A DNA stretch of 64,000 nt from Clostridia bacterium (GTDB lineage: Bacteria; Bacillota; Clostridia; Christensenellales; Aristaeellaceae): NCBI GenBank assembly GCA_017447185.1, contig JAFSOC010000008.1, positions 1 to 64,000 of the forward strand, in the 5' to 3' direction. Below are positions 1 to 64,000 of this stretch, piece after piece. The translations under genes and the position numbers were made by a program. Under the pieces are notes generated by a model. It saw only the letters and a list, made by a program, of their open reading frames with translations. It made no database searches and was not told where the DNA came from. Each line of letters begins with the position of its first letter. Position 1 is the first letter of the stretch.

Positions 1-75
1 CTGGTTAACTTTATTGCGAGCGAAAAGCTCTTGGAGGATTTCACCAGACCATTGCCTCCACATTGTACAGCCTAG
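1..75 (+). other. possible 3' end of an upstream gene
   Basis: The first reading frame is open from the window edge to a TAG at 73-75 and would encode about 24 C-terminal residues. The stretch is short and its codon use is not clearly that of the neighbours, so it may be chance. Nothing else is evident before the gene at 153. Confidence 0.2.
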
Positions 76-152
76 GCAACGAGATGTCCCAGGCCTCTGG
101 CTGGCTGCCAGGAACGAGGGGCAAATGTATAGTAACAGGAGAATGAGAAAAT

Positions 153-737
153 ATGAGCGGCAAGACAGTTTCTTCCGGAAAAAGATGGGTTTATGCAGTC
201 CTGGTTCTGCTTTCCGTCTGCGGAACAGCGATCAGCGTGTGGAACCTGATCCGGACCTTCCAGGGCACCCTGACCGTGATGGGCGTGCTCCAGAGCGTGA
301 TTCAGGTTCTGGCCCATCTGGCTATACTGGGTTACGTTCTGTACACAAACAGAATGGAGGGAGAAACTCCCTTTCTGGGAGTCGTTTATGCTTACGCCGC
401 GCTGCTGGGCATTCAGCTTCTCCAGTCCGGCCAGATGATCTCCGGGTTCGGCCTGAGCAAAGAGCTGACCATGATGATCAATATCTTCAATCTGATTGCA
501 TTTGCCGACGTCATCATGTTCGCCAACAAGCTGGACCGGAAAAAAGCCTCCATCGGGTACATGGCTTCCGCGGCAATCCTGAAGCTTGCCGGCGAACTGA
601 TCCTCATTTTCAAGATGCTGGAATTTATCAATTTCGGCGTGATCCTGATTTCCCTGTCGGTACCGGTTCTCGGCCTGACGATCCTCTTCGCGTATCTGGT
701 CTATATCCAGTCTGAACCGGATGACAGGGGCCTGTGA
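153..737 (+). CDS. small multi-pass membrane protein, unknown function
   Basis: The 194-residue protein has about six hydrophobic segments, beginning near residues 12-32, 42-62 and 72-90, and few charged residues except at the ends. This suggests an integral membrane protein with short loops. The ATG is preceded by AGGAG about ten bases upstream. It is followed after 24 bases by a second small membrane protein (762-1151), so the two are probably co-transcribed. I recognise no family motif or catalytic residue and assign no function. Confidence in coding is high because frame, ribosome site and hydrophobic pattern agree. Confidence 0.75.
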   Translation: MSGKTVSSGKRWVYAVLVLLSVCGTAISVWNLIRTFQGTLTVMGVLQSVIQVLAHLAILGYVLYTNRMEGETPFLGVVYAYAALLGIQLLQSGQMISGFGLSKELTMMINIFNLIAFADVIMFANKLDRKKASIGYMASAAILKLAGELILIFKMLEFINFGVILISLSVPVLGLTILFAYLVYIQSEPDDRGL

Positions 738-761
738 CGGCCCTGTGAGGAGAAAAGAATC

Positions 762-1151
762 ATGTTTTCAGAAAAAGGACCAAAACTGAAACTATTTGCC
801 GGGATCCTGGCAGGGATCGTACTGATCGTCGGAGTTTATATGACTTTTTTCCAGACCCGCGGCTTTATAAAGACCACAGCCAGTATTACCGATCTCCGGA
901 TGGACAGCACGGGTGAAAACACGGTCTATTACCCCACGGTAGAGTACACCGTGAACGGGAAAACCTATACCAGGGAGCTGGATACAGGCAGCATGTCTTA
1001 TCACATCGGACAGACGATTTCCGTGCTGTATGATCCTGGCAATCCGTCTGTCGCGCATGACGGCGGCGGCTTCGGACTCTACCTGATGATCGCCGGCGCG
1101 GTGATTCTGGCGGTGATCGTCTTCTCCGCAATCAAAAAAAGGGAAAGATAG
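762..1151 (+). CDS. DUF3592-type membrane protein
   Basis: The 129-residue protein has an N-terminal membrane helix (about residues 11-30), an extracytoplasmic beta-rich segment, and a C-terminal helix (about 103-122) followed by basic residues. The middle segment, with a pattern like YYPTVEYTVNGKTY followed by G-x-x-I-x-V-x-YDPxNP, is typical of DUF3592 proteins. The biochemical role of the family is unknown. The ribosome site is GAGGAG at 747-752. It lies 24 bases after the preceding membrane protein and probably shares its transcript. Confidence 0.8.
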   Translation: MFSEKGPKLKLFAGILAGIVLIVGVYMTFFQTRGFIKTTASITDLRMDSTGENTVYYPTVEYTVNGKTYTRELDTGSMSYHIGQTISVLYDPGNPSVAHDGGGFGLYLMIAGAVILAVIVFSAIKKRER

Positions 1152-1181
1152 GGACTATTTACAGAAATTTTACAGAAACCG

Positions 1182-1219
1182 CTGCCGGCACCGCCCGGCG
1201 CTGCGTATATACAGATGTC
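1182..1219 (+). promoter_or_regulatory. bipartite promoter-like element, copy A
   Basis: CTGCCG at 1182 is followed 22 bases later by CGTATATACAGATGTC at 1204-1219. The same pair occurs at 4999, 6922 and 26040 and on the minus strand at 31057. If CTGCC(A/G) is the -35 and TATATA the -10, the spacer is about 18 bases. The ATG of the GG-leader peptide at 1282 lies 78 bases after the CGTATA start. Just downstream GATGTC (1215-1220) can pair with GGACATC to form an RNA hairpin. Confidence 0.7.
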
Positions 1220-1281
1220 AGCGGTGAAACGCCGGGACATCCAAGAAAGATCAGGCGCACAGCGCTGGAAAGGATAAGAAA

Positions 1282-1446
1282 ATGAAGACAGAAAAAGATA
1301 TGAAGGAACTGGAGCAGGTCAACGGCGGAGGATTCTACGAAGAGATGATGAAAATCCTGCATAAGATCATCCCGAATCCCTATGATACCGATCAGGATGA
1401 AAAAACGGACAAAACGGATGCCAGGACTGGCCGCAGGAAATGCTGA
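1282..1446 (+). CDS. small peptide with double-glycine leader
   Basis: The 54-residue ORF begins MKTEKDMKELEQVNGGG. An acidic amphipathic leader with E-L-E-Q-V-N-G-G is the classic form of a bacteriocin/RiPP export leader cleaved after GG by a C39 peptidase-ABC exporter. The predicted cargo, FYEEMMKILHKII then a charged tail, carries no recognised domain. The ribosome site is weak (AAGGAT). Promoter-like copy A lies upstream. Downstream in the -1 frame an open segment (about 1400-1538) encodes a Cys-containing stretch, so the 3' end of the gene may be frameshifted. The ORF is too short for most gene callers. Confidence 0.6.
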   Translation: MKTEKDMKELEQVNGGGFYEEMMKILHKIIPNPYDTDQDEKTDKTDARTGRRKC

Positions 1447-1572
1447 CCTGCACCGAAAACGATCCCACGGAGGGCTGCGAAAGCGGCTCTCTTTTTCGTA
1501 TGGCCATTCCGGCCCGGTACGGTCCGGCAGGGCGCTGACCGGGACAAGGAAAGTCCGGAATTTCCGGGATTT

Positions 1573-1716
1573 ATGAGAGAACTGCTGATGATCGCAAAAG
1601 ATACCGGATATGATCTGTCCGAGGAGCAGCTGAACGCTCTGTCGGGCGGCTGGTGCGGCTTCGATTGCGGCCCGTATAATCCGGACTGCCCGTACTTTGT
1701 TCCGAAGGAAGGATAA
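1573..1716 (+). CDS. cysteine-containing peptide with double-glycine leader
   Basis: The 47-residue ORF begins MRELLMIAKDTGYD and continues LSEEQLNALSGG, then a 21-residue cargo with three cysteines (WCGFDCGPYNPDCP). The leader resembles Nif11/bacteriocin-type leaders with E-E-x-L-x-x-L-S-G-G, and the small Cys-, Pro- and aromatic-rich core looks like a RiPP or small disulfide peptide. The ribosome site is poor. It is in the same frame as the peptide at 1282 and may be translated from the same mRNA. No modification enzyme lies nearby. Function is unknown. Confidence 0.55.
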   Translation: MRELLMIAKDTGYDLSEEQLNALSGGWCGFDCGPYNPDCPYFVPKEG

Positions 1717-1782
1717 GGGAGCGGGATGCATGACGACTGAGTTTCGTATCAGAATGAATATGAATGAAGGGTCAGAAACAGC

Positions 1783-1816
1783 AAAAGGAATGTGCGGAAA
1801 CTGCACATTCCCTTTT
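1783..1816. terminator. bidirectional terminator
   Basis: GGAATGTGC (1787-1795) and GCACATTCC (1803-1811) form a 9-bp stem with a 7-base loop, with TTTT on the right and AAAA on the left. It sits between the forward peptide genes and the convergent CotH-family gene and can serve both. Confidence 0.8.
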
Positions 1817-1832
1817 ATTCTGCTGAGGAGGA

Positions 1833-3908
1833 TCAGATGGCTTCGGGCGGCATCGGCGGTTTCGGGCCGAAGTATTTCTCCATCTGCTTATTGTTCAGGC
1901 CGAAGGCTTTTTTCGTAAAATCCCACAGCCGCGTCGGCCGTTTCCGGATCACGTTCCGGAGGCGGTCCACCCGCTTCAGCCAGTATTTATAGGCGCCTTC
2001 CGCTGTCGTCGGCACTTCGGAAATAACGTTTTTGTCGTTCTCCGGGCCCCAGCGGGTCCAGTGCCGTTCCATCTCCGGCTCAATCAGCGCCACCAGTTCC
2101 TCCAGCACTTCCATCATGGTGTCCGTTGTCAGTTTCCGGTAGATTTCGCCGTAGATGGTCAGGAACCGGTCCTTGTATTCCGGAACGGTCAGCAGCTTCA
2201 GCAGGATCGTATTGTCGAAATTCAGCTGACCCATGCCGCTCTTCTTGGTATAACTCTTCGGACTGTTGAATCCGGAGTCCCAGAGGCCGTAGTCCAGATC
2301 GTTGATCAGCCATTTCCATTTGCTGCCGGGAGCGTTCAGGCGGTAGATGCGGAAATTGCCGATATCGCTGTTGCCGAAGAACATCTCGAAAGCCATAAAC
2401 TCGAAATAATTGTCCACGTCGACATTATCCAGGATATACTGCAGATCCTCCTTCTTTTTAGCCGGCTTGCCGGCCTTGATCTTTTTGATCATGGCCTTGT
2501 ATTCCGAATTGGATCCGTTCTTCACGCTGCCGTTTGCGGTCAGCAGGTCCAGCTGATCCGCCTCTTCCAGGTCCACCCCTTCAAACTGCGCGACCATATA
2601 CTCGTCCACCCGCTCCCGCAGGTTCATATGGCCCCAGTACTGACCATTCAGATAGACCGCATAGGGTTTCCACGCCTGATGGGCCACGGTGCTCCCGCAC
2701 AGATCCATCAGCCGGCTCTGGAACCCGTCCTGCAGGCGGGTCCACATGCAGTCATTCCCGCTGTTGCGCAGCACGAAGCTTTTGTATTCCTCATAATCCC
2801 GGTCCGGGAACAGTTTTGCCTTGAACGTTTTTTCACCGTATTTGCTTTTCGCTTTGAATTTGAAGCTCTTCTGGGGCATGTCCAGCGAATAGTCGCCGTT
2901 CAGGGAGATATCCGCGCCCTGGCTGAGGATCTTTTTTCCGGCGTCGTCGTACATCTCCACATAGCTTTCATATTTAACCCCGGAGTTTTTCACTTTCCGG
3001 TAAACCGTATTTTTGAAGGGCAGGCCCGATTTTTTATTGGCGTTCTTTCCGACGGTCAGCATTCCCCGCTCAGGATCCCACAGGTCATCCGGATCCACCG
3101 TGACGGATACCACCGGCAGGCTGTGATCCGCATGGACAAAGAACGTACCGGTGAGCGTATCGCCAGGCCGGATCCTCCCATCCGCGAAAGCCCGGGCCCG
3201 GATCACGGCTGTAGCGGCAATTTCCAGCGTTTCCCCGCCGTAAGGCGCGGATTGCTGCGTCGGCTCCGATCCGTCCAGGGTATAAAACACCTGCGTGCCT
3301 TCCGGGACGATGATCCGCAGATGTACGGCCGAATCATAAAAACCGGGCTCCTCTGAGAACGACGGTGCCGCGGCATATCCCGGAAAACTGCCGCTGTTTG
3401 CCGCAAAAGGCGTGGGCGGGTCAAAACAGTACAGGCCACCGTCCTCCGGACTCCGGCCGAAGGAGATATCCGTCTTCATCTCCGGAAGGGTGATCCGGTC
3501 CTGTACGGCGCCTTCCGCGTCCGTCAGGAGAATCACCTCGCCGCTCTTTTTGCTGATATTGAAAGGCGCGAAAAGCTGCGCGTCCCCGCGCTGATCCGCG
3601 TCCTTATCGCACAGAATGACCCTGTACTCTCCGGGACGAATCGTTGTTCCGTCGGGGAACTGCCATTTCCGCGGCTTTTCCGGATTGTTGCTCAGCCCCC
3701 ATCCGCTCAGATCCACGGGAGTATCTCCGGAATTGAAGATCTCAACCCAATCGGTAAAGCCTGCTTTCGGATACGTGGCGACCGAATCATTGCTGGCCAT
3801 CACTTCGCTGATCCTGATCATGGGGTGAAGCGCTTCCTCCGCGGCCGCCGTATTCCAGGCCAGCACCGCCAGAAGCAGAACCGCAGTCATGATGATAAGC
3901 CGTTTCAT
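1833..3908 (-). CDS. secreted CotH kinase family protein with lamin-tail domain
   Basis: The 691-residue protein has an N-terminal signal peptide (MKRLIIMTAVLLLAVLAW...A). Residues about 26-135 resemble a lamin-tail domain (IRISEVMASN, DWVEIFNSG, DLSGWGLSN). A chitobiase C-terminal-like segment follows with YTLDGSEPT at about 200-210. The C-terminal two thirds carry CotH-type features such as NGQYWGHMNLRERVDEY, FGNSDIGN and KWKWLINDLDYG. CotH proteins are atypical kinases that phosphorylate secreted proteins, and they often accompany VTC/DUF4956 genes; here those are 37 kb away at 40148-41599. The start at 3908 has GGAGG ahead of it, which rules out the longer upstream frame. Confidence 0.9.
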   Translation of the reverse strand: MKRLIIMTAVLLLAVLAWNTAAAEEALHPMIRISEVMASNDSVATYPKAGFTDWVEIFNSGDTPVDLSGWGLSNNPEKPRKWQFPDGTTIRPGEYRVILCDKDADQRGDAQLFAPFNISKKSGEVILLTDAEGAVQDRITLPEMKTDISFGRSPEDGGLYCFDPPTPFAANSGSFPGYAAAPSFSEEPGFYDSAVHLRIIVPEGTQVFYTLDGSEPTQQSAPYGGETLEIAATAVIRARAFADGRIRPGDTLTGTFFVHADHSLPVVSVTVDPDDLWDPERGMLTVGKNANKKSGLPFKNTVYRKVKNSGVKYESYVEMYDDAGKKILSQGADISLNGDYSLDMPQKSFKFKAKSKYGEKTFKAKLFPDRDYEEYKSFVLRNSGNDCMWTRLQDGFQSRLMDLCGSTVAHQAWKPYAVYLNGQYWGHMNLRERVDEYMVAQFEGVDLEEADQLDLLTANGSVKNGSNSEYKAMIKKIKAGKPAKKKEDLQYILDNVDVDNYFEFMAFEMFFGNSDIGNFRIYRLNAPGSKWKWLINDLDYGLWDSGFNSPKSYTKKSGMGQLNFDNTILLKLLTVPEYKDRFLTIYGEIYRKLTTDTMMEVLEELVALIEPEMERHWTRWGPENDKNVISEVPTTAEGAYKYWLKRVDRLRNVIRKRPTRLWDFTKKAFGLNNKQMEKYFGPKPPMPPEAI

Positions 3909-3998
3909 TCTTTGTTTCCTCCGATCATCGGTGGTACAGACAGCGCTCTTTGCATACGGCCTGATTATACCACAGAAAATGATGGAGGAGTGACCGGA

Positions 3999-4032
3999 GG
4001 GAACGAAAAGGGTCGTCGTCCCCATCGTTCCC
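3999..4032. repeat. dispersed GGGAACG...CGTTCCC inverted repeat
   Basis: GGGAACG (3999-4005) and CGTTCCC (4026-4032) flank a GTCC-containing centre. Similar elements lie at 15000-15030 and 13148-13218, and a related one at 18636-18740. It abuts the -35 of the next gene. Confidence 0.6.
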
Positions 4033-4061
4033 TTGACGGAGAGGGTATAAAAACGTATACT
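4033..4061 (+). promoter_or_regulatory. sigma-70-type promoter of the Trp-repeat protein
   Basis: TTGACG (4033-4038), a 17-base spacer and TATACT (4056-4061) place a transcription start near 4068, about 60 bases before the ATG at 4128. Confidence 0.7.
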
Positions 4062-4127
4062 TGAACCGTGGCAAAAACTATTACAAGCGAATAAATATCT
4101 GAGAAGAATGTATAGGAGTGCAGTCAT

Positions 4128-4853
4128 ATGAAGTATGTGAAAAAAGCATTTGCGCTGGTTCTGATTCTTTGCCTTGTTTCCACGGCGGCTTTCGCGGAAG
4201 GGGAAAACAAGGATATCTTCGGGCAGATCGGCGACTGGTTCAGCCATGCGTGGGAGGACACGACCAAATGGGTGGGTCAGGCATGGGAAGACGCATCCAA
4301 ATGGGTGAGCCAGGCATGGGACGATTCCAGCAAATGGGTGGCCCAGGCCTGGAAGGACAGCTCCGAGTGGATCTCCGGCAACTGGTCCGCCTTTACGGTA
4401 TGGCTGCGGGAGATCACCTGGGACAACCCCTACACCTGGATTGAAAAGCTGGTGCAGGAGAAGGGAAGCGCGGCATACGACCGGTATGCCGGGATCCGGG
4501 ATTTCCTGAAGGGGAATCCGGACGCGGCGGCCATCAAAGAAAAGCTGTATGCGGTGCTGGCGGAACTGTCGCTGCCGGAGGAAGAGAAGGACAAGGTATG
4601 GGAGGTCTTTGGCAGCTGGGCTTCGGAGCATCACGTGACCGCGGAGCAGACGGCGGTGCTGGCCATTCCCTTTGCGGAGCGGCTGAACATTACCGGGGCG
4701 GCGGCGCTGGGGACGGATATTGAAATCAACGGGCCGGTGGTTGCAAGGTACCTGGTGACGGTGCTGGATGCCATACAGGTGAACAGCCATGAGGACGCGG
4801 AGGCGCGGATCAATGTGCTGAAGAACAGCCTGGAGGGGCTGGCGAAACCATAA
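4128..4853 (+). CDS. secreted protein with tryptophan-rich 11-residue repeats
   Basis: The 241-residue protein has a signal peptide ending near AFA-EG (about residues 1-23). Residues about 37-85 hold four imperfect 11-residue repeats of the form A-W-[EDK]-D-[TAS]-[TS]-[KE]-W-[VI]-x-Q (AWEDTTKWVGQ, AWEDASKWVSQ, AWDDSSKWVAQ, AWKDSSEWISG). This pattern suggests amphipathic helices with Trp faces. The rest is acidic and probably helical. The ribosome site is AGGAG. I recognise no family; a surface or membrane-interacting role is inference. Confidence 0.8.
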   Translation: MKYVKKAFALVLILCLVSTAAFAEGENKDIFGQIGDWFSHAWEDTTKWVGQAWEDASKWVSQAWDDSSKWVAQAWKDSSEWISGNWSAFTVWLREITWDNPYTWIEKLVQEKGSAAYDRYAGIRDFLKGNPDAAAIKEKLYAVLAELSLPEEEKDKVWEVFGSWASEHHVTAEQTAVLAIPFAERLNITGAAALGTDIEINGPVVARYLVTVLDAIQVNSHEDAEARINVLKNSLEGLAKP

Positions 4854-4880
4854 GATCCTTCGCTGCGCTCAGGATGACAC
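4854..4880 (+). repeat. REP-like intergenic palindrome, copy 1
   Basis: GATCCTTCGCTGCGCTCAGG followed by ATGACAC lies directly after a stop codon. A near-identical copy, with one base inserted, follows metH at 52661. A decayed version ending CTCAGAATGAC lies at about 4950-4965. The rest of the gap to 5085 holds only promoter-like copy B. Confidence 0.7.
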
Positions 4881-4998
4881 AGTGGGGGAATGGGAGTTCC
4901 TTTGGGGACTTGAAGATTTATGGGGATTCATCGACGCGGGCTGACGCCCTTGCTCAGAATGACAAAATAAGTTGAGAATTATTTGGCAGGAAGATTTA

Positions 4999-5035
4999 CT
5001 GCCAGGGTCGAATTTTGAACGTATATACAGGTGTC
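4999..5035 (+). promoter_or_regulatory. bipartite promoter-like element, copy B
   Basis: CTGCCA at 4999 and CGTATATACAGGTGTC at 5020-5035 are 21 bases apart. The downstream ATG (5085) is 65 bases from the CGTATA start. This copy drives a Sec-secreted protein rather than a GG-leader peptide. Confidence 0.7.
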
Positions 5036-5084
5036 GCGCAAAAATCATTAAAATAATAAAGACAAAAAAAGGAGGAACCCCAAA

Positions 5085-5657
5085 ATGAAGAAACTGATCG
5101 CTGTACTGACCGTCCTGTGCCTGCTGTGCGCATCCTTTGCCGCGCTGGCCGAAGCCCCTGCCACCGAAGTGCAACCCGAATTCACCTTTGGAAACGGAAT
5201 CAAGTTTGGCATGAGCATGGCAGAAGTGACCGCCATCGCCGGCACGCCCAATGAAACGGACAATGATGACACCAAGGGCCTGGTCACCTTCTCCGAGCTG
5301 GAGTACAAGCAGGTTCCCGATCCCATGCTGGACAACACGCCGGTGGACACGTCCTTCCTGTTTGTGAATGACAAGCTGGTTGCGATCCGCTTCGACCTCG
5401 ACACCAAGAGCGTTGCGTATGAAAAGGTGCAGGCCGCGCTGGCGGAAGCCACGAAGAGCGAAGGCACCATGCTGGATATGGCCCTGCTGGGCAACGCCAT
5501 CTACGCGGTGGACGATGACGGAACGCCGGAGCTGAACAGCCTGAACTACGTTGATCCGATTTTCAATGTGGTGGTCGTGCTGGAGCTGGACAAGGAAGGC
5601 GACGATGTGGACATCACCATCCTGGACATGAATGCGGAATATCTGACCGGGAAGTAA
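5085..5657 (+). CDS. secreted protein with SmpA/BamE-like motif
   Basis: The 190-residue protein has a signal peptide (MKKLIAVLTVLCLLCASFAALAEA). After it comes FGMSMAEVTAIAGTPNETDNDD, which resembles the F-G-M-[ST]-x-x-E-V-x-x-x-x-G-x-P motif of SmpA/OmlA-like folds seen in many small Clostridia secreted proteins. Two such halves may be present. The rest is acidic with alternating hydrophobic strands. The ribosome site is AGGAGG. The gene stands alone behind promoter-like copy B, which it shares with the GG-leader peptides. Molecular function is unknown. Confidence 0.8.
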   Translation: MKKLIAVLTVLCLLCASFAALAEAPATEVQPEFTFGNGIKFGMSMAEVTAIAGTPNETDNDDTKGLVTFSELEYKQVPDPMLDNTPVDTSFLFVNDKLVAIRFDLDTKSVAYEKVQAALAEATKSEGTMLDMALLGNAIYAVDDDGTPELNSLNYVDPIFNVVVVLELDKEGDDVDITILDMNAEYLTGK

Positions 5658-5779
5658 AACATCAAGGAAAAAAAGGCGACTCCTATGAATATACAAAGGA
5701 ACACATTATCATAGGAGAGCCGGATGAATTCATCGCGGATATCCTCAAGTGGGTCGATGAGATTTACTCAAGGAAATAA
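5658..5779 (+). pseudogene. orphan C-terminal coding fragment
   Basis: Directly after the stop of the previous gene, in the same frame, about 40 codons read like the end of a folded protein (KEHIIIGEPDEFIADILKW, then VDEIYSRK and stop at 5777). It has no ribosome site or start of its own. The pattern is reminiscent of the last helix of an alpha/beta hydrolase. It may be a gene remnant. Confidence 0.35.
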
Positions 5780-5871
5780 TACGGAATGAAACCCGGCCGC
5801 TCCCTTCACAGAGCATGAAGGGAGCGGTTTACAACAAAAAAACAACCCACAGATCAACAAGGAGGCACAGC

Positions 5872-6840
5872 GTGTTTAACAGCAAACAAAGGGAATTTGA
5901 GATGCGGATGGAGCATCTGAAAGAAAGCATGGACAAGCTCGGCGAAGAAAAGAAAGGCGTGGAAAAGAACCTGGAAAAAGCCAGGGCCAGGATTTCCGAG
6001 CTGGAGGAGAAGCTTGCCCAGACAGAAGTGGAAAGCCTGCGGAAGGAGGCCCGGGAGACCCTGGCCGAGGCCCAGGGACTGAAGGAGCTCTATCTGCGGA
6101 AAAACGAAGATTTCGACAGCAACATGCAGGCGGAGTCGGAGAACTACGCGAAGGAAGAGGTCCGCGCGCGCCGGAAGTTCAACGAGGAACTGGCGCAGCA
6201 GAAGAAGGACACGGAGGAATATGTCGGCGATACCGTTGAAACCTTCAGCGAGACCTACAACTACTACCTGAACCAGATCAAGGTGCTGATGGACGCGCTG
6301 GGCCAGGTGGCCACCAAGACCGGAAAGCATCTGTTCTCCGGGGAAGAGGTGGACCTGAAGACGGAATTCGGTCGCCGGATGATGCGCGCGCTGAAGCAGG
6401 AAGCGGAAACCCTGCCCCAGGAAGGCGGCAACAGGGTGCTGTTCGGAGCCCCGGAAGAAGAGGAAGAGAAGAAAGAGGAGCCGAAGGCAGAAGAAGTGAA
6501 GGCGGAAGAAGCGGAAGCTGCGGAAGCCGTTGAAGCGGTGGAAACCGTGGCAGCAGCGGAAGCTGTTGAAGCCGCGGCAAGTGCAGCAGCTGTGGAAGCG
6601 GCGGCGGAAGAAGCCGCGAAAGCCGTGGAAGAAGCCGTGAAAGCGGAAGTGCCTGTGGAAGAGCTGGACGAAGAAGACACGGAAAAGATGATGGAAGAGT
6701 GGGCCGCGGCGCTGAATGCCCTGGATAAGAAGTCCATCAAGGCGGAGAAGAAGGGCAAGAAGAAGGACGGGGACAAGAAGAAGAAAAAGAAAAAAGACAA
6801 GAAAGATAAGAAAGACAAGAAGAAAGATAAAAAGGATTGA
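5872..6840 (+). CDS. coiled-coil protein with Ala/Glu-rich linker and poly-Lys/Asp tail
   Basis: The 322-residue protein starts at GTG with AAGGAGG seven bases upstream; an ATG at 5815 in the same frame has no ribosome site. Residues about 1-120 are a heptad-rich coiled coil (E/K/R/L), 121-185 a further helical region, about 190-270 a low-complexity Ala/Glu/Val segment, and the last 40 residues almost pure Lys/Asp. There is no signal peptide or membrane helix, so it is probably cytoplasmic. The basic tail could bind nucleic acid or the membrane surface, but that is inference. No family recognised. Confidence 0.75.
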   Translation: MFNSKQREFEMRMEHLKESMDKLGEEKKGVEKNLEKARARISELEEKLAQTEVESLRKEARETLAEAQGLKELYLRKNEDFDSNMQAESENYAKEEVRARRKFNEELAQQKKDTEEYVGDTVETFSETYNYYLNQIKVLMDALGQVATKTGKHLFSGEEVDLKTEFGRRMMRALKQEAETLPQEGGNRVLFGAPEEEEEKKEEPKAEEVKAEEAEAAEAVEAVETVAAAEAVEAAASAAAVEAAAEEAAKAVEEAVKAEVPVEELDEEDTEKMMEEWAAALNALDKKSIKAEKKGKKKDGDKKKKKKKDKKDKKDKKKDKKD

Positions 6841-6844
6841 TGAG

Positions 6845-6884
6845 ATGAAACAGCAGTGCTCTTGATGGGGCACTGCTGTTTCAT
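6845..6884. terminator. terminator-like hairpin, first of a near-identical pair
   Basis: ATGAAACAGCAGTGC (6845-6859) pairs with GCACTGCTGTTTCAT (6870-6884), a perfect 15-bp stem. No long T-run follows. A sister hairpin at 7322-7360 differs by one base pair and closes the other side of the SH3 peptide gene. Confidence 0.6.
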
Positions 6885-6921
6885 GAAGGGGCTGCCATTG
6901 AAGCTCCGGAATAAAATACTA

Positions 6922-6959
6922 CTGCCAGGTGGGGAGTTTGCTGCGTATAAACAGATGAA
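6922..6959 (+). promoter_or_regulatory. bipartite promoter-like element, copy C
   Basis: CTGCCA at 6922 and CGTATAAACAGATGAA at 6944-6959 are 22 bases apart. This is the most diverged copy in its 3' part. The ATG at 7006 is 62 bases from the CGTATA start. Confidence 0.6.
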
Positions 6960-7005
6960 AGGTGATTTTACAGAAAATAAGGATTGCTGAGAGGAGATAA
7001 AGACA

Positions 7006-7308
7006 ATGGAAAATATGAATGAACTGAATCTGGAGCAGATGGAACAGGTGAGCGGCGGAACGACAAGAACGATCAACACCGGGAATGAGAACAAAGCGGC
7101 GATCCGCAGAGATCCCTGGATTGCCAACAAGCCGAGCAACTGGATTTGTTCGCTGGCGAACGGAACCGTCGTGGAAACCCTGAATGATGACGAGCTCTAC
7201 TACGATGCCAAGTCCAAGCGGAATTTTGTGCAGATCAAGTTTGTGGACAAGTACGGGACAGAGCGGACCGGATATGTGGCGGCGTCGCTGGTGGGGCTGC
7301 CGCGGTAA
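7006..7308 (+). CDS. double-glycine-leader peptide with SH3-like domain
   Basis: The 100-residue protein begins MENMNELNLEQMEQVSGG, a GG-type export leader very like those at 26132 and 30952. After cleavage the cargo would have 82 residues. Residues about 50-98 (WICSLANGTVVETL, RNFVQIKFVDKYGTERTGYV) fit a bacterial SH3 domain, a fold that usually binds peptidoglycan or protein. The ribosome site is GAGGAG. The gene is isolated, with promoter-like copy C upstream and paired hairpins on each side. Probable role: exported cell-wall-binding mini-protein (inference). Confidence 0.75.
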   Translation: MENMNELNLEQMEQVSGGTTRTINTGNENKAAIRRDPWIANKPSNWICSLANGTVVETLNDDELYYDAKSKRNFVQIKFVDKYGTERTGYVAASLVGLPR

Positions 7309-7321
7309 TGGGTTTTGGTTG

Positions 7322-7360
7322 ATGAAACAGCGGTGCTTTTGATGAGCACCGCTGTTTCAT
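7322..7360. terminator. terminator-like hairpin, second of the pair
   Basis: ATGAAACAGCGGTGC (7322-7336) pairs with GCACCGCTGTTTCAT (7346-7360). It duplicates the hairpin at 6845-6884 apart from one compensatory base-pair change and the loop. Confidence 0.6.
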
Positions 7361-7442
7361 TGGGAGTTGAAAAGACGGGGGAAATGGTGTAGTGTATAGT
7401 TATACACATGCAAATATCATATAATTAATAGGAGAAAGGCAT

Positions 7443-9170
7443 ATGAAAAAGAGCATTTCCATGATTCTTGCAGTTTTGCTGGTTTTGGTGCTGGCGGGTT
7501 CGGCTATGGCCGGGGCGGCGGACACCGTCGTGACGGGCCGGATTTACACATCGGATGAAAAACAGCCCTGGGCGGAAGCCATGGCCATACAGGACGGAAA
7601 GTTCGTCTACGTGGGCGACATGGACGGCGTGCAGGACTACATCGGGGAGGGCACGAAGATCATTCACACGACAGGGATGATCACCCCCGGGCTGATCGAC
7701 GCACACACGCATCCGGCCACGATCGGCATGAGCGCGTGGCACGTGCGGATGGGCGTGCCGGACTACGACGGGATTATATCCTTCATCACAAAGTACCTGG
7801 CGGAGCACAGCAAAGAGGAAGCTCCCTTTGTGTACTTCGAATACTATCCCACGAACCTGTTCGGCCCGGAGGGCCCGAACAAGGCGCCGCTGGACGAGAT
7901 CGCGCCGGACCGGCCGATCCTGGTGCGGGACTTTAACGACCATGCCAGCTGGGTGAACTCGAAGTGCCTGGAGCTGCTGGGGGTATACAAAATGGATCCG
8001 AAAGACCCGCAGCTGGAATACTTCGTGCGGGACGAAAGCGGGGACTTCACCGGATGGGTGCTGGAGCTGGGGTACGCCCCGCTGGCGCACAACATGTACG
8101 AAGCGCTGGGATGGGAGCCGCCGGATGATCCCACGGTGGAGGTCATGAAGATTGCTACGGGGGACCTGAAGAAATGGGGCGTGACGGGCGTGTTCGACGC
8201 GTTCATCGAGGACGCGATGCAGCCGGCGAGCGTCTATGAAATGGACAGGGCCGGCGAACTGAACATGTATTACGACATGAGCTTCGTGCTGCAGCGGTAC
8301 GGGGAGCTGGAGGAAGTGATCGCCACGATCCGGGCGCTGGACGAGGCCTACCGCACGGAGCACCTGAAGATCGACACGCTGAAGATCTTCTACGACGGGA
8401 CCAACGAGCTGGGAGAAAGCGCCCTGATCGGCGGCACGGAACCGGGCATGGACAACAACGGATACATGTTGCTGGACTACAAGGAGACGAAGGAGGTCAT
8501 CCGCCGCTGCAACGAGGAAGGGATCGACGTGCACTTCCACATCGCGGGAGACCTGGCCTTCCGGACGGTGTGCGACGTGACGGAAGAACTGATTAAGGAG
8601 CAGGGACCACTGCAGATCCAGGTGGAGATGGCCCACTGCGAGCTGATCGACCCGGCGGACTACGGGCGGCCGGCGGAGCTGGGGATCATCATCAACTGGA
8701 CGCCCCACTGGAGCGGCGGATACTTCGGCGACGCGGCGCTGCAGTACCTGGGGCAGGAGCGGTACGACCGGATGTACCAGTTCAACCCCATCATCGACTC
8801 CGGGGCGACTGTGACCTTCGGATCTGACTGCTACTCCATGTTCGAGGAACGCCGGGCGAACCCGTACTTCGGGATGCAGATTGCCATGACGCGGATCGAC
8901 ATCGACCGGCCGATCGACGCGGAAAACCCCATGCGGCAGCCGGAAGACGCGAAGCTGACGCTGGAGAAGCTGCTGAAGGGATACACCATCGACGCGGCGA
9001 AACAGCTGCGGGTGGACGATAAGACGGGATCCATCGAGGAAGGGAAGAGCGCGAACTACAACATCTACGGGGTGAACCTGTTTGAGGTGCCTGCGGACGA
9101 ATTCAAGGATATCCTGCCGGAATACGTGGTATTCGAAGGCAAAGTGATCGAGGGAACCGCGGCAGAGTAA
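7443..9170 (+). CDS. secreted amidohydrolase family 3 protein (YtcJ-like)
   Basis: The 575-residue protein has a signal peptide (about residues 1-22), then a metal-dependent amidohydrolase domain. TPGLIDAHTHPATIG carries the H-x-H metal ligands; further candidates are the histidines in VHFHIAGDLAF and the Asp of FGSDCYSM near the C-terminus. Family members hydrolyse amides or cyclic ureides, but the substrate cannot be told from sequence. An exported form suggests processing of an extracellular compound. The ribosome site is GGAG. It lies 24 bases before the Y-family polymerase, so the transcript may continue. Confidence 0.88.
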   Translation: MKKSISMILAVLLVLVLAGSAMAGAADTVVTGRIYTSDEKQPWAEAMAIQDGKFVYVGDMDGVQDYIGEGTKIIHTTGMITPGLIDAHTHPATIGMSAWHVRMGVPDYDGIISFITKYLAEHSKEEAPFVYFEYYPTNLFGPEGPNKAPLDEIAPDRPILVRDFNDHASWVNSKCLELLGVYKMDPKDPQLEYFVRDESGDFTGWVLELGYAPLAHNMYEALGWEPPDDPTVEVMKIATGDLKKWGVTGVFDAFIEDAMQPASVYEMDRAGELNMYYDMSFVLQRYGELEEVIATIRALDEAYRTEHLKIDTLKIFYDGTNELGESALIGGTEPGMDNNGYMLLDYKETKEVIRRCNEEGIDVHFHIAGDLAFRTVCDVTEELIKEQGPLQIQVEMAHCELIDPADYGRPAELGIIINWTPHWSGGYFGDAALQYLGQERYDRMYQFNPIIDSGATVTFGSDCYSMFEERRANPYFGMQIAMTRIDIDRPIDAENPMRQPEDAKLTLEKLLKGYTIDAAKQLRVDDKTGSIEEGKSANYNIYGVNLFEVPADEFKDILPEYVVFEGKVIEGTAAE

Positions 9171-9194
9171 AAGAAAGAAACAGAACGAAAAAAC

Positions 9195-10703
9195 ATGCAG
9201 ACGGGAAAGACCTATATCGCCATCGACCTGAAGAGCTTCTATGCCTCGGTGGAATGCGCGGAGAGACACCTGGACCCCCTGACCACCAACCTGGTGGTGG
9301 CGGACGAAAGCCGGACAGAGAAAACCATCTGCCTGGCTGTTTCGCCGTCCCTGAAAGCCTACGGGATCCCGGGGCGGCCCAGGCTGTTCGAGGTGATCCA
9401 GAAGGTGAACGCGGTGAACGCGCGGCGCCGGCGGGAAGGGAACAGCGAGGAGGTCACCTTCATCATCGCGCCGCCGCGGATGCGGCTGTACGAGGAATAC
9501 AGCACGCGGATCTTTTCCATCTACATGAAATACATCAGCAGCGAGGACATCCACGTATACAGCATTGACGAGGTGCTGATGGATGTGACGGGGTACCTTG
9601 CGACCTACGGGATGACGCCCCGGGAGCTGGCCATGACCATGATCCGGGACGTGCTGCAGGAAACCCGGATCACCGCCACGGCGGGGATCGGGACGAACCT
9701 GTACCTGGCGAAGGTGGCAATGGACATCGTGGCGAAGCACGTGGAGCCGGACGCGGACGGGGTGCGGATCGCGGAGCTGGACGAGCAGAGCTACCGGGAG
9801 AAGCTGTGGTGCCACCAGCCGCTGCGGGACTTCTGGCGGGTCGGCCCGGGCATCGTGCGGCGGCTGGAAAAGATCGGGTGCCATACCATGGGCGACGTGG
9901 CCCGGATGAGCGAAGTAAACGAGGACGCGCTGTACAGAAGCATGGGGATCAACGCGGAGCTGCTGATCGACCACGCGTGGGGATGGGAGCCGACGGAGAT
10001 TAAGCACATCAAAAGCTTCCGGCCCCAGAGCAACAGCATCAGCAGCGGGCAGGTGCTGCCCGAGCCCTACAGCGCAACGGACGGCCGGCTGATCGTGATG
10101 GAGATGACGGAGCTGCTGGTGCTGGACCTGGTGCGGAAGGGGCTGGTGACGAAGCAGGTGACGCTGACGGTGAACTACGACCGGGAGAGCCTGACCGTGC
10201 TGCGGCAGGGGCAGGGGGCGGAGGACACCGTATACGGATACGCGAAGACCGGGGAGAGGTACACCGGGGAAGTGGGGGCGGACTACTACGGGCGGGTGGC
10301 CCCGAAGCACGCCCACGGGACCGGGAACCTGGACCACTGGACCTCCAGCACGAAGGCGATCATGAAGGCGATGACGGAGGTATATGACCGGATCGTGGAT
10401 CCGGACCTGCTGGTGCGGCGGATGTACGTGGTGGCGTGCAACGTGATACCGGAAAAGGAGATTCCGCCGGAAGGGCCGGTGCAGCTGGACCTGTTTACGG
10501 ACTACGGGGAAGTGCAGCGGCAGGAGGAAGAGCGGAGGGCCGCGGAGGCAAAAGAAAAGCGCCTGCAGAAGGCGACGATCGTGATGCAGGAGAAGTTCGG
10601 GAAGAATGCGGTGCTGAAGGGGATGAACCTGGAGAAGAAGGGGACGACCCGGGAGCGGAATATGCAGATTGGCGGGCACAGGGCCGGGGAGGGGCAGAAG
10701 TGA
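9195..10703 (+). CDS. Y-family DNA polymerase (UvrX/UmuC-like)
   Basis: The 502-residue protein starts IAIDLKSFYASVECAERHLDPL, the first catalytic Asp block of ImpB/MucB/SamB polymerases. YSIDEVLMDVTGYL gives the second acidic pair (S-x-D-E), and TATAGIGTNLYLAKVAMD is the palm signature. A helix-hairpin-helix-like segment follows (FWRVGPGIVRRLEKIG), then the little-finger region. These enzymes perform translesion synthesis after DNA damage. Coupling to a YolD-like gene (ATGA overlap) matches the Bacillus uvrX-yolD arrangement. I found no obvious LexA box (GAACN4GTTC) in the 24-base gap upstream. Confidence 0.9.
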   Translation: MQTGKTYIAIDLKSFYASVECAERHLDPLTTNLVVADESRTEKTICLAVSPSLKAYGIPGRPRLFEVIQKVNAVNARRRREGNSEEVTFIIAPPRMRLYEEYSTRIFSIYMKYISSEDIHVYSIDEVLMDVTGYLATYGMTPRELAMTMIRDVLQETRITATAGIGTNLYLAKVAMDIVAKHVEPDADGVRIAELDEQSYREKLWCHQPLRDFWRVGPGIVRRLEKIGCHTMGDVARMSEVNEDALYRSMGINAELLIDHAWGWEPTEIKHIKSFRPQSNSISSGQVLPEPYSATDGRLIVMEMTELLVLDLVRKGLVTKQVTLTVNYDRESLTVLRQGQGAEDTVYGYAKTGERYTGEVGADYYGRVAPKHAHGTGNLDHWTSSTKAIMKAMTEVYDRIVDPDLLVRRMYVVACNVIPEKEIPPEGPVQLDLFTDYGEVQRQEEERRAAEAKEKRLQKATIVMQEKFGKNAVLKGMNLEKKGTTRERNMQIGGHRAGEGQK

Positions 10704-10903
10704 TGAAGGGGAAAGAACCGGAGGCACGGGAAGTGTACGGGGATATTATTGACCACCCGCACCATGTGTCGGAGAAGCATCCGAGGATGAGTTTACAGGA
10801 CCGGGCGGCGCAGTTTGCGCCGTTTGCGGCGCTGGTGGGGTATGGGGAGATGATAGAGGAAGAGGCGAAGGAGTGGGAGAAGAGGATTGAGGAGGATTTT
10901 TGA
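10703..10903 (+). CDS. YolD-like protein
   Basis: The 66-residue protein overlaps the polymerase stop by one base (TGATG). It contains HHVSEKHPRMSLQDRAAQF and FAALVGY, the YolD-like signature. YolD-family proteins are small partners encoded next to Y-family polymerases, proposed to act like UmuD, although direct evidence is thin. Tight coupling supports joint expression. Confidence 0.85.
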   Translation: MKGKEPEAREVYGDIIDHPHHVSEKHPRMSLQDRAAQFAPFAALVGYGEMIEEEAKEWEKRIEEDF

Positions 10904-10927
10904 AAAAATAAAAAGTTCGTGTATAAT
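10900..10927 (+). promoter_or_regulatory. promoter of the S15 peptidase gene
   Basis: TTGAAA (10900-10905), a 16-base spacer and TATAAT (10922-10927). The -35 overlaps the yolD stop codon. The ATG at 10977 is 50 bases downstream. Confidence 0.65.
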
Positions 10928-10976
10928 GGAGGAAGCCTGAGAAAAGCCAAATATATCCCGGAGGTGTGTCTGAAAG

Positions 10977-13139
10977 ATGACAGGAAAAAAGAAAACAGAT
11001 CGGAACGTTTATGCATGGCGGCGCGGGATCCCCTGCCTGCTCCTCTGCCTGTGCCTGGCGGCGGGAATGATTTCTGCGGCTTCCGCCGCGGAAAAAGCCC
11101 GGACGCCGGTTTTTGAGGACGGCATGGCGCAGCCGGTTTTTACCTGGTCGAATCTGCGGAGCGACGACTATACCAATGAGAAGAGCGAGATCCTGCGCTT
11201 CTGCGTGTATATCGAGACGGACCACGATACCGATATGGACGGCTTCGCGGACCTGGTCGAGGCGCTTGTGCAGGTTCCCCGCGCCGCGGCGGAGGGCGCC
11301 TTCAAGGCGGGGACGATCTACGATCCAACCCCCTACGGCTCCGGCACGGTGGACGAGTACATGATGAAAAGCAGGCTCAATATGAATCCGGTTCCCTTCG
11401 ACTACAGCCGGCTTTATCAGCCGGGCGAAAAGCGGAACCCGAACGGGGTTGTGACGACGCTGGACGCGGCGGAGGCGGCGGATTCCGAAAGCTGGAACTA
11501 CCTCGTTCCCTTTACCGAAAACAAGGGATACAGCTACGCCCAGATGTATGACTATTTCCTCGTGCGGGGATTTGCCGTCGTCGAGGCCGGGGGCATCGGA
11601 ACCTATCACTCCGAGGGCTTTGAACTGTGCGGCCTCGATCTCGAGCGGGATGCGCACAAGTGCGTCGTGGAATGGCTCACGGGAGACAGGCGGGCTTTCA
11701 CGGACCCGTACAACAACATCGAAATCAAGGCGGAATGGTCGAACGGAAACGTGGCCATGACGGGCACTTCCTACGGCGGGACGATCCCCTTTGAGGTGGC
11801 GGTCACCGGCGTCAAGGGCCTGAAGACGATCATTCCCTACGCGGGCATCGCCTCCTGGTACGACTATTCCAACTCCCAGGGCGTCGCGCGCTTCCTGACT
11901 GCGGCGTATGTCAACGAGCTGGCTTCCTACAACAGCGGCGCCGCCTACGAGGACGACGAATGGACCGTCATCAACGACAATTACGCGTCCCTGATCTGGC
12001 AGCTGGCGCAGGATCAGCTGGCCTCGAACGGCAACTACACCACGTTCTGGGAGCAGCGGGACTATACGAAGGACGCTTCCCGGATCAACTGCTCGGCGCT
12101 GATCGTGCACGGGCTGAACGACTTCAACGTCTACACGAAGCAGGCGGACCTGATGGTGAAAGCCTTTGAGAAGGCCGGGATGACCTGGAAGCTGATCCTG
12201 CACCAGGACGGGCACAACGATCTGAAGAGCAAGAACGTCAACGGCGAACTGTGGGAGGAAATCCTGAACAGATGGCTGTCGCACTATCTCTACGGCGAGG
12301 ACAACGGCGTCGAATACATGTTCCCCGTCACCGTTCAGAGCAACGTGGACGGCACCTTCTGGACCTACGAAAGCTGGGGAGACTTTGTAACGGACACTTA
12401 CGCGTATGACAAAACGGCCAACCCGGACGCGGTTTCCCATGTGGACACGGCCGGCCTCAAGGAACACAGCAGCGCGTATCTGAACGGGACGGACGATTTC
12501 GGCAGGAAGCTCCGGCAGGACAATTACTATCTGAGCCTGCCGAAGGGTACGGGCGCGACCTACATTTACGAGCTGCCGGAGAACTACACGATGTTCGGCA
12601 TCCCCGAGGTGCATCTGAAGATGGCCACGCCGGACGCGGACAAGGAAGCCATGATGGTGACGGCCGCGCTGATCGATACCATCGACGGCAAAACCCCGTT
12701 CAAGGCGTTTCTGACCAATGAAAGACTGAACAACACCGTTACCTATAAAACCATCGGCATGGGGGATTCGGGCCGCGTGTACGGCCGGACGCCGCTGAAG
12801 GTGCTGGTGCAGAGCAAGGCCACCGCGAAGCTCGTTACCTTCGGGTTTGCCGATCTGCGGGACTACGGCGGCGGATACGACGGCCGGGACTACACGGCGC
12901 CCGCGAAGGAAATGACCGCAGGGGAGTACTACGACTACACGATTTACCTCCAGCCCACGGTGCACACCTTCGCGCCGGGACACAAGGCCGTGCTGGTCAT
13001 CACCGCCTGGGATCCCTATATTGAAGACCACGGGGACGGCGACGCCGACGAAACGGACAAACCCAGGGAATACTCCTTCGACATCGACAACGCGTCGCTG
13101 GAATTCCGCATTCCGCGCAGCGCGCAGCCGCCGGTCTGA
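10977..13139 (+). CDS. secreted S15-family peptidase (Xaa-Pro dipeptidyl-peptidase type)
   Basis: The 720-residue protein has a signal peptide after a basic N-terminus (hydrophobic core about residues 20-37). The alpha/beta hydrolase core carries the nucleophile motif GTSYGGT at about 261-267, an Asp in VHGLNDFNVYT and a His in LHQDGHNDL. A C-terminal beta-sandwich (FAPGHKAVLVITAWDPY) is typical of PepX/CocE enzymes. These release N-terminal Xaa-Pro dipeptides or hydrolyse related esters/amides; export suggests peptide digestion outside the cell. The length and domain order match the family. Confidence 0.88.
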   Translation: MTGKKKTDRNVYAWRRGIPCLLLCLCLAAGMISAASAAEKARTPVFEDGMAQPVFTWSNLRSDDYTNEKSEILRFCVYIETDHDTDMDGFADLVEALVQVPRAAAEGAFKAGTIYDPTPYGSGTVDEYMMKSRLNMNPVPFDYSRLYQPGEKRNPNGVVTTLDAAEAADSESWNYLVPFTENKGYSYAQMYDYFLVRGFAVVEAGGIGTYHSEGFELCGLDLERDAHKCVVEWLTGDRRAFTDPYNNIEIKAEWSNGNVAMTGTSYGGTIPFEVAVTGVKGLKTIIPYAGIASWYDYSNSQGVARFLTAAYVNELASYNSGAAYEDDEWTVINDNYASLIWQLAQDQLASNGNYTTFWEQRDYTKDASRINCSALIVHGLNDFNVYTKQADLMVKAFEKAGMTWKLILHQDGHNDLKSKNVNGELWEEILNRWLSHYLYGEDNGVEYMFPVTVQSNVDGTFWTYESWGDFVTDTYAYDKTANPDAVSHVDTAGLKEHSSAYLNGTDDFGRKLRQDNYYLSLPKGTGATYIYELPENYTMFGIPEVHLKMATPDADKEAMMVTAALIDTIDGKTPFKAFLTNERLNNTVTYKTIGMGDSGRVYGRTPLKVLVQSKATAKLVTFGFADLRDYGGGYDGRDYTAPAKEMTAGEYYDYTIYLQPTVHTFAPGHKAVLVITAWDPYIEDHGDGDADETDKPREYSFDIDNASLEFRIPRSAQPPV

Positions 13140-13147
13140 GGGGAAAA

Positions 13148-13218
13148 GGGAACGACAGGGAATAATCCCTGTCGTTTCTGCATTCTCCCGCCCTGAGAAT
13201 CATGTCCCCACCGTTCCC
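13148..13218. repeat. GGGAACG...CGTTCCC element containing a terminator hairpin
   Basis: GGGAACG (13148-13154) and CGTTCCC (13212-13218) match the arms of the elements at 3999 and 15000. Inside, ACGACAGGG pairs with CCCTGTCGT (13152-13174) and is followed by TTTCT, a likely terminator for the peptidase gene. The right arm abuts the convergent gene's stop codon. Confidence 0.6.
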
Positions 13219-14931
13219 TCAGCCGTTGCTGTCTTCCATTTCGGAGTAGACAAAGTACACAATATCGTGCTCATCCGCGAAACGGGCGGCATAGGTGTCA
13301 TGGCTCTCCGTCCAGAAGGAGAAGTTCGGGCAGCCTTCAAAGGCGTCCTCGGCGATGAACTGAACGCTGGAAGGGATGTGCACGGTCCACAGGGCCCGGC
13401 AGTTTGCGAAGGCCCGGGACTCAATGGATTCCAGACCCTCCGGGCAGACGATCTCCCCGCAGTGGGGATCGTTTTCATAAGCGCCGGCCTCGATGTGCTT
13501 CGTGCCGGCGGGAATTTCCAGCTTCAGCGGCTCGTCCGTTTCCCGCCGGCCTTCGGGGAAGATATTCAGCACCAGGCCGGAGGCGTCCGGCATTTTGTAG
13601 GTGTAGGTATCCAGAATGACTTCCTTTCCGTCCGGCAGGGTGACGGCCACGCCCTTCAGGGCCCAGGCCAGCAGCAGCTCTTCCTCGCCGCCCATCAGGA
13701 AGGGCGGATCCTGGAAGCCCCGGGTGAAGATGGCCTGGTTATGCAGGCTGCGGGAACTCCACACGGGTTCGCCGGCGGCGAAGGCGTCCCGGGCGAGTTC
13801 CGCAATAGTGCGGAAGTTTTCCCCTTCGCCGGTGCCCCAGGCGGCGCAGCGGCCGGTGTGCACGTGGTAATTAGCGGCCAGGGAGCCTGTCGGCTGCTCG
13901 GCGCAGCGGTTCCAGCTCGCGTCCAGCCATTCGTGGGTGAGGTGGTCGAGCAGGATATCCAGCTCCTTGTTCACCATAAAATGGCGGTAATCCTTGACCC
14001 CGTAGGAGAGGCCGTTTTCGTCCGCCGCGGGCTCGCTGTAGTCCATGGCGGGGTCGTTGCGGGGATGGTCGTCCCAGGTGGGATCCGCGAAAAACCATTC
14101 CCCGTTGATTTTCACCGCGTCCCAGGCGTGGTAGCCGAGGCGGGTTTCCCCGTTGATTACGTAAACCTCCAGCCCTGCCGCCCGGCACAGCATGGCGTAC
14201 AGACGGGCATAGCTGTCGCAGACGCCGGTGCCCCGCAGAATCGCGTCGGTGGAATGAAAGGAGTAGGTTTCGTCATAGGTCAGATGGTCCAGCAGCCACT
14301 GATACAGGTTAAAGGCCGTCTGCCATTCATCCCCCGGCACCTTGCATTCCGCGGCGGCCGCGTCGATGATCTCCGTGATCTGCTCCATGCCCGGGCCCTC
14401 CAGGGTAAAGCCGGCGGTAATGAGCACACTATCGTCCTCGTTATCCATGATGACGGTGGCGGACAGATGGTACCAGCCGGCAACTTTCGGCCCGGCGCAG
14501 ATCATCTTTTCCGGGAAGCCCTCATATTTTTTTACCCAGACCAGGCTCCAGGTGTCCTTCCAGTCCATATCGTGGCAGGAAAGGTGCAGCTCGACGGATT
14601 TCACCCGGGAGGGAAGCGTCTGGTCCTTCCAGTCTTCCTTCAGCTGCAGCACCCATTCGCTCTCCCGGTTGAGGGCGGGCGCCCGGTCCGACATGTACAG
14701 CAGGCGGAAGGGGAGGACGTCCATGTCCAGGTTCTCCGGCTCTCCGCTCTCCGGATCGTATTCTTCCGGGTCGTATTCATCCTCCGGGTCGTATTCTTCT
14801 TCCGGGTCGTATTCGTCCGCCGCATCCGCCGCGGCGGCCGGAAGGAACGGGGTTTCCGGCAGGCGGGGGAGCAGGCTGACGGACAGCAGGGCCAGCACCA
14901 GAGCGGTGAAAACGGATAAAAACTTTTTCAT
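13219..14931 (-). CDS. secreted transglutaminase-like protein with C-terminal LRR segment
   Basis: The 570-residue protein has a signal peptide, then an acidic repeat built from EYDPE-type units (about residues 40-62). A transglutaminase-like core follows: GVCDSYARLYAMLCRAAGLEV (Cys), GYHAWDAVKINGEW (His) and FADPTWDD (Asp) form the Cys-His-Asp triad. Near the C-terminus IPAGTKHIEAGAYEN and CPEGLESIESRAFANC resemble BspA-type leucine-rich repeats. Such proteins crosslink or cleave amide bonds at the surface; the actual reaction is unknown. The gene is monocistronic and convergent with the S15 peptidase. Confidence 0.85.
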   Translation of the reverse strand: MKKFLSVFTALVLALLSVSLLPRLPETPFLPAAAADAADEYDPEEEYDPEDEYDPEEYDPESGEPENLDMDVLPFRLLYMSDRAPALNRESEWVLQLKEDWKDQTLPSRVKSVELHLSCHDMDWKDTWSLVWVKKYEGFPEKMICAGPKVAGWYHLSATVIMDNEDDSVLITAGFTLEGPGMEQITEIIDAAAAECKVPGDEWQTAFNLYQWLLDHLTYDETYSFHSTDAILRGTGVCDSYARLYAMLCRAAGLEVYVINGETRLGYHAWDAVKINGEWFFADPTWDDHPRNDPAMDYSEPAADENGLSYGVKDYRHFMVNKELDILLDHLTHEWLDASWNRCAEQPTGSLAANYHVHTGRCAAWGTGEGENFRTIAELARDAFAAGEPVWSSRSLHNQAIFTRGFQDPPFLMGGEEELLLAWALKGVAVTLPDGKEVILDTYTYKMPDASGLVLNIFPEGRRETDEPLKLEIPAGTKHIEAGAYENDPHCGEIVCPEGLESIESRAFANCRALWTVHIPSSVQFIAEDAFEGCPNFSFWTESHDTYAARFADEHDIVYFVYSEMEDSNG

Positions 14932-14999
14932 GTTTTTTTGTCCCCTCTGTATTTTTCTATGACTGTATCATAGACGAAAACCGGCTCCGGGTCAACGGC

Positions 15000-15030
15000 G
15001 GGAACGAAAAGGACTGTCCCCACCGTTCCC
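15000..15030. repeat. dispersed GGGAACG...CGTTCCC inverted repeat
   Basis: GGGAACG (15000-15006) and CGTTCCC (15024-15030) enclose AAAAGGACTGTCCCCAC. It is close in sequence to the element at 3999-4032. The remainder of the 295-base gap 14932-15226 is AT-rich with repeated GTAACT words and no convincing gene. Confidence 0.6.
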
Positions 15031-15226
15031 GGGAATAGTTACATTAAAAACGCCAAAAGTAACCAAAATGCAGGGATTTATGTAACTTTTTGGAGGAAAT
15101 GGGGAAAGCCATGTAACTATTCTCTTCTTCTGTTGATAATGCTTGTTTTCCGGAAGGTTTTTGGGTATTCTAACAGGTAGCGTATTTTTCACTCACGCAC
15201 AGAGGAAAGGCCGGGAGGAAACTGAT

Positions 15227-16423
15227 TTGGAATCTTTGGAGATCAACGCTGCATATGACCCGGAGGTGCCGGAGATCACGGTGCGGTGCCGGGGATTTAT
15301 CACCTCCGCAAACGCGGGGGAATTCCAGGCGCAGGTGGACGCGCTGCTGGAGGAATATCCGGGCGCGAAAATGACCATGGACTTCGACGGGATCGACGGG
15401 ATCACCAGCGCGGGGCTGCGGGTGCTGCTGCACGCGAAGAAGATCAACGACAGGCTGCGGGTGATCAACACATCCCCCGTGGTATACGAAACCTTCGAGG
15501 TGACCGGGTTCAGTTCCCTCTTCTCCGTCAGCAGGCAGCCGCGGACGGTATCGGTGGAGGGATGCGAGAAGATCGCCCAGGGGGCGGCCGGCGCCATCTA
15601 CCGCCTGGACGAGGACAACATCGTGAAGGTGTTCATGCCGGACGAAAGCATCCATACCATCCGCCTGGAGAGCGAGACGGCGGGGAAGGCTTTCCTCTAC
15701 GGGATTCCCACGGCCATCTCCTTCGGCACGGTGCGGGTGGGGGACTGCTACGGGATCCAGTACGAGATGATCAAGGCCCAGAGCTTTGCCAGCGTGCTGA
15801 AGGGCGATCCGGACAACTTCGACAGCCATGTGAAAGACTATACGGCGCTGCTGCGGCAGCTGCACACGACGAAGGACCGGGACGGCGTGTTCGTGTCGAT
15901 GAAGGAAATCTACCACGAAGCCATCGACTACAGCGCCAAGTACTTCCAAGAGGACGAGGTAAAGAAATTCAAGGCGCTGATCGACTCCATCCCGGACCGG
16001 GACACGCTGATCCACGGGGACTTCCACCCCGGGAACATCATGGCATCCGGGGACGGGCTGATGCTGATCGACCTGACGCGGATGGGCGTGGGGCACCCGA
16101 TCTTCGACCTGTTCGAGATGGCTGCATCCCACATCAACCTGGCCACCTCCACGCCGGAAATCGCGGAGGCCTTCCTGGGGATCCCGCCGGAGACGATCAT
16201 CCGGCTGTGGAAGGAAACGCTGAAGCAGTATTTCCCGGACAAAACCGAAGAAGAGATTGCGCGGATCGAAAAGCAGCTGATGGGATACGGGCGGATCGCC
16301 AACGTGATTGCACCCTACATCGGCCAGAGCCTGACGGAAGAGCAGGTGCTGTTCTACATCAACGAAGCGAAGACGCACCTGGTGCCGATCATCGACGGAC
16401 TGATCGGCAGCGTGGACTGGTAA
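15227..16423 (+). CDS. STAS domain - aminoglycoside phosphotransferase-like kinase fusion
   Basis: The 398-residue protein starts at TTG with GGAGG eight bases upstream; no ATG fits. Residues about 1-98 are a STAS (anti-sigma factor antagonist) domain with DFDGIDGITSAGLRVLLHAKK, including the Ser that is phosphorylated in SpoIIAA-like proteins. Residues about 108-390 are an APH/choline-kinase-like fold with HGDFHPGNIM (His263-Asp265, catalytic loop) and LIDLTRMG as the metal-binding Asp block. This fusion matches the TIGR02172 type. It heads an operon with a tyrosine phosphatase and an ATP-grasp protein. The substrate is unknown. Confidence 0.85.
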   Translation: MESLEINAAYDPEVPEITVRCRGFITSANAGEFQAQVDALLEEYPGAKMTMDFDGIDGITSAGLRVLLHAKKINDRLRVINTSPVVYETFEVTGFSSLFSVSRQPRTVSVEGCEKIAQGAAGAIYRLDEDNIVKVFMPDESIHTIRLESETAGKAFLYGIPTAISFGTVRVGDCYGIQYEMIKAQSFASVLKGDPDNFDSHVKDYTALLRQLHTTKDRDGVFVSMKEIYHEAIDYSAKYFQEDEVKKFKALIDSIPDRDTLIHGDFHPGNIMASGDGLMLIDLTRMGVGHPIFDLFEMAASHINLATSTPEIAEAFLGIPPETIIRLWKETLKQYFPDKTEEEIARIEKQLMGYGRIANVIAPYIGQSLTEEQVLFYINEAKTHLVPIIDGLIGSVDW

Positions 16424-16444
16424 AAGCAAGGAGTTTTTTCAGGA

Positions 16445-17266
16445 ATGAACGAGCATCACATTCACCTGCCCGGGGTGCGGAACGCACGGGAGCTGGGCGG
16501 ATACCGGATCGGGGAGATGACCATTAAAAAGGGGATCCTGCTGCGGAGCGGGAGCCTGACCGGGGCAACGGAGGAAGCACGGAGAGACCTGGCGGAAAAA
16601 TACCGGGTGCAGACGATCGCGGACTTCCGGATGAGCGAGGAGACGGCGAAAAGCCCGGACCCGGAGATCCCCGGGGCCAGGAAACTGCACCTGCCCATGC
16701 TGGAGACGGCGGACATGAACACGCCGGACCCGGAATATGTGGCGGTGATTGCGGATCCCGCCGCGGACAAAAAAACAAAGTTCGAGATGACCTACCGGAA
16801 GAAGATCATCGACGAAAAGGTGTATGTGGATTTCCTGCGGAAGGAGCGGGGAAAGAGCGCGATCCGGGGATTCTTCGGCGCGCTGGCGGAGCTGGAAGAC
16901 GGCCGGGCGATCCTGTGGCACTGCCGGGACGGGAAGGACCGGACGGGGCTGGCGGCGATGCTGCTGTTGTCCGCGCTGGGAGCGGACCGGGAGACGGTGA
17001 TCTATGACTTCCTGCTGACAAATGAATTCAACCGGGACATCGTGGAGGAAGCGGAAAAGGCCGCGGCGGAATGGCAGATGCCCCGGGACATGGCGGACCT
17101 GTACCTGTTCATGACGGGCGGGGTGATCCGCGGATACATGGAATGCGCGCTGGAATACCTGGACCGGGAATACGGCGGGGCCACCGGCTATCTGGAAAAA
17201 GAAATCGGGATCGGCGCGGACGAACGGGAGAGGCTGCGGGCAAAATTTCTCACGCGGGAGGGCTGA
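16445..17266 (+). CDS. tyrosine-protein phosphatase (Y_phosphatase3 type)
   Basis: The 273-residue protein carries the CX5R loop HCRDGKDRTG with Cys160 and Arg166. The N-terminus (LPGVRNARELGGYRIGEMTIKKGILLRSG) is the usual opening of PtpA/PTP-A-like tyrosine or phosphoinositide phosphatases, and VQTIADFRM supplies the general-acid region. It has no signal peptide, unlike its distant paralogue at 35435, so it acts in the cytoplasm. It lies 21 bases after the kinase fusion and 4 bases before the ATP-grasp gene, which suggests that the three act on one pathway. Confidence 0.9.
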   Translation: MNEHHIHLPGVRNARELGGYRIGEMTIKKGILLRSGSLTGATEEARRDLAEKYRVQTIADFRMSEETAKSPDPEIPGARKLHLPMLETADMNTPDPEYVAVIADPAADKKTKFEMTYRKKIIDEKVYVDFLRKERGKSAIRGFFGALAELEDGRAILWHCRDGKDRTGLAAMLLLSALGADRETVIYDFLLTNEFNRDIVEEAEKAAAEWQMPRDMADLYLFMTGGVIRGYMECALEYLDREYGGATGYLEKEIGIGADERERLRAKFLTREG

Positions 17267-17270
17267 AGAA

Positions 17271-18617
17271 ATGAAAAAAGTTGTGCTGTATTCCAGCAAC
17301 ACCAGGAACCGGGCAAAGAGCCACTTCCTGGAGGTGTTCCCGAAATGGAACGCACTGTGGGAAGCGGCGGCGGAGCGGTACACGGAACTGGAGATCACGG
17401 TGGTGCTGCAGCTGAACAACCGGTACTACCTGGACTTCAAAGACGGGGAGCCGGCGGGATACCCGAAGGGCATCAAAATGGTGGTGCTGCCCAACGACGC
17501 CACGATCCCGGACTTCCTGCGGGCGATCGAAGGGGAAAAACCGGACGTGGCGGTGGCCATCACCCACCCCATCAGCGGATACGACTGGAACGGGATCCGG
17601 GACGCGGTGATCGCGGAAAGCCTGCGGGACGACGGGATTACCGCCATCTGCTACGGATACCCGGCGGCGCTGCTGTGCTTCGACAAGAACAAGACCTTCC
17701 AGGTGATGCGGGACAACCGGTTCCGGGTATCCAACGCGGTGCTCGTCGAACATGAACTGTTCACGGTGAAGGGGGCGGAGTGCGGATCCACGCTGAACGC
17801 CTACCAGGAAAGCATCCTGTGGAAGATCCGGAAGCTGATGCCGGTGATCATCAAAAACGCGTCGGGATCGGGATCCGTCGGGATCCGGGTGTTCAGGGAC
17901 TATGAAGAAGCGAAGGCATTCCTGCTGAGCGAAGCGTTCGACAAGAACGTGATCGTGGAGCAGCTGCTGGAGGGGGACGAGTACGGGATCGAAATCCACG
18001 GCTGCGGCGGAAAGTACATCGTATCCCCGCCCTACCGGAAGCTGAGCTATGAATCGGGCGAGGTGAACGACCCACTGGGGGCGGCGACGCTGAAATACGG
18101 CCCGGTGATCAGCGACAAAATCAACACGGAAGCGCTGCGGGCGGAAATGCTGCGGCTGGCGAACCTGTTCCGGCTCACGGGGATCGTGAACCTGGACCTG
18201 TTCTATGTGAACGGGGAATGGTACATCCTGGACATCAACAGCCGGTGGAGCGGGATTACCTCGCTGGTGACCGCCAGCCAGGGCCGGAGCGCCTACGAGG
18301 TGTTCCTGGACCAGGTGATGGAGGACGACCGGGGGCTGAACGACTGGAGCAAATGGAAATACTGCTGCCAGTTCAAGATTCCGCAGTCGGAAGGAGTGGA
18401 CTTCGGGAAGCTGGTGGCGGACGGGGACCTGAGCAGCGTGAGTCACGAGGAGATCATGATCGGCGGGGAAAAACGCTGGTACAACGACGCGGTGACGGCG
18501 ACATACGACTCGCTGGAAGCGCTGGCGGAAGGATTTGAAAAACTCCGGGCAAAATACCCGGAGATCCTTCCCGCGGAAAGCGTGGAAGCACTGAAAAAAG
18601 ATATACAGGAGAGATAA
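17271..18617 (+). CDS. ATP-grasp family protein (D-Ala-D-Ala ligase-like)
   Basis: The 448-residue protein has the ATP-grasp layout: lysine in PVIIKNASGSGSVGIRVF (glycine-rich loop), E-Q-L-L-E-G-D-E-Y-G-I-E, and GEWYILDINSRWSG with the Asp and Asn metal ligands. The N-terminal third (VVLYSSNTRNRAKSHF) is a Rossmann-like part. ATP-grasp enzymes form an acyl phosphate and join it to an amine or thiol. The product cannot be predicted. Last gene of the three-gene operon 15227-18617. Confidence 0.85.
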   Translation: MKKVVLYSSNTRNRAKSHFLEVFPKWNALWEAAAERYTELEITVVLQLNNRYYLDFKDGEPAGYPKGIKMVVLPNDATIPDFLRAIEGEKPDVAVAITHPISGYDWNGIRDAVIAESLRDDGITAICYGYPAALLCFDKNKTFQVMRDNRFRVSNAVLVEHELFTVKGAECGSTLNAYQESILWKIRKLMPVIIKNASGSGSVGIRVFRDYEEAKAFLLSEAFDKNVIVEQLLEGDEYGIEIHGCGGKYIVSPPYRKLSYESGEVNDPLGAATLKYGPVISDKINTEALRAEMLRLANLFRLTGIVNLDLFYVNGEWYILDINSRWSGITSLVTASQGRSAYEVFLDQVMEDDRGLNDWSKWKYCCQFKIPQSEGVDFGKLVADGDLSSVSHEEIMIGGEKRWYNDAVTATYDSLEALAEGFEKLRAKYPEILPAESVEALKKDIQER

Positions 18618-18635
18618 CGGAAACGACGGAGGGGC

Positions 18636-18671
18636 GGAACGAAAACACAAAAGGACCGTCCCTTTGTGTTC
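18636..18671. repeat. GGAACG-type hairpin in a convergent gap
   Basis: GAACGAAAACACAAAAGGAC folds back on GTCCCTTTGTGTTC. Two more GGAACGAAA words lie at 18720-18737. The sequence is related to the dispersed inverted repeats at 3999 and 15000 and may end transcripts from both sides. Confidence 0.5.
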
Positions 18672-18740
18672 AGGCGCTGGAAAATGATATTCAAGTAAGA
18701 CTGCGGTAACGACAGGGGACGGAACGAAAGGGAACGAAAA

Positions 18741-21008
18741 TCAGAGGGTGCCGCGCTCTTTGGCTTCCTGCGGATCGGCAACGGTATAGCCCGGGGTGAA
18801 GGCTCCGCTGCCGTTCATTTTGTAATAGCTGCGGAAAATGCGGTCCACCGCGCCCTGGACGCCTTCCTCCTTGGCGCCCACGAGGATGACCAGATACTGC
18901 CGGCTGCTGTAGCGGGTGAGCACATCCACGCCGCGGATGGTCTGGCGGATGGCCTGCTCCATGTAATACATGGCTTTTTCCTGCTCCTCGATGTGGATGC
19001 CGGTATCCTCGGAAGGGGTGAGGGTAATCAGGATCAGCCGGAAGGGCTGGGAGAAGCGGCTTTCCAGATTCTCAATAAAATCATACAGCCTGGTAAACTG
19101 GCGGTATTCCACATTCAGGCCGCCGCTGTAGCGGCCGGCGGAGCGGATGCCCGGAACGAGGCGGTTTACATCCGCCGTATCGAGCTCGGTTTCCCCGTTG
19201 AAGAAGCTGTAGCCGTTTTTGCCGTTCTGCTTGACATGGTAAAGGGCTTTGTCCGCCCGGTTGTAGGCGGTCAGGTAGGTATCGGCGGGGGTGCACATGA
19301 CCAGGCCGGCGGAGAGGGTGGCGACGGAGACGGCGGGGTCGTCCGCCTTGGCTTCGTCGAACCGGCTGATGAGGATCCGGATCTGTTTTTCCGCCGCTTC
19401 CCGGGTGACGCCCGGGAGGAAGAAAAGGAATTCATCCCCGCCGAGGCGGCAGCAGAGGCTGTCCTCGCCCAGGGTGGAGCGCAGGGTTTCGCCCAGCAGA
19501 TGGAGGGCCTTATCCCCGGACTCATGGCCGAGGGTGTCATTGATCTTCTTGAGGTTATCCATATCCACGAAGGCGAAGCAGCCGGAATCCTGCTGCATGC
19601 GCTTGGCGATGGCGCCTTCCCCGGCGGAGCGGGACATGACCCCGGTGGTGATATCCACGGAATCCGCCGCGCTCTGGGCGGCAAAGGCCTCCACGACCTC
19701 CTGCAGCAGGGCGGAAGGGGATTCCGCGCTGCCGGCGGCGTCCTCGGGGATATCCTCCCGGAGGATTTCAGTCAGGGCGCCTTCCTTCAGCAGATGGAGG
19801 AAGATCCCGGCATAATCCGGATCGAACTGGGTGCCGCTGCCCTGCTCCAGCTCGCGGAGAATGTATTCCGGGTCACAGGCCTTGCGGTAAATCCGGTTGG
19901 AGGACATGGCGTCAAAGGCATCGGCAATGGCGACAATGCGCGCTTCCTCGGAGATCTCCGTGCCCTTCAGCCCGGCGGGATAGCCCCGGCCGTCGTAACG
20001 CTCATGATGGCAGCGGGCGACATTCTCGGCGGAACGGATCATGGTGCGGTCCCGGAGGATATCGCCGCCCATGGTGGTATGGGATTTGATGATGGCGTAT
20101 TCCATATCCGTGAGCTTTTTCGGATTATTGAGGATCGAATCGGGCACGCCGATTTTGCCGATATCATGAAGGAGGGCCGCATACCGCAGGTCGCTGATGC
20201 GCTCCGGAGCCCAGCCCAGCTTCTCCGCGATGCGGACCGAATACTGGCTGACGCGGGAGGAGTGGCCCTTTGTATAGGGATCCTTCGCATCGATGGCGTT
20301 GGCCAGGGTCTGGATGGTGAGGAAAGAGATCTCCTCGATCTTCCGGGCCCGCTCCTCGGCCACGGCGGTCTGGCGGGCGACTTCCGCGTTCAGGCGCTCG
20401 GTATGACGGATCTCCAGGAGGACATAGCGATGATACTGGATCATGGCGATGGCGGTGAAGACCGAAAGGCTGAAATACGTGAGGGCGAAACGGATCAGGA
20501 AGGCGGGGGAGTAAAAGGCGGCCAGACGGGAGCCGAGGGGGGTCAGCGCCAGGACAAAATAAAGCACGGAATAATACGTGGAAAGGAGGATGCCCTTTTT
20601 GACCGAGATGAAATAGCACATGCCGATGGGCAGCATCAGGGACCAGAGGATGCCCGTGCCCTCCATATAGCCGGTGAGGGCATAAACGGTGAACACCACC
20701 ATACAGAACAGGGTCGGGATCAGGATGGCCTTTTCCCGGCTCTTCAGGACCCGGCTGCAGAAGGCGCAGGCGGCGCCGGCGACGAAGGTGACGATGGACA
20801 TCAGGACCGCGACATCCGTGAAGGGAAGGCGGCGGATCAGGAAATTGTACACGATGAGCACCAGGCCCAGCAGCATCGTAAAGATGCTGACAAAGGTCAG
20901 GGCCACCAGGTTTTCCCTGAGGCGGTCACCGACATGGATCGACTGATTCAGATCCTGCCAGACCGCTTTGATCTGCTGCATAAGGGGCGTGCCGCTCCTC
21001 TTTTTCAT
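18741..21008 (-). CDS. membrane HD-GYP and GGDEF dual-domain c-di-GMP protein
   Basis: The 755-residue protein has an N-terminal membrane part with about six helices (residues 30-200), then a short coiled coil. HD-GYP: HSSRVSQYS, LLHDIGKIGVPD and HHERYDGRGYPAGLKG hold the HD and GYP motifs of c-di-GMP phosphodiesterases. GGDEF: FVDMDNLKKINDTLGH and CRLGGDEFLFFLPG are intact for diguanylate cyclase activity. A further segment (about 640-745) resembles a second, degenerate cyclase-like fold. It may make and break c-di-GMP. The gene is monocistronic; the ribosome site is a modest AGGCAGG. Confidence 0.9.
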   Translation of the reverse strand: MKKRSGTPLMQQIKAVWQDLNQSIHVGDRLRENLVALTFVSIFTMLLGLVLIVYNFLIRRLPFTDVAVLMSIVTFVAGAACAFCSRVLKSREKAILIPTLFCMVVFTVYALTGYMEGTGILWSLMLPIGMCYFISVKKGILLSTYYSVLYFVLALTPLGSRLAAFYSPAFLIRFALTYFSLSVFTAIAMIQYHRYVLLEIRHTERLNAEVARQTAVAEERARKIEEISFLTIQTLANAIDAKDPYTKGHSSRVSQYSVRIAEKLGWAPERISDLRYAALLHDIGKIGVPDSILNNPKKLTDMEYAIIKSHTTMGGDILRDRTMIRSAENVARCHHERYDGRGYPAGLKGTEISEEARIVAIADAFDAMSSNRIYRKACDPEYILRELEQGSGTQFDPDYAGIFLHLLKEGALTEILREDIPEDAAGSAESPSALLQEVVEAFAAQSAADSVDITTGVMSRSAGEGAIAKRMQQDSGCFAFVDMDNLKKINDTLGHESGDKALHLLGETLRSTLGEDSLCCRLGGDEFLFFLPGVTREAAEKQIRILISRFDEAKADDPAVSVATLSAGLVMCTPADTYLTAYNRADKALYHVKQNGKNGYSFFNGETELDTADVNRLVPGIRSAGRYSGGLNVEYRQFTRLYDFIENLESRFSQPFRLILITLTPSEDTGIHIEEQEKAMYYMEQAIRQTIRGVDVLTRYSSRQYLVILVGAKEEGVQGAVDRIFRSYYKMNGSGAFTPGYTVADPQEAKERGTL

Positions 21009-21225
21009 TTAAATAACCTGCCTTCTGCGATGCGTCTGATTATGTTTCTTCCGGAGCTTCCGGGTTTGCCTGCCCGGGAGAAATTTTACTTTCTGGCTCA
21101 CGGATTGAATGCCCCCTGGTATCAGAATGCCCGCGCGGGATCATTTTGCAATTATATGAAATCATTCAATATTACCATGAGTCAGGAGGTTGGTTCAATA
21201 TTTTTTGGATGAAAAATGAAATCGG

Positions 21226-21254
21226 TTGACAAAACCCAATATTATGCGCATTAT
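21226..21254 (+). promoter_or_regulatory. promoter of GH127; fixes the start codon
   Basis: TTGACA (21226-21231), a 17-base spacer and CATTAT (21249-21254). The transcript would begin near 21261, so methionines upstream of 21261 in the same frame cannot be used and the AAGGAG-preceded ATG at 21307 is the likely start. The gap 21009-21225 holds nothing else convincing apart from a repeated AATATTTTTTGGATGA word (21197 and 21262). Confidence 0.65.
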
Positions 21255-21306
21255 GAAGCTGGAATATTTTTTGGATGACATTTTAAAAAGCAAGGAGCGA
21301 AAAGCA

Positions 21307-23118
21307 ATGCTGAAACGCGCCCCCATGGATAAAGTACGCATCCTGCCCGGACTGTTCCGGAACCGGATGCAGCTGAACGAAGATTACCTGATGGAACTGG
21401 ATTCCACATGCCTGCTGCAGAACTTTTACCTGGAGGCGGGGATTATCCTGCCCGGGCAGCAGATTATTCCGGATCCGTCCGCGGCCAAGCTCCACTGGGG
21501 CTGGGAGGCTCCCAGCTGCCAGCTGCGCGGACACTTCCTGGGCCACTGGCTTTCCGCGGCCGCGATGCGGTGCGCCAATGAAAGCCGGCCGGAGCTGAAG
21601 GCCAGGATCGACCACATCGTATCGGAACTGGCGCGGTGCCAGCAGCTCAACGGCGGGGAATGGGTCGGATCGATTCCGGAGAAATACTTCGCGATGATGA
21701 AGCCGGACCGGTATATCTGGTCGCCCCAGTACACGATGCACAAAACCATCATGGGACTGAAGGATGTGTATGACCTGCTGGGGAATGAGACGGCCATTGC
21801 TATCCTGGACCGGCTGGCGGACTGGTACGTCAGATGGGTGGACAGCGTGCAGGCGGAGGACCCGGCGGCGGTATTCAGCGGCGAACAGGCGGGGATGCTG
21901 GAAGTATGGGCGGACCTGCTGGCGCTGACCGGGAAGGAGAAATACAGGAAGCTGGTTGATGCCTACGAGGGGAACGCGCTGTTTGACCGGCTGGACGCGG
22001 GGACGGACGCGCTGTCCGACGACCATGCGAACGCCTCGATCCCGGTATCCCACGGGGCCGGACGGCTGTACGAGATCACCGGGGACGGGAAATGGATGCA
22101 GCGGATGGAAGCCTTCTGGAAGAACGCGGTGACTGACCGGGGCATGTTCGCCACCACCGCCTCCAACGCCGGGGAATTCTGGATTCCGCCGCATGCCCAC
22201 GGGCAGTACCTGACGGGGACGGACCAGGAATTCTGCACGGTATACAACATGGTGCGGACGGCGGAATACCTGTTCCGGTGGACCGGGGATGCCCGGTACG
22301 CGGACTATATCGAGCGGGCGATCTACAACGGATTCCTGGCGCAGCAGAACCGGCACACCGGGATGCCGACCTATTTCCTGCCCATGGCGCCGGGAAGCCG
22401 GAAGACATGGGGCAGCCGGACCCGGGACTTCTGGTGCTGCTTCGGGACGATGATCCAGGCGCAGGCCATGTATCCCTCCCTGATCTGGTACACGGACGGG
22501 AAGGATATCACGGTGGGGCAGTATATTCCCTCGGAAGCGACCATGCAGCTGGACGGCGGGGAGGTGCGGATCTCCCAGGCGGTCCATATGAAGAACTACA
22601 ACAACCAGGTGCTGTTCGACGAGCACAGCGGCGGGAGGGTTTCCCGCTGGAGCCTGCGGTTCACGGTGCGCGCGGAGGCTGAAGCGGCCTTCACGCTGAA
22701 GATGCGGGTGCCTGCCTGGTGCTGCGGGAAGCCGGAGATCCTGCTGAACGGCGAAAAAGCGCAGGCGGAGATCAAAGACGGATACCTGCAGATAAACCGG
22801 GCGTGGAAAGAGGACGAGGTGGACCTGTTCTTCCCCTCCGGAATCCGGTTCGAGCCCCTGGAGGGAGCGCCGGAGATGGCCGCGGCCATGGAAGGGCCGA
22901 TTGTGCTGGCGGCGCTGGTGGACCGGGACTGCGGGCTGGCGGCGGATCCGGAGCATCCGGAAGAGGTGTTCCTGCCGGAAATCCCGCATACATATGACGT
23001 ATTCCCCTGGATGCAGAACACCTGGCGGACGCGGCACCAGCCGGCGAATTTCCGCCTGATCCCCCTGTACGAGGTGACGGACGAAACCTATACGGTATAC
23101 CTGACGCTGCGGAAGTGA
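21307..23118 (+). CDS. glycoside hydrolase family 127 (beta-L-arabinofuranosidase-like)
   Basis: The 603-residue protein matches GH127/DUF1680: an (alpha/alpha)6 barrel with LHWGWEAPSCQLRGHFLGHWLSA, YTMHKTIMGLKDVYDLLGN, and DFWCCFGTMIQ, which holds the Cys pair region involved in zinc and catalysis in HypBA1. C-terminal beta domains follow. It has no signal peptide, so it acts on imported arabinose oligosaccharides in the cytoplasm. AAGGAG lies nine bases before the ATG. Possibly co-transcribed with the DUF2130 gene 52 bases on, though the functions look unrelated. Confidence 0.88.
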   Translation: MLKRAPMDKVRILPGLFRNRMQLNEDYLMELDSTCLLQNFYLEAGIILPGQQIIPDPSAAKLHWGWEAPSCQLRGHFLGHWLSAAAMRCANESRPELKARIDHIVSELARCQQLNGGEWVGSIPEKYFAMMKPDRYIWSPQYTMHKTIMGLKDVYDLLGNETAIAILDRLADWYVRWVDSVQAEDPAAVFSGEQAGMLEVWADLLALTGKEKYRKLVDAYEGNALFDRLDAGTDALSDDHANASIPVSHGAGRLYEITGDGKWMQRMEAFWKNAVTDRGMFATTASNAGEFWIPPHAHGQYLTGTDQEFCTVYNMVRTAEYLFRWTGDARYADYIERAIYNGFLAQQNRHTGMPTYFLPMAPGSRKTWGSRTRDFWCCFGTMIQAQAMYPSLIWYTDGKDITVGQYIPSEATMQLDGGEVRISQAVHMKNYNNQVLFDEHSGGRVSRWSLRFTVRAEAEAAFTLKMRVPAWCCGKPEILLNGEKAQAEIKDGYLQINRAWKEDEVDLFFPSGIRFEPLEGAPEMAAAMEGPIVLAALVDRDCGLAADPEHPEEVFLPEIPHTYDVFPWMQNTWRTRHQPANFRLIPLYEVTDETYTVYLTLRK

Positions 23119-23170
23119 AAACCGGCGACGGCCGGAGCACGGGGGAGACAGGACAAAGGAGGACCGAAGG

Positions 23171-24358
23171 ATGAACGAGATCAAATGCCCGAACTGCGGG
23201 AAAGTATTCCAGGTGGACGAAGCCGGATACGCGGCGATTGTGGCGCAGGTTCACACGGAAGAATTTGAGAAGGAAATTTCGGGCCGCCTGGAGATGGAAA
23301 AGCGGGAGATGGAAGCCCGCCAGCGGGCGGCCATCACAGAGGAAAGAAGCCGCCACCAGCAGATGGAGGCGCAGAAGGACCAGGAAATCGCCCGGCTGCA
23401 GGCCGGCGCGCAGGCGTACGCCACGGAAAAACAGCTGGCGGTAACGACGGCGGTGCAGAAAAAGGAAACGGAGATCGCGGAGCTGCGGGTGCAGATGGCA
23501 CAGGAAAAGCAGACGGCGGCCGAGCGGATCCGGACGATGCAGGAGGACCACCGGCACGAGGTGAGCCGGCTGGAAGCGGAGATCGAACGCTACCGGGACT
23601 TCAAGCTCAAACAGTCCACGAAGATGATCGGCGAGGACCTGGAGCAGCACTGCCTGATCTCCTTCAACCAGGTGCGGATGATGGCCTTCCCCAACGCCTA
23701 TTTCGAGAAGGACAACGAGGTGATCGGCGGGACGAAGGGGGACTTCATCTACCGGGAGAACACGGAGGACGGGATCCCGCTGCTGTCCATCATGTTTGAA
23801 ATGAAGAACGAAGCGGACGACACGGAGAAGAAGCACCGGAACGAGGACTTCCTGGACAAGCTGGACAAGGACCGGCAGAAGAAAAACTGCGAATACGCGG
23901 TGCTGGTATCAATGCTGGAGGCGGACAGCGAACTGTACAACAACGGGATCGTCATGGCCTACCAGTACGAGAAAATGTACATCATCCGGCCGCAGTTCTT
24001 TATCCCGCTGATCTCGCTGCTGCGGAACGCCGCCCTGTCCAACATCCAGACGCGGCGGGAGCTGATGATGACCCGGCAGCAGAACCTGGACGTGCAGCAG
24101 TTCGAGCAGGCGCTGATGGAATTCAAGGACAAGTTCGGCAGGAACTACGAGCTGGCGAGCAGCCACTTCGCCAAGGCCATCGACGAGATTGACCAGACGA
24201 TCAAACACCTGGAGAAGGTGAAGGATTACCTGACGAAATCCGAGAACCAGTACCGCCTGGCCAACGACAAGGCCCAGGAGCTGTCGATCAAAAAGCTGAC
24301 AAAGGGCAACCCGACCATGCAGGACAAATTCGAGCAGGCCGGGATCGACGTGAAATAA
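23171..24358 (+). CDS. DUF2130 domain protein with coiled coil
   Basis: The 395-residue protein opens EIKCPNCGKVFQVDE, with a C-x-x-C pair. Residues about 30-145 are a long coiled coil, and about 150-310 the DUF2130 core (KMIGEDLEQHCLISFNQVRMMAFPNAYFEKDNEV, GDFIYRE, MFEMKNEADDT). The acidic and basic residues of the core recall RmuC-like/nuclease folds, but no activity is established. It stands 34 bases before a WYL regulator and a SLOG protein, making a compact three-gene set. Confidence 0.85.
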   Translation: MNEIKCPNCGKVFQVDEAGYAAIVAQVHTEEFEKEISGRLEMEKREMEARQRAAITEERSRHQQMEAQKDQEIARLQAGAQAYATEKQLAVTTAVQKKETEIAELRVQMAQEKQTAAERIRTMQEDHRHEVSRLEAEIERYRDFKLKQSTKMIGEDLEQHCLISFNQVRMMAFPNAYFEKDNEVIGGTKGDFIYRENTEDGIPLLSIMFEMKNEADDTEKKHRNEDFLDKLDKDRQKKNCEYAVLVSMLEADSELYNNGIVMAYQYEKMYIIRPQFFIPLISLLRNAALSNIQTRRELMMTRQQNLDVQQFEQALMEFKDKFGRNYELASSHFAKAIDEIDQTIKHLEKVKDYLTKSENQYRLANDKAQELSIKKLTKGNPTMQDKFEQAGIDVK

Positions 24359-24392
24359 CGCAGCCCGGCGCCGGAAAGGGGACAAGGGTTTT

Positions 24393-25448
24393 ATGCCACT
24401 GGAATGCGGAAAGAAGATCATCATCCTGTATATCCTGACGATCCTGCGGAAATACTCGGACAGGAACCATCCCATGACGCAGCAGCAGATCGCGGAGAAG
24501 CTGCAGGAGGACTACGACATCCAGGTGCACCGGGCGACGATCAAGCGGAACCTGGACGACCTGATCGCGGCGGACTACGGGATCCGGTCCAAGGAAGTGG
24601 CGCGGAGCTACAAGGACCGGGCAACGGGAATGGAAGAGGACAACACGATCAACACGAACTTCTACTACGAGCACGAATTCTCCGAGGCGGAACTGCACAT
24701 GCTGATCGACGGCCTGCTGTTTTCCCGGTCGGTGCCGTACAAGGAGCGGAAGGCGCTGATCGACAAGCTGAGCGAGCTGTGCAGCTCCCACTTCAGCAAG
24801 CGGATCCAGAAGGTGCACAGCATGAACTCGGACTCGCCCCAGAACGAGAAGCTGTTCATCCACATCGAAAAGCTGGAGGCGGCGATCCAGGACGGGAGGC
24901 AGATCGAGATCTCCTACGGATACTACGGGACGGACCTGAAGCTGCACGAATCGCTGAACCCGGACGGGACGGTGAAGAAGCAGCTGCTGAACCCGTACCA
25001 GCTGGTGGCCAGCGAGGGGCGGTACTACCTGATCTGCAACAAGGACAACTATGACAACGTGGCCAACTACCGGATTGACCGGATCATGAGCGTGAAAATC
25101 CTGAAGACGCCGGTGAAGCCGAAGAACCAGGTGACCGGCCTGGAGAACGGGCTGAAGCTGCAGGAATACGTGTACCAGCACGTGAACATGTTCGCCGGGG
25201 AACCGGAGATGGTTGAATTCGAGATACCGAAGAAGAACGTGAGCCTGGTGATCGACTTCTTCGGGAAGCACGCGTCCTTCTTCGACAAGGGGGACGGGAC
25301 GGTGAGCTGCCACATCAAGACCAGCCGGGAGGCCATGAAGCACTGGGCGGCTCAGTTCGCCACGATGGTGAAGGTGATCAGCCCGGAGAGCCTGGTGGAG
25401 GAGATCCGGGAGGAGATCCGGGCGGCGGCGGAAAACTACGGAGTGTGA
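24393..25448 (+). CDS. WYL domain transcriptional regulator
   Basis: The 351-residue protein has an N-terminal winged helix (PMTQQQIAEKLQEDYDIQVHRATIKRNLDDLI) and a WYL domain in the second half (IEISYGYYGTDLKL, LVASEGRYYLICNKDNYDNVANYRIDRIM). A C-terminal WCX-like segment follows. WYL proteins sense ligands such as nucleotides or nucleic acid and often control defence or DNA-damage genes. It is between a DUF2130 gene (34 bases) and a SLOG gene (12 bases). Confidence 0.9.
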   Translation: MPLECGKKIIILYILTILRKYSDRNHPMTQQQIAEKLQEDYDIQVHRATIKRNLDDLIAADYGIRSKEVARSYKDRATGMEEDNTINTNFYYEHEFSEAELHMLIDGLLFSRSVPYKERKALIDKLSELCSSHFSKRIQKVHSMNSDSPQNEKLFIHIEKLEAAIQDGRQIEISYGYYGTDLKLHESLNPDGTVKKQLLNPYQLVASEGRYYLICNKDNYDNVANYRIDRIMSVKILKTPVKPKNQVTGLENGLKLQEYVYQHVNMFAGEPEMVEFEIPKKNVSLVIDFFGKHASFFDKGDGTVSCHIKTSREAMKHWAAQFATMVKVISPESLVEEIREEIRAAAENYGV

Positions 25449-25460
25449 GGAAGGATCAGC

Positions 25461-26009
25461 ATGCCGTCTGAAGCGGAGAAACGACTGCACCGGTGCTGCC
25501 TGGCGGGGCACCGGCCGGAGAAACTGGACATCAGCGAGGAAGAGGTGCAGGCATGGCTGCGGAAGCAGATTGACGCGGCCATCGGGGACGGATACCGGAC
25601 ATTCCTGTGCGGGGTGGAGCCGGGGACGGACATCATCGCGGCGCAGATCATAAGGGAGAAAAAGGAAAAGGACCCGGAACTGCACCTGATCTGCGCGGTG
25701 CCCTGGCCGGACTACGAGGAGGACTGGAACTTCATCTGGCAGGTGCAGTACCGGTTCCTGCTGGAGCAGGCGGACATCGTGAAATATTTCGCCAAAGCAA
25801 AGACGGAGGATGCGGGCATCTTCCGGAAACGGCGGGAATGGATGCTGGACCACTGCCGGCGGCTGATCGCCTACTGCAACGGGACGCCGGGCGGGACCTG
25901 GACCACCATCGAGGACGCGGTGGACCGGAAGATGGAAATCATCACAAACATCCACGAGATGGTGGAGGAATACCGGGAAGGACTGGCAAAGGGGGGAGGA
26001 CGGGCGTAA
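25461..26009 (+). CDS. SLOG family protein (DUF1273/YpsA-like)
   Basis: The 182-residue protein has CCLAGHRPEKL at the N-terminus and FLCGVEPGTDIIAAQIIREKK, the G-G-x-D-x-[AG] type nucleotide-binding loop of YpsA/DUF1273 SLOG proteins, and ends with an RREWMLDHCRRLIAYCNG strand-helix. SLOG domains bind nucleotide-derived ligands; Bacillus YpsA affects cell division. Location beside a WYL regulator suggests a ligand-sensing partnership, which is inference. Confidence 0.85.
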   Translation: MPSEAEKRLHRCCLAGHRPEKLDISEEEVQAWLRKQIDAAIGDGYRTFLCGVEPGTDIIAAQIIREKKEKDPELHLICAVPWPDYEEDWNFIWQVQYRFLLEQADIVKYFAKAKTEDAGIFRKRREWMLDHCRRLIAYCNGTPGGTWTTIEDAVDRKMEIITNIHEMVEEYREGLAKGGGRA

Positions 26010-26039
26010 AAATTTTTTAAAGAAAATGGGACCCGTTCA

Positions 26040-26077
26040 CTGCCACCGGGGCAAACCGATACGTATATACAGGTGTC
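26040..26077 (+). promoter_or_regulatory. bipartite promoter-like element, copy D
   Basis: CTGCCACCGGG at 26040 and CGTATATACAGGTGTC at 26062-26077, 22 bases apart. GGTGT (26072) can pair with AACACC downstream as the start of the mRNA leader. The ATG at 26132 is 70 bases from the CGTATA start. Confidence 0.75.
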
Positions 26078-26131
26078 AGGCGAAAAACACCGGACAACAG
26101 GAAAGAAAAAAATTGAGAGGAGATCAGAAAT

Positions 26132-26389
26132 ATGGATATCAATGAAGTCAATGTGAACGAACTGGAACAGGCAGTAGGCGGACGCGGCGGATACCGCAAG
26201 CCCCCGGAACCCATCTTCGGACTGGAGATCTACCGGATCCAGGCTGGCGACAACCTGACCAAAATCGCCCGGAAGTACGGCACCACCTGGATGCACCTGC
26301 AGGACCTGAACGCGGACGTGATCCCGGACAAGAACGACATCACCACCGGATACTACATCTACGTACCGGCCCGCGAAGGAAACGGCTGA
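26132..26389 (+). CDS. double-glycine-leader LysM peptide, paralogue 1
   Basis: The 85-residue protein begins MDINEVNVNELEQAVGG, a GG-type leader, then RGGYRKPPEP and a LysM domain (about residues 33-78: YRIQAGDNLTKIARKYGTTW, LNADVI, NDITTGYYIYVP). LysM binds N-acetylglucosamine polymers such as peptidoglycan. It shares about half of its residues with the minus-strand gene at 30952, including GGRGGY after the leader. Ribosome site GAGGAG; promoter-like copy D upstream; strong terminator downstream. Likely exported by a peptidase-ABC transporter encoded elsewhere. Confidence 0.8.
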   Translation: MDINEVNVNELEQAVGGRGGYRKPPEPIFGLEIYRIQAGDNLTKIARKYGTTWMHLQDLNADVIPDKNDITTGYYIYVPAREGNG

Positions 26390-26410
26390 GAACTGAATTT
26401 GACAGAACGG

Positions 26411-26436
26411 GTTCCCCGGCGGAAACGCCGGGGAAC
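26411..26436 (+). terminator. terminator of the LysM peptide gene
   Basis: GTTCCCCGGCG (26411-26421), loop GAAA, CGCCGGGGAAC (26426-26436): a perfect 11-bp GC-rich stem with a tetraloop, followed by TACTTTATACTTT. Confidence 0.8.
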
Positions 26437-26553
26437 TACTTTATACTTTACTTTTGCGGAAAAAATGGGATATACTGATATGGTTCGAAAGAAAATGATT
26501 CCCGTCCGCGCTGTATTATGCGGAGACGGAAACAATAAAGGAGGTTCCAAGGA

Positions 26554-27783
26554 ATGAAGAAATTTTTGGCTTTCCTGATGGCAATGGCAATGCTGCTGAC
26601 GTGCGCGGCGGCCGTGGCTGAGAGCACCGCCGCGGTGACCCTGGACGTGATGCAGGACTACCGGGCCGACGACCCGATCCTGGCACAGTACGGCGAGCCG
26701 GCGCCCGCGGGACAGGAGGACCTGCCCGTGATCCTGATCAAGCACAAGAAGCACATGAAGCTGAACGTCACGACGCAGCCGAGCACCGTGAAGAGTGCGA
26801 AGATCAGCGCCTACAGCGAAGACAGCAAGATCGTCAGCGTGATCGGCACAACCATCACCGGCGAGAAAGTGGGCCAGACGGTGGTTCACCTGATCCGGGA
26901 AAAGGAACCGAAGGCGGAACTGGCGGTGCGCGTGATCGTGTACATGCCGGTGCGGAAGGTTACGATCAAGGCCCCCGTCAAGCACGTGGAGCCCACGGAA
27001 AGCATCCAGCTGACAGCGCAGGTGGCCCCGGGAAGCGCGAACGTGCAGACGGTTACCTGGTATTCCTCCAATGAAAACATCGCGACGGTGGACGCGACCG
27101 GCAAGGTGACCGGCGTCAAGCGGGGCGCGGTGCGGATCTCGGCTGTGGCGGACGACGGAAGCTTCGCCCGGGACAGCGTGCGGATCCAGGTGACCCGGGC
27201 CATGGGCGTGGGCGACCTGATTGAGGATCAGTTCGCGGCGGAACCGGAAGAAGTGCAGGATGTGCTGCCGGTGGACGGATCGGACGAGAACTACTACGCG
27301 CGGCTGGATGAATACGACCCGACGGACAACACGGTGCTCGTGAGCATCATGGACCGGATCACGATCGACAAGGAAGAAGCGGAAAGCCTGAAGGTGGGCT
27401 CCAACATCCAGATCGGCGACGAGACCGTGACGGTGGAAACGCTGCAGGCGGACAAGTTCAGCATCTGCATCAACGAAATGTACTACCTGGACTATACGGA
27501 CGGGGGCGGCGAACTGACGGCCAGCTTCATGAGCATGCCGCTGTACGAAACGGTGGTCAGCGGGATCATGGAAGTGGCGGACGACCTGGTGTTCGTGGAC
27601 GGGATCGATCCGGAGACCGGCACGCCCCTGGACGAGCCGGTAACCCGCACGGCCGCGGAATTCAAGGAAATGATCCAGGACCTGGACGATATCGGATTCA
27701 ACGCGGACAACGTGTATATCCGGTTTGACGAGGATACCGGCGTGCTGAAGCGCGTGGAACGGTACTACACGCCCTTCCAGTAA
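26554..27783 (+). CDS. secreted protein with Ig-like (BIG_2) domain
   Basis: The 409-residue protein has a signal peptide (MKKFLAFLMAMAMLLTCAAAVAE). Residues about 60-135 form a first beta domain, and residues about 135-220 a bacterial Ig-like group 2 domain (PTESIQLTAQVAPGSANVQTVTWYSSNENIATVDATGKVTGVKRGAVRISA). The acidic C-terminal half is of unknown fold. BIG_2 domains occur in surface adhesins. Ribosome site GGAGG; terminator at 27803. Confidence 0.85.
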   Translation: MKKFLAFLMAMAMLLTCAAAVAESTAAVTLDVMQDYRADDPILAQYGEPAPAGQEDLPVILIKHKKHMKLNVTTQPSTVKSAKISAYSEDSKIVSVIGTTITGEKVGQTVVHLIREKEPKAELAVRVIVYMPVRKVTIKAPVKHVEPTESIQLTAQVAPGSANVQTVTWYSSNENIATVDATGKVTGVKRGAVRISAVADDGSFARDSVRIQVTRAMGVGDLIEDQFAAEPEEVQDVLPVDGSDENYYARLDEYDPTDNTVLVSIMDRITIDKEEAESLKVGSNIQIGDETVTVETLQADKFSICINEMYYLDYTDGGGELTASFMSMPLYETVVSGIMEVADDLVFVDGIDPETGTPLDEPVTRTAAEFKEMIQDLDDIGFNADNVYIRFDEDTGVLKRVERYYTPFQ

Positions 27784-27802
27784 GATTATAGGGAATTGAC
27801 AA

Positions 27803-27830
27803 GGGACTGCCCCGCGGGGCAGTCCCTTTT
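27803..27830 (+). terminator. rho-independent terminator
   Basis: GGGACTGCCCC pairs with GGGGCAGTCCC around CG, followed by TTTTAT. It follows the BIG_2 gene by 19 bases. Confidence 0.85.
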
Positions 27831-27858
27831 ATGATGCGGCATATGCTGATAAATTTGC

Positions 27859-27887
27859 TTGCGAATTCGCATGCGATCATGTATAAT
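27859..27887 (+). promoter_or_regulatory. promoter and probable operator of the toxin-antitoxin pair
   Basis: TTGCGA (27859-27864), 17-base spacer, TATAAT (27882-27887). The 10-bp palindrome GCGAATTCGC (27861-27870) overlaps the -35, where an antitoxin-type autorepressor would act. Confidence 0.65.
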
Positions 27888-27919
27888 CAGAGAGAAGATG
27901 ATGAAAAGGAGAAAAGCTT

Positions 27920-28174
27920 ATGCCTGCGATCAAACCGATTTCCGATCTGAGGAATTACACGGAAGTACTGAAGGAAGTGGATGCTGTCAGCCGGGTATAT
28001 CTGACGCGAAACGGGCATGGAGCTTATGCCATCATGTCCATCGAAGAGGCGGATGAGTTGGATCGCCTGAAAGCGGCTCATTCTATTGTTGCCGATCTGA
28101 ACAGGTCAAAGGAGAGAGCTGAAAAGGAAGGCTGGGTCAGCGACGATGAAATCCAGGCAATCATGAGGGACTGA
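27920..28174 (+). CDS. Phd/YefM-type antitoxin
   Basis: The 84-residue protein opens with KPISDLRNYTEVLKEV, the Phd/YefM DNA-binding segment, and YLTRNGHGAYAIMSIEEADELDRL, followed by an acidic helix that would wrap the toxin. It neutralises the downstream RelE/ParE toxin and represses its own promoter. AAGGAG precedes the ATG. The pair is visibly richer in A and T than its surroundings, which suggests recent transfer. Confidence 0.88.
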   Translation: MPAIKPISDLRNYTEVLKEVDAVSRVYLTRNGHGAYAIMSIEEADELDRLKAAHSIVADLNRSKERAEKEGWVSDDEIQAIMRD

Positions 28175-28176
28175 TC

Positions 28177-28524
28177 ATGAGGAAAACAGTCTACGCCCCT
28201 GACTACAAGGAAAAACTCATTCGATTACGCAACAACCTGGATGCGGAATATGGACGGAATGTAAGGCTGAAGATTTTTTCGGAAATCAATCAGAGAATCC
28301 AAAGACTGAAGGAATATCCATTCCTTGGTACATCTGTACGCGCCATCTATGGGATTGATTGTGATTATTATTTCATCCATATCTCAAAGAACGTGATTTT
28401 CTATGATGTTGAAGATAAGCAGATAAGCATTCTTAACATGTATAACGAAAGGGAAGATTATCTCATCAAATTCCTGGGGAACATGGCAAAAATGCACGAA
28501 GAAGAAACCCAGTTCTCCTGCTGA
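28177..28524 (+). CDS. RelE/ParE-family toxin
   Basis: The 115-residue basic protein starts two bases after the antitoxin stop. YKEKLIRLRNNLDAEYGRNVRLKIFSEINQRIQRLKEYPFLGTSVRAI followed by YYFIHISKNVIFYDVEDKQISILNMYNEREDY is the RelE/ParE fold with the C-terminal strand R/Y residues. RelE types cut mRNA at the ribosome and ParE types poison gyrase; the sequence alone does not decide. Low GC as for its partner. Confidence 0.85.
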   Translation: MRKTVYAPDYKEKLIRLRNNLDAEYGRNVRLKIFSEINQRIQRLKEYPFLGTSVRAIYGIDCDYYFIHISKNVIFYDVEDKQISILNMYNEREDYLIKFLGNMAKMHEEETQFSC

Positions 28525-28582
28525 AAAGATTGTGAAAACGCTTTTACGGATGCTTCTTTACTGAGACAATCAAATAAACCGA

Positions 28583-28810
28583 TTACTTCCCGTCGTCGTC
28601 CGGGTCGATTTCCCTGGCGGCTTCCACGAACTCGTCCAGGTCTTCCTCGGAGAGCTCCAGGCCCAGGATGTTCTTGACCGCCTCGGGAATCAGGCCGAGG
28701 GCGATCTCATTGGTACGGGTTTCGGCGATGCGGACGGCTTCTTCCTTAATCTTATCCGCCAGCTCGGGATTGGCCTGGAGGAGCTCGGTGATTTTTTCCA
28801 GATTGCTCAT
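28583..28810 (-). CDS. small acidic helical protein, unknown
   Basis: The 75-residue protein (MSNLEKITELLQANPELADKI onward) is acidic and predicted all-helical. The NPELADKIKEE start recalls Nif11-like leader helices, but there is no GG cleavage site. It has AAGGAG upstream and begins 11 bases after the stop of the GG-leader ORF at 28822-29034, so the two form a small operon. Function unknown. Confidence 0.65.
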   Translation of the reverse strand: MSNLEKITELLQANPELADKIKEEAVRIAETRTNEIALGLIPEAVKNILGLELSEEDLDEFVEAAREIDPDDDGK

Positions 28811-28821
28811 AATGATTCTCC

Positions 28822-29034
28822 TTAAATTCTGTTGTACTTGAGATTCATGCGGGTGATGAAATTGTTGATCTTCTTTTCCACTTTGTTCTGCTCATCCCAC
28901 TTGCCGGCGAATTCCAGCTCTTGCCAGAGATCATCCAGGGCGCGGTATTCCTCGCGCTCCTCTTCGGTGAGGGTATCGAAGGTCCAGCGGCCGCCGGCGG
29001 CCATTGCCATCTGCTTCATATTCAGTTCATTCAT
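28822..29034 (-). CDS. small protein with double-glycine-type leader
   Basis: The 70-residue protein begins MNELNMKQMAMAAGGRW, close to the MNELNLEQMEQVSGG leader of the gene at 7006. The cargo, rich in E, W, L and K, is a charged helical segment (LTEEEREEYRALDDLWQELE) with no recognised domain. AAGGAG precedes the ATG. I do not see the CTGCCA/CGTATATACAGG element upstream, so control may differ from the LysM and SH3 peptides. The real start is inside a much longer frame. Confidence 0.6.
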   Translation of the reverse strand: MNELNMKQMAMAAGGRWTFDTLTEEEREEYRALDDLWQELEFAGKWDEQNKVEKKINNFITRMNLKYNRI

Positions 29035-29227
29035 ATGCAGTTCAACTCCTTTACAGTTATTTTGCCACAAGAAGCGGCAAAAAACAATCCCCGAAAGCAG
29101 GGGAAGCGCCGCGGGACAGACGGGAAAAAACGGACATTTTTCGTGACAGAGGAGCGGGAGGTGTGATATACTGAGCGCGCATTCCAAACTGCATATGATC
29201 TGACACAATGGAAGGAGTCTTTTTGTC

Positions 29228-30343
29228 ATGAAGAAAATACTTTCCCTGATTTTGGCCATTGCCATGCTGCTGACGGTGATCCCGGCGGTGGCGGAGAACG
29301 GAACGGAAGAAAAGGGCGGGCTGCAGAGCCTGCTGAACGGCCTGGGCGAATCGGGCGGCGGGAACAGCGGCGACGCCGGCAGCCTGCTGAGCGGCCTGGG
29401 CAGCCTGCTGGGCGGCGGAAACGGGGACGGCACGAACCTCTCCGCGATGCTGAAGAACCTGCTGCAGAAGGCGGGCAGGGACCTGAAGGGCATCAACGTG
29501 GACGCTATCGTGGACATGCTGAAGGAGAAGCTGGGCGGCCTGCTGGGCGGCGCGGCCAAGGGCACCGGGGAAACCGGCGGTGAACCGGACCTGAACGCAC
29601 TGACCAGCCTGCTGGGCGGCCTGGGCGAGAGCAGCGGAGAGAACAAGGAAGGCGCGGCAACCGGCGAGGACAACGGGCAGATCATGGCCCTGCTGGGCAG
29701 CCTGCTGGGCGGCAGCACCGGGAACGGCGCGGAAGGCGGAGAGGAAGAGCCCGACTGGGACGCGCTGCTGGCCGCCTACAAGGAAAGCGACGAATACAAG
29801 GACGCCCTGGGCCGCTGGAACGCGCTGGCGCTGCACCTGAACGAGGTGTTCCCCGGACTGGCTGCCGGCGACGAGCAGGTGATCGTGCTGTCAGAAGTGT
29901 TCAAACTCGGGGAGAGCGACCCCAACGTGGAATTCGGCTGGTACGTGCTGGCAAACTACAGAAAGAGCGAAAACGGGAAGAACCTGACGATGGTGAGCGC
30001 CGGCGGCGCCGTGGAACTGATCACCTACGAGAAGCAGGAAGACGGCACCTTCAAGGTGGCCAGTGCGATCACCGCCCTGGACGGAAGCTCCATGTTTGAA
30101 AGCATGGTGAAGGGGATGTGCGACCGGTACGGCGTAACCTACGAGGACTACATCTCCGCCATGAAATGGCGGGAGTTCAACGAGGTCTCCTTCCTGCTGG
30201 AGTTCATGAGTGATCATCCGGAATACGAGCGGATTGAATACAAGGGCGCGATGGTAACCGCGAAGGAACTGGACGAGATGCAGAACAAAATGTATGAAGA
30301 AACGGCGGCGGCCCTCGAGGCGGAGACCGGTGCCGCACAGTAA
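29228..30343 (+). CDS. secreted Gly/Leu-repeat protein
   Basis: The 371-residue protein has a signal peptide (MKKILSLILAIAMLLTVIPAVAE). Residues about 30-180 contain repeated LLGGLGES, LLSGLGSLLGGG and LLGSLLGG units, separated by Gly/Asn/Ser runs. The C-terminal half is a non-repetitive acidic domain (about 185-371). The hydrophobic Gly-Leu repeats suggest self-assembly or membrane association (inference). Ribosome site AAGGAG. No homologous family is recognised. Confidence 0.8.
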   Translation: MKKILSLILAIAMLLTVIPAVAENGTEEKGGLQSLLNGLGESGGGNSGDAGSLLSGLGSLLGGGNGDGTNLSAMLKNLLQKAGRDLKGINVDAIVDMLKEKLGGLLGGAAKGTGETGGEPDLNALTSLLGGLGESSGENKEGAATGEDNGQIMALLGSLLGGSTGNGAEGGEEEPDWDALLAAYKESDEYKDALGRWNALALHLNEVFPGLAAGDEQVIVLSEVFKLGESDPNVEFGWYVLANYRKSENGKNLTMVSAGGAVELITYEKQEDGTFKVASAITALDGSSMFESMVKGMCDRYGVTYEDYISAMKWREFNEVSFLLEFMSDHPEYERIEYKGAMVTAKELDEMQNKMYEETAAALEAETGAAQ

Positions 30344-30432
30344 ACGCGGGGAGAAGCCAGGTGAGAACCACGGGGACGGTTCCATTGGCTGCCCTGAAGG
30401 GAGCCAGAGAAACACGTCCCCATGGTCACCCG

Positions 30433-30460
30433 CCCCGGCGATGGAGTCCGGGGTTTTTTT
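30433..30460 (+). terminator. rho-independent terminator
   Basis: CCCCGG (30433-30438) and CCGGGG (30448-30453) form a stem, followed by seven T. It ends the Gly/Leu-repeat gene. A second hairpin, GCGGCGC/GCGCCGC (30475-30494), lies just before the next ribosome site. Confidence 0.8.
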
Positions 30461-30515
30461 GCGCGCAAAAAAATGCGGCGCCGGGCAGCGCCGCAAGGGG
30501 TAGGGGGGATAGAGT

Positions 30516-30662
30516 ATGGAAATTAATGATCAGAAAGTGCACGGTGGAGCCGCCGGCCACATCAATGGAGAGGGCGCCGGCAGGGGCGGCGGATTCCGCA
30601 AGGGCGGCGCAGGAGGTGAGAACGAAGGAGAGGCTCCCGTTTTCACGGGAGCCAGGATATGA
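30516..30662 (+). CDS. small glycine-rich peptide with GG motif
   Basis: The 48-residue ORF begins MEINDQKVHGGAAGHI and continues with Gly/Arg/Glu-rich sequence (GRGGGFRKGGAGG). The first ten residues and GG resemble a short double-glycine leader. A GGGG-type ribosome site lies nearby. It is followed by the convergent LysM peptide gene. Too short for certainty, but it lies among other GG peptides. Confidence 0.4.
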   Translation: MEINDQKVHGGAAGHINGEGAGRGGGFRKGGAGGENEGEAPVFTGARI

Positions 30663-30700
30663 AGAAGATTCTGTTGGGTTGGAGTGTACCCCTTCAGGGA

Positions 30701-30952
30701 TTAAGCATGGGGGCCGGGAACATAGATCCAGTAGCCATCGGTGATGTCGTTGGCGTTCTTGATCACGTCCGCGTTCATTTCCTTCAGATCACGCCAGGTG
30801 ACGCCGTAGCGCTTCGCAATGCGGATCAGGGTGTCGTTCTTCTTGATCTGATACAGATCACAGCCAAAGCGGGGAGCGGGCTTCTTGGCGTAGCCGCCTC
30901 TGCCACCGGATACCTTTTCCATTTCGTTGAGGTTCATTTCGTTCATTTCCAT
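30701..30952 (-). CDS. double-glycine-leader LysM peptide, paralogue 2
   Basis: The 83-residue protein begins MEMNEMNLNEMEKVSGG, then RGGYAKKPAPRFG and a LysM domain (YQIKKNDTLIRIAKRYGVTWRDL, MNADVI, NDITDGYWIYVP). It is a clear paralogue of the gene at 26132. AAAGGAG precedes the ATG, and promoter-like copy E (31057-31020) lies upstream on the same strand. Expected to be exported and to bind glycan strands of the cell wall. Confidence 0.8.
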   Translation of the reverse strand: MEMNEMNLNEMEKVSGGRGGYAKKPAPRFGCDLYQIKKNDTLIRIAKRYGVTWRDLKEMNADVIKNANDITDGYWIYVPGPHA

Positions 30953-31019
30953 GATTCTGATCTCCTTTCAGATGATTTATCTTTGGTTGATTTATTTTAC
31001 CGGAGTCCGTTATCTGCCG

Positions 31020-31057
31020 GACACCTGTATATACGCAGAACAAAGGCCGGGTGGCAG
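31020..31057 (-). promoter_or_regulatory. bipartite promoter-like element, copy E
   Basis: On the minus strand CTGCCACCCGG starts at 31057 and CGTATATACAGGTGTC runs from 31035 to 31020, 22 bases later. The CGTATATACAGGTGTC block matches copies B and D base for base. The ATG at 30952 is 83 bases from the CGTATA start. Confidence 0.75.
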
Positions 31058-31149
31058 TGGATTCCTGACATTTTTATGAAAAAGTTTTTTGTATGTATGT
31101 ATCATACAGGAAAAAGGCTTATACGTCAAGGGTTTCGGGAGGTTATGGT

Positions 31150-34100
31150 TTATTTGATTGTACGGGCGACGCGGTGGGCTATGTTCTGCCAGAGGTCCAC
31201 TAATGCTCCGTGGTCCTTATGGAGGGACTGGGGGAGGGTGGGAACACGGTCGTAGAGGAGCTGGAGGTATTCCATATGGTTGCCGTGGTCGTCGAGGATT
31301 TCAATCCTCTGGGTGCGGGAGGTGCCGCGGCGGGATTCCCGGACATCGGTGACAACACCGCTGACAATGACGGGCCCCGTGGTCTTGCCCTGGAACGTCA
31401 CGTTCACCCGGGCGCCCAGATCGAGCTGATGGCCTTCCACCTCATCGAGGAAGACGGTGACGCTGTGCTCGGTCATGTTGGTGGTGACGCCGGAGTAAAC
31501 CTGATCGTCAGCGGCGACCTGGACCAGTTCCGCATCGTTCACCCGGACCACTTCGCCGTCATAATCCCGGCCGTCCACGAGGAAGAGGGACATGATCAGG
31601 TAATAGAGATTACGGATGATCCAGAACAGGAGGATCAGGAGGCTGACCACCTGGAAGGCCTGGAAATGGATGATGACGCGCACGATGCCCACCACGGAGA
31701 GGGCGATCAGCACCAGGAAGGGGAGCATGGAGCGGAAGTCCCGCTTGCGCTTTCCGCCGGCGCCGGATTTGTCCGTGACCTTGAAGGTGGAAAGGGTAAT
31801 GCCGAAGGTCTCCTTCAGGACCGGGATCAGCAGGTGGGGCATGACGCTGGTTTCATAGATGCCGCTCCACTTGATGGAGATCAGGTTGCGGCTGTTGAGG
31901 CGCAGGGAGAGATCCTGCAGGATGAACATGGGCAGCCAGAAGAGCAGCAGCTCCAGCCAGTTGCAGCGGAAAACCGGGATCATGAAGGCTGCGTAGAGCA
32001 GCGGGGAAAGCAGGTAGATCAGGTTCTTCAGCGGGGAATACCAGTAGGAAACGGAGCTGAGGTAGCTGATCTTCTGCGAGAAGGACAGGTTCTTGCGGGA
32101 GAGGAGCTTCAGCTTGCGGGCGGTGACGATGACGCCGCGGGCCCAGCGGGTGCGCTGCTGGATATGCTCCTTAAAGGTATGGGGCGTCTGGCCGCTGGCC
32201 AGGGGCTCCGGCAGGGCGAGGCTCACATAACCCGCAGACTCAATGAGCATGCCGGTGGCGAAGTCCTCGGTGATGGAGCCGGTGAAGAAGCCGCCGATAT
32301 CCTCCAGGGCGCGGCGGGAGAGGACCGTATTGGAACCGCCGTAGATGACGCTGTTGGTGCCGGTCTTGGCGGGCTCGATGGTGCGGTAGAAGAAGTCCTG
32401 CTCGTTGGGGGCACGCTTCTCGCAGTAAAGGGCGTGCTGGAAGACATCCGGATCATAGAAGCACTGGGGCGTCTGCAGCAGGCCCAGGCGGAGGCGTTCC
32501 CCTTCGGGACGGCCCTCCTCCCGGAGTTCCGCATCCACAAAATAGGGAATGGTCTTCAGCAGGAAATCACTGCGGGGGATCATATCCGCATCGAGGGTAA
32601 CGATATAGGGCGCGGAGGTGAGGGCCATGGCGTGATTCAGGTTGCCGGCCTTGGCACCTTCATTGTCCGGGCGGTCGAAATAACCGACGCCCATCTCCTT
32701 CGCCAGGGCGCGCATCTCCGGGCGGCGGTTGTCATCGCAGAGCCAGATATGCACCCTGGAAGGATCCGGGTATTTGATATGCACGCAGCCATTGAGGGTC
32801 TTGCGCAGGAGCTCCGGGGGCTCATTGTAGGTGGCAATGAAAATATCCACCTCCGGCCAGGCGTCCTCCGGGATCTCCGGCAGGGGGCAGGTGCGGGTGC
32901 TGAGGAGGTTGCGGTAGAGGATCAGGGTTTCGAAGAAGCCCACCAGCTCCACGATGAGCAGGACAATATTCGCTGTGACGGCGAGCCAGCCGGACTCAAA
33001 GGGAATGGAGCGGGCGAAACGCCAGAGCATGTAAATGACGGAGGCCCAGGCGGCGAGGACCAGGCAGATCCAGCCGGCCATGCGGCCTTTCTTCCCGCGG
33101 CGGACTTCATCCCTGCCGATAATGTCATAGTAGGTGCGGCGCTTCTGACGGGAACTGTTCCTGCGGACCAGGAGCCAGATCATGACGGCCAGGAGAAGGA
33201 CGCCGCCGGCGATGCCCAGGTACAGGAGCCAGGTGGAGAACTCCCAGCCGGTCCTGGTGCCCAGGGAGCGGGTGAAAGTATTCCGGAGGCGGGTGATGAA
33301 ATTCACGGGCACCTGGGCGGCGGGGGCGCTGATTTCGATGGGATCCTCGCCGCGGATCAGGGAGCGGACCCATTTGCCGGAATCGGTGATGTATTCGTCC
33401 TTCAGCTCGCCTTCCGGATCAAACTGACGGGTGAAGAAGGCGGAGGATTCCTCCTTGTTGGAGAGGCTCCAGACGGCATAGCTGAGCTTGTTGTCATTGA
33501 GGAAGGAGAACCAGATGGCGGCGGATTCAAAATCGATCTCACCGTCGCCGGAAGCTTCGCAGATGCCGCACTCGCTGATGAAGACCGGCAGCCCTTCCTT
33601 CAGGGCGGAGGAGAGCTCGCCGAGGAGGCCTTCATGATGGGTGGCGCAGTAGAAATGGAGCACGTACATAATATTGTCGAACTCCAGGGGGCGGAGGAGC
33701 GGGTCGCCCAGGTTCCGGTCGTACTCGGTGGTGCCGACGACGATGACCGCGTCCGGAATATAGGAGCGGATGACGGGGATGACTTCGTTGGCGTAATCCG
33801 CGACCTCGGACCAGAAGGTGTTGCCGTTGGGCTCATTGCAGATTTCAAAGATGAGGTTCGGATACTGGGCGTAATCCTCGGCGATCATGGCGAAGAAGCC
33901 CTTGGCGGCTTCCTTGTTCATATTGGGATTGTAGTCCTCGAGGATATGCCAGTCCACCAGCACGTAGACATCCGCGGCGATGGCGGCTTCAATACCCTTG
34001 CGCATGAGATCCAGGTTATCCTCATGGAGCTTTTCATTGCAGTAGTCAACGGAATACATGGCGATGCGGATCATGTTACAGTTCCACTCCGCGGCGATGC

Positions 34101-34338
34101 GGCGGAAGAGGTTTTCGCTGATATATTCCGGATACCAGGAGAGGCCGTGGGTGCTGACGCCGCGAAGCTGCACTGGGCGGCCGAACTGGTCCACCAGCTG
34201 GGTGCCTTCCACGTGGAGGCGGCCGTTGACGGAGGGGCGGGCAGTGTAGACCTCCGGGGATTTCGCGGATGCGCAGGCGGGAAGGAGGGTGCAGAGAAGT
34301 AGCACGGCGCAGAGCAGGACGGACAGCAATCTCTTCAT
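31150..34338 (-). CDS. GH5 cellulase - cellulose synthase (GT2) - PilZ-like fusion
   Basis: The 1062-residue protein has a signal peptide, then a GH5 domain (about residues 35-330) with acid/base Glu in FEICNEPNG and nucleophile Glu in VFISECGI. A membrane helix near 365-390 leads to a BcsA-type GT2 domain with IATYNEP, LCDDN, TLDADMIPR, SITED and QQRTRWARG, flanked by several membrane helices. A PilZ-like tail (about 945-1030) lacks a clear RxxxR...[DN]xSxxG signature. It should polymerise glucose into a beta-glucan on the inside while the GH5 domain trims it outside. Whether c-di-GMP still controls it is doubtful. Confidence 0.9.
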   Translation of the reverse strand: MKRLLSVLLCAVLLLCTLLPACASAKSPEVYTARPSVNGRLHVEGTQLVDQFGRPVQLRGVSTHGLSWYPEYISENLFRRIAAEWNCNMIRIAMYSVDYCNEKLHEDNLDLMRKGIEAAIAADVYVLVDWHILEDYNPNMNKEAAKGFFAMIAEDYAQYPNLIFEICNEPNGNTFWSEVADYANEVIPVIRSYIPDAVIVVGTTEYDRNLGDPLLRPLEFDNIMYVLHFYCATHHEGLLGELSSALKEGLPVFISECGICEASGDGEIDFESAAIWFSFLNDNKLSYAVWSLSNKEESSAFFTRQFDPEGELKDEYITDSGKWVRSLIRGEDPIEISAPAAQVPVNFITRLRNTFTRSLGTRTGWEFSTWLLYLGIAGGVLLLAVMIWLLVRRNSSRQKRRTYYDIIGRDEVRRGKKGRMAGWICLVLAAWASVIYMLWRFARSIPFESGWLAVTANIVLLIVELVGFFETLILYRNLLSTRTCPLPEIPEDAWPEVDIFIATYNEPPELLRKTLNGCVHIKYPDPSRVHIWLCDDNRRPEMRALAKEMGVGYFDRPDNEGAKAGNLNHAMALTSAPYIVTLDADMIPRSDFLLKTIPYFVDAELREEGRPEGERLRLGLLQTPQCFYDPDVFQHALYCEKRAPNEQDFFYRTIEPAKTGTNSVIYGGSNTVLSRRALEDIGGFFTGSITEDFATGMLIESAGYVSLALPEPLASGQTPHTFKEHIQQRTRWARGVIVTARKLKLLSRKNLSFSQKISYLSSVSYWYSPLKNLIYLLSPLLYAAFMIPVFRCNWLELLLFWLPMFILQDLSLRLNSRNLISIKWSGIYETSVMPHLLIPVLKETFGITLSTFKVTDKSGAGGKRKRDFRSMLPFLVLIALSVVGIVRVIIHFQAFQVVSLLILLFWIIRNLYYLIMSLFLVDGRDYDGEVVRVNDAELVQVAADDQVYSGVTTNMTEHSVTVFLDEVEGHQLDLGARVNVTFQGKTTGPVIVSGVVTDVRESRRGTSRTQRIEILDDHGNHMEYLQLLYDRVPTLPQSLHKDHGALVDLWQNIAHRVARTIK

Positions 34339-34500
34339 GATGGAGCCTCTTTCCGGTTTTAGTGATCAGGGAACAGATTTTCGGTTGGTAAATATAGGTG
34401 TATTGTCGTACAGGCAGAGGGATTTGTCAAGGCGGGGAGGGATTAAACGGGTGGCGGGAGAATTTAATTTCAGGTTGATAAATTCATAAGGAGAAAAATG

Positions 34501-35340
34501 ATGGGTAAGTTGGATGTGATGAGGGCTTTGGCTTTGGATTATCCGGTTTTATATCTGAATCCGGATGTGGATACGATGGAGGAATACCGGAAGGTGGTAT
34601 TGCGGGGGGAGACGCCTGCATCCACGTCGCTGGCGCATTACCGGGGAAGTTCCGGGGATGTGGAGGAGACGGAAGGGACGCCGGTGGGCGATGTGCGTGT
34701 CGTGACCCTGGGGGACCGGCAGGACTTTGAGCTGGTGATCCGGGGGCTGATGGGAGCCAAGGACGGGCCGCAGACGCCGGTGCCGGCGAGCCAGGGGGCG
34801 GCGATGATGACCGTGTTCAACTGGCCGCGGATCCATGCGCACCTGGCGAAATTCCCGCCGGAGGAACAGGGCGCGGAGTTCAAGCGCTTCACCGCGGACA
34901 AGAAGAACTACCAGGACACGCTGGTGGTGCTGTCCCGGGGACCCTACAGCCATGTGGACGCGGCGGCGGCCGGATTTGAGGAAGAAGAATGGGTGGCGTA
35001 CAGCGACACGATCCGGAGGTATCACGAGCTGACCCACGTGATCTGCCGGCGGACGTATCCGCAGGACATTGACGCGCTGCGGGACGAGCTGGTGGCCGAC
35101 GCGGTGGGCCTGGCGGCCGCCTTCGGCAGGTATGACCGGCGGCTGGCGGACCTGTTCCTGGGGATCACGGCGGGAAAATACACCGGCGGGCGGCTGGCGA
35201 ACTATACGGATAAGGCCGAAGAAAAAGCAGCGCAGGTAAGCGCCGCGATGGACCGGATGGAAACAATTGTGGCGGAAACGAAATGGGAGAGTGCCTTTGA
35301 CCTGATTCCCGGGCTGATGGAAGTACCGGGACTGAAATAA
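34501..35340 (+). CDS. putative HELTH-motif metalloprotein, unknown family
   Basis: The 279-residue protein contains HELTH at residues 175-179, matching H-E-x-x-H zinc sites, and DELVADAVGL about 25 residues on, which could supply the third ligand as in gluzincins. The N-terminal half is acidic and unrecognised. AAGGAG lies seven bases before the ATG at 34501; the ATG at 34498 is too close. It has no signal peptide, so it probably acts in the cytoplasm. The protease role is inference from the motif. Confidence 0.7.
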   Translation: MGKLDVMRALALDYPVLYLNPDVDTMEEYRKVVLRGETPASTSLAHYRGSSGDVEETEGTPVGDVRVVTLGDRQDFELVIRGLMGAKDGPQTPVPASQGAAMMTVFNWPRIHAHLAKFPPEEQGAEFKRFTADKKNYQDTLVVLSRGPYSHVDAAAAGFEEEEWVAYSDTIRRYHELTHVICRRTYPQDIDALRDELVADAVGLAAAFGRYDRRLADLFLGITAGKYTGGRLANYTDKAEEKAAQVSAAMDRMETIVAETKWESAFDLIPGLMEVPGLK

Positions 35341-35369
35341 GGATCAGAAAAACAGCGGAGGAGGCAGGA

Positions 35370-35398
35370 TTGCCTGCGGCGGCAAAAAATGGTAAAAT
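35370..35398 (+). promoter_or_regulatory. promoter of the secreted tyrosine phosphatase
   Basis: TTGCCT (35370-35375), 17-base spacer, TAAAAT (35393-35398). The ATG is 37 bases downstream. Confidence 0.6.
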
Positions 35399-35434
35399 CA
35401 GGGTGTGAAACAAAACCGCATACGGAGGAACCCT

Positions 35435-36631
35435 ATGAAAAAACTGATTTCTGTATTGCTTGCACTTTTGATGATCCTGAGCGTGGCAGCGGCTGCCCTG
35501 GCGGAGGCGCTGCCGGTTACAGAACTGCCGATTACCAAAGACACAGGACCGGAACCGGTGACCGCGAAGATCAAAGAGATCAACAAGCACGGGAACATCC
35601 ACCTGGAGTACAAGGGAAGCGACATGCTGGCTGCCGGGTGGAAATGCGGGGATATCGTGAACGTCATTGTCGGCGGGAAAACGCTGGAGATGCCCCTGGG
35701 GACCGAATTCACCGACGTGGAAGCGGGCCGGATGCTCTGCCGGATCGTGATCCGGCCGGACATGGACGAGGACTATGTCTCCCTGGTGATCAATATGGGG
35801 GACTTCACGACGGAATCCGGCCTGGCGGTGAAGGAAACCACGGAGGAAGATCCCGGATTCAAATGGAACTACGCGGAAGGGATCGAAAACCCGGAAGAGA
35901 TTACCATCGTGATGAAGGAGCCGGGCGGATACTATGACCAGTGGACGATCCGCCAGCTGAAGCGCACGACCCTCCGGGAGGACTACCCGCACCTGGGGGA
36001 TGAGGAGTACGCCAACTTCCGCATGGTGAAGGGCGGGGACATCGCCGAAGGCAGGCTGTACCGCTCCTCCTCCCCGGTGAACCTGGAGATCGGCCGGAAC
36101 ACGCAGGCCGACAAGGCGGCGGAAGATGCCGGCATCCGGACGGTGCTGAACATGGTGGACAGCAGCGAAGCCCTGCAGGCCTACGAAGGCTACGGGGACA
36201 GCTACACCGGGAAACAGAAGACGATCCTGATGCAGATGGACATCGACTACCGGACGGAGGCATACAGGGAAGGCATCGCAAAGGGACTGCGTTTCCTGGC
36301 GGAAAACGAAGGACCTTACCTGATCCACTGCCTGGAGGGGAAGGACCGGACCGGCTTCCTCTGCGCCGTGCTGGAATGCCTGGCGGGGGCGACGGAGGAA
36401 GAGGTCGTAAAGGACTACATGGCCACCTACGCGAACTTCTACGGCGTAAAGGAAGGCACGGAGACCTATGGGATCATCTGCGAGAGCAACCTGTTCAAGC
36501 CGCTGAAGATTTCCTTCGGCGTGGAAACGCTGAAAGGCGCTGACCTGAAGGCCTGCGCCGAGGAATACCTCCAATCCATCGGACTGACGGCGGAGGAGAT
36601 TGCCGCGATCCGGGAGAAGATCTGCAACTGA
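35435..36631 (+). CDS. secreted tyrosine/inositol phosphatase (Y_phosphatase3)
   Basis: The 398-residue protein has a signal peptide (MKKLISVLLALLMILSVAAAALAE). Residues about 35-160 form a beta-rich domain of unknown role. The phosphatase domain carries HCLEGKDRTGF with Cys299 and Arg305. An exported PTP could act on host or diet phosphates, including inositol phosphates as PTP-like phytases do; the CX5R loop (C-L-E-G-K-D-R) is not the usual phytase loop with A-G-x-G-R, so this is open. The ATG at 35435 has GGAGG; the upstream ATG at 35405 has no ribosome site. Confidence 0.85.
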   Translation: MKKLISVLLALLMILSVAAAALAEALPVTELPITKDTGPEPVTAKIKEINKHGNIHLEYKGSDMLAAGWKCGDIVNVIVGGKTLEMPLGTEFTDVEAGRMLCRIVIRPDMDEDYVSLVINMGDFTTESGLAVKETTEEDPGFKWNYAEGIENPEEITIVMKEPGGYYDQWTIRQLKRTTLREDYPHLGDEEYANFRMVKGGDIAEGRLYRSSSPVNLEIGRNTQADKAAEDAGIRTVLNMVDSSEALQAYEGYGDSYTGKQKTILMQMDIDYRTEAYREGIAKGLRFLAENEGPYLIHCLEGKDRTGFLCAVLECLAGATEEEVVKDYMATYANFYGVKEGTETYGIICESNLFKPLKISFGVETLKGADLKACAEEYLQSIGLTAEEIAAIREKICN

Positions 36632-36662
36632 GGAAAGACTGTAAACTGAAGAATATCCAATC

Positions 36663-36704
36663 AAAAGGGAATGGTAAGCCGGCGGCTTACCATTCCACTT
36701 TTTT
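36663..36704. terminator. bidirectional terminator overlapping the glgB stop
   Basis: GGAATGGTAAGCC (36668-36680) and GGCTTACCATTCC (36684-36696) form a perfect 13-bp stem with a GGC loop. T-runs flank both sides (ACTTTTTT right, AAAA left). The glgB stop codon (36687-36689) lies inside the stem. Confidence 0.85.
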
Positions 36705-38711
36705 GAGGGCCACGCCGGTGCGGCAGGGGAGGTAGAGCCTGATGCCGTAACCGAACTCCGTATCGCCGGCGTGATAGATATTATCCATATTGATGCGGGT
36801 CTGGCCGCCGTAGGGCCAGTCGTCCGTGGAGAAGATGACCCGGTAGCCGCCGGGGCCGGTGACACGGCAGTTGATGAAGACGCTCTCCTGGGACCAGGTG
36901 GGATGCAGGTTAAAGGCGTAGAGCAGGCCGCCCCGGGCGAAGATCAGGAGCTTGCGCTCATTGTCGATCCAGAGGCTTTCCGCCGGGCCGGTGCAATGGA
37001 CCTTATGGGTATTCATGAGATAGGTCATGCCCCGGTCGAAATTGGCGAGCCATTCATACTTCAGGTCCCAGTTATGGACGAGGGACCACTGGCGGCGGGC
37101 GTAATGATAGCTCCAGCCGTTGCCCTGGCGGGGAAAGTCCACCCACTCCGGATGGCCGAACTCATTGCCCATGAAGTTCAGGTAGCCGTTGCCGGCAAGG
37201 GAGCAGGTGAGGAAGCGGATGACCTTATGCATATCGATGGCCCGGTCCATGCTGAGGGAATGGTATTCCTTCTCCATGCCGGTATACATCTCCGCATCCG
37301 CCATGCGGAAGATCAGGGACTTATCGCCTACGAGGGCCTGGTCATGGGACTCGGCGTAGCCGATGCTCATTTCGCCCGGACGGCCCCAGGTGAGCTCATG
37401 CCAGAGGAAGTGCATGTTCCAGTCCTCCTGCATCTGGTCCTTGACGAGCTTGATCCAGGTGTCCGGCATGCCCATGGCCAGGCGGTAATCGAAGCCCACG
37501 CCGGCGTACTCCAGGGGCAGGCACATGCCGGGGAAGCAGGACACATCCTCCGCCACGGTCATGGCCTTCGGGTTGATGCCGTGGATGAGCTCATTGGCCA
37601 GCATCAGGTAAATACGGCCGTCCACATTGGTATTCATGGAGAAATAGGAATCATAGCCGTTGAAGGAGCAGTTCCCGTGGTTTTCGTACATCATGGAGGT
37701 GACGCCGTCGAAACGGAAACCGTCGAAATGGAACTCATCCTGCCAGTACTTCAGATTCGAAAGCAGGAAATGAATGACGGAATGCTTGGCGTAATCGAAA
37801 ATCCTTGTTTTCCAGTTGGGATGCCAGCCCCGGTCGCCGGGGAGGAAATACTGGTCATCGGTGCCGTCGAGCTGGTTGAGGCCCTCGCCCACATTGGGGC
37901 AGGCGTGGCTGTGGACCACATCCAGGAGGACGGAGATGCCCATGGAATGGGCCTTGTTGATCAGGTACTTCAGGTCCTCCGGGGTGCCGTAGCGATGGGT
38001 GGGGGCGAAGAAGTTCGTCACCTGGTAACCGAAGGAGGCATAGTAGGGATGCTCCTGGATGGCCATGAGCTGCACGGTATTGTAGCCGGCATACTTGATC
38101 CACTCCAGGGTTTCATCCGCGAACTCCCGGTAGGAGCCGATATGGCCGTGCTCCTGGGCCATGCCGATATGCGCTTCATAAATCATGGGGGAATCGGGCC
38201 GCTGCTTGCAGTAGAAATCACCGTCGGTCCACCGGAAGGGCTCGTCCGGCATCCAGATCTGGCCGCAGAGGGTTTCGCTGGCCATATCCATGACGCAGCG
38301 GGTGATATAGGCGGGGATCCGCTCGAAGCTGGCGCCCTGGCGGCCCACCATGAGCTTCACGAACTGGCCGTGCTTCAGGGCATCCCAGCCGTCCAGGGTG
38401 ATCTCCCACACGCCGCCGCCAATGTGATGCAGCGGGTTGGACCACTTGTCCCAGTCATTGAAATCCCCGGTGAGCCAGGCGGCGTCCGCCCCCGGCAGCC
38501 ACTCCCGGAAGACCCAGCCGGTCTCCGTGCGGTGGAAGCCGAAATAACGGTGGCCGTTGGCAAAATCCGACAGGGAGCCGGTGCCGTTCAGGTGCCAGCG
38601 GCGGTCGTTATACCGGTCCATATGCATCCGGATCTCCCCGCTGTAGGGGGAAAGACCCGGGTCTTTTTCCATCAGGAACCATAAGGCGTCGTCTACGTGA
38701 ATCACGGGCAA
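36687..38711 (-). CDS. glgB: 1,4-alpha-glucan branching enzyme (GH13)
   Basis: The 674-residue protein has an N-terminal CBM48-like domain (FREWLPGADAAWLTGDFNDW), then a GH13 barrel: LDVVHSHACPNV, DGFRFDGVTSMMYENHG (nucleophile Asp), AVTEDVSCF-type region read here as VAEDVSCFPGMC (Glu) and YAESHDQA. This form resembles the eukaryote-like GH13_8 subgroup rather than the usual bacterial GlgB (GH13_9). It transfers alpha-1,4 chains to alpha-1,6 positions in glycogen. No other glycogen gene is near. The terminator at 36663 overlaps its end. Confidence 0.92.
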   Translation of the reverse strand: MPVIHVDDALWFLMEKDPGLSPYSGEIRMHMDRYNDRRWHLNGTGSLSDFANGHRYFGFHRTETGWVFREWLPGADAAWLTGDFNDWDKWSNPLHHIGGGVWEITLDGWDALKHGQFVKLMVGRQGASFERIPAYITRCVMDMASETLCGQIWMPDEPFRWTDGDFYCKQRPDSPMIYEAHIGMAQEHGHIGSYREFADETLEWIKYAGYNTVQLMAIQEHPYYASFGYQVTNFFAPTHRYGTPEDLKYLINKAHSMGISVLLDVVHSHACPNVGEGLNQLDGTDDQYFLPGDRGWHPNWKTRIFDYAKHSVIHFLLSNLKYWQDEFHFDGFRFDGVTSMMYENHGNCSFNGYDSYFSMNTNVDGRIYLMLANELIHGINPKAMTVAEDVSCFPGMCLPLEYAGVGFDYRLAMGMPDTWIKLVKDQMQEDWNMHFLWHELTWGRPGEMSIGYAESHDQALVGDKSLIFRMADAEMYTGMEKEYHSLSMDRAIDMHKVIRFLTCSLAGNGYLNFMGNEFGHPEWVDFPRQGNGWSYHYARRQWSLVHNWDLKYEWLANFDRGMTYLMNTHKVHCTGPAESLWIDNERKLLIFARGGLLYAFNLHPTWSQESVFINCRVTGPGGYRVIFSTDDWPYGGQTRINMDNIYHAGDTEFGYGIRLYLPCRTGVALKKVEW

Positions 38712-38876
38712 TCCTCCTACCTTCCAATATGACGGGATATATGAACATTTTTCTTTGCTGGGAGTATTCTACCATCCCCGGCGGGGAAAAATCAATTTTT
38801 TATTTTTTTTCAAGATTCATTTAAGGTTCGCCCTTTACAATGCAGCCATCACGAAAGGAAAGGCGGTGCTTACTAA

Positions 38877-40115
38877 ATGAAACGGAAGCACACTATGATA
38901 CAGAAAATCACGAAGATGGCGGCAATGCTGCTGGCGGGAATCATGATAATGGCAGGCGGATTCCTGCAGACGGCCTCGGCCGCGGACAGCGGGACGCCCA
39001 TCTATGCAAGCGCGGACCTGTTCACAGACAGGGACCTGGCACAAACGGCGGACCTGAGCGAGGCGGAGTACATCACCGTAACCGACGGACAGGACATCCG
39101 GATCACGGAAGCCGGAGTATACGTGCTGAGCGGAACGGCGGCGAACGCCACGGTGTATGTGGAAGCGGCGGACGACGTGAAGGTGCAGCTGGTGCTGCAG
39201 GGGCTGCAGATGACGAACACGGATTTCCCCTGCATCTATGTTGTATCGGCGGACAAGGTGTTCATCACCACGGCGGCGGACAGCTCGCTGGCGGTGACCG
39301 GAAGCTTCCGGGCGGACGGCAGCACGAACACGGACGGGGTGATCTTCTCGAAGCAGGACCTGACGATGAACGGTACAGCCGTGCTGACCATCACCTCCAC
39401 GGAGAACGGCGTAGTCTGCAAGGACGACCTGAAGATCACCGGGGGAACCTACGTGATTACCGCGAACTCCAAGGCCTTTGAGGCCAACGACTCCATCCGG
39501 GTGGCGGGCGGCACCTTCACGCTGCGGGCCGGCACCGACGGACTCCACGCCGAGAACAGCGACGACAACAGCAAAGGATATGTCTGGATCGGCGGCGGCA
39601 GCCTGAACATCGTAAGCGGAGACGACGGGATCCACGCCACCTCCACCGTGCAGATCGACGACGGCGAGATCACGATCAGCGCGGCGGAAGGCATCGAGGG
39701 AACTTACGTCCAGGTCAATGGCGGCACGGTGAACATCGCTGCCAGCGACGACGGCATCAACGCCGGACAGAAAACAAACGGCGTGGAGGTCGCCATCGAA
39801 TTCAACGGCGGGACGGTGAACGTGGCCATGGGCGCCGGGGACACCGACGGCATCGACTCCAACGGGAACCTGTACATCAACGGCGGCGTCATCAGCGTGA
39901 CGGGAAACAGCACGTTTGACTACGACGGAACGGTTTCCTTCACGGGCGGCACGGTTTACATCAACGGCCAGCAGACCTCCTCCATCCCGAACCAGATGAT
40001 GGGCGGCGGCTGGGGCGGCTGGGGCGGCCGGGGCGGCAACGACGGCGGCTTCGGCGAAAGCGGCGGCACGGGCGGCCAGGGCTTCGGCGGACGCGGAGGC
40101 CGGGGCGGCTGGTAA
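38877..40115 (+). CDS. secreted carbohydrate-binding (DUF4353-like) beta-helix protein
   Basis: The 412-residue protein has a signal peptide. Residues about 55-370 form repetitive beta-helix strands with G-G-x-[VLI] steps (ITGGTYVITA, VAGGTFTLRAGTDGLHAEN, IGGGSLNIVSGDDGIHAT, INGGVISVTGN) typical of DUF4353 proteins. The last 35 residues are Gly/Trp/Arg rich (GGWGGWGGRGG...). It heads the envelope operon with VTC and DUF4956 genes, where DUF4353 proteins are usual neighbours. The role is likely glycan or matrix binding. Confidence 0.85.
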   Translation: MKRKHTMIQKITKMAAMLLAGIMIMAGGFLQTASAADSGTPIYASADLFTDRDLAQTADLSEAEYITVTDGQDIRITEAGVYVLSGTAANATVYVEAADDVKVQLVLQGLQMTNTDFPCIYVVSADKVFITTAADSSLAVTGSFRADGSTNTDGVIFSKQDLTMNGTAVLTITSTENGVVCKDDLKITGGTYVITANSKAFEANDSIRVAGGTFTLRAGTDGLHAENSDDNSKGYVWIGGGSLNIVSGDDGIHATSTVQIDDGEITISAAEGIEGTYVQVNGGTVNIAASDDGINAGQKTNGVEVAIEFNGGTVNVAMGAGDTDGIDSNGNLYINGGVISVTGNSTFDYDGTVSFTGGTVYINGQQTSSIPNQMMGGGWGGWGGRGGNDGGFGESGGTGGQGFGGRGGRGGW

Positions 40116-40147
40116 GAAACAACACAAAGAAACAGGGAGGCATTCAC

Positions 40148-40891
40148 ATGGCACAGGGCAAGGAAAACTTCACCAATGTGATGCAGCGATATGAACTGAA
40201 ATACCTGATGGACCGGGGGCAAACCGCATACCTGATGAACCGGCTGCGGGGACACATGGAACCGGACCGGTACGGCAAGACCACCATCGCCTCCCTGTAC
40301 TACGATACGCCGGACCGGCGGCTGATCCGGGCCTCGCTGGACAAGCCGGACTTCAAGGAGAAGATGCGGCTGCGGTCCTACGGCAGGGCAACGGAAGATT
40401 CCCCCGTATTCCTGGAGCTGAAGCGGAAGGCTTCCGGTATCGTATACAAGCGGCGGGTGCGGAGCACGCTGCCGGAGGTGCGGGCATTCTTCCGGGGCGA
40501 AAACGAGCTGTTCGAAAACCGGCAGATCAACGGGGAACTGAACTGGTTCCGGGATTATTACGAAGCACTGGAGCCGGCCTGCCTGATCATCTACGACCGG
40601 ATCGCGTATTTTGAGCCGGAGGGGGACCTGCGGCTGACCATCGACTTCAATCCCCGGTACCGGATGGAAGACCTGCGGCTGACGGGAGACATGGACGGGA
40701 TTCCGCTGCTGCCGGAAGGCAACACGATCCTGGAGGTCAAGGTGCAGGCGGCGATGCCGATGTGGCTGAGCGCCATCCTGGACGAAGGGGAAATCTACAA
40801 GAGCAGCTTCTCCAAATACGGGGAGGCCTTCAGGCGGGAAAACGCGGAACGGCCGCTGCGGCCGATCCTCCGGGTACTCCGGAGCGCCTGA
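40148..40891 (+). CDS. VTC domain (polyphosphate polymerase-like) protein
   Basis: The 247-residue protein has the VTC pattern: RYELKYLM, SLYYDTPDRRL, KEKMRLRSYG, VFLELKRKASGIVYKRR, RIAYF, LTIDFNPRY, ILEVKV. The paired charged residues line a tunnel that in yeast Vtc4 makes polyphosphate from ATP. In bacteria these stand next to DUF4956 and CotH genes; the product is not proven. It lies 32 bases after the beta-helix gene and 36 before DUF4956. Confidence 0.9.
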   Translation: MAQGKENFTNVMQRYELKYLMDRGQTAYLMNRLRGHMEPDRYGKTTIASLYYDTPDRRLIRASLDKPDFKEKMRLRSYGRATEDSPVFLELKRKASGIVYKRRVRSTLPEVRAFFRGENELFENRQINGELNWFRDYYEALEPACLIIYDRIAYFEPEGDLRLTIDFNPRYRMEDLRLTGDMDGIPLLPEGNTILEVKVQAAMPMWLSAILDEGEIYKSSFSKYGEAFRRENAERPLRPILRVLRSA

Positions 40892-40927
40892 AAGAAGAAC
40901 GCGTGACAAGCAAAGGAGAGAGGGAAC

Positions 40928-41599
40928 ATGTTCAATTCGATTTATTCCGCGAGCGTGACACCGGCGCAGCTGCTGCTGATGGCGGCGGCCGCGCTGGGAT
41001 CCGGCATCCTGTACTCATGGCTGATGAGCTTCCGGATCCGGGCAAACCGGCGGTTCTTTATCGTCAGCTCGGTGCTGCCCTTTGTGGTGGGGCTGGTGCT
41101 GACCTTCATCAACGGCAACATCGGGGCGGGGATCGCCTTCGGCGGCGCGTTTGCGCTGACCCGGTTCCGCTCCGCCCAGGGAACCAGCGATGAGATCGTC
41201 GCGGTGCTGATCGCCATGGCGGCGGGATGCGCCTTCGGCATGGGCTACATCGCCTACGGCGTGCTGGTGCTGGTGATCATGGGACTGCTGTTCCTGGCGC
41301 TGAGCGGGACGAAGCTGTTTGACCACAAGGGCATGCAGGAAGAGAAACTGCTGAAGATCACGATTCCGGAATCCCTGGACTACGCGAGGGCGTTTGAGGA
41401 ACCCTTTGGACGGTACCTGAAGGAATCGGAAAACGTGGGCGTGAAGACCACGGGCATGGGCAGCATGTACCGGCTGAGCTTCAAAATCCGGATGAAGAAC
41501 CCGGAAGAAGAAAAAGAAATGATCGACGAGCTGCGGACCCGCAACGGCAACCTGGAAATCGCTGTGCTGCCATGGGCAGAACCGCAGGCGCAGCTGTAA
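40928..41599 (+). CDS. DUF4956 membrane protein
   Basis: The 223-residue protein has four membrane helices (about residues 9-30, 38-56, 60-80, 90-120), with the typical FINGNIGAGIAFGGAFALTRFRSAQGTSDEI segment, then a cytoplasmic ferredoxin-like domain. It is the regular partner of VTC-domain genes, perhaps anchoring the polymerase. Operon member. Confidence 0.9.
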   Translation: MFNSIYSASVTPAQLLLMAAAALGSGILYSWLMSFRIRANRRFFIVSSVLPFVVGLVLTFINGNIGAGIAFGGAFALTRFRSAQGTSDEIVAVLIAMAAGCAFGMGYIAYGVLVLVIMGLLFLALSGTKLFDHKGMQEEKLLKITIPESLDYARAFEEPFGRYLKESENVGVKTTGMGSMYRLSFKIRMKNPEEEKEMIDELRTRNGNLEIAVLPWAEPQAQL

Positions 41600-41624
41600 A
41601 AGTTTTCCGAAGGGAGGCAAAGCA

Positions 41625-42848
41625 ATGAGAAAGAAACACCCGGTGCTGCGAAACCTGCTGCTGGACGCGGCGGCGGCCGGACTGGCGCTGACGGTTTTCG
41701 CGCTGTTCCACCATGTGCTGCCGAACAAGCAGCAGAGCCTGAACGTGCAGACGGTGCGGCCGGCGACGGCCCAGGCGGCGGCCGAGACCGCCGCAACGGC
41801 AGAGATCCAGGCGGCCGCGGAGACCCCGGCGGTCACGGAGACGGCTGATGAGACGGCTGCGGAAACGGCAGAGGAAACCTTCCGGCCGGAGGTGCGGATG
41901 ACGGCCTCGGCGGGAACGAACGACGCGGGAAGCGGAAAAGGCTCCGGCCGGCAGAGTGGCCGCGGCAGCGGAAAGAACAGCGGAAAAGGCGGCGGGAACT
42001 CCAAAGGCGGCAGCGCCCTGGAGGAGAGCGGCGAAACGGCTGCAGCTGCGACCGCGGCAGCTTCGGAGACGGTGAACGTACCGATCGCGCAGAAATTTGC
42101 GGACAAATACACGGACGAGGTTATTGAGACGGAGAACAGTTACTCGAGCCCGGATCTTTCGATCACGGTGAACGAGGTCAACGACGGGAACGTGACCTAT
42201 TACGTTGCGGACATCTATGTGCGGGACATTACCTGCTTCCAGACGGCGCTGGCATCGGATACCTACGGCAGCGGATTCCGGGACAGCATCACCGGGATGG
42301 CGGCGCTGAAGGGTGCGCTGCTGGCGGTGAACGGGGACTACTACGGCAACACCAGCGAGGGCGTGGTGATCCGCAACGGCACGATCTACCGGGCGAACCC
42401 CACGGACTGCGACGTGTGCGTGCTGTACTGGGACGGGACGATGAAAGTGATGCCCGGGAACGCCTTCTCCGTGGAAGAAGCGGTGGAAAACGGCGCCTGG
42501 CAGGCCTGGACCTTCGGGCCGGCGCTGCTGGACAGCAACGGGGAAATCCTGACGGAGTTTGCCAGCCCAAGCCGGATTATCTCCGCCAATCCGCGGACGG
42601 CCATCGGATACTACGAACCGGGACATTACTGCCTGGTGGTGGTGGACGGCCGGGGCGAATCTGCCGGAATCACGCTGCCGCAGCTGAGCCGGCTGTTCCA
42701 CAGCCTGGGCTGCACAGCGGCCTACAACCTGGACGGCGGGAACTCCTCCATCATGGTATGGGGAAACGAAGTGATCAACAATCCTTCCGGCGGCGGAAGG
42801 GAGAGCAGCGACGCGCTGCTGATTGCGGAGGTGCGGAGCAATGAGTAA
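41625..42848 (+). CDS. phosphodiester glycosidase (NAGPA) family protein
   Basis: The 407-residue protein has an N-terminal membrane anchor (about residues 10-28), then a low-complexity Ala/Glu/Thr and Gly/Ser/Lys linker (about 45-145). The NAGPA-like domain follows: YVADIYVRDI, ALLAVNGDYYG, GVVIRNGTIYR, NPRTAIGYYEPGHYCLVVVDGR, YNLDGGNSSIMVWG. NAGPA enzymes cleave GlcNAc-phosphodiesters, in bacteria likely exopolysaccharide or wall-linked. Third of the conserved envelope genes after VTC. Confidence 0.88.
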   Translation: MRKKHPVLRNLLLDAAAAGLALTVFALFHHVLPNKQQSLNVQTVRPATAQAAAETAATAEIQAAAETPAVTETADETAAETAEETFRPEVRMTASAGTNDAGSGKGSGRQSGRGSGKNSGKGGGNSKGGSALEESGETAAAATAAASETVNVPIAQKFADKYTDEVIETENSYSSPDLSITVNEVNDGNVTYYVADIYVRDITCFQTALASDTYGSGFRDSITGMAALKGALLAVNGDYYGNTSEGVVIRNGTIYRANPTDCDVCVLYWDGTMKVMPGNAFSVEEAVENGAWQAWTFGPALLDSNGEILTEFASPSRIISANPRTAIGYYEPGHYCLVVVDGRGESAGITLPQLSRLFHSLGCTAAYNLDGGNSSIMVWGNEVINNPSGGGRESSDALLIAEVRSNE

Positions 42849-43068
42849 AGCAATCAAATGGATGAACCATGTGACGGCCATCCTGGGGATGATGTTTCTG
42901 GTGTTCCTGGTGCTGGACCAGTTCAATCCCCTGATGAACTTCACGGACAACCGGATTTCGCGGTGGCTGCTGGCAGCCCTGTGCCTGGCTGCCATTGCCC
43001 GGAGCATCATGGGCTGGCGGCGGGACGGCGGAAACAGAGGGGGAAACCATGAACAACTGGATGAATAA
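42841..43068 (+). CDS. small two-helix membrane protein
   Basis: The 75-residue protein overlaps the preceding stop by eight bases. It has two hydrophobic segments (about residues 6-24 and 36-55) and a basic-acidic tail. It overlaps the next gene by 20 bases. A small subunit of the envelope operon; no family recognised. Confidence 0.65.
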   Translation: MSKAIKWMNHVTAILGMMFLVFLVLDQFNPLMNFTDNRISRWLLAALCLAAIARSIMGWRRDGGNRGGNHEQLDE

Positions 43069-44533
43069 CAAACGGGCCGGTGCTGCAGGGCGGATTGCCC
43101 TGGCCGGCCTGATTTCCGTTGCGGTGCTGCTGATCTGCTCAAAGAATTCGCCGCTGTACCCGATGAACGACTGGGTGGATGTGAACTGCTTTTTCACCGT
43201 CGGGCGGGGAATGAAGCACGGGCTGACACCCTACCTGGACCTGTACGAACAGAAGGGGCCGCTGCTGTACGTGGCCTACGCGCTGGCGGCCTGGATCTCC
43301 GAGACCAGCTTCCTGGGCGTATTCATCGTGGAGGCGCTCTGCTTTGCCGCGTTCCTGTACATCAGCGGGCGGACGGCGGAAATGCTGTCCGGATCGCCGG
43401 CAGCCTTCGCATGGGCGGCGGCGGGACTGGGCATCGGCGTGCCGCTGTCCCCGGCGTTCTCCCACGGGGGAAGCGCAGAGGAGCTGTTCCTGCCGGTATT
43501 TGCGCTGGCGCTGTATATTGTGCTGAAGGCGATGAAGGAGCGGAAGCCCCTGACGGCGCGGCAGGCCTGCTCCCTGGGCGTCTGCGGGGCCGCGGCGCTG
43601 TGGACGAAATACACCTTCTGCGGCCTGTTTGCCGGGCTGGCGATTGCGGTGATTATCTGGTATATCGCGGACTTCCGGGGACGGAAACTCTGGAAAACGG
43701 TGCTGCAGGCTGCGCTGGGCGCGGGGATCGTGACGGCGGCGGTGCTGATCCGCTATTTGATCGCCGGGGCGCTGCCGGCACTGTGGCAGGCGTATTTCAC
43801 GGACAACCTGACCCGCTACACCCAGAACATCCGCAGCGGGAACTACGACCTGCCGCTGCCGAACCTGCTGAACAACCTGAGCTGGTCCATTCCGGCGGCG
43901 ATCGGCATGCTCTGGCTGCTGGTTACGTCGAAGAAACACTGGCGGGAGGCGGCGGCCTGCGTGCTGGGAGCCGTGGGACTGTTCATGTTCACGTATGCCA
44001 GCGGGCGGCGGTATCCCTACTACGCCATCGTGATGGCGGCCTTCGGGGCGCCGGGATTCGCAGCGCTGTTCGGGGTGATCCCCGGGAAGATCCGGGAGAA
44101 CCGGATATTCCGGCGGGCGGCCGCGGGGATCGCGGCGCTGGCGGTATGTCTGGGGCCCCTGGCGGCGTACCACTGGAGCGGGAACGTGTACCTGATGGGA
44201 AAGGAAAAAAGCGAGCTGCCCCAGTACCAATTCGCGGAAACAATCAAAGAGGCGGAGGACAAATCCCTGCTGAACTACGGATTCCTGGACGGGGGATTCT
44301 ACTTTGCGGCGGAAAGCCTGCCGGTGACCCGCTGGTTCTGCACGCTGAACAACGACCTGCCGGAAATGCAGCAGGCGCTGAAGGAAACGGTGGAGAACGG
44401 GGAAACGGAATTCATCATCACGCGGCAGCAGAAACTGAAAAATGCCGGCCAGTATGAACTGGCCGACAGGGCGGAAATGGTCTTTGAGGGCCGGAACTGG
44501 ACCTATTACCTGTACCGGCGGAAAGCGGAATAA
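43049..44533 (+). CDS. GT39-like multi-pass membrane glycosyltransferase
   Basis: The 494-residue protein has about ten membrane helices and the motif MNDWVDVNCFFTVGRGMKHGLTPYLDLYEQKGPLLYV near the N-terminus, which fits GT39/ArnT-type enzymes with the acidic pair before a short loop. Such enzymes use polyprenyl-phosphate sugars. A hydrophilic C-terminal tail (about 395-494) faces outside. Last gene of the envelope operon. Substrate unknown. Confidence 0.8.
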   Translation: MNNWMNNKRAGAAGRIALAGLISVAVLLICSKNSPLYPMNDWVDVNCFFTVGRGMKHGLTPYLDLYEQKGPLLYVAYALAAWISETSFLGVFIVEALCFAAFLYISGRTAEMLSGSPAAFAWAAAGLGIGVPLSPAFSHGGSAEELFLPVFALALYIVLKAMKERKPLTARQACSLGVCGAAALWTKYTFCGLFAGLAIAVIIWYIADFRGRKLWKTVLQAALGAGIVTAAVLIRYLIAGALPALWQAYFTDNLTRYTQNIRSGNYDLPLPNLLNNLSWSIPAAIGMLWLLVTSKKHWREAAACVLGAVGLFMFTYASGRRYPYYAIVMAAFGAPGFAALFGVIPGKIRENRIFRRAAAGIAALAVCLGPLAAYHWSGNVYLMGKEKSELPQYQFAETIKEAEDKSLLNYGFLDGGFYFAAESLPVTRWFCTLNNDLPEMQQALKETVENGETEFIITRQQKLKNAGQYELADRAEMVFEGRNWTYYLYRRKAE

Positions 44534-44730
44534 CGGATTACTGCTGCTGTCGGCGGACTCCCCGGAGGATTCCCCGGAGGAGGATTTTTACGCCAGGTCT
44601 TCCGCGGCGGCACAGATCTGATTCAGGGGGAAATGCTTTTTTTTGCTTTCTGCTTTTGTATGCTATAATACGGGGAAAAGGCAAGAGCGGAACGGACGGT
44701 TCCGCTCCGGAAAAGAAGAAGGAACTGAAA

Positions 44731-45492
44731 ATGACCCGACAGGAAATTATGGAAATCGCACTGAAGCAGGCCGCGGCAGACTGCTCCTGCGAGCCGGCGG
44801 ACTTCCGCCGGGCGGAGAATGTGATCGTTGAATCCAAGGCATCCCCGGACGCGAGCCGGTACATGAAAGTGCCGCACATCTGCGCGCTGTTCACCTTCGG
44901 GAACAACGTGGTGGCGGCCTGCCGGAAGGACCTGATTCCGGAGATCATGGCATTCGTAAACGGGGCGGAGAAGATCCACCGGTGCTTCGAGACGCCGTAT
45001 CTGTACAAGCTGAACGACATCCTGGCGAAGGTGAATGCCCAGGCGGCCTGGATGCACACCTGCTTCCTGCCGGATCCGGAACGGATCTACGGCGCGGACC
45101 TGCACTGTGCCTACGAAACGCGGCTGCTCCACCAGGAGGACTTTGCCGACCTGTACGTGCCGGAATGGGGCAACGCCCTGTGCAGCGACCGGAAACAGCT
45201 GGACATGCTGGGCGTGGGTGCCTACGACGGGGGAAAGCTGATCGGCCTGGCGGGCTGCTCCGCCGACTGCCCGGAGATGTGGCAGATCGGGATTGACGTG
45301 CTGCCGGAATACCGGCGGCAGGGGATCGCCTCCGTGCTGACGAACCGGCTGGCCCGGGCGATCTTCGACGCGGGAAAGGTGCCCTTCTACGCGGCGGCGT
45401 GGGCGAACACCCGCTCCTTCCGCAACGGGCTGAAGAGCGGATTCCTGCCCAGCTGGAGCGCGCTCACCGCCACGGAAAAGGAAGCGGAATAA
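44731..45492 (+). CDS. GNAT-family N-acetyltransferase
   Basis: The 253-residue protein has the acetyl-CoA pattern IGIDVLPEYRRQGIASVLTNRLARAIFD in the C-terminal GNAT domain (about 150-240). The N-terminal half is different from typical GNAT and has several Cys. AAGAAGGAA precedes the ATG; a TATAAT lies at 44664. A TTG start at 44656 in the same frame falls on the -10 and is unlikely. Acceptor unknown. Confidence 0.85.
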   Translation: MTRQEIMEIALKQAAADCSCEPADFRRAENVIVESKASPDASRYMKVPHICALFTFGNNVVAACRKDLIPEIMAFVNGAEKIHRCFETPYLYKLNDILAKVNAQAAWMHTCFLPDPERIYGADLHCAYETRLLHQEDFADLYVPEWGNALCSDRKQLDMLGVGAYDGGKLIGLAGCSADCPEMWQIGIDVLPEYRRQGIASVLTNRLARAIFDAGKVPFYAAAWANTRSFRNGLKSGFLPSWSALTATEKEAE

Positions 45493-45555
45493 GGATTTAA
45501 TCGCTGAAAAGATGGGGAAAACAGCCGAAGAACAATCGAAATACAATAAAACCTA

Positions 45556-45584
45556 TTGACATGGTAGGCGAATGGTGATAAGAT
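45556..45584 (+). promoter_or_regulatory. promoter of the metY leader
   Basis: TTGACA (45556-45561), a 17-base spacer and TAAGAT (45579-45584). The transcript starts near 45591 and carries the leader ORF. Confidence 0.75.
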
Positions 45585-45616
45585 GCCGCCAACGAAACGA
45601 AAGGAGACGCGGAACC

Positions 45617-45715
45617 ATGATGTGTATGTGCGGACGAATGCTTAACTCCCGGGCCACGACTGCCGCGGGCTGCTTCGGCTGTACCCTGCCGCGCCTCCAC
45701 CGAATGCGCGGCTGA
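45617..45715 (+). CDS. Met/Cys-rich leader peptide of metY
   Basis: A 32-residue ORF (MMCMCGRML at its start) holds two Cys and four Met among its first eight codons, plus Cys at 19 and 22. AAGGAG lies before the ATG. It stands between a good promoter and a terminator-like hairpin ahead of metY. This is the layout of an amino-acid attenuator: low Cys- or Met-tRNA would stall the ribosome early in the ORF. The codons at 45646-45654 can also pair with the terminator's 5' arm. Confidence 0.7.
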   Translation: MMCMCGRMLNSRATTAAGCFGCTLPRLHRMRG

Positions 45716-45741
45716 AAACAGCCGGCGGACTGCGACTGTGC

Positions 45742-45770
45742 CCGGGAGCTTGCGAAAGCCCCCGGTTTAT
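45742..45770 (+). terminator. attenuator hairpin before metY
   Basis: CCGGGAGCTT (45742-45751), loop GCGA, AAGCCCCCGG (45756-45765), one mismatch, then TTTATATTT. GCCCGGGAG (45740-45748) is the exact complement of CTCCCGGGC (45646-45654) inside the leader ORF, giving an alternative antiterminator. Confidence 0.65.
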
Positions 45771-45841
45771 ATTTGCCGGCGGGACGGAAACCAAGAGGGA
45801 GAACCAAAAAAAATAAATGATTAAAAAGGAGAATGAAAACC

Positions 45842-47131
45842 ATGAGTAACTATAAATTCGAAACCCTCCAGCTGCACGTAGGACAGGAACAGGCCGATCC
45901 CGCCACCGACGCACGGGCCGTACCGATTTACCAGACTACCTCCTATGTATTCCACAACAGCAAACACGCCGCGGACCGGTTCGGCCTGGCGGATGCCGGC
46001 AACATCTACGGCCGGCTGACCAACTCCACCCAGGACGTGCTGGAGAAGCGGGTGGCGGCCCTGGAGGGCGGCGCGGCGGCACTGGCGGTATCCTCCGGCG
46101 CGGCGGCCATCACCTACACGATTCAGGCGCTGGCAGCCAACGGCGGCCACATCGTGGCTCAGAAAACCATCTACGGCGGAAGCTTCAACCTGCTGAGCCA
46201 CACGCTGCCGCAGTACGGAGTGGAGACCACCTTCGTGAACGCCCACGACCTGCAGGAAGTGGAAGGCGCGATTAAAGAGAACACCCGGGCGATCTACCTG
46301 GAGACCCTGGGGAACCCCAACAGCGACATCCCGGACATCGACGCCATCGCGGAGATCGCCCATAAGCACGGGCTGCCGCTGGTGATCGACAATACCTTCG
46401 GCACTCCCTACTGGATCCGCCCCATCGAACACGGCGCGGACATCGTGGTGCATTCGGCAACGAAGTTCCTGGGCGGCCACGGCACGACCCTGGGCGGTAT
46501 CATCGTGGAAGCGGGCAAATTCAACTGGAAGGCCAGCGGAAAGTATCCGAACATCGCCGCGCCGAACCCCAGCTACCACGGCGTATCCTTCTACGATGTG
46601 GTGGGCCCCGCGGCCTTCGTGACCTTCATCCGGGCCATCCTGCTGCGGGATACGGGCGCCTGCATCTCGCCCTTCAACGCGTTCCTGCTGCTGCAGGGCG
46701 TCGAGACCCTGTCCCTGCGGCTGGACCGGCACGCGGAGAACACAAAAAAGGTGATCGACTTCCTTTCGAACCACCCGCAGGTGGAGAAAGTCAATCACCC
46801 CTCGGTGCCGGATCATCCGGACCACCGACTGTACCAGAAGTATTTCCCGAACGGCGGCGCCTCCATCTTCACCTTTGAAATCAAGGGCGGACAGAAGGAA
46901 GCCTGGGAATTCATCGACCATCTGGAAATCTTCTCACTGCTGGCCAACGTGGCGGACGTGAAGAGCCTGGTGATTCACCCGGCCTCCACCACCCACTCCC
47001 AGCTGAGCGAAGAAGAACTGCTGGACCAGGGCATCCGGCCCAACACGATCCGCCTGTCCATCGGCACGGAGCACATCGACGACATCCTGGCCGACCTGGA
47101 GAAGGGATTCGCCGCGGTCCGCAGCCTGTAA
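45842..47131 (+). CDS. metY: O-acetylhomoserine sulfhydrylase
   Basis: The 429-residue PLP enzyme has FETLQLHVGQEQADP, TSYVF, AALEGG and VHSATKFLGGHG (PLP lysine) of the Cys/Met metabolism family. It makes homocysteine from O-acetylhomoserine and sulfide, ahead of MetH. The start at 45842 has AAGGAG at a good distance, unlike the ATG at 45833. Its expression is probably controlled by the leader ORF and hairpin at 45617-45770. Confidence 0.93.
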   Translation: MSNYKFETLQLHVGQEQADPATDARAVPIYQTTSYVFHNSKHAADRFGLADAGNIYGRLTNSTQDVLEKRVAALEGGAAALAVSSGAAAITYTIQALAANGGHIVAQKTIYGGSFNLLSHTLPQYGVETTFVNAHDLQEVEGAIKENTRAIYLETLGNPNSDIPDIDAIAEIAHKHGLPLVIDNTFGTPYWIRPIEHGADIVVHSATKFLGGHGTTLGGIIVEAGKFNWKASGKYPNIAAPNPSYHGVSFYDVVGPAAFVTFIRAILLRDTGACISPFNAFLLLQGVETLSLRLDRHAENTKKVIDFLSNHPQVEKVNHPSVPDHPDHRLYQKYFPNGGASIFTFEIKGGQKEAWEFIDHLEIFSLLANVADVKSLVIHPASTTHSQLSEEELLDQGIRPNTIRLSIGTEHIDDILADLEKGFAAVRSL

Positions 47132-47147
47132 GAAATCCTCCTGAAAA

Positions 47148-48605
47148 TTAAAGAATTTTGAGCGTGTTTGCGCACAGGGAAGGAAGGCGTTCCGGCAGGG
47201 AAACCAGCAGGACGCCGAATTCCTGTGTAAAGGGGACGGGGCCTGCGCCCAGGAGTTCCACGGAGCGGACGGGCTGATCCGCAAAACTGCGGAGTGCCAT
47301 GGTCTCGCCGCCCTTTGCGCCCATGAGGAAGGCATAGACGGCACCGTCCTTCTGCACAAAGCGGACATCACTCGGACCCCATTCGGTCTTTTCCTCGGTG
47401 AAGCCGTCGATCTTCACCCGGGTTTCGCCCTCGCCGAAGACGCGCCAGGGCCGGGTGCCGTAAACGGCCTCGCTGTTGACGGCGAACCATTCGCCGATCT
47501 TATCGAGGATAAAGGAAGCCTCGTCGTCAATGGAGCCGTCGGGCCGCTGGAGGATATTGAGCAGCATGACGCCGTTCTTCGAAATGATATCCACCAGCAT
47601 CTCGATGATCTGCTCCGGATGCTTATAGGGATAATGCACATCATAGAACCAGTTGCCGATGCAGGTATCCGTATGCCAGGGCTCGGGCATGATGCCCGGG
47701 AGCTGGCTCTTTTCAATATCCAGGACGCCGACGGAGAAGATCTCCGGCCGGCGGTCCTTCTGCAGGTAGACGGCCCGGTTCTCCCCGTGATCGGCGATGG
47801 AGGTATTGTACAGGTGGGCGACGGCCGTGAGGCCCAGGCGGTAAACCTCCGGATCCGGGGCATCCTGCTTCTCCATCCAGTGCTCGCCGAAGGGCAGGAC
47901 GCCATCGGTATAGAGCAGGTCCGGATGGAAGCGGTCCACCATCTCGGTCACGCAGCGGAGCCAGTACTCCCGGAACTGCTGATTCTGCGTATACCAGGGG
48001 GCAGCGGCGCCGGGATCGTCGGTGCCGTGCTCCTGATTGGCATGATAGAAATCCTGATAGGCGGGATCGTTGCCGTCATAGGGAACGCCGGCATAGGGGC
48101 CGAATTTGTCGCAGCCCTTGTTGACGCGCCACCAGGAGAAGGAGGCGCCGAGGTGCTCGCTCATGCCGAAGGGCATGCCCAGCCGGTCCGCCGCCTTTTT
48201 CCAGAGGGCGAGGATATCCTTATGGGGGCCCACATTGACGCTGTTCATGCGGTTCAGCTTCGAATCATAATTGAAGAAATGATCATGATGGGTGGCCTGG
48301 GTCATGAGGTAGCGGGCGCCGGCCTTGTAATACCGGTCCGCCAGGGATTCGGGATCGAAATTCTCCGCCTTCCAGAGGGCGCAGATATCCTTGTAACCGA
48401 ACTTCGACGGATGGCCGTAATGGCGGAGGTGGTATTCATACTGGGGCGTTCCCTCGATATACATATTGCGGGCGTACCAGTCGCCGAACATGGGGACGCT
48501 CTGGGGACCCCAGTGGCTCCAGATGCCGAACTTGGCGTCCCGGAACCATTGCGGGGCGGAATAGGTGCGCAGGGATTCAAAGTTGGGATCAAAATGCATG
48601 GTCAT
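47148..48605 (-). CDS. alpha-L-fucosidase (GH29)
   Basis: The 485-residue protein shows GH29 landmarks: WFRDAKFGIWSHWGPQSVP, ARYLMTQATHHDHFFNYDS, LGMPFGMSEHLGASFSWW and the nucleophile Asp in LLYTDGVLP. It has no signal peptide, so it cleaves imported fucosides. Transcribed opposite to the met genes from its own promoter (48693-48665). Confidence 0.9.
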   Translation of the reverse strand: MTMHFDPNFESLRTYSAPQWFRDAKFGIWSHWGPQSVPMFGDWYARNMYIEGTPQYEYHLRHYGHPSKFGYKDICALWKAENFDPESLADRYYKAGARYLMTQATHHDHFFNYDSKLNRMNSVNVGPHKDILALWKKAADRLGMPFGMSEHLGASFSWWRVNKGCDKFGPYAGVPYDGNDPAYQDFYHANQEHGTDDPGAAAPWYTQNQQFREYWLRCVTEMVDRFHPDLLYTDGVLPFGEHWMEKQDAPDPEVYRLGLTAVAHLYNTSIADHGENRAVYLQKDRRPEIFSVGVLDIEKSQLPGIMPEPWHTDTCIGNWFYDVHYPYKHPEQIIEMLVDIISKNGVMLLNILQRPDGSIDDEASFILDKIGEWFAVNSEAVYGTRPWRVFGEGETRVKIDGFTEEKTEWGPSDVRFVQKDGAVYAFLMGAKGGETMALRSFADQPVRSVELLGAGPVPFTQEFGVLLVSLPERLPSLCANTLKIL

Positions 48606-48664
48606 GGATGTCTCCCCCGGTTCTGTCCGCAGGCGGACGGTAATGTTTTACGGATGCTGTGACA

Positions 48665-48693
48665 AAGATAAACAAAGCCGGGCGATCTGTCAA
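48665..48693 (-). promoter_or_regulatory. promoter of the GH29 gene
   Basis: On the minus strand TTGACA (48693-48688), a 17-base spacer and TATCTT (48670-48665), about 60 bases before the ATG at 48605. Confidence 0.7.
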
Positions 48694-48775
48694 GGGAGCG
48701 GGGCGCAAGAAAAACAATACGAACGGAGTTTTTTATGCTATACTGGAAGCAACGAACGAAAAAGGGGACAGGACG

Positions 48776-49636
48776 ATGCGCATTTCAGAACTGCTGAAAC
48801 GGGACGGAGTGACCTTCTCCCTGGAGGTTTTCCCGCCGAAAACATCTGAAAAATACAGCGAAACCGCGGCAAAGGCCCTGGAGATCGCCCAGCTGAAGCC
48901 GGACTTCATGAGCGTGACCTACGGCGCGGGCGGCGGCACCGGGGAATTCACCACCGGGATCGCCGCAGACATCCAGAAGAACTACGGGGTGCCCACGCTG
49001 GCGCACCTGACCTGCGTGAGCTCCACGCGGGAGCATGTGCTGAAAATGCTGGATTTGTACCGGCAGAACGGGATCGAGAACATCCTGGCGCTGCGGGGGG
49101 ACATCCCGAAGGACGGGAAGGTCTCCGAGGACTACAAATACGCAGTGGAGCTGATCCGGGACATCAAGGAGAACGGCGACTTCTGCATCGGCGGCGCCTG
49201 CTATCCGGAAGGGCACGTGGAGAGCGTCCACAAGGCGGAGGACCTGCGCCACCTGAAGGAGAAGACGGACGCGGGACTGGACTTCCTGACGACGCAGATG
49301 TTCTTCAACAACGCGGTGTTCTTCAACTTCCTGTACCGGGCCCGGGAGGCGGGGATCAGCGTGCCGATCATCGCGGGGATCATGCCCATCACCAGCCCGA
49401 AGCAGCTGAGCCGCAGCGTGGCCATGTCCGGGACGGACGTGCCCCAGCGGTTCCGCGCCATCGTGGACTACTTTGGGGAGAGCCCGGCGGCCATGACGCA
49501 GGCGGGCATCATCTATGCGACGGAACAGATTATCGACCTGGTGGCCAACGGGATCCGGCATATCCATGTTTACACGATGAACAAGCCGGAAGTGGCCGAG
49601 GGAATCAAGAGAAACCTTTCGGAAATACTGAGGTGA
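48776..49636 (+). CDS. metF: 5,10-methylenetetrahydrofolate reductase
   Basis: The 286-residue protein matches MetF: SLEVFPPK at the N-terminus, SVTYGAGGG, HLTCVSSTREHV, ILALRGDIP and GFYFQPFF-type region read as FLTTQMFFN. It reduces methylene-THF to methyl-THF, the donor for MetH. The ATG at 48776 follows a GGGGACAGGA site. The next gene starts three bases after its stop. Confidence 0.92.
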   Translation: MRISELLKRDGVTFSLEVFPPKTSEKYSETAAKALEIAQLKPDFMSVTYGAGGGTGEFTTGIAADIQKNYGVPTLAHLTCVSSTREHVLKMLDLYRQNGIENILALRGDIPKDGKVSEDYKYAVELIRDIKENGDFCIGGACYPEGHVESVHKAEDLRHLKEKTDAGLDFLTTQMFFNNAVFFNFLYRAREAGISVPIIAGIMPITSPKQLSRSVAMSGTDVPQRFRAIVDYFGESPAAMTQAGIIYATEQIIDLVANGIRHIHVYTMNKPEVAEGIKRNLSEILR

Positions 49637-49639
49637 CGG

Positions 49640-50296
49640 ATGAAAATTCCTGTGGAAGAAGCCCTGCGGTATATGGGCGCGGCACAGGCGGACGAAGCCA
49701 CGCGGCACCTGGCGGAGGAAACGGCCGGGATGCTGGAGGAGCGGCTGCGGCCGCGGTTCCTGTGGCGCGCTTTTCCGATTGCCCGCGGGGAGGAGGGAAT
49801 CCGGCTGGAAGGCGCCGGGATGACCCTGCCGGGGACGCTGGCGGAAAAGATGCTGGCGGAATGCGACACGGCGGCGCTGATGATCGCCACGCTGGGGGCC
49901 GGATTCGACCGGATGATGCAGGAATGGGAAAAACGGGACATGGCGCGGGCCGCGGTGATGGACGTGTGCGGCAGCGCGTGGACGGAAGCCGTGTGCGACG
50001 AGGCGGAGGAGGAAATCCGCGGCCGGTTTCCGGGGAAATACCTGACGGACCGGTTCAGCCCGGGATACGGGGACCTGCCGCTGCAGTTGCAGGCCGGATT
50101 CCTGCAGGCGCTGGATGCCGGGCGGAAGCTGGGGATTACAGCGAATGAAAGCTATCTGCTGCTGCCGTGCAAATCGGTGACGGCAATCATCGGGCTGGCG
50201 GACCGGCCCCAGGGAGCGAAGATCCGCGGATGCGGATACTGCCGGCTGCGCGGGGAATGCGCATACAGGAAGAGAGGGATATTCTGTGGAGATTAA
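49640..50296 (+). CDS. stand-alone methionine synthase activation-domain protein
   Basis: The 218-residue protein carries the MetH activation signature TDRFSPGYGDLPLQLQAGF and a Cys-rich C-terminus (GCGYCRLRGECAYRKRG). In E. coli this domain is the C-terminal part of MetH and rebinds AdoMet to re-methylate cob(II)alamin. Here it is a separate gene placed directly before a MetH that lacks it, overlapping by 11 bases. This complements the truncated MetH. Confidence 0.88.
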   Translation: MKIPVEEALRYMGAAQADEATRHLAEETAGMLEERLRPRFLWRAFPIARGEEGIRLEGAGMTLPGTLAEKMLAECDTAALMIATLGAGFDRMMQEWEKRDMARAAVMDVCGSAWTEAVCDEAEEEIRGRFPGKYLTDRFSPGYGDLPLQLQAGFLQALDAGRKLGITANESYLLLPCKSVTAIIGLADRPQGAKIRGCGYCRLRGECAYRKRGIFCGD

Positions 50297-52631
50297 GCTG
50301 CCGATGCTGCTGGACGGGGCAATGGGCACCATGCTGCAGAAGAGCGGCATGAAACCCGGCACGGTTCCGGAGACGCTGAACATTACGGACCCGGAAATGG
50401 TGGCGGCGGTGCACCGGGCGTACTACCGGGCGGGAAGCCGGGTGGTATACGCCAATACCTTCGGGGCGAACCGGCTGAAGATGAAGAACACGGGATACAC
50501 CGTGCAGGAGATCATCGCGGCGGGGGTGCGCCTGGCGAAGGAATGCGCGAAGGAGACCGGAGGGCTGGTGGGCCTGGATGTGGGTCCCATCGGCGTGATG
50601 CTGGAGCCGCTGGGAACGCTGCCCTTTGGCGAGGCGGTGGACATCTACCGGGAGATCATGCGGGCCGGCGCGGATGCCGGGGCGGACATGATCGCCATCG
50701 AAACCATGAGCGACCTGGCGGAAACCCGGGCAGCGCTGATTGCGGCGAAGGAAGCAACGGACCTGCCGGTATTCGTGACGATGAGCTTTGACGCCACGGG
50801 GCGGACCTTCACCGGATGCACGCCGGCCTCCATGGCGCGGACGATGGAAGGCCTGGGGGCGGACGCGGTGGGCATCAACTGCTCGCTGGGGCCGAAGGAA
50901 ATGATCCCCATGATCCGGGAGATCCGGGCGAATACCACGCTGCCGGTGATCGCCAAGCCCAACGCGGGGCTGCCGGACCCGGTGACGGGAGCATACGGCG
51001 TGGACGCGGAAAGCTTCGCGGAGGCCATGAAGGAACTGGCGGCGGCCGGGGCGGAGATCGTGGGCGGATGCTGCGGAACGAACCCGGACTACATCGCGGC
51101 GCTGGCGCGGACGGAGCTGCCGAAGGCAGAGCGGCCGGCGATCGGCGGCGCGGTCTGCACGTGGGCGGTATGCCTGAGTACCGACCGGGTGCGGGTGATC
51201 GGCGAGCGGATCAATCCTACGGGAAAGAAACGCCTGCAGCAGGCACTGCTGGAGGATGATACGGACTATATTGTGGAGCTGGCGATCAACCAGGCAGACG
51301 CGGGGGCGGACCTGCTGGACATCAACGTGGGTTACCCGGGGGTGGACGAGGTCAGCATGCTGCCAAAGGTGGTGCAGGCGGTGCAGAGTGCAGTGGACCT
51401 GCCGCTGCAGCTGGACACGACGAACCCGGAAGCGCTGGAGGCGGCACTGCGGGTATACCACGGGAAGGCCGCGGTGAACTCCGTGAACGGCAAGGAAGAG
51501 AGCCTGAACACCGTGCTGCCGCTGGTGAAGAAATACGGCGCGGCGGTGGTGGGCCTGACGCTGGATGAGAACGGGATTCCGGACACGGCGGAAAAGCGGG
51601 TGGCAATCGCCCGGCGGATCCTGGAGCGGGCGACGGCCGTCGGAATTCCGAAGGAGGATCTGTGGATCGACTGCCTGACGCTGACGGTATCCGCACAGCA
51701 GGAGCAGGCCATGGAGACGCTGAAGGCCGTGCACACGGTGCGGAATGAACTGGGGCTGAAGACGGTGCTGGGGGTCAGCAATATTTCCTTCGGCCTGCCG
51801 AACCGGATGCTGGTAACCCGGGCATTCCTGGCGGCGGCCCTGGAAGCGGGGCTGACGCTGCCCATCGTGAACCCGAACCAAAAGGAGATCATGGACGTGA
51901 TCGCCGCCCGGCGGGTACTCAGCGGCGAGGATGAAGGATGCCGCGGATATGTGGACCGGTTTGCGGAGGAAGCGCCGGCGAGCGCGGCGCCCGCGGCAAA
52001 TGCGGAAATGACGCTGGGGGACGCGATCCGGAAGGGACTGCGGAAGGAAGCGGAGCGGCTGACGGCCGAGGCGCTGAAGACCCGGAGCGAAATGGAACTG
52101 GTGGAGCAGGAGCTGATTCCCGCGCTGGAAGAAACCGGCGAGAAATATGAGCAGGGGAAGGTTTTCCTGCCGCAGCTGCTGTCCGCGGCCCAGGCGGCCC
52201 AGAGCGCCTTCGGGGAGATCCGGGGGTCGCTGCTGCAGAAGGGCGAGCAGGGAACGGACCGGGGCGCGGTTATCATGGCCACGGTGCAGGGCGATATTCA
52301 TGACATCGGGAAGAATATTGTGATTACGGTGCTGGAGAATTACGGATACCGGGTGTATGACCTGGGGAAGGATGTGGCGCCGGAGGTGATTGTGAAGGAG
52401 GCCCGGGAGAAGGGTGTGAAGCTGGTAGGCCTGAGTGCACTGATGACCACCACACTGCCGGCCATGGCGGAGACGGTAAAGCAGCTGAAGATGCTGGAGG
52501 AGCCGCCGCTGGTGATGGTTGGCGGGGCTGTCGTGACCGCGGATTACGCACAGGCGATTGGGGCGGAGTATTACGCGAAGGATGTGCGGGATGCGGTGAA
52601 GATTGCTGCACGGGTGTTCAGCGATCCGTGA
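50286..52631 (+). CDS. metH: cobalamin-dependent methionine synthase lacking the activation domain
   Basis: The 781-residue protein starts at GTG. Order: homocysteine S-methyltransferase domain (about 1-290; zinc Cys in VGGCCGTNP), pterin-binding domain (about 300-560; RVRVIGERINPTGKK), helical cap and cobalamin-binding domain (about 570-781), with D-x-H-x-x-G in DIHDIGKNIV (His672). It transfers methyl from methyl-THF to homocysteine. The usual C-terminal activation domain is supplied by 49640-50296. Ends the metF-activation-metH operon. Confidence 0.93.
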   Translation: MEIKLPMLLDGAMGTMLQKSGMKPGTVPETLNITDPEMVAAVHRAYYRAGSRVVYANTFGANRLKMKNTGYTVQEIIAAGVRLAKECAKETGGLVGLDVGPIGVMLEPLGTLPFGEAVDIYREIMRAGADAGADMIAIETMSDLAETRAALIAAKEATDLPVFVTMSFDATGRTFTGCTPASMARTMEGLGADAVGINCSLGPKEMIPMIREIRANTTLPVIAKPNAGLPDPVTGAYGVDAESFAEAMKELAAAGAEIVGGCCGTNPDYIAALARTELPKAERPAIGGAVCTWAVCLSTDRVRVIGERINPTGKKRLQQALLEDDTDYIVELAINQADAGADLLDINVGYPGVDEVSMLPKVVQAVQSAVDLPLQLDTTNPEALEAALRVYHGKAAVNSVNGKEESLNTVLPLVKKYGAAVVGLTLDENGIPDTAEKRVAIARRILERATAVGIPKEDLWIDCLTLTVSAQQEQAMETLKAVHTVRNELGLKTVLGVSNISFGLPNRMLVTRAFLAAALEAGLTLPIVNPNQKEIMDVIAARRVLSGEDEGCRGYVDRFAEEAPASAAPAANAEMTLGDAIRKGLRKEAERLTAEALKTRSEMELVEQELIPALEETGEKYEQGKVFLPQLLSAAQAAQSAFGEIRGSLLQKGEQGTDRGAVIMATVQGDIHDIGKNIVITVLENYGYRVYDLGKDVAPEVIVKEAREKGVKLVGLSALMTTTLPAMAETVKQLKMLEEPPLVMVGGAVVTADYAQAIGAEYYAKDVRDAVKIAARVFSDP

Positions 52632-52660
52632 TCAGTGGTCAGTCTGCTGCGGCGGGGTGA

Positions 52661-52688
52661 GATCCTTCGACTGCGCTCAGGATGACAC
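52661..52688 (+). repeat. REP-like intergenic palindrome, copy 2
   Basis: GATCCTTCGACTGCGCTCAG followed by GATGACAC, one base longer than the copy at 4854-4880. It too lies just after a gene's 3' end. Confidence 0.7.
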
Positions 52689-52752
52689 ACTGAACTGGCG
52701 GGATTTATCCTGGCAGCGGGAGATTTTGACTGACAGGCTTTTTGGGCATTTG

Positions 52753-52784
52753 AAAAGGCCGGGGCTTTACAGCTCCGGCCTTTT
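52753..52784. terminator. bidirectional terminator
   Basis: AAAAGGCCGGGGCT pairs with AGCTCCGGCCTTTT around TTAC (one mismatch). It serves metH and the convergent symporter. Confidence 0.8.
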
Positions 52785-52796
52785 GGGTGGCTTTCT

Positions 52797-54392
52797 TCAG
52801 GGTTCTTCGGTTTCGATGGAGTCTTTGGCCAGGACGGTGACCTTGCGCTGGTAGCAGGCGAAGATGCCGTCCACGGCGGCTTTGTCGGGCTTCTTCGAGA
52901 GGAGGCTGACCAGGGGCACCAGGATCAGGCCGGCGATCATGCAGAAGGCACCGGCGTTGATGGGGGACTGGAGGAAGCCCAGGTTCAGGCTGAAGACCTT
53001 CAGATTGGTGAACATATCGATGGTCATGAAGACGGTGGAGAAGATCATGGACGCCCAGCAGCCGGCGGCGGTGGTGCGCTTCCAGTAGAGGCCGTAGAGG
53101 AAGGGGGCCAGGAAAGCACCGGCCATGGCACCCCAGCTGATGCCCATGGCCTGGGCGATGAAGGCGATGCCGGTCTTGCTCTGGAAGATGGCCAGGGCGG
53201 CGGAGATCACGATGAAGACCACGATCAGGATCCGCAGGGTGAGAAGCTGTTTCTTCTCATCCATCTTCCTGGAGATGCGGCCCTTGATCAGGTCCAGGGT
53301 GACAGTGGAGGAAGAGGTGAGCACCAGGGAGGACAGGGTGGACATCGAGGCGGAAAGCACCAGGATGATCACGACCGCCAGCAGGAAGGGGCTCAGGTTG
53401 GAGAGCATGGTGGGGATGACGTTGTCGAAGCCGCCCTGGGGATTGCCGCCGGCCGCGGCGCCCAGCTCCTCGGAGAAGAGACGGCCGAAGCCGCCCAGGA
53501 AGTAGCAGCCGCCGGCAACGATGATGGCGAAGAAGGTGGAGATGATGGTTCCCTTATGGATGGAGCTTTCACTCTTGATGGCATAGAACTTGCCGATCAT
53601 CTGGGGCAGGCCCCAGGTGCCCAGGGAGGTGAGGATCACGACGCCCAGGAGGCTCAGGGGATCCGGACCGAAGAAGGAATTGAAGATGCCGGGGACTTCG
53701 CCGTTGGGGATCGTGGGATCCGAGGCGGCGGCCAGGCCGTTGAGCGACTCCATGAAGCCGCCCTTGCTGCCGAGGACGGCGGCGATGACGGCGACAATGC
53801 CCACCAGCATGATCAGGCCCTGGATAAAGTCATTGACCGCGGTGGCCATATAGCCGCCGACGATGACGTAGATGGCGGTGAGGACGGCCATGGCGATAAC
53901 GCAGACAGAATAGTCGATACTGAAGGCCATGCCGAAGAGGCGGCTGAGGCCGTTATACAGCGAGGCGGTGTAGGGGATCATGAAGATGAAGATCACGATG
54001 GAGGCGGCGATCTTCAGCGAGGGCGCGGAGAAGCGCTTCTCGAAGAAGTCCGGCATGGTGGCGCTGCCGAGGTGCTGCGTCATGACACGGGTGCGCCGGC
54101 CGAGGATGACCCAGGCCAGGAAGGAGCCAATGATCGCGTTGCCGATGCCGACCCAGGTGGCGGCGATGCCGAACTTCCAGCCGAACTGGCCGGCATAGCC
54201 GACGAAGATAACGGCGGAGAAATAGGAGGTGCCGTAGGCGAAGGCGGTCAGCCAGGGGCCGACGCTGCGGCCGCCGAGGACGAAGCCGTTGACATCGGTG
54301 GAGTTTTTGCGGCAGTAGAAGCCGACAAAAATCATGACACCGAAGAACACCAGGAGCATACCGATTTTGAGTGCGAGATCACCGAACGACAT
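52797..54392 (-). CDS. sodium:solute symporter (SSS family)
   Basis: The 531-residue protein has about 13 membrane helices. GGRSVGPWLTAFAYGTSYFSAVIFVGYAGQ and the later SSLVLTSSSTVTLDL fit the SSS family (proline/pantothenate type). It couples solute uptake to sodium. A T-box leader and promoter lie upstream, so it probably imports an amino acid. AAGAAGGG precedes the ATG. Solute unproven. Confidence 0.88.
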   Translation of the reverse strand: MSFGDLALKIGMLLVFFGVMIFVGFYCRKNSTDVNGFVLGGRSVGPWLTAFAYGTSYFSAVIFVGYAGQFGWKFGIAATWVGIGNAIIGSFLAWVILGRRTRVMTQHLGSATMPDFFEKRFSAPSLKIAASIVIFIFMIPYTASLYNGLSRLFGMAFSIDYSVCVIAMAVLTAIYVIVGGYMATAVNDFIQGLIMLVGIVAVIAAVLGSKGGFMESLNGLAAASDPTIPNGEVPGIFNSFFGPDPLSLLGVVILTSLGTWGLPQMIGKFYAIKSESSIHKGTIISTFFAIIVAGGCYFLGGFGRLFSEELGAAAGGNPQGGFDNVIPTMLSNLSPFLLAVVIILVLSASMSTLSSLVLTSSSTVTLDLIKGRISRKMDEKKQLLTLRILIVVFIVISAALAIFQSKTGIAFIAQAMGISWGAMAGAFLAPFLYGLYWKRTTAAGCWASMIFSTVFMTIDMFTNLKVFSLNLGFLQSPINAGAFCMIAGLILVPLVSLLSKKPDKAAVDGIFACYQRKVTVLAKDSIETEEP

Positions 54393-54424
54393 GAGACAAC
54401 CCTTCTTTCCGGGGTCCGCCGAGC

Positions 54425-54681
54425 AAGAAAAAGCCCCTGTGTCCGGACAGACACAGAGGGCGAAATTACTCGCGGTACCACCTCAGTTTTACTGCAAAAG
54501 CAGCCTCAGGATACTGACATATCCGTAACGCTGTAACGGGCGTACCCGGCGTTCCTACTTCCCATGCGGGGTTGGGATTGCTGCTCCGGAGGGTAATTCG
54601 GAAAAGGGCCCTGACCGCCTTGCACCGGCCGGCGGCTCTCTGGACAGGGGAGCGTTCTTCCTACTGGATCTCCTTCATCGC
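54425..54681 (-). ncRNA. T-box riboswitch with terminator
   Basis: On the minus strand AGGTGGTACCGCG (54483-54471) is the T-box sequence that pairs with uncharged tRNA's NCCA end. A terminator follows: GCCCTCTGTGTC/GACACAGGGGC with five T (54461-54428). Upstream is a long stem-loop region (Stem I). I cannot fix the specifier codon by eye; Tyr, Thr and Pro triplets overlap in the likely loop near 54598-54585. Confidence 0.88.
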
Positions 54682-54687
54682 GCTGTC

Positions 54688-54716
54688 ATTCTATTACGGC
54701 GAAGTGGCAGAGTCAA
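54688..54716 (-). promoter_or_regulatory. promoter of the T-box/symporter transcript
   Basis: Minus strand TTGACT (54716-54711), 17-base spacer, TAGAAT (54693-54688). Confidence 0.7.
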
Positions 54717-54751
54717 GAGAGGGAACAGAGGAAAAACAACAACCGAATCTG

Positions 54752-54779
54752 TTGACAGGGGGTTCGGTTGTGATATAAT
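54752..54779 (+). promoter_or_regulatory. promoter of the thiamine operon
   Basis: TTGACA (54752-54757), 16-base spacer, TATAAT (54774-54779). It diverges from the symporter promoter 36 bases away. Confidence 0.75.
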
Positions 54780-54800
54780 TTGGACTGTCCTTCGGGACAT

Positions 54801-54890
54801 GTCGCTGGGGGTGCCTTCTGGCTGAGAGGACTTGATACGGTCCGACCCTTGGAACCTGATGTAGGTTATCCTACCGTAGGGAAGCGCGGA
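54801..54890 (+). ncRNA. TPP riboswitch (THI element)
   Basis: GGGGGTGCC, GGCTGAGAGG, ACCCTTGGAACCTGATGTAGG, TTATCCTACCGTAGGGAAG are the classic conserved blocks of the thiamine pyrophosphate aptamer. The 3' GGGAAGCGC can pair with the terminator's 5' arm, giving the switch. High TPP turns off the thiamine uptake operon. Confidence 0.95.
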
Positions 54891-54903
54891 CCGGATCTTT
54901 ACG

Positions 54904-54930
54904 GCGCTTCCAACTGCGGAAGCGCTTTTT
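54904..54930 (+). terminator. TPP-controlled terminator
   Basis: GCGCTTCC (54904-54911), loop AACTGC, GGAAGCGC (54918-54925), then five T. It is the expression platform of the riboswitch. Confidence 0.88.
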
Positions 54931-54959
54931 CATTAACATTTTTGAGGAGGAATTCTGCC

Positions 54960-55256
54960 ATGGAAGCCAGTGTTGCCATTCAGTCCCTGCCCGCGGTTGC
55001 GGACGACGAGGAACTCTGCCGGATCGTGGACGAGGTGATCGCCTATATCGCGTCCACGGGATACAACTATTTCGTGGGTCCCTTTGAGACCACGATTGAA
55101 GGACCCTATGACGAGCTGATGGACATCGTGAAGGAATGCCAGCACATCGCCATTAAGGCCGGGGCGCCCGCGGTGGCCGCCTATGTGAAGATTTCCTACA
55201 AGCCTGAAGGAGAGGTTCTTTCGATTGAAAAGAAGATCGGAAAGTATCAGGGATAA
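54960..55256 (+). CDS. thiamine-binding protein (MTH1187/YkoF type)
   Basis: The 98-residue protein has VAIQSLPAVAD, and GYNYFVGPFETTIEGPYDELMDIVKECQ, the pattern of the small MTH1187/YkoF thiamine-binding fold. It may bind thiamine or its pyrimidine part in the cytoplasm. First gene after the TPP switch; AGGAGG-type site. Confidence 0.85.
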   Translation: MEASVAIQSLPAVADDEELCRIVDEVIAYIASTGYNYFVGPFETTIEGPYDELMDIVKECQHIAIKAGAPAVAAYVKISYKPEGEVLSIEKKIGKYQG

Positions 55257-56007
55257 GCTGCTGCCCGCCGGGGCGTTCCTGCTGATCCTGGGGATCTGGT
55301 GGGTGCTGTCGCTGACGGGATGGATTCCGCAGTACATGCTGCCCTCGCCGGTGGACGTGGTGAAGGCATTCATTGCGGACTTCCCGAACCTGATGAGCCA
55401 CGCCTGGGTCTCCGTCGAGGAGGCGCTGATCGGCCTGGCCATCGGTACGGCGCTGGCCTTTGCCCTGGCCTGCGGGATGGACCGGTTCCTGAACCTGGAG
55501 AAGGCAGTGCTGCCGCTGCTGGTGGCCTCCCAGACGATCCCGACCATCGCCATCGCGCCGCTGCTGGTGCTGTGGATGGGATTCGGCGTGGCGCCGAAGA
55601 TCGCGCTGGTAGTGATCACTACGTTCTTCCCGATCGCGGTGGGGCTGCTGGACGGATTCAAGAGCGCGGACGCAGACGCGGTGGCGCTGCTGCGGTCCAT
55701 GGGAGCAAAGAGGGGCCAGATCTTCCGGCACGTGAAGTTTCCCGCGGCGCTGCCCTATTTTTTCTCGGGACTGCGGATCTCCGCCTCCTACGCGGTGGTG
55801 GGCGCGGTGATTTCGGAATGGCTGGGCGGATTCGAGGGCCTGGGCGTGTACATGACCCGGGCGCGGAAAGCCTATGCGTTTGACAAGATGTTTGCGGTGA
55901 TCTTCCTGGTGGTGATCGTGAGCCTGGTGCTGATGCGCCTGGTGACGCTGCTGCGGACGGTCTCCATGCCATGGATGGGAAAAGCAAAAAAGGAGAGAGA
56001 AGCATGA
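55225..56007 (+). CDS. ABC transporter permease, thiamine precursor type (ThiX-like)
   Basis: The 260-residue protein has about six membrane helices and the EAA loop GAKRGQIFRHVKFPAALPYFFSGLRIS, as in SsuC/ThiX permeases. It starts at TTG with AAGGAG ten bases upstream and overlaps the previous gene by 32 bases. Takes up hydroxymethylpyrimidine or a related molecule with 56004 and 57009. Confidence 0.88.
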   Translation: MKRRSESIRDKLLPAGAFLLILGIWWVLSLTGWIPQYMLPSPVDVVKAFIADFPNLMSHAWVSVEEALIGLAIGTALAFALACGMDRFLNLEKAVLPLLVASQTIPTIAIAPLLVLWMGFGVAPKIALVVITTFFPIAVGLLDGFKSADADAVALLRSMGAKRGQIFRHVKFPAALPYFFSGLRISASYAVVGAVISEWLGGFEGLGVYMTRARKAYAFDKMFAVIFLVVIVSLVLMRLVTLLRTVSMPWMGKAKKEREA

Positions 56008-57002
56008 AGAAAGCAATTGCCCTGATCCTGGGACTGACGATGATCCTGGCGGCCTGCGGCTGCTGCGCGGATGGCGTGCAGGAACTGATCCCGATCGTAT
56101 TCTGCCTGGACTGGACACCGAACACGAACCACACCGGCGTATATGTCGCGAAGGCCCTGGGATATTACGAGGGAGCCGGGCTGGACGTGACGATTGTGCA
56201 GCCGCCGGAAGACGGGGCGGTGCTGATGTGCGCGGCGGGCCAGGCCCAGTTCGCGGTGGACGCCCAGGATACCATTGCGCCTGCCCTGGACCGGGACGAT
56301 CCGCTGGGTGTGACCGCGGTGGCCGCGATCCTGCAGCACAACACCTCCGGCATCCTGAGCCGGGCGGGGGACGGCATCACCTCCCCCAGGGGGCTGGAGG
56401 GCAAGGTCTACTCCACCTGGGAGATTCCGACGGAGCTGGAGATGATCCGCTACTGCATGGAAAAGGAAGGGGCGGACTTCAATACAGTGAAACTGATTCC
56501 CAACAACCTGACGGATGAACCTGCCGCGCTGCGGGCCCACCAGACGGACGCGGTATGGGTGTTCTACGGCTGGAGCGGCATCCGGGCGGAAGTCAGCGGC
56601 GTGGAATGCGATTACTGGGATTTCGCCTCCCTGGCGAGTGAGCTGGACTACTACACCCCCGTGATCCTGGCCAACAACGATTTCCTGCAGAGGGATCCGG
56701 AAACGGCGAAAGCCTTCCTGAAAGCCACGGCGCAGGGATATGCCTACGCCATCGAGCACCCGCAGGAAGCGGCGGAAATGCTGATCGCCGGGGACACCAC
56801 GGGATCGCTGGAGGACGCGCGGGAACTGGTGATGGCCAGCCAGGAATGGATCTCCGCCCGGTACCGGGCGGCCGAACCCGCATGGGGCCGGTTTGACCCG
56901 GAGAGGTGGAACGGATTCTACAGCTGGCTGTACAAAAACGGACTGACCACCCGGGACCTGACCGGCACCGGATTCTCCAACGACTACCTGCCTGAGGAAT
57001 AA
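56004..57002 (+). CDS. ABC transporter substrate-binding protein (NMT1/THI5-like, ThiY-type)
   Basis: The 332-residue protein has a lipoprotein-like signal (LAACGCC). FCLDWTPNTNHTGVYVAKALGYYEGAGLDV is the NMT1/THI5 signature of pyrimidine-binding proteins. ATGA overlap with the permease. Binds a thiamine precursor outside the cell. Confidence 0.9.
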   Translation: MKKAIALILGLTMILAACGCCADGVQELIPIVFCLDWTPNTNHTGVYVAKALGYYEGAGLDVTIVQPPEDGAVLMCAAGQAQFAVDAQDTIAPALDRDDPLGVTAVAAILQHNTSGILSRAGDGITSPRGLEGKVYSTWEIPTELEMIRYCMEKEGADFNTVKLIPNNLTDEPAALRAHQTDAVWVFYGWSGIRAEVSGVECDYWDFASLASELDYYTPVILANNDFLQRDPETAKAFLKATAQGYAYAIEHPQEAAEMLIAGDTTGSLEDARELVMASQEWISARYRAAEPAWGRFDPERWNGFYSWLYKNGLTTRDLTGTGFSNDYLPEE

Positions 57003-57008
57003 GAACGG

Positions 57009-57752
57009 ATGGAACTGCTGAGAGCGGAAGGAATCACCAAGGCGTTTGACGGGAAGAGCGTGCTGCAGGACGTGACGGTCGCCCTGGAGGAGGGAGAACT
57101 GGTTTCCATCCTGGGGCTGAGCGGATCCGGAAAGACCACGCTTTTGAACATCATCTCCGGGCTGATCCGTCCGGACGCGGGAAAGGTGATCCTGCAGGGA
57201 TGGGATGTGACCGGGAGACCCGGGCAGATCAGCTACATGCTGCAGAAGGACCTGCTGCTGGAGCACAAGCGGGTGATCGATAACGTATGCCTGCCGCTGG
57301 TGATCACCGGGATAAAGAAGGAAGAGGCCCGGAAACAGGCGGACGCGTATTTCGGGCGCTTCGGCCTGGAAGGAACGCAGATGCTGTATCCCTCCCAGCT
57401 TTCGGGCGGCATGCGGCAGCGGGCGGCCCTGCTGCGGACCTGGCTGTGCTCCCACGGGGTGGTGCTGCTGGACGAGCCCTTCTCCGCGCTGGACATGATC
57501 ACGAAGGCGCAGATGCACGAATGGTACCTGTCCATGATGCGGAGCATCAATCTGTCCACAATCCTGATTACCCACGACGTGGACGAGGCGATCCTGCTGT
57601 CGGACCGGATCTGCCTGCTGACCGGAACCCCCGGCATGATCCGGGAGGAAATCCGGATCGATACGCCCCGGGAGGAGCGGAAGGATTTTGCGCTGACGCC
57701 GGAATTCCTGGGGTACAAGCAGCGGGTGACGGCGGCGCTGCGGGAAGCGTAA
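57009..57752 (+). CDS. ABC transporter ATPase (ThiZ-type)
   Basis: The 247-residue protein has Walker A GLSGSGKTTL, signature LSGGMRQRAALLR, Walker B VVLLDEPFSALD and switch His in LITHDVDEA. Powers the permease at 55225. Six bases after the binding protein. Confidence 0.93.
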   Translation: MELLRAEGITKAFDGKSVLQDVTVALEEGELVSILGLSGSGKTTLLNIISGLIRPDAGKVILQGWDVTGRPGQISYMLQKDLLLEHKRVIDNVCLPLVITGIKKEEARKQADAYFGRFGLEGTQMLYPSQLSGGMRQRAALLRTWLCSHGVVLLDEPFSALDMITKAQMHEWYLSMMRSINLSTILITHDVDEAILLSDRICLLTGTPGMIREEIRIDTPREERKDFALTPEFLGYKQRVTAALREA

Positions 57753-57776
57753 AGCAAGGGAAAGGAGCGGTACGGA

Positions 57777-58436
57777 ATGCCGCGGTGTGTGATCGTCAGC
57801 GGGGCGCCCATCGGGGATTATGAACGGATCCGGGGATACCTGCGGGAGGACGATTTCTATCTCTTCTGCGACGGCGGACTGCGCCACAGCGCCGGGCTGC
57901 GGGCGGAGCCGGACCTGGTGGTGGGGGACTTTGACTCCCACGAAAAACCTGAAGGCAGGGCGGAGATCATTGCCCTGCCCCGGGAGAAGGACGACACGGA
58001 CACGGTGTTCGCCGCCCGGGAGGCGGTGCGCCGGGGATTCGACGACTTCCTGCTGGTGGGCGCCGCCGGCGGGCGGATGGACCACACCATCGGAAACCTG
58101 TCGCTGCTGCACTGGCTGGCGGAACAAAGGAAAACGGCGGTGCTGGCGGACGACTGGTCGGACATGCGGGTGGTGCGCCGGGAAAAGGTGCAGATCCCGG
58201 ATGATGTCAAATACTTTTCGCTGCTGAACATCTGCGGCGTGGCCCGGGGGATTGACATCACCGGGGCGAAATACCCGCTGGAAAACGGGGAGATCCGCTG
58301 CGACTGGCAGTACGGGATCAGCAACGAAGTGATTCCCGGGGGGACGGCAACGGTGTCCGTGCGGGAGGGGAGCCTGCTGCTGATGCAGGTATACCGGGAC
58401 CCGCAGGCGGAGGAAAACCGGAAAAAGCAGGTTTGA
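57777..58436 (+). CDS. thiamine pyrophosphokinase
   Basis: The 219-residue protein has LFCDGGLRHS, LVVGDFDS, REKDDTDT and GAAGGRMDHTIGN, all active-site blocks of TPK. It makes TPP, the riboswitch ligand, from thiamine and ATP. Last gene of the thiamine operon. Confidence 0.93.
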   Translation: MPRCVIVSGAPIGDYERIRGYLREDDFYLFCDGGLRHSAGLRAEPDLVVGDFDSHEKPEGRAEIIALPREKDDTDTVFAAREAVRRGFDDFLLVGAAGGRMDHTIGNLSLLHWLAEQRKTAVLADDWSDMRVVRREKVQIPDDVKYFSLLNICGVARGIDITGAKYPLENGEIRCDWQYGISNEVIPGGTATVSVREGSLLLMQVYRDPQAEENRKKQV

Positions 58437-58461
58437 CCGGGAAAAGCGCAAAGCGTATAAT
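58433..58461 (+). promoter_or_regulatory. promoter of the Lgt-like gene
   Basis: TTGACC (58433-58438) overlapping the TPK stop, 17-base spacer, TATAAT (58456-58461). Confidence 0.7.
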
Positions 58462-58532
58462 ACAGGGGACCGGTTCCGCGAGGGAGCCGGCCCCCTTTCC
58501 GATAATCGGGAACAGATGGAGGATGGTAAAAG

Positions 58533-59501
58533 ATGCTGCTTACAGACAGCCCGGTCTTTGCGGTCGGGATGATGATCGCCGGCCTGGTCGCCGGAACCGC
58601 ATTCTATTATTACCGGCTGAAGAAGGAAGGCCTTCCGGGGATCGCGGCTATCTGGGCCGCGCTGCTGGGATCCGTGCTGGTGCTGCCCTGCGCGAAGATC
58701 GGATACCTGCTGCATGACCTGTTTGCCAACCTGTTTGACGGATATTTCGACGAAGTGCTGTCGGTGCGGCCGGAGCACCTTTCCTTCATCGGCGGGTGCA
58801 TCGGATTCCTGTGCGGCGTGATGATCGCAGGGAAGATCTGCGGCATCAGGGCGGGGAAGGCGCTGGACCTGTTTGCGGCGCCGGGATGCCTGTTCCTGTT
58901 CCTGGCGCGGATCGCCGAGGGCGGCATGGACACCATCGGCACCTCCGGCGCGCTGGAGAACCCCTGGGTGAACTTCTTCCCGCTGACGATGCAGAACAGC
59001 TGGGGAGACGCGTACCTGAGCGTATACGTTCTGGAAGCGCTGACGGCGCTTTGCTGCATGATCTTTGCCCTGAAGCAGCAGGGGAAGACGGACCGGCAGG
59101 GCCTGATCTTCGAAAAGACGGCGGTATGCCTGCTGGGCGCCCAGATCGGATGGGAAATGCTGCTGCAGTACCCCTACGTGCGGTCCTTCTACTTCAGCTT
59201 CGTGAGCCTGGAGCAGGTGCTGTGCGCGGTGCTGTTCGCCTTCTTCGTGATCCGGGGATGCGTGAAGACCAGGAAGTGGTGGCCCATCCCGGTGATGCTG
59301 GCATTGCTTGGCTGCAGCGCCTTCTTCCAGTTCCTGCGGGACAACAAGATTGAATTCATCTTCAACGAGGGCTGGGAATGGCTGGCGGAGAACGTGTGGA
59401 CCATCTCCAACGTGGCGTTTATCCTGATTTCCATCGGCCTGATCGCCGTGGGCCTGGCGGCCCTGCGGCCGAAACGGGCGAAAAAAACAGAAAAAGTGTA
59501 A
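58533..59501 (+). CDS. Lgt-like (prolipoprotein diacylglyceryl transferase-fold) membrane protein
   Basis: The 322-residue protein has about seven or eight membrane helices. VRPEHLSFIGGCIGF and GKALDLFAAPGCLFLFLARIAEG recall the H-x-x-x-x-G-G and RxGN regions of Lgt, but the RxGNFxN signature is replaced by RIAEGGMDTIG. It may be an Lgt paralogue with altered activity. Monocistronic. Confidence 0.7.
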   Translation: MLLTDSPVFAVGMMIAGLVAGTAFYYYRLKKEGLPGIAAIWAALLGSVLVLPCAKIGYLLHDLFANLFDGYFDEVLSVRPEHLSFIGGCIGFLCGVMIAGKICGIRAGKALDLFAAPGCLFLFLARIAEGGMDTIGTSGALENPWVNFFPLTMQNSWGDAYLSVYVLEALTALCCMIFALKQQGKTDRQGLIFEKTAVCLLGAQIGWEMLLQYPYVRSFYFSFVSLEQVLCAVLFAFFVIRGCVKTRKWWPIPVMLALLGCSAFFQFLRDNKIEFIFNEGWEWLAENVWTISNVAFILISIGLIAVGLAALRPKRAKKTEKV

Positions 59502-59540
59502 AAAATATAAACAACTTTGTCAGAGAATTGTAATAAACTC

Positions 59541-59569
59541 TTGCAATCTTCTTATAAATAAGATACAAT
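59541..59569 (+). promoter_or_regulatory. promoter of the two-component operon
   Basis: TTGCAA (59541-59546), 17-base spacer, TACAAT (59564-59569). Confidence 0.7.
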
Positions 59570-59602
59570 CTTACCGATAATGGTTACGAAAGGGTGTTAT
59601 CG

Positions 59603-60295
59603 GTGGGAAAGCGCATTCTCCTTGTTGACGATGAGCCTCTGATCCTCAAGGGTCTGAAGTATACGCTGGAACAGGAAGGATACGAGACGGAAAGCGCCAT
59701 GGACGGAGAAGAGGCGCTCTCCATGTTTGAGTCCGGCAGTTTTGACCTGATCCTGCTGGACGTGATGCTGCCGAAGCTGGACGGAATTTCCGTATGCCAG
59801 CGCATCCGTGAACGCAGCGATATCCCGATCATCATGCTGACCGCCAAGGGCGAGGACATGGACAAGATCCTCGGCCTGGAATACGGCGCAGACGACTATA
59901 TGACGAAGCCCTTCAACATCCTGGAGGTCAAGGCCAGGATCAAGACCATACTCCGCCGGGTATCCGGCAACATGCAGCAGCAAGAGCACCGGGTGATCCG
60001 GGTGCATGACATGGAGATCAACCTGGTGAAGCGCAGCGTGACGCTGGGCGGCAAGGACGTGAAGCTGACCGCCAAGGAATTTGACCTGCTGCAGATGTTC
60101 GTAACCAACCGCGGGACCGTGTTCAGCCGGGAACAGATGCTTGAAACCGTCTGGAAGTACGACTACGCCGGCGATGCCCGCACGGTGGATGTGCATATCC
60201 GCCGCCTGAGGGAAAAGATTGAGCGGGACACCTCAAAGCCTGAATTCATCTTTACCAAATGGGGAGTTGGTTACTATTTCACCGACCAGGACTAA
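59603..60295 (+). CDS. OmpR/PhoB-family response regulator
   Basis: The 230-residue protein has a receiver domain (LLVDDEPLILKGL, phospho-Asp in LILLDVMLPKLDG, Thr in IMLTAK, Lys in TKPF) and a winged-helix C-terminus (LTAKEFDLLQMFV, RTVDVHIRRLREKIE, GVGYYF). GTG at 59603 has AAAGGG ahead; a GTG at 59594 is too close to it. Operon with the kinase and GerMN lipoprotein. Confidence 0.93.
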   Translation: MGKRILLVDDEPLILKGLKYTLEQEGYETESAMDGEEALSMFESGSFDLILLDVMLPKLDGISVCQRIRERSDIPIIMLTAKGEDMDKILGLEYGADDYMTKPFNILEVKARIKTILRRVSGNMQQQEHRVIRVHDMEINLVKRSVTLGGKDVKLTAKEFDLLQMFVTNRGTVFSREQMLETVWKYDYAGDARTVDVHIRRLREKIERDTSKPEFIFTKWGVGYYFTDQD

Positions 60296-61751
60296 GCACG
60301 CATTTGCATTCGGAGCCAGCATCAGGTGGAAAATCCTGCTGGCTTTTTTTGTCATTGTGGGGCTGTCCTTCGGAGTTGCAGCCACGAACCTGACCGGTCT
60401 TGTAAGAAACTACCTGTTTGAACAGAAGACGCGCGAGGACAGCCTGCTGACGGAAAAGGCGGCGGCCGCCGCGGCGCCTTATTTTGCCGCGGCATCCGCG
60501 GAGGACGTGAACCAGGTGCTGGAGGAAAACGCCCAGGCCATGGACGGACGGCTGATGCTGATCGACCAGGACGGCAAGGTGCAGTACGACACGATGCGGC
60601 TGATGAGCGGCCACCGGCTGCAGCTGGACGAGGTGCTGCGGGTGCTGAACGGCAGCGCGGAGCAGGCCTACGGCATGCACGATCCCGGGGAAGCCGGCGC
60701 GGATAAAATGGGCGGAAACGACTACAGCGGCCAGCTGGCCTACAGTGTGCACGCCATGGACGGCCCGGACGGGCCGGTGGGGGCGCTTTTGTTCGTCAGC
60801 CGGATCCAGTCGCTGATGGATTCGCTGTCCACGGTGCAGTGGAAGCTGATCAGCGTATTCGCGGTGATCATGATCGCGGCGCTGGTGCTGGCGCTGTTTC
60901 TGAGCCAGATCCTGACCAAGCCGATCACGAACCTGAGCCGCTCCATGCGGAAGATGGGAAAGGGCGACCTGAGCGTCCGCGTGCCGGAGAAGGGCAGCGG
61001 AGAGCTGCGGGAACTGGCGGAAAACTACAACATCATGGCGGCCCAGCTGGAACGGCTGGACAAGACGAGGAACCAGTTCGTGTCCAACGCGAGCCACGAG
61101 CTGAAGACACCGCTGGCCACGATGAAGATCATGCTGGAATCGGTGATGTACCAGCCGGACATGCCGGAGGAGCTGCGCCGGGAATTCATGCAGGACATGA
61201 ACCACGAGATTGACCGGCTGACGGGCATCGTGACGGACCTGCTGACGCTGACCCGGACGGACAGCGAAAAGGGCGAGATGAAGCACGAGCCGGTGGACAT
61301 GAGCGCACTGACGGTGGAGGTCGTGCACATGCTGACGCCGGTGGCGGAGAAGCGGGGACAGCGGCTGGAAAGCAGCATCGAGCAGGGACTGCAGATCCTG
61401 GGCGACAAGGCGCGGCTGAACCAGATCCTTTACAACCTGACAGACAACGCCATCAAGTATTCCCCGGACGGCGGGCGGATTTTCGTTTCCCTGGCGAAAG
61501 AAGGGGACCGGCTGGCCTGGCGGGTGCGGGACAACGGCGTGGGCATCCCGAAGGAAGACCAGGAGCACATCTTCGAACGTTTTTACCGGGTGGACAAGGC
61601 GCGGAGCCGGGAGACCGGCGGCACGGGCCTGGGCCTGAGCATTGTGAAACAGATGGTATCCATGCACGGGGGCGAGATCTCCGTGCGCAGCGAGCCGGGA
61701 CACGGATCCGAATTCCGGGTGAGTTTTCCGGAGGGAGGTGCAGGCAAATGA
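60219..61751 (+). CDS. sensor histidine kinase
   Basis: The 510-residue protein has two membrane helices (about 36-58 and 205-228) flanking an extracellular sensor, HAMP, HisKA (SNASHELKTPLATMKI, His) and HATPase (NLTDNAIKYSPDGG, DNGVGIPKEDQ, GGTGLGLSI). No ATG fits the start; TTG at 60219 has GAGGGA upstream and would overlap the regulator by 77 bases. Partner of 59603. Confidence 0.9.
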   Translation: MSGTPQSLNSSLPNGELVTISPTRTKHAFAFGASIRWKILLAFFVIVGLSFGVAATNLTGLVRNYLFEQKTREDSLLTEKAAAAAAPYFAAASAEDVNQVLEENAQAMDGRLMLIDQDGKVQYDTMRLMSGHRLQLDEVLRVLNGSAEQAYGMHDPGEAGADKMGGNDYSGQLAYSVHAMDGPDGPVGALLFVSRIQSLMDSLSTVQWKLISVFAVIMIAALVLALFLSQILTKPITNLSRSMRKMGKGDLSVRVPEKGSGELRELAENYNIMAAQLERLDKTRNQFVSNASHELKTPLATMKIMLESVMYQPDMPEELRREFMQDMNHEIDRLTGIVTDLLTLTRTDSEKGEMKHEPVDMSALTVEVVHMLTPVAEKRGQRLESSIEQGLQILGDKARLNQILYNLTDNAIKYSPDGGRIFVSLAKEGDRLAWRVRDNGVGIPKEDQEHIFERFYRVDKARSRETGGTGLGLSIVKQMVSMHGGEISVRSEPGHGSEFRVSFPEGGAGK

Positions 61752-63265
61752 AGAAGAGAATCGGATGCCTGCTGACGGCGCTGTGCCTGGCAGCCGTGAT
61801 GAGCGGATGCTCGCAGAATCCCCGGGTGGAAAAGACGCCGGTGGAGACGCTGGCCCCGGCTACCGTGGAGTGGGAAGCGCCGGACGGAGACCGTTCCGTA
61901 CGGGGGCCGGAGGAATGCCTGCTGTTTGTGCCGGAAAAGGATGAACAGAAACTGGTGGCCCACAGCCTGCGGGTGGAGGAATCTTCCCTGAAGGACACTG
62001 CCACGGTGCTGGCGCGGAAGCTCCTGGCTGAAGTGAATGCGAACCAGGTATTCCGGAATGTGCGGGAAGTGGAACTGTACAGGGACGCGCCGATCGAAAT
62101 CAGCCGGGGAGTCTGCACGGTGACGCTGTCCTCGGCGGCGCTGCAGCTGAGCTACAGCGACTACTACAAGCTGTCGCTGGCCCTGTCCACGACGCTGTGC
62201 GAACTGAACGAGATCAAATATGTGAACGTGCTGACGGCGGGGCAGAGCGTGGCACTGGACTCCGCCGGGCGGCTGCCCATGGGCTCCCTGACGGGGCACG
62301 CGGATGAGAACCTGAACGTGCTGTGGGAACAGATGGAAGCGAAGCGAACGCCCCAGGGCGGGGATCCCTCCAAAACGCCGCTGAGCTCCCAGGCAACGGT
62401 GTACTATCCCCTGGCGGACGGGCGGGGCGTCGCCTGCGACAGCCGGAGGGTCAACTTTGAGGGACAGACCACGAGCCAGCTGGCCACCATGCTGCTGGAC
62501 CTGATCAGCGAAGCTGTGCTGGCCCAGCACGAGACCGGGAACGTACCGGACATGTTCGAGTACCTGGTGCACGAGCCGGTGAGCAGCGAGATGGAGGAAG
62601 GCGGAAAGCTGATCACCCTGAGCTTCCGGGAGGAGCTGCAGGAGCTGGCGGACGCGTGGGAAACGGATATTCCCTGCATCGCCGCGGCGGTGACGCTGAC
62701 GCTGACCACCTTTGTGCCGGGGGTTTCCGCGGTGTGTTTCCGGGTGGCGGACAAGCCGGTGACGGAAATCAACAACAGCCGGTTCCGGGTGGGCACCATC
62801 CTGGGCGGGCTGATGCGGCGCGGAACGTTTGGGATTTTCCTGACGGGAAGTACGGAAGTATATTTTGAACTGAACGGGACGCTGGTGCGGACGGAGAAGC
62901 CGGTGGACCTGGAGACGGCGGACAGCCCGCGGGTGCAGCTGAACGCGCTGATGCAGGGGCCGGACCGGGCGGACGCGAACCGGGGGATTACCTCGCCGCT
63001 GCCGGCGGACGCGCGGGAGGACGATCTGCTGGGGATCGCGGCGGAAGGGGATGTGCTGCTGGTGAACTTCAGCGGCGGGTTCCGGGAGAAGATCGCGGCG
63101 CAGGGAGCGGAGAAGGAAATGCTGCTGTGCTATGCGATTGTGAATACGCTGTGCGAGAATACGGGGAGGAAGCGGGTGTGCTTCTTCTTTGAAGGCGACC
63201 AGGTGGAATGGATCGCCGGGGAGGTATACTGGGCCGGGGAGTTCCTGTATAATCCCGGGCTGTAG
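61748..63265 (+). CDS. GerMN-domain lipoprotein
   Basis: The 505-residue protein has lipobox VMSGC (Cys about residue 21). Two GerMN-like beta-alpha domains follow (about 75-200 and 340-490; LARKLLAEVN, LALSTTLCELNEIKYVNVLTAGQ; LNALMQGPDRAD, CYAIVNTLCE). GerM proteins act in spore germination/peptidoglycan. ATGA coupling to the kinase suggests it is sensed or controlled with it, as with LpqB-type lipoproteins beside MtrAB. Confidence 0.88.
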   Translation: MKKRIGCLLTALCLAAVMSGCSQNPRVEKTPVETLAPATVEWEAPDGDRSVRGPEECLLFVPEKDEQKLVAHSLRVEESSLKDTATVLARKLLAEVNANQVFRNVREVELYRDAPIEISRGVCTVTLSSAALQLSYSDYYKLSLALSTTLCELNEIKYVNVLTAGQSVALDSAGRLPMGSLTGHADENLNVLWEQMEAKRTPQGGDPSKTPLSSQATVYYPLADGRGVACDSRRVNFEGQTTSQLATMLLDLISEAVLAQHETGNVPDMFEYLVHEPVSSEMEEGGKLITLSFREELQELADAWETDIPCIAAAVTLTLTTFVPGVSAVCFRVADKPVTEINNSRFRVGTILGGLMRRGTFGIFLTGSTEVYFELNGTLVRTEKPVDLETADSPRVQLNALMQGPDRADANRGITSPLPADAREDDLLGIAAEGDVLLVNFSGGFREKIAAQGAEKEMLLCYAIVNTLCENTGRKRVCFFFEGDQVEWIAGEVYWAGEFLYNPGL

Positions 63266-63406
63266 CGGTCAGTATTCAGTTATTAGTTGTTAGTTATTAG
63301 TTTAAGTTGGTTTTGCAGCTTTTTGATTTCATTGTTAACATTCCGTTCACATTGAAGTCAAAAAGCTGTTTTATGATGTACGCGAAACCGAAAGGAGGTT
63401 TACAAC

Positions 63407-64000
63407 ATGAGAAAGATTTTCAGCAAGAAAGTATTGGGATATATCGCGCTGGCGATGGTCTGTGTCATGGCAGGCACGCTGGTGGGCATTTCACAGCCCG
63501 CGAAGGCGGCGGAGAAGGTTGTCGTGACCTCTCCCTTCACTGAGGCAGTCGCGAAAGTCCAGAACAGCGTAGTCGGCGTTTACAACTACCAGCTGGTGCA
63601 GACCGGCGGCTACGGCTACGGTTACGGCAACGGTTACGGCTTTGGCAACGGCTACGGATACAGCAATCCGTTTGAAGACTTCTTCAACTTCGGATTCGGC
63701 AACGGCTATGGCAACGGCTACGGCAACGGCTACGGATACGGAGACCGGAACGGCAGCGGCAACAACCAGCAGCCGGAGACCTCCGAAGTCAAGTATGCCA
63801 GCGGCAGCGGCGTGGTGATCGCCAAGGAATACGTGCTGACGAACTACCACGTGATCGAGGACGCCAGCAGCCTGAAGATCTCCCTGGACGGAAACGACAC
63901 CGACCTGTATGACGCCACCGCAGTGGCCACCGACGCGGACAAGGACCTGGCGGTCCTGTACGTGCCCGGACTGCCCCTGGATCCTGTGGAACTGGGCGAC
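63407..64000 (+). CDS. HtrA/DegP-type trypsin-like serine protease, 5' part
   Basis: The first 198 residues are in the window. A membrane anchor (about 10-30) is followed by FTEAVAKVQNSVVGVYNY, then a Gly/Tyr/Asn-rich insert (about 68-115, GYGNGYG repeats) before SGSGVVIAKEYVLTNYHVIEDA (catalytic His) and DKDLAVLYV (Asp). The Ser and PDZ lie beyond the edge. AAAGGAGG precedes the ATG. The 141-base gap before it holds only AT-rich repeats of GTTATTAGTT. Confidence 0.88.
   Translation, partial: MRKIFSKKVLGYIALAMVCVMAGTLVGISQPAKAAEKVVVTSPFTEAVAKVQNSVVGVYNYQLVQTGGYGYGYGNGYGFGNGYGYSNPFEDFFNFGFGNGYGNGYGNGYGYGDRNGSGNNQQPETSEVKYASGSGVVIAKEYVLTNYHVIEDASSLKISLDGNDTDLYDATAVATDADKDLAVLYVPGLPLDPVELGD

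Follow-up and report, generated by a model that had tools for sequence, protein, structure and literature searches.

The 64-kb stretch of DNA analysed here (the window) carries five dispersed copies of a two-part element, each upstream of the start codon of a gene. The question raised by this locus is what reads the element and which genes it controls. An earlier note on this DNA had suggested that a single regulator or an alternative sigma factor controls exported peptides. At a probability of roughly 0.85, comparison of sequences points to a promoter that would be read by RNA polymerase with one ECF sigma factor.

Element Copies and Genes in the Window

The five copies were located by pattern scan and are listed below.

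1182..1209, plus strand: promoter element A, CTGCCG, spacer of 16, CGTATA
4999..5025, plus strand: promoter element B, CTGCCA, spacer of 15, CGTATA
6922..6949, plus strand: promoter element C, CTGCCA, spacer of 16, CGTATA
26040..26067, plus strand: promoter element D, CTGCCA, spacer of 16, CGTATA
31030..31057, minus strand: promoter element E, CTGCCA, spacer of 16, CGTATA

The scan bore out the sites and spacing of the five CTGCC(A/G)-N15/16-CGTATA elements claimed in the earlier note. Measured start to start, CTGCC and CGTATA were 22, 21, 22, 22 and 22 apart in copies A to E. CGTATA started 78, 65, 62, 70 and 83 nt before the start codon, which is the range of 62-83 that had been claimed. Copies B, D and E had been said to share one block base for base, and CGTATATACAGGTGTC is indeed identical in all three; copy A has one mismatch. 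With up to three mismatches allowed CGTATATACAGGTGTC had four matches in the window (1204+, 5020+, 26062+, and 31020-31035 on the minus strand) compared to a mean of 0.09 in shuffled windows, and none of 100 shuffles reached four. Copy C (6944+) reads CGTATAAACAGATGAA, with four differences. A scan of the window alone with two mismatches allowed gave 20 matches compared to 5.7 expected by chance, which leaves only the near-perfect copies as evidence. Rfam gave no match at the elements. The Rfam gathering score was reached in the window only by a T-box leader (54453-54687, minus strand) and a TPP riboswitch (54797-54899, plus strand), which are divergent.

The genes behind the elements are as follows.

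1282..1446, plus strand: gene A, 54 aa, GG leader (MKTEKDMKELEQVNGG)
5085..5657, plus strand: gene B, 190 aa, Sec-type signal peptide by eye, without a GG leader
7006..7308, plus strand: gene C, 100 aa, GG leader, weak matches to Bacteriocin_IIc and SH3_3 below cut-off
26132..26389, plus strand: gene D, 85 aa, GG leader and LysM domain (Pfam 35.0 bits, cut-off 20.9)
30701..30952, minus strand: gene E, 83 aa, GG leader and LysM domain (Pfam 38.8 bits, cut-off 20.9)

Genes A, C, D and E thus carry the GG leaders claimed for four of the five genes, and gene B was classed as Sec-type by eye. No Pfam or NCBIfam family was found above cut-off for gene B. The NHLP and Nif11 precursor models (TIGR03793, TIGR03798) matched none of the four GG proteins of the window, the sole GG proteins scanned. 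Two more small frames with GG-leader-like starts are present at 1573-1716 (plus strand) and 28822-29034 (minus strand). Neither frame was found to have its own element, the latter having been included in the element scan of the GG genes.

Occurrence in the Genome

The genome scan that the earlier note had proposed was run on the own genome (2.91 Mb, assembly 88.7% complete) with the reversed pattern as a control. CTGCCN{15,18}CGTATA gave 27 strict matches compared to 7 for the control. Twenty of the 27 sites precede a small gene with a start codon and a stretch resembling a ribosome-binding site, and seven lie inside stop-free frames of at least 312 codons; the element is therefore not as frequent inside genes as before them. 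The start-to-start distance at the 20 promoter-like sites was 22 in 17 and 21 in three. Seventeen of these sites precede genes for GG-leader proteins; the other three lie before a gene for a Sec-type protein, the sigma operon and a gene for another small protein. The 17 GG-leader targets are 54-100 aa in length and eight are LysM-like by sequence (two of these Pfam-scanned). When the downstream AC was required and the last base of the -10 was left free, with 16-17 nt counted from CTGCC, 22 matches were found compared to one in the control. This longer pattern added six sites: three belong to GG genes, one is in a long frame, and the other two are copies of a promoter with its leader that are not followed by an intact GG gene.

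A search profile was built from the leaders of the 17 element-bearing GG proteins and found 35 places in the own genome, of which 30 were read. An element with at most one mismatch was present at 17 of the 30, which are the 17 genes that built the profile. Among the 13 hits outside the profile three had an element at two mismatches and ten had none, five of the ten lying in two tandem GG clusters. The possibility that all GG genes form one regulon was rejected, as the element occurs at just three of these 13 hits. The predicted regulon takes in many GG genes, yet not all, and Sec-type proteins also belong to it. The leader consensus of C39 peptidase substrates (PMC6363468) is typically Leu(-12)-X3-Glu(-8)-Leu(-7) before GG, GA or GS. 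By alignment the proteins of the regulon fit this leader, with L(-12)-X3-E(-8)-L(-7) followed by GG, GA or GS.

By eye, a stable hairpin opens about 20 of the 45 5' leaders that were folded, the mean z against mononucleotide shuffles being -1.6. A common structured 5' leader was rejected as a defining trait as the sigma operons and many other targets are without the hairpin. Short hairpins of varying sequence are visible just past the predicted start site, for example at 1212-1242, 26070-26090 and 31007-31029 (minus strand) in the window. Near-identical copies of promoter and 5' leader are found at C23:1938-1967 and C23:6969-6998, both on the minus strand, and no intact GG-leader gene lies behind them.

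A mobile or repeated sequence might have been copied together with its promoter, in which case the regulon would be an echo of duplication. Some LysM genes do share close 5' leaders, and the two C23 copies without an intact GG gene would fit such copying. The downstream genes are mostly unrelated past the leader, the boxes are separated by spacers that vary among the copies, and in other families the boxes are found again in different surroundings. This explanation is largely refuted by the unrelated spacers and is considered highly improbable.

Candidate Sigma Factor and Exporter

Sigma70_r2 had 14 matches in the own genome and the element was present at one locus only, counting the gene and 1.5 kb flanks. 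This locus is outside the window and encodes an ECF sigma factor (contig C7:222-722, minus strand). Its matches to Sigma70_r2 (62.9 bits), Sigma70_r4 (45.1) and Sigma70_r4_2 (44.6) were all above cut-off, as was that to TIGR02937 (103.7 bits, cut-off 42.9). The C7 sigma operon starts with a protein of 67-69 aa, whose frame overlaps the sigma start. Divergent from the operon are genes for a short HlyD-like protein, a TIGR03796 peptidase transporter (911.9 bits, cut-off 853.3) and a TIGR03797 partner (736 bits, cut-off 709.4). The HlyD-like protein scored 19.1 bits against TIGR03794 (cut-off 156.2) and matched positions 1-37 of 421 only. Peptidase_C39 had a single match in the own genome, at 88.7% completeness, and this was in the C7 transporter. 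Elsewhere in the genome, six ECF sigma genes are present within about 9 kb (C26:5564-13778, in the region C26:4000-15300), most of them followed by a longer protein. No element was found at these six genes.

The SigW promoter of Bacillus subtilis is given as TGAAACN16,17CGTA(T) in PMC2375139. A CGTA(T) -10 at such a distance, as in SigW, indicates an ECF-type promoter. CTGCCA would then be the -35 box and CGTAT(A/C) the -10 box, with a spacer of 15-16 nt. The sigma gene and the gene for the 67-69 aa protein just upstream would share the copy of the element at this operon as their promoter, so that the sigma factor would control its own synthesis. The C7 ECF is predicted to switch on some Sec-type proteins and about 20 dispersed small proteins that have GG leaders, many of them LysM-like. 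The GG proteins would most likely be cleaved and exported by the divergent NHLM-type peptidase ABC transporter, which adjoins the sigma operon and holds the sole C39 peptidase found. We infer that the C7 ECF reads the element and that the C7 exporter handles the GG peptides. Comparison of sequences established the element and the genes it precedes, its presence ahead of the sigma operon, the agreement between its numbers and the ECF gene across genomes, and the single exporter.

Distribution in the Genus

Orthologs of the ECF sigma factor, called as the best hit per genome at E 1e-53 or better and at least 56% identity, were present in 29 of 45 genomes of the same genus. CTGCCN{16,17}CGTATNNAC had 185 sites (control 21) in the 29 ECF-positive genomes and 16 sites (control 10) in the 16 ECF-negative genomes. 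The numbers of elements differed between the two groups (Mann-Whitney p 5e-6), also when only genomes at least 80% complete were compared (21 and 7 genomes, p 4e-4); these p-values serve as guides, the genomes being related and mean completeness being 77% in the ECF-negative group compared to 84% in the ECF-positive group. Two genomes (G005 and G017) were without an ECF ortholog yet had one strict site each. The C39 peptidase was present in 27 of the 29 ECF-positive and 7 of the 16 ECF-negative genomes, with a weak hit in G005 scored as absent.

TGCC-N16/17-CGTAT was found upstream of 19 of the 29 orthologous sigma operons compared to 0.02 expected. The other ten were without the element; these exceptions include a one-base variant (L081) and two loci with the element on the other strand (L095 and L096). 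Thirty-two sites were read in 30 loci of the genus, two of them being window copies. They precede eight GG genes, two operons of the small protein and sigma factor, 11 genes classed as Sec-type by eye, and 11 that were other or gave nothing clear. The consensus for the own genome and the genus is aCTGCCA, 15-16 nt, CGTATAtACaggTG. The stricter form CTGCCAN{15,16}CGTATANAC occurred in 19 of 61 genomes, all 19 belonging to the genus, and in none of 24 genomes of other families.

Occurrence in Other Families

An alignment of the small protein of the sigma operon was searched against a collection of species genomes. The search turned up 128 relatives, and 80 of these were retained. These are mostly from ruminant-gut Clostridia and include Lachnospiraceae (with Butyrivibrio), Oscillospiraceae, Erysipelotrichaceae and Treponema. 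An ECF gene was directly downstream of the small protein in 55 of the 80 loci. GCC-N15-19-CGTAT[AC] was present within 200 nt upstream in 46 of the 80 compared to 0.14 expected, including all four Treponema loci, and 34 loci had no promoter match. A transporter at least 60% identical to the C7 peptidase transporter was within reach in 14 of the 80 loci, many of the contigs being short. The sole frequent clusters of neighbouring genes were the small protein (61 loci), ECF (52) and ABC transporters (38), the last joining exporter-type ABC transporters in general and not NHLM as such. No membrane anti-sigma gene family recurred among the neighbour clusters. A small STAS-like protein, of the anti-sigma antagonist type by eye, was seen near the operon of the small protein and ECF in ten of the 80 loci and also in L061, where it is the first frame past the element.

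The pattern TGCCAN{14,16}CGTATAAA had 34 sites and none in the control in four Lachnospiraceae genomes (three Butyrivibrio and one AC3007). Culturable Butyrivibrio FCS014 and CB08 are among the carriers of the system. The eight other genomes searched had eight sites in all (control 1), with no site in a fifth Lachnospiraceae genome (G080) or in two Treponema genomes. Twenty-three of the 34 sites were read: GG-leader genes follow 12 of them (three being tandem and Nif11-like by eye), members of the small-protein family follow four, Sec- or lipoprotein-type genes follow three, and four had no clear target. The three tandem Nif11-like genes are in Lachnospiraceae AC3007 (L209, G070:C11:3191-4214) and each has its own TGCCA-CGTATAAA promoter. 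The consensus in other families is tTGCCA, mostly 15 nt, tCGTATAAA. ACAGGTG after CGTATA is conserved in the genus and was not seen in the other families. The part shared between the genus and the other families is the two boxes.

The copies could also be sigma-A promoters with a -10 of TATA(T/A)A and a poor -35, united as a regulon by a DNA-binding activator on CTGCC and/or ACAGGTG. TATAAA or TATATA in CGTATAAA/CGTATATA is like a sigma-A -10, and CTGCCA has four of the six bases of the consensus TTGACA. The base after CGTAT varies freely, with CGTATCAAC, CGTATGAAC and CGTATTAAC occurring too; the free base breaks the TATAAT-like box and CGTAT stays, as seen with patterns in which CGTAT was fixed, the invariance of CG itself coming only from the mismatch-tolerant scan of the GG genes. 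An activator site at ACAGGTG would suit its conservation downstream in the genus, and it is missing from other families which have the -35 and -10 parts. The element is also located at the ECF gene and its numbers track that gene. The sigma-A explanation is unlikely, and less likely than the ECF promoter.

The single ECF locus, the tracking across genomes and the promoters upstream of the sigma operons all support the proposal of one regulator or alternative sigma factor for exported peptides. One ECF sigma factor fits that earlier reading. Its limits are that the predicted regulon also includes Sec-type genes, that it reaches three of the 13 other GG hits, and that the ACAGGTG part is confined to the genus.

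The Small Protein of the Sigma Operon

The small protein was recovered in 27 of the 29 genus loci, and in all 27 it is before the ECF gene. Residues F, D, Q, L, I and H, followed by L36 and A46, are invariant in the 27 genus members. The N-terminal part is conserved and the C-terminal tail is variable. With A47 as -1, L36 is at -12 and V44 at -4, which is the register of a C39 leader. Among the 80 relatives an Ala-Ala pair was present in all 80, L(-12) in 73, E or D(-8) in 76, and L/M(-12) together with V/I/L/M/A(-4) in 74. Read in the canonical C39 register, with L(-12) and V/I/L(-4), 74 of the 80 have Ala-Ala as the cleavage pair. The GG-leader profile matched the small protein weakly (E 0.07), and no Pfam or NCBIfam family matched it. 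Having Ala-Ala and not GG, GA or GS at the cleavage pair, it falls outside the C39 substrate pattern. In sequence the small protein is similar to a GG leader in which Ala-Ala takes the place of Gly-Gly.

From its position in the operon, its size and its conservation the small protein may be an anti-sigma factor, at odds slightly below even. Control of such an anti-sigma activity by exporter load is a speculative proposal and rather unlikely. The same low likelihood is given to a more specific scheme, in which the anti-sigma factor would be built on an uncleavable GG leader (Gly-Gly to Ala-Ala) and would compete with the true substrates for the peptidase transporter, holding or freeing the ECF sigma factor according to the outcome. 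FlgM-FliA is a known pair in which the anti-sigma factor is tied to an export machine. It is proposed here as an analogy only, as the sigma class, exporter and protein family are all different.

The small protein might instead be an ordinary exported peptide precursor, for example a pheromone, which is possible at clearly less than even odds. The variable C-terminal tail behind a conserved N-terminal part would suit a precursor, as would the fusion of the domain to longer sequence in L165 and L183, its position beside GG-leader genes in L118 and L177, and the Gly-Gly after the Ala-Ala in six of the 80 relatives. That no ECF was detected directly downstream in 25 of the 80, some at contig ends, also favours a precursor. 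The position of the small protein before the ECF gene in 27 of 29 genus loci and 55 of 80 wider loci argues against it. The Ala-Ala cleavage pair in 74 and Ala-Ala pair in 80 of the 80 relatives also argue against it, as PMC6363468 gives C39 substrates as typically Gly-Gly, Gly-Ala or Gly-Ser.

Comparison to Known Systems and Significance

Double-glycine regulons of streptococci and lactobacilli (ComE/BlpR and Rgg types) are controlled by DNA-binding activators. They share with the present system dispersed GG-leader genes, one regulator and a peptidase ABC transporter. The boxes described here differ in that they form no direct repeat, one being unlike the other, and in that they go with an ECF sigma factor.

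SigW of Bacillus subtilis heads an autoregulated ECF regulon and is similar in the CGTA(T) -10, the 15-17 nt spacer and the box before the sigma operon. The -35 is CTGCCA/TTGCCA here compared to TGAAAC for SigW. Against the SigW model the C7 sigma factor reached 71.7 bits, below the cut-off of 209, and it is not classed as a SigW equivalog. The predicted targets here are GG-leader peptides, unlike those of SigW, and no membrane anti-sigma gene recurs.

Both transporters of the NHLM/NHLP export system (TIGR03796/TIGR03797, Haft et al. 2010, PMC2887384) are present above cut-off. The system differs here in that the HlyD-like gene matches just the first 37 positions of TIGR03794, and none of the four GG genes of the window matches an NHLP or Nif11 precursor model. 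The term sigma is absent from the NHLM/NHLP paper (PMC2887384). In the open-licence literature, in the portions available, neither control of GG or NHLM peptides by an ECF factor nor an anti-sigma factor that senses exporter load was found described; the major ECF classification may list the group.

In poorly studied bacteria of the gut and rumen, exported GG peptides are short, scattered and easily missed. One promoter, one sigma factor and one small partner provide a sequence handle for collecting them. If the small protein does act as proposed, peptide synthesis would be matched to export capacity by a leader-mimic, exporter-coupled sigma switch, and this switch would be common to several Firmicutes families and Treponema. 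It may represent a new kind of link between a sigma factor and an export machine.
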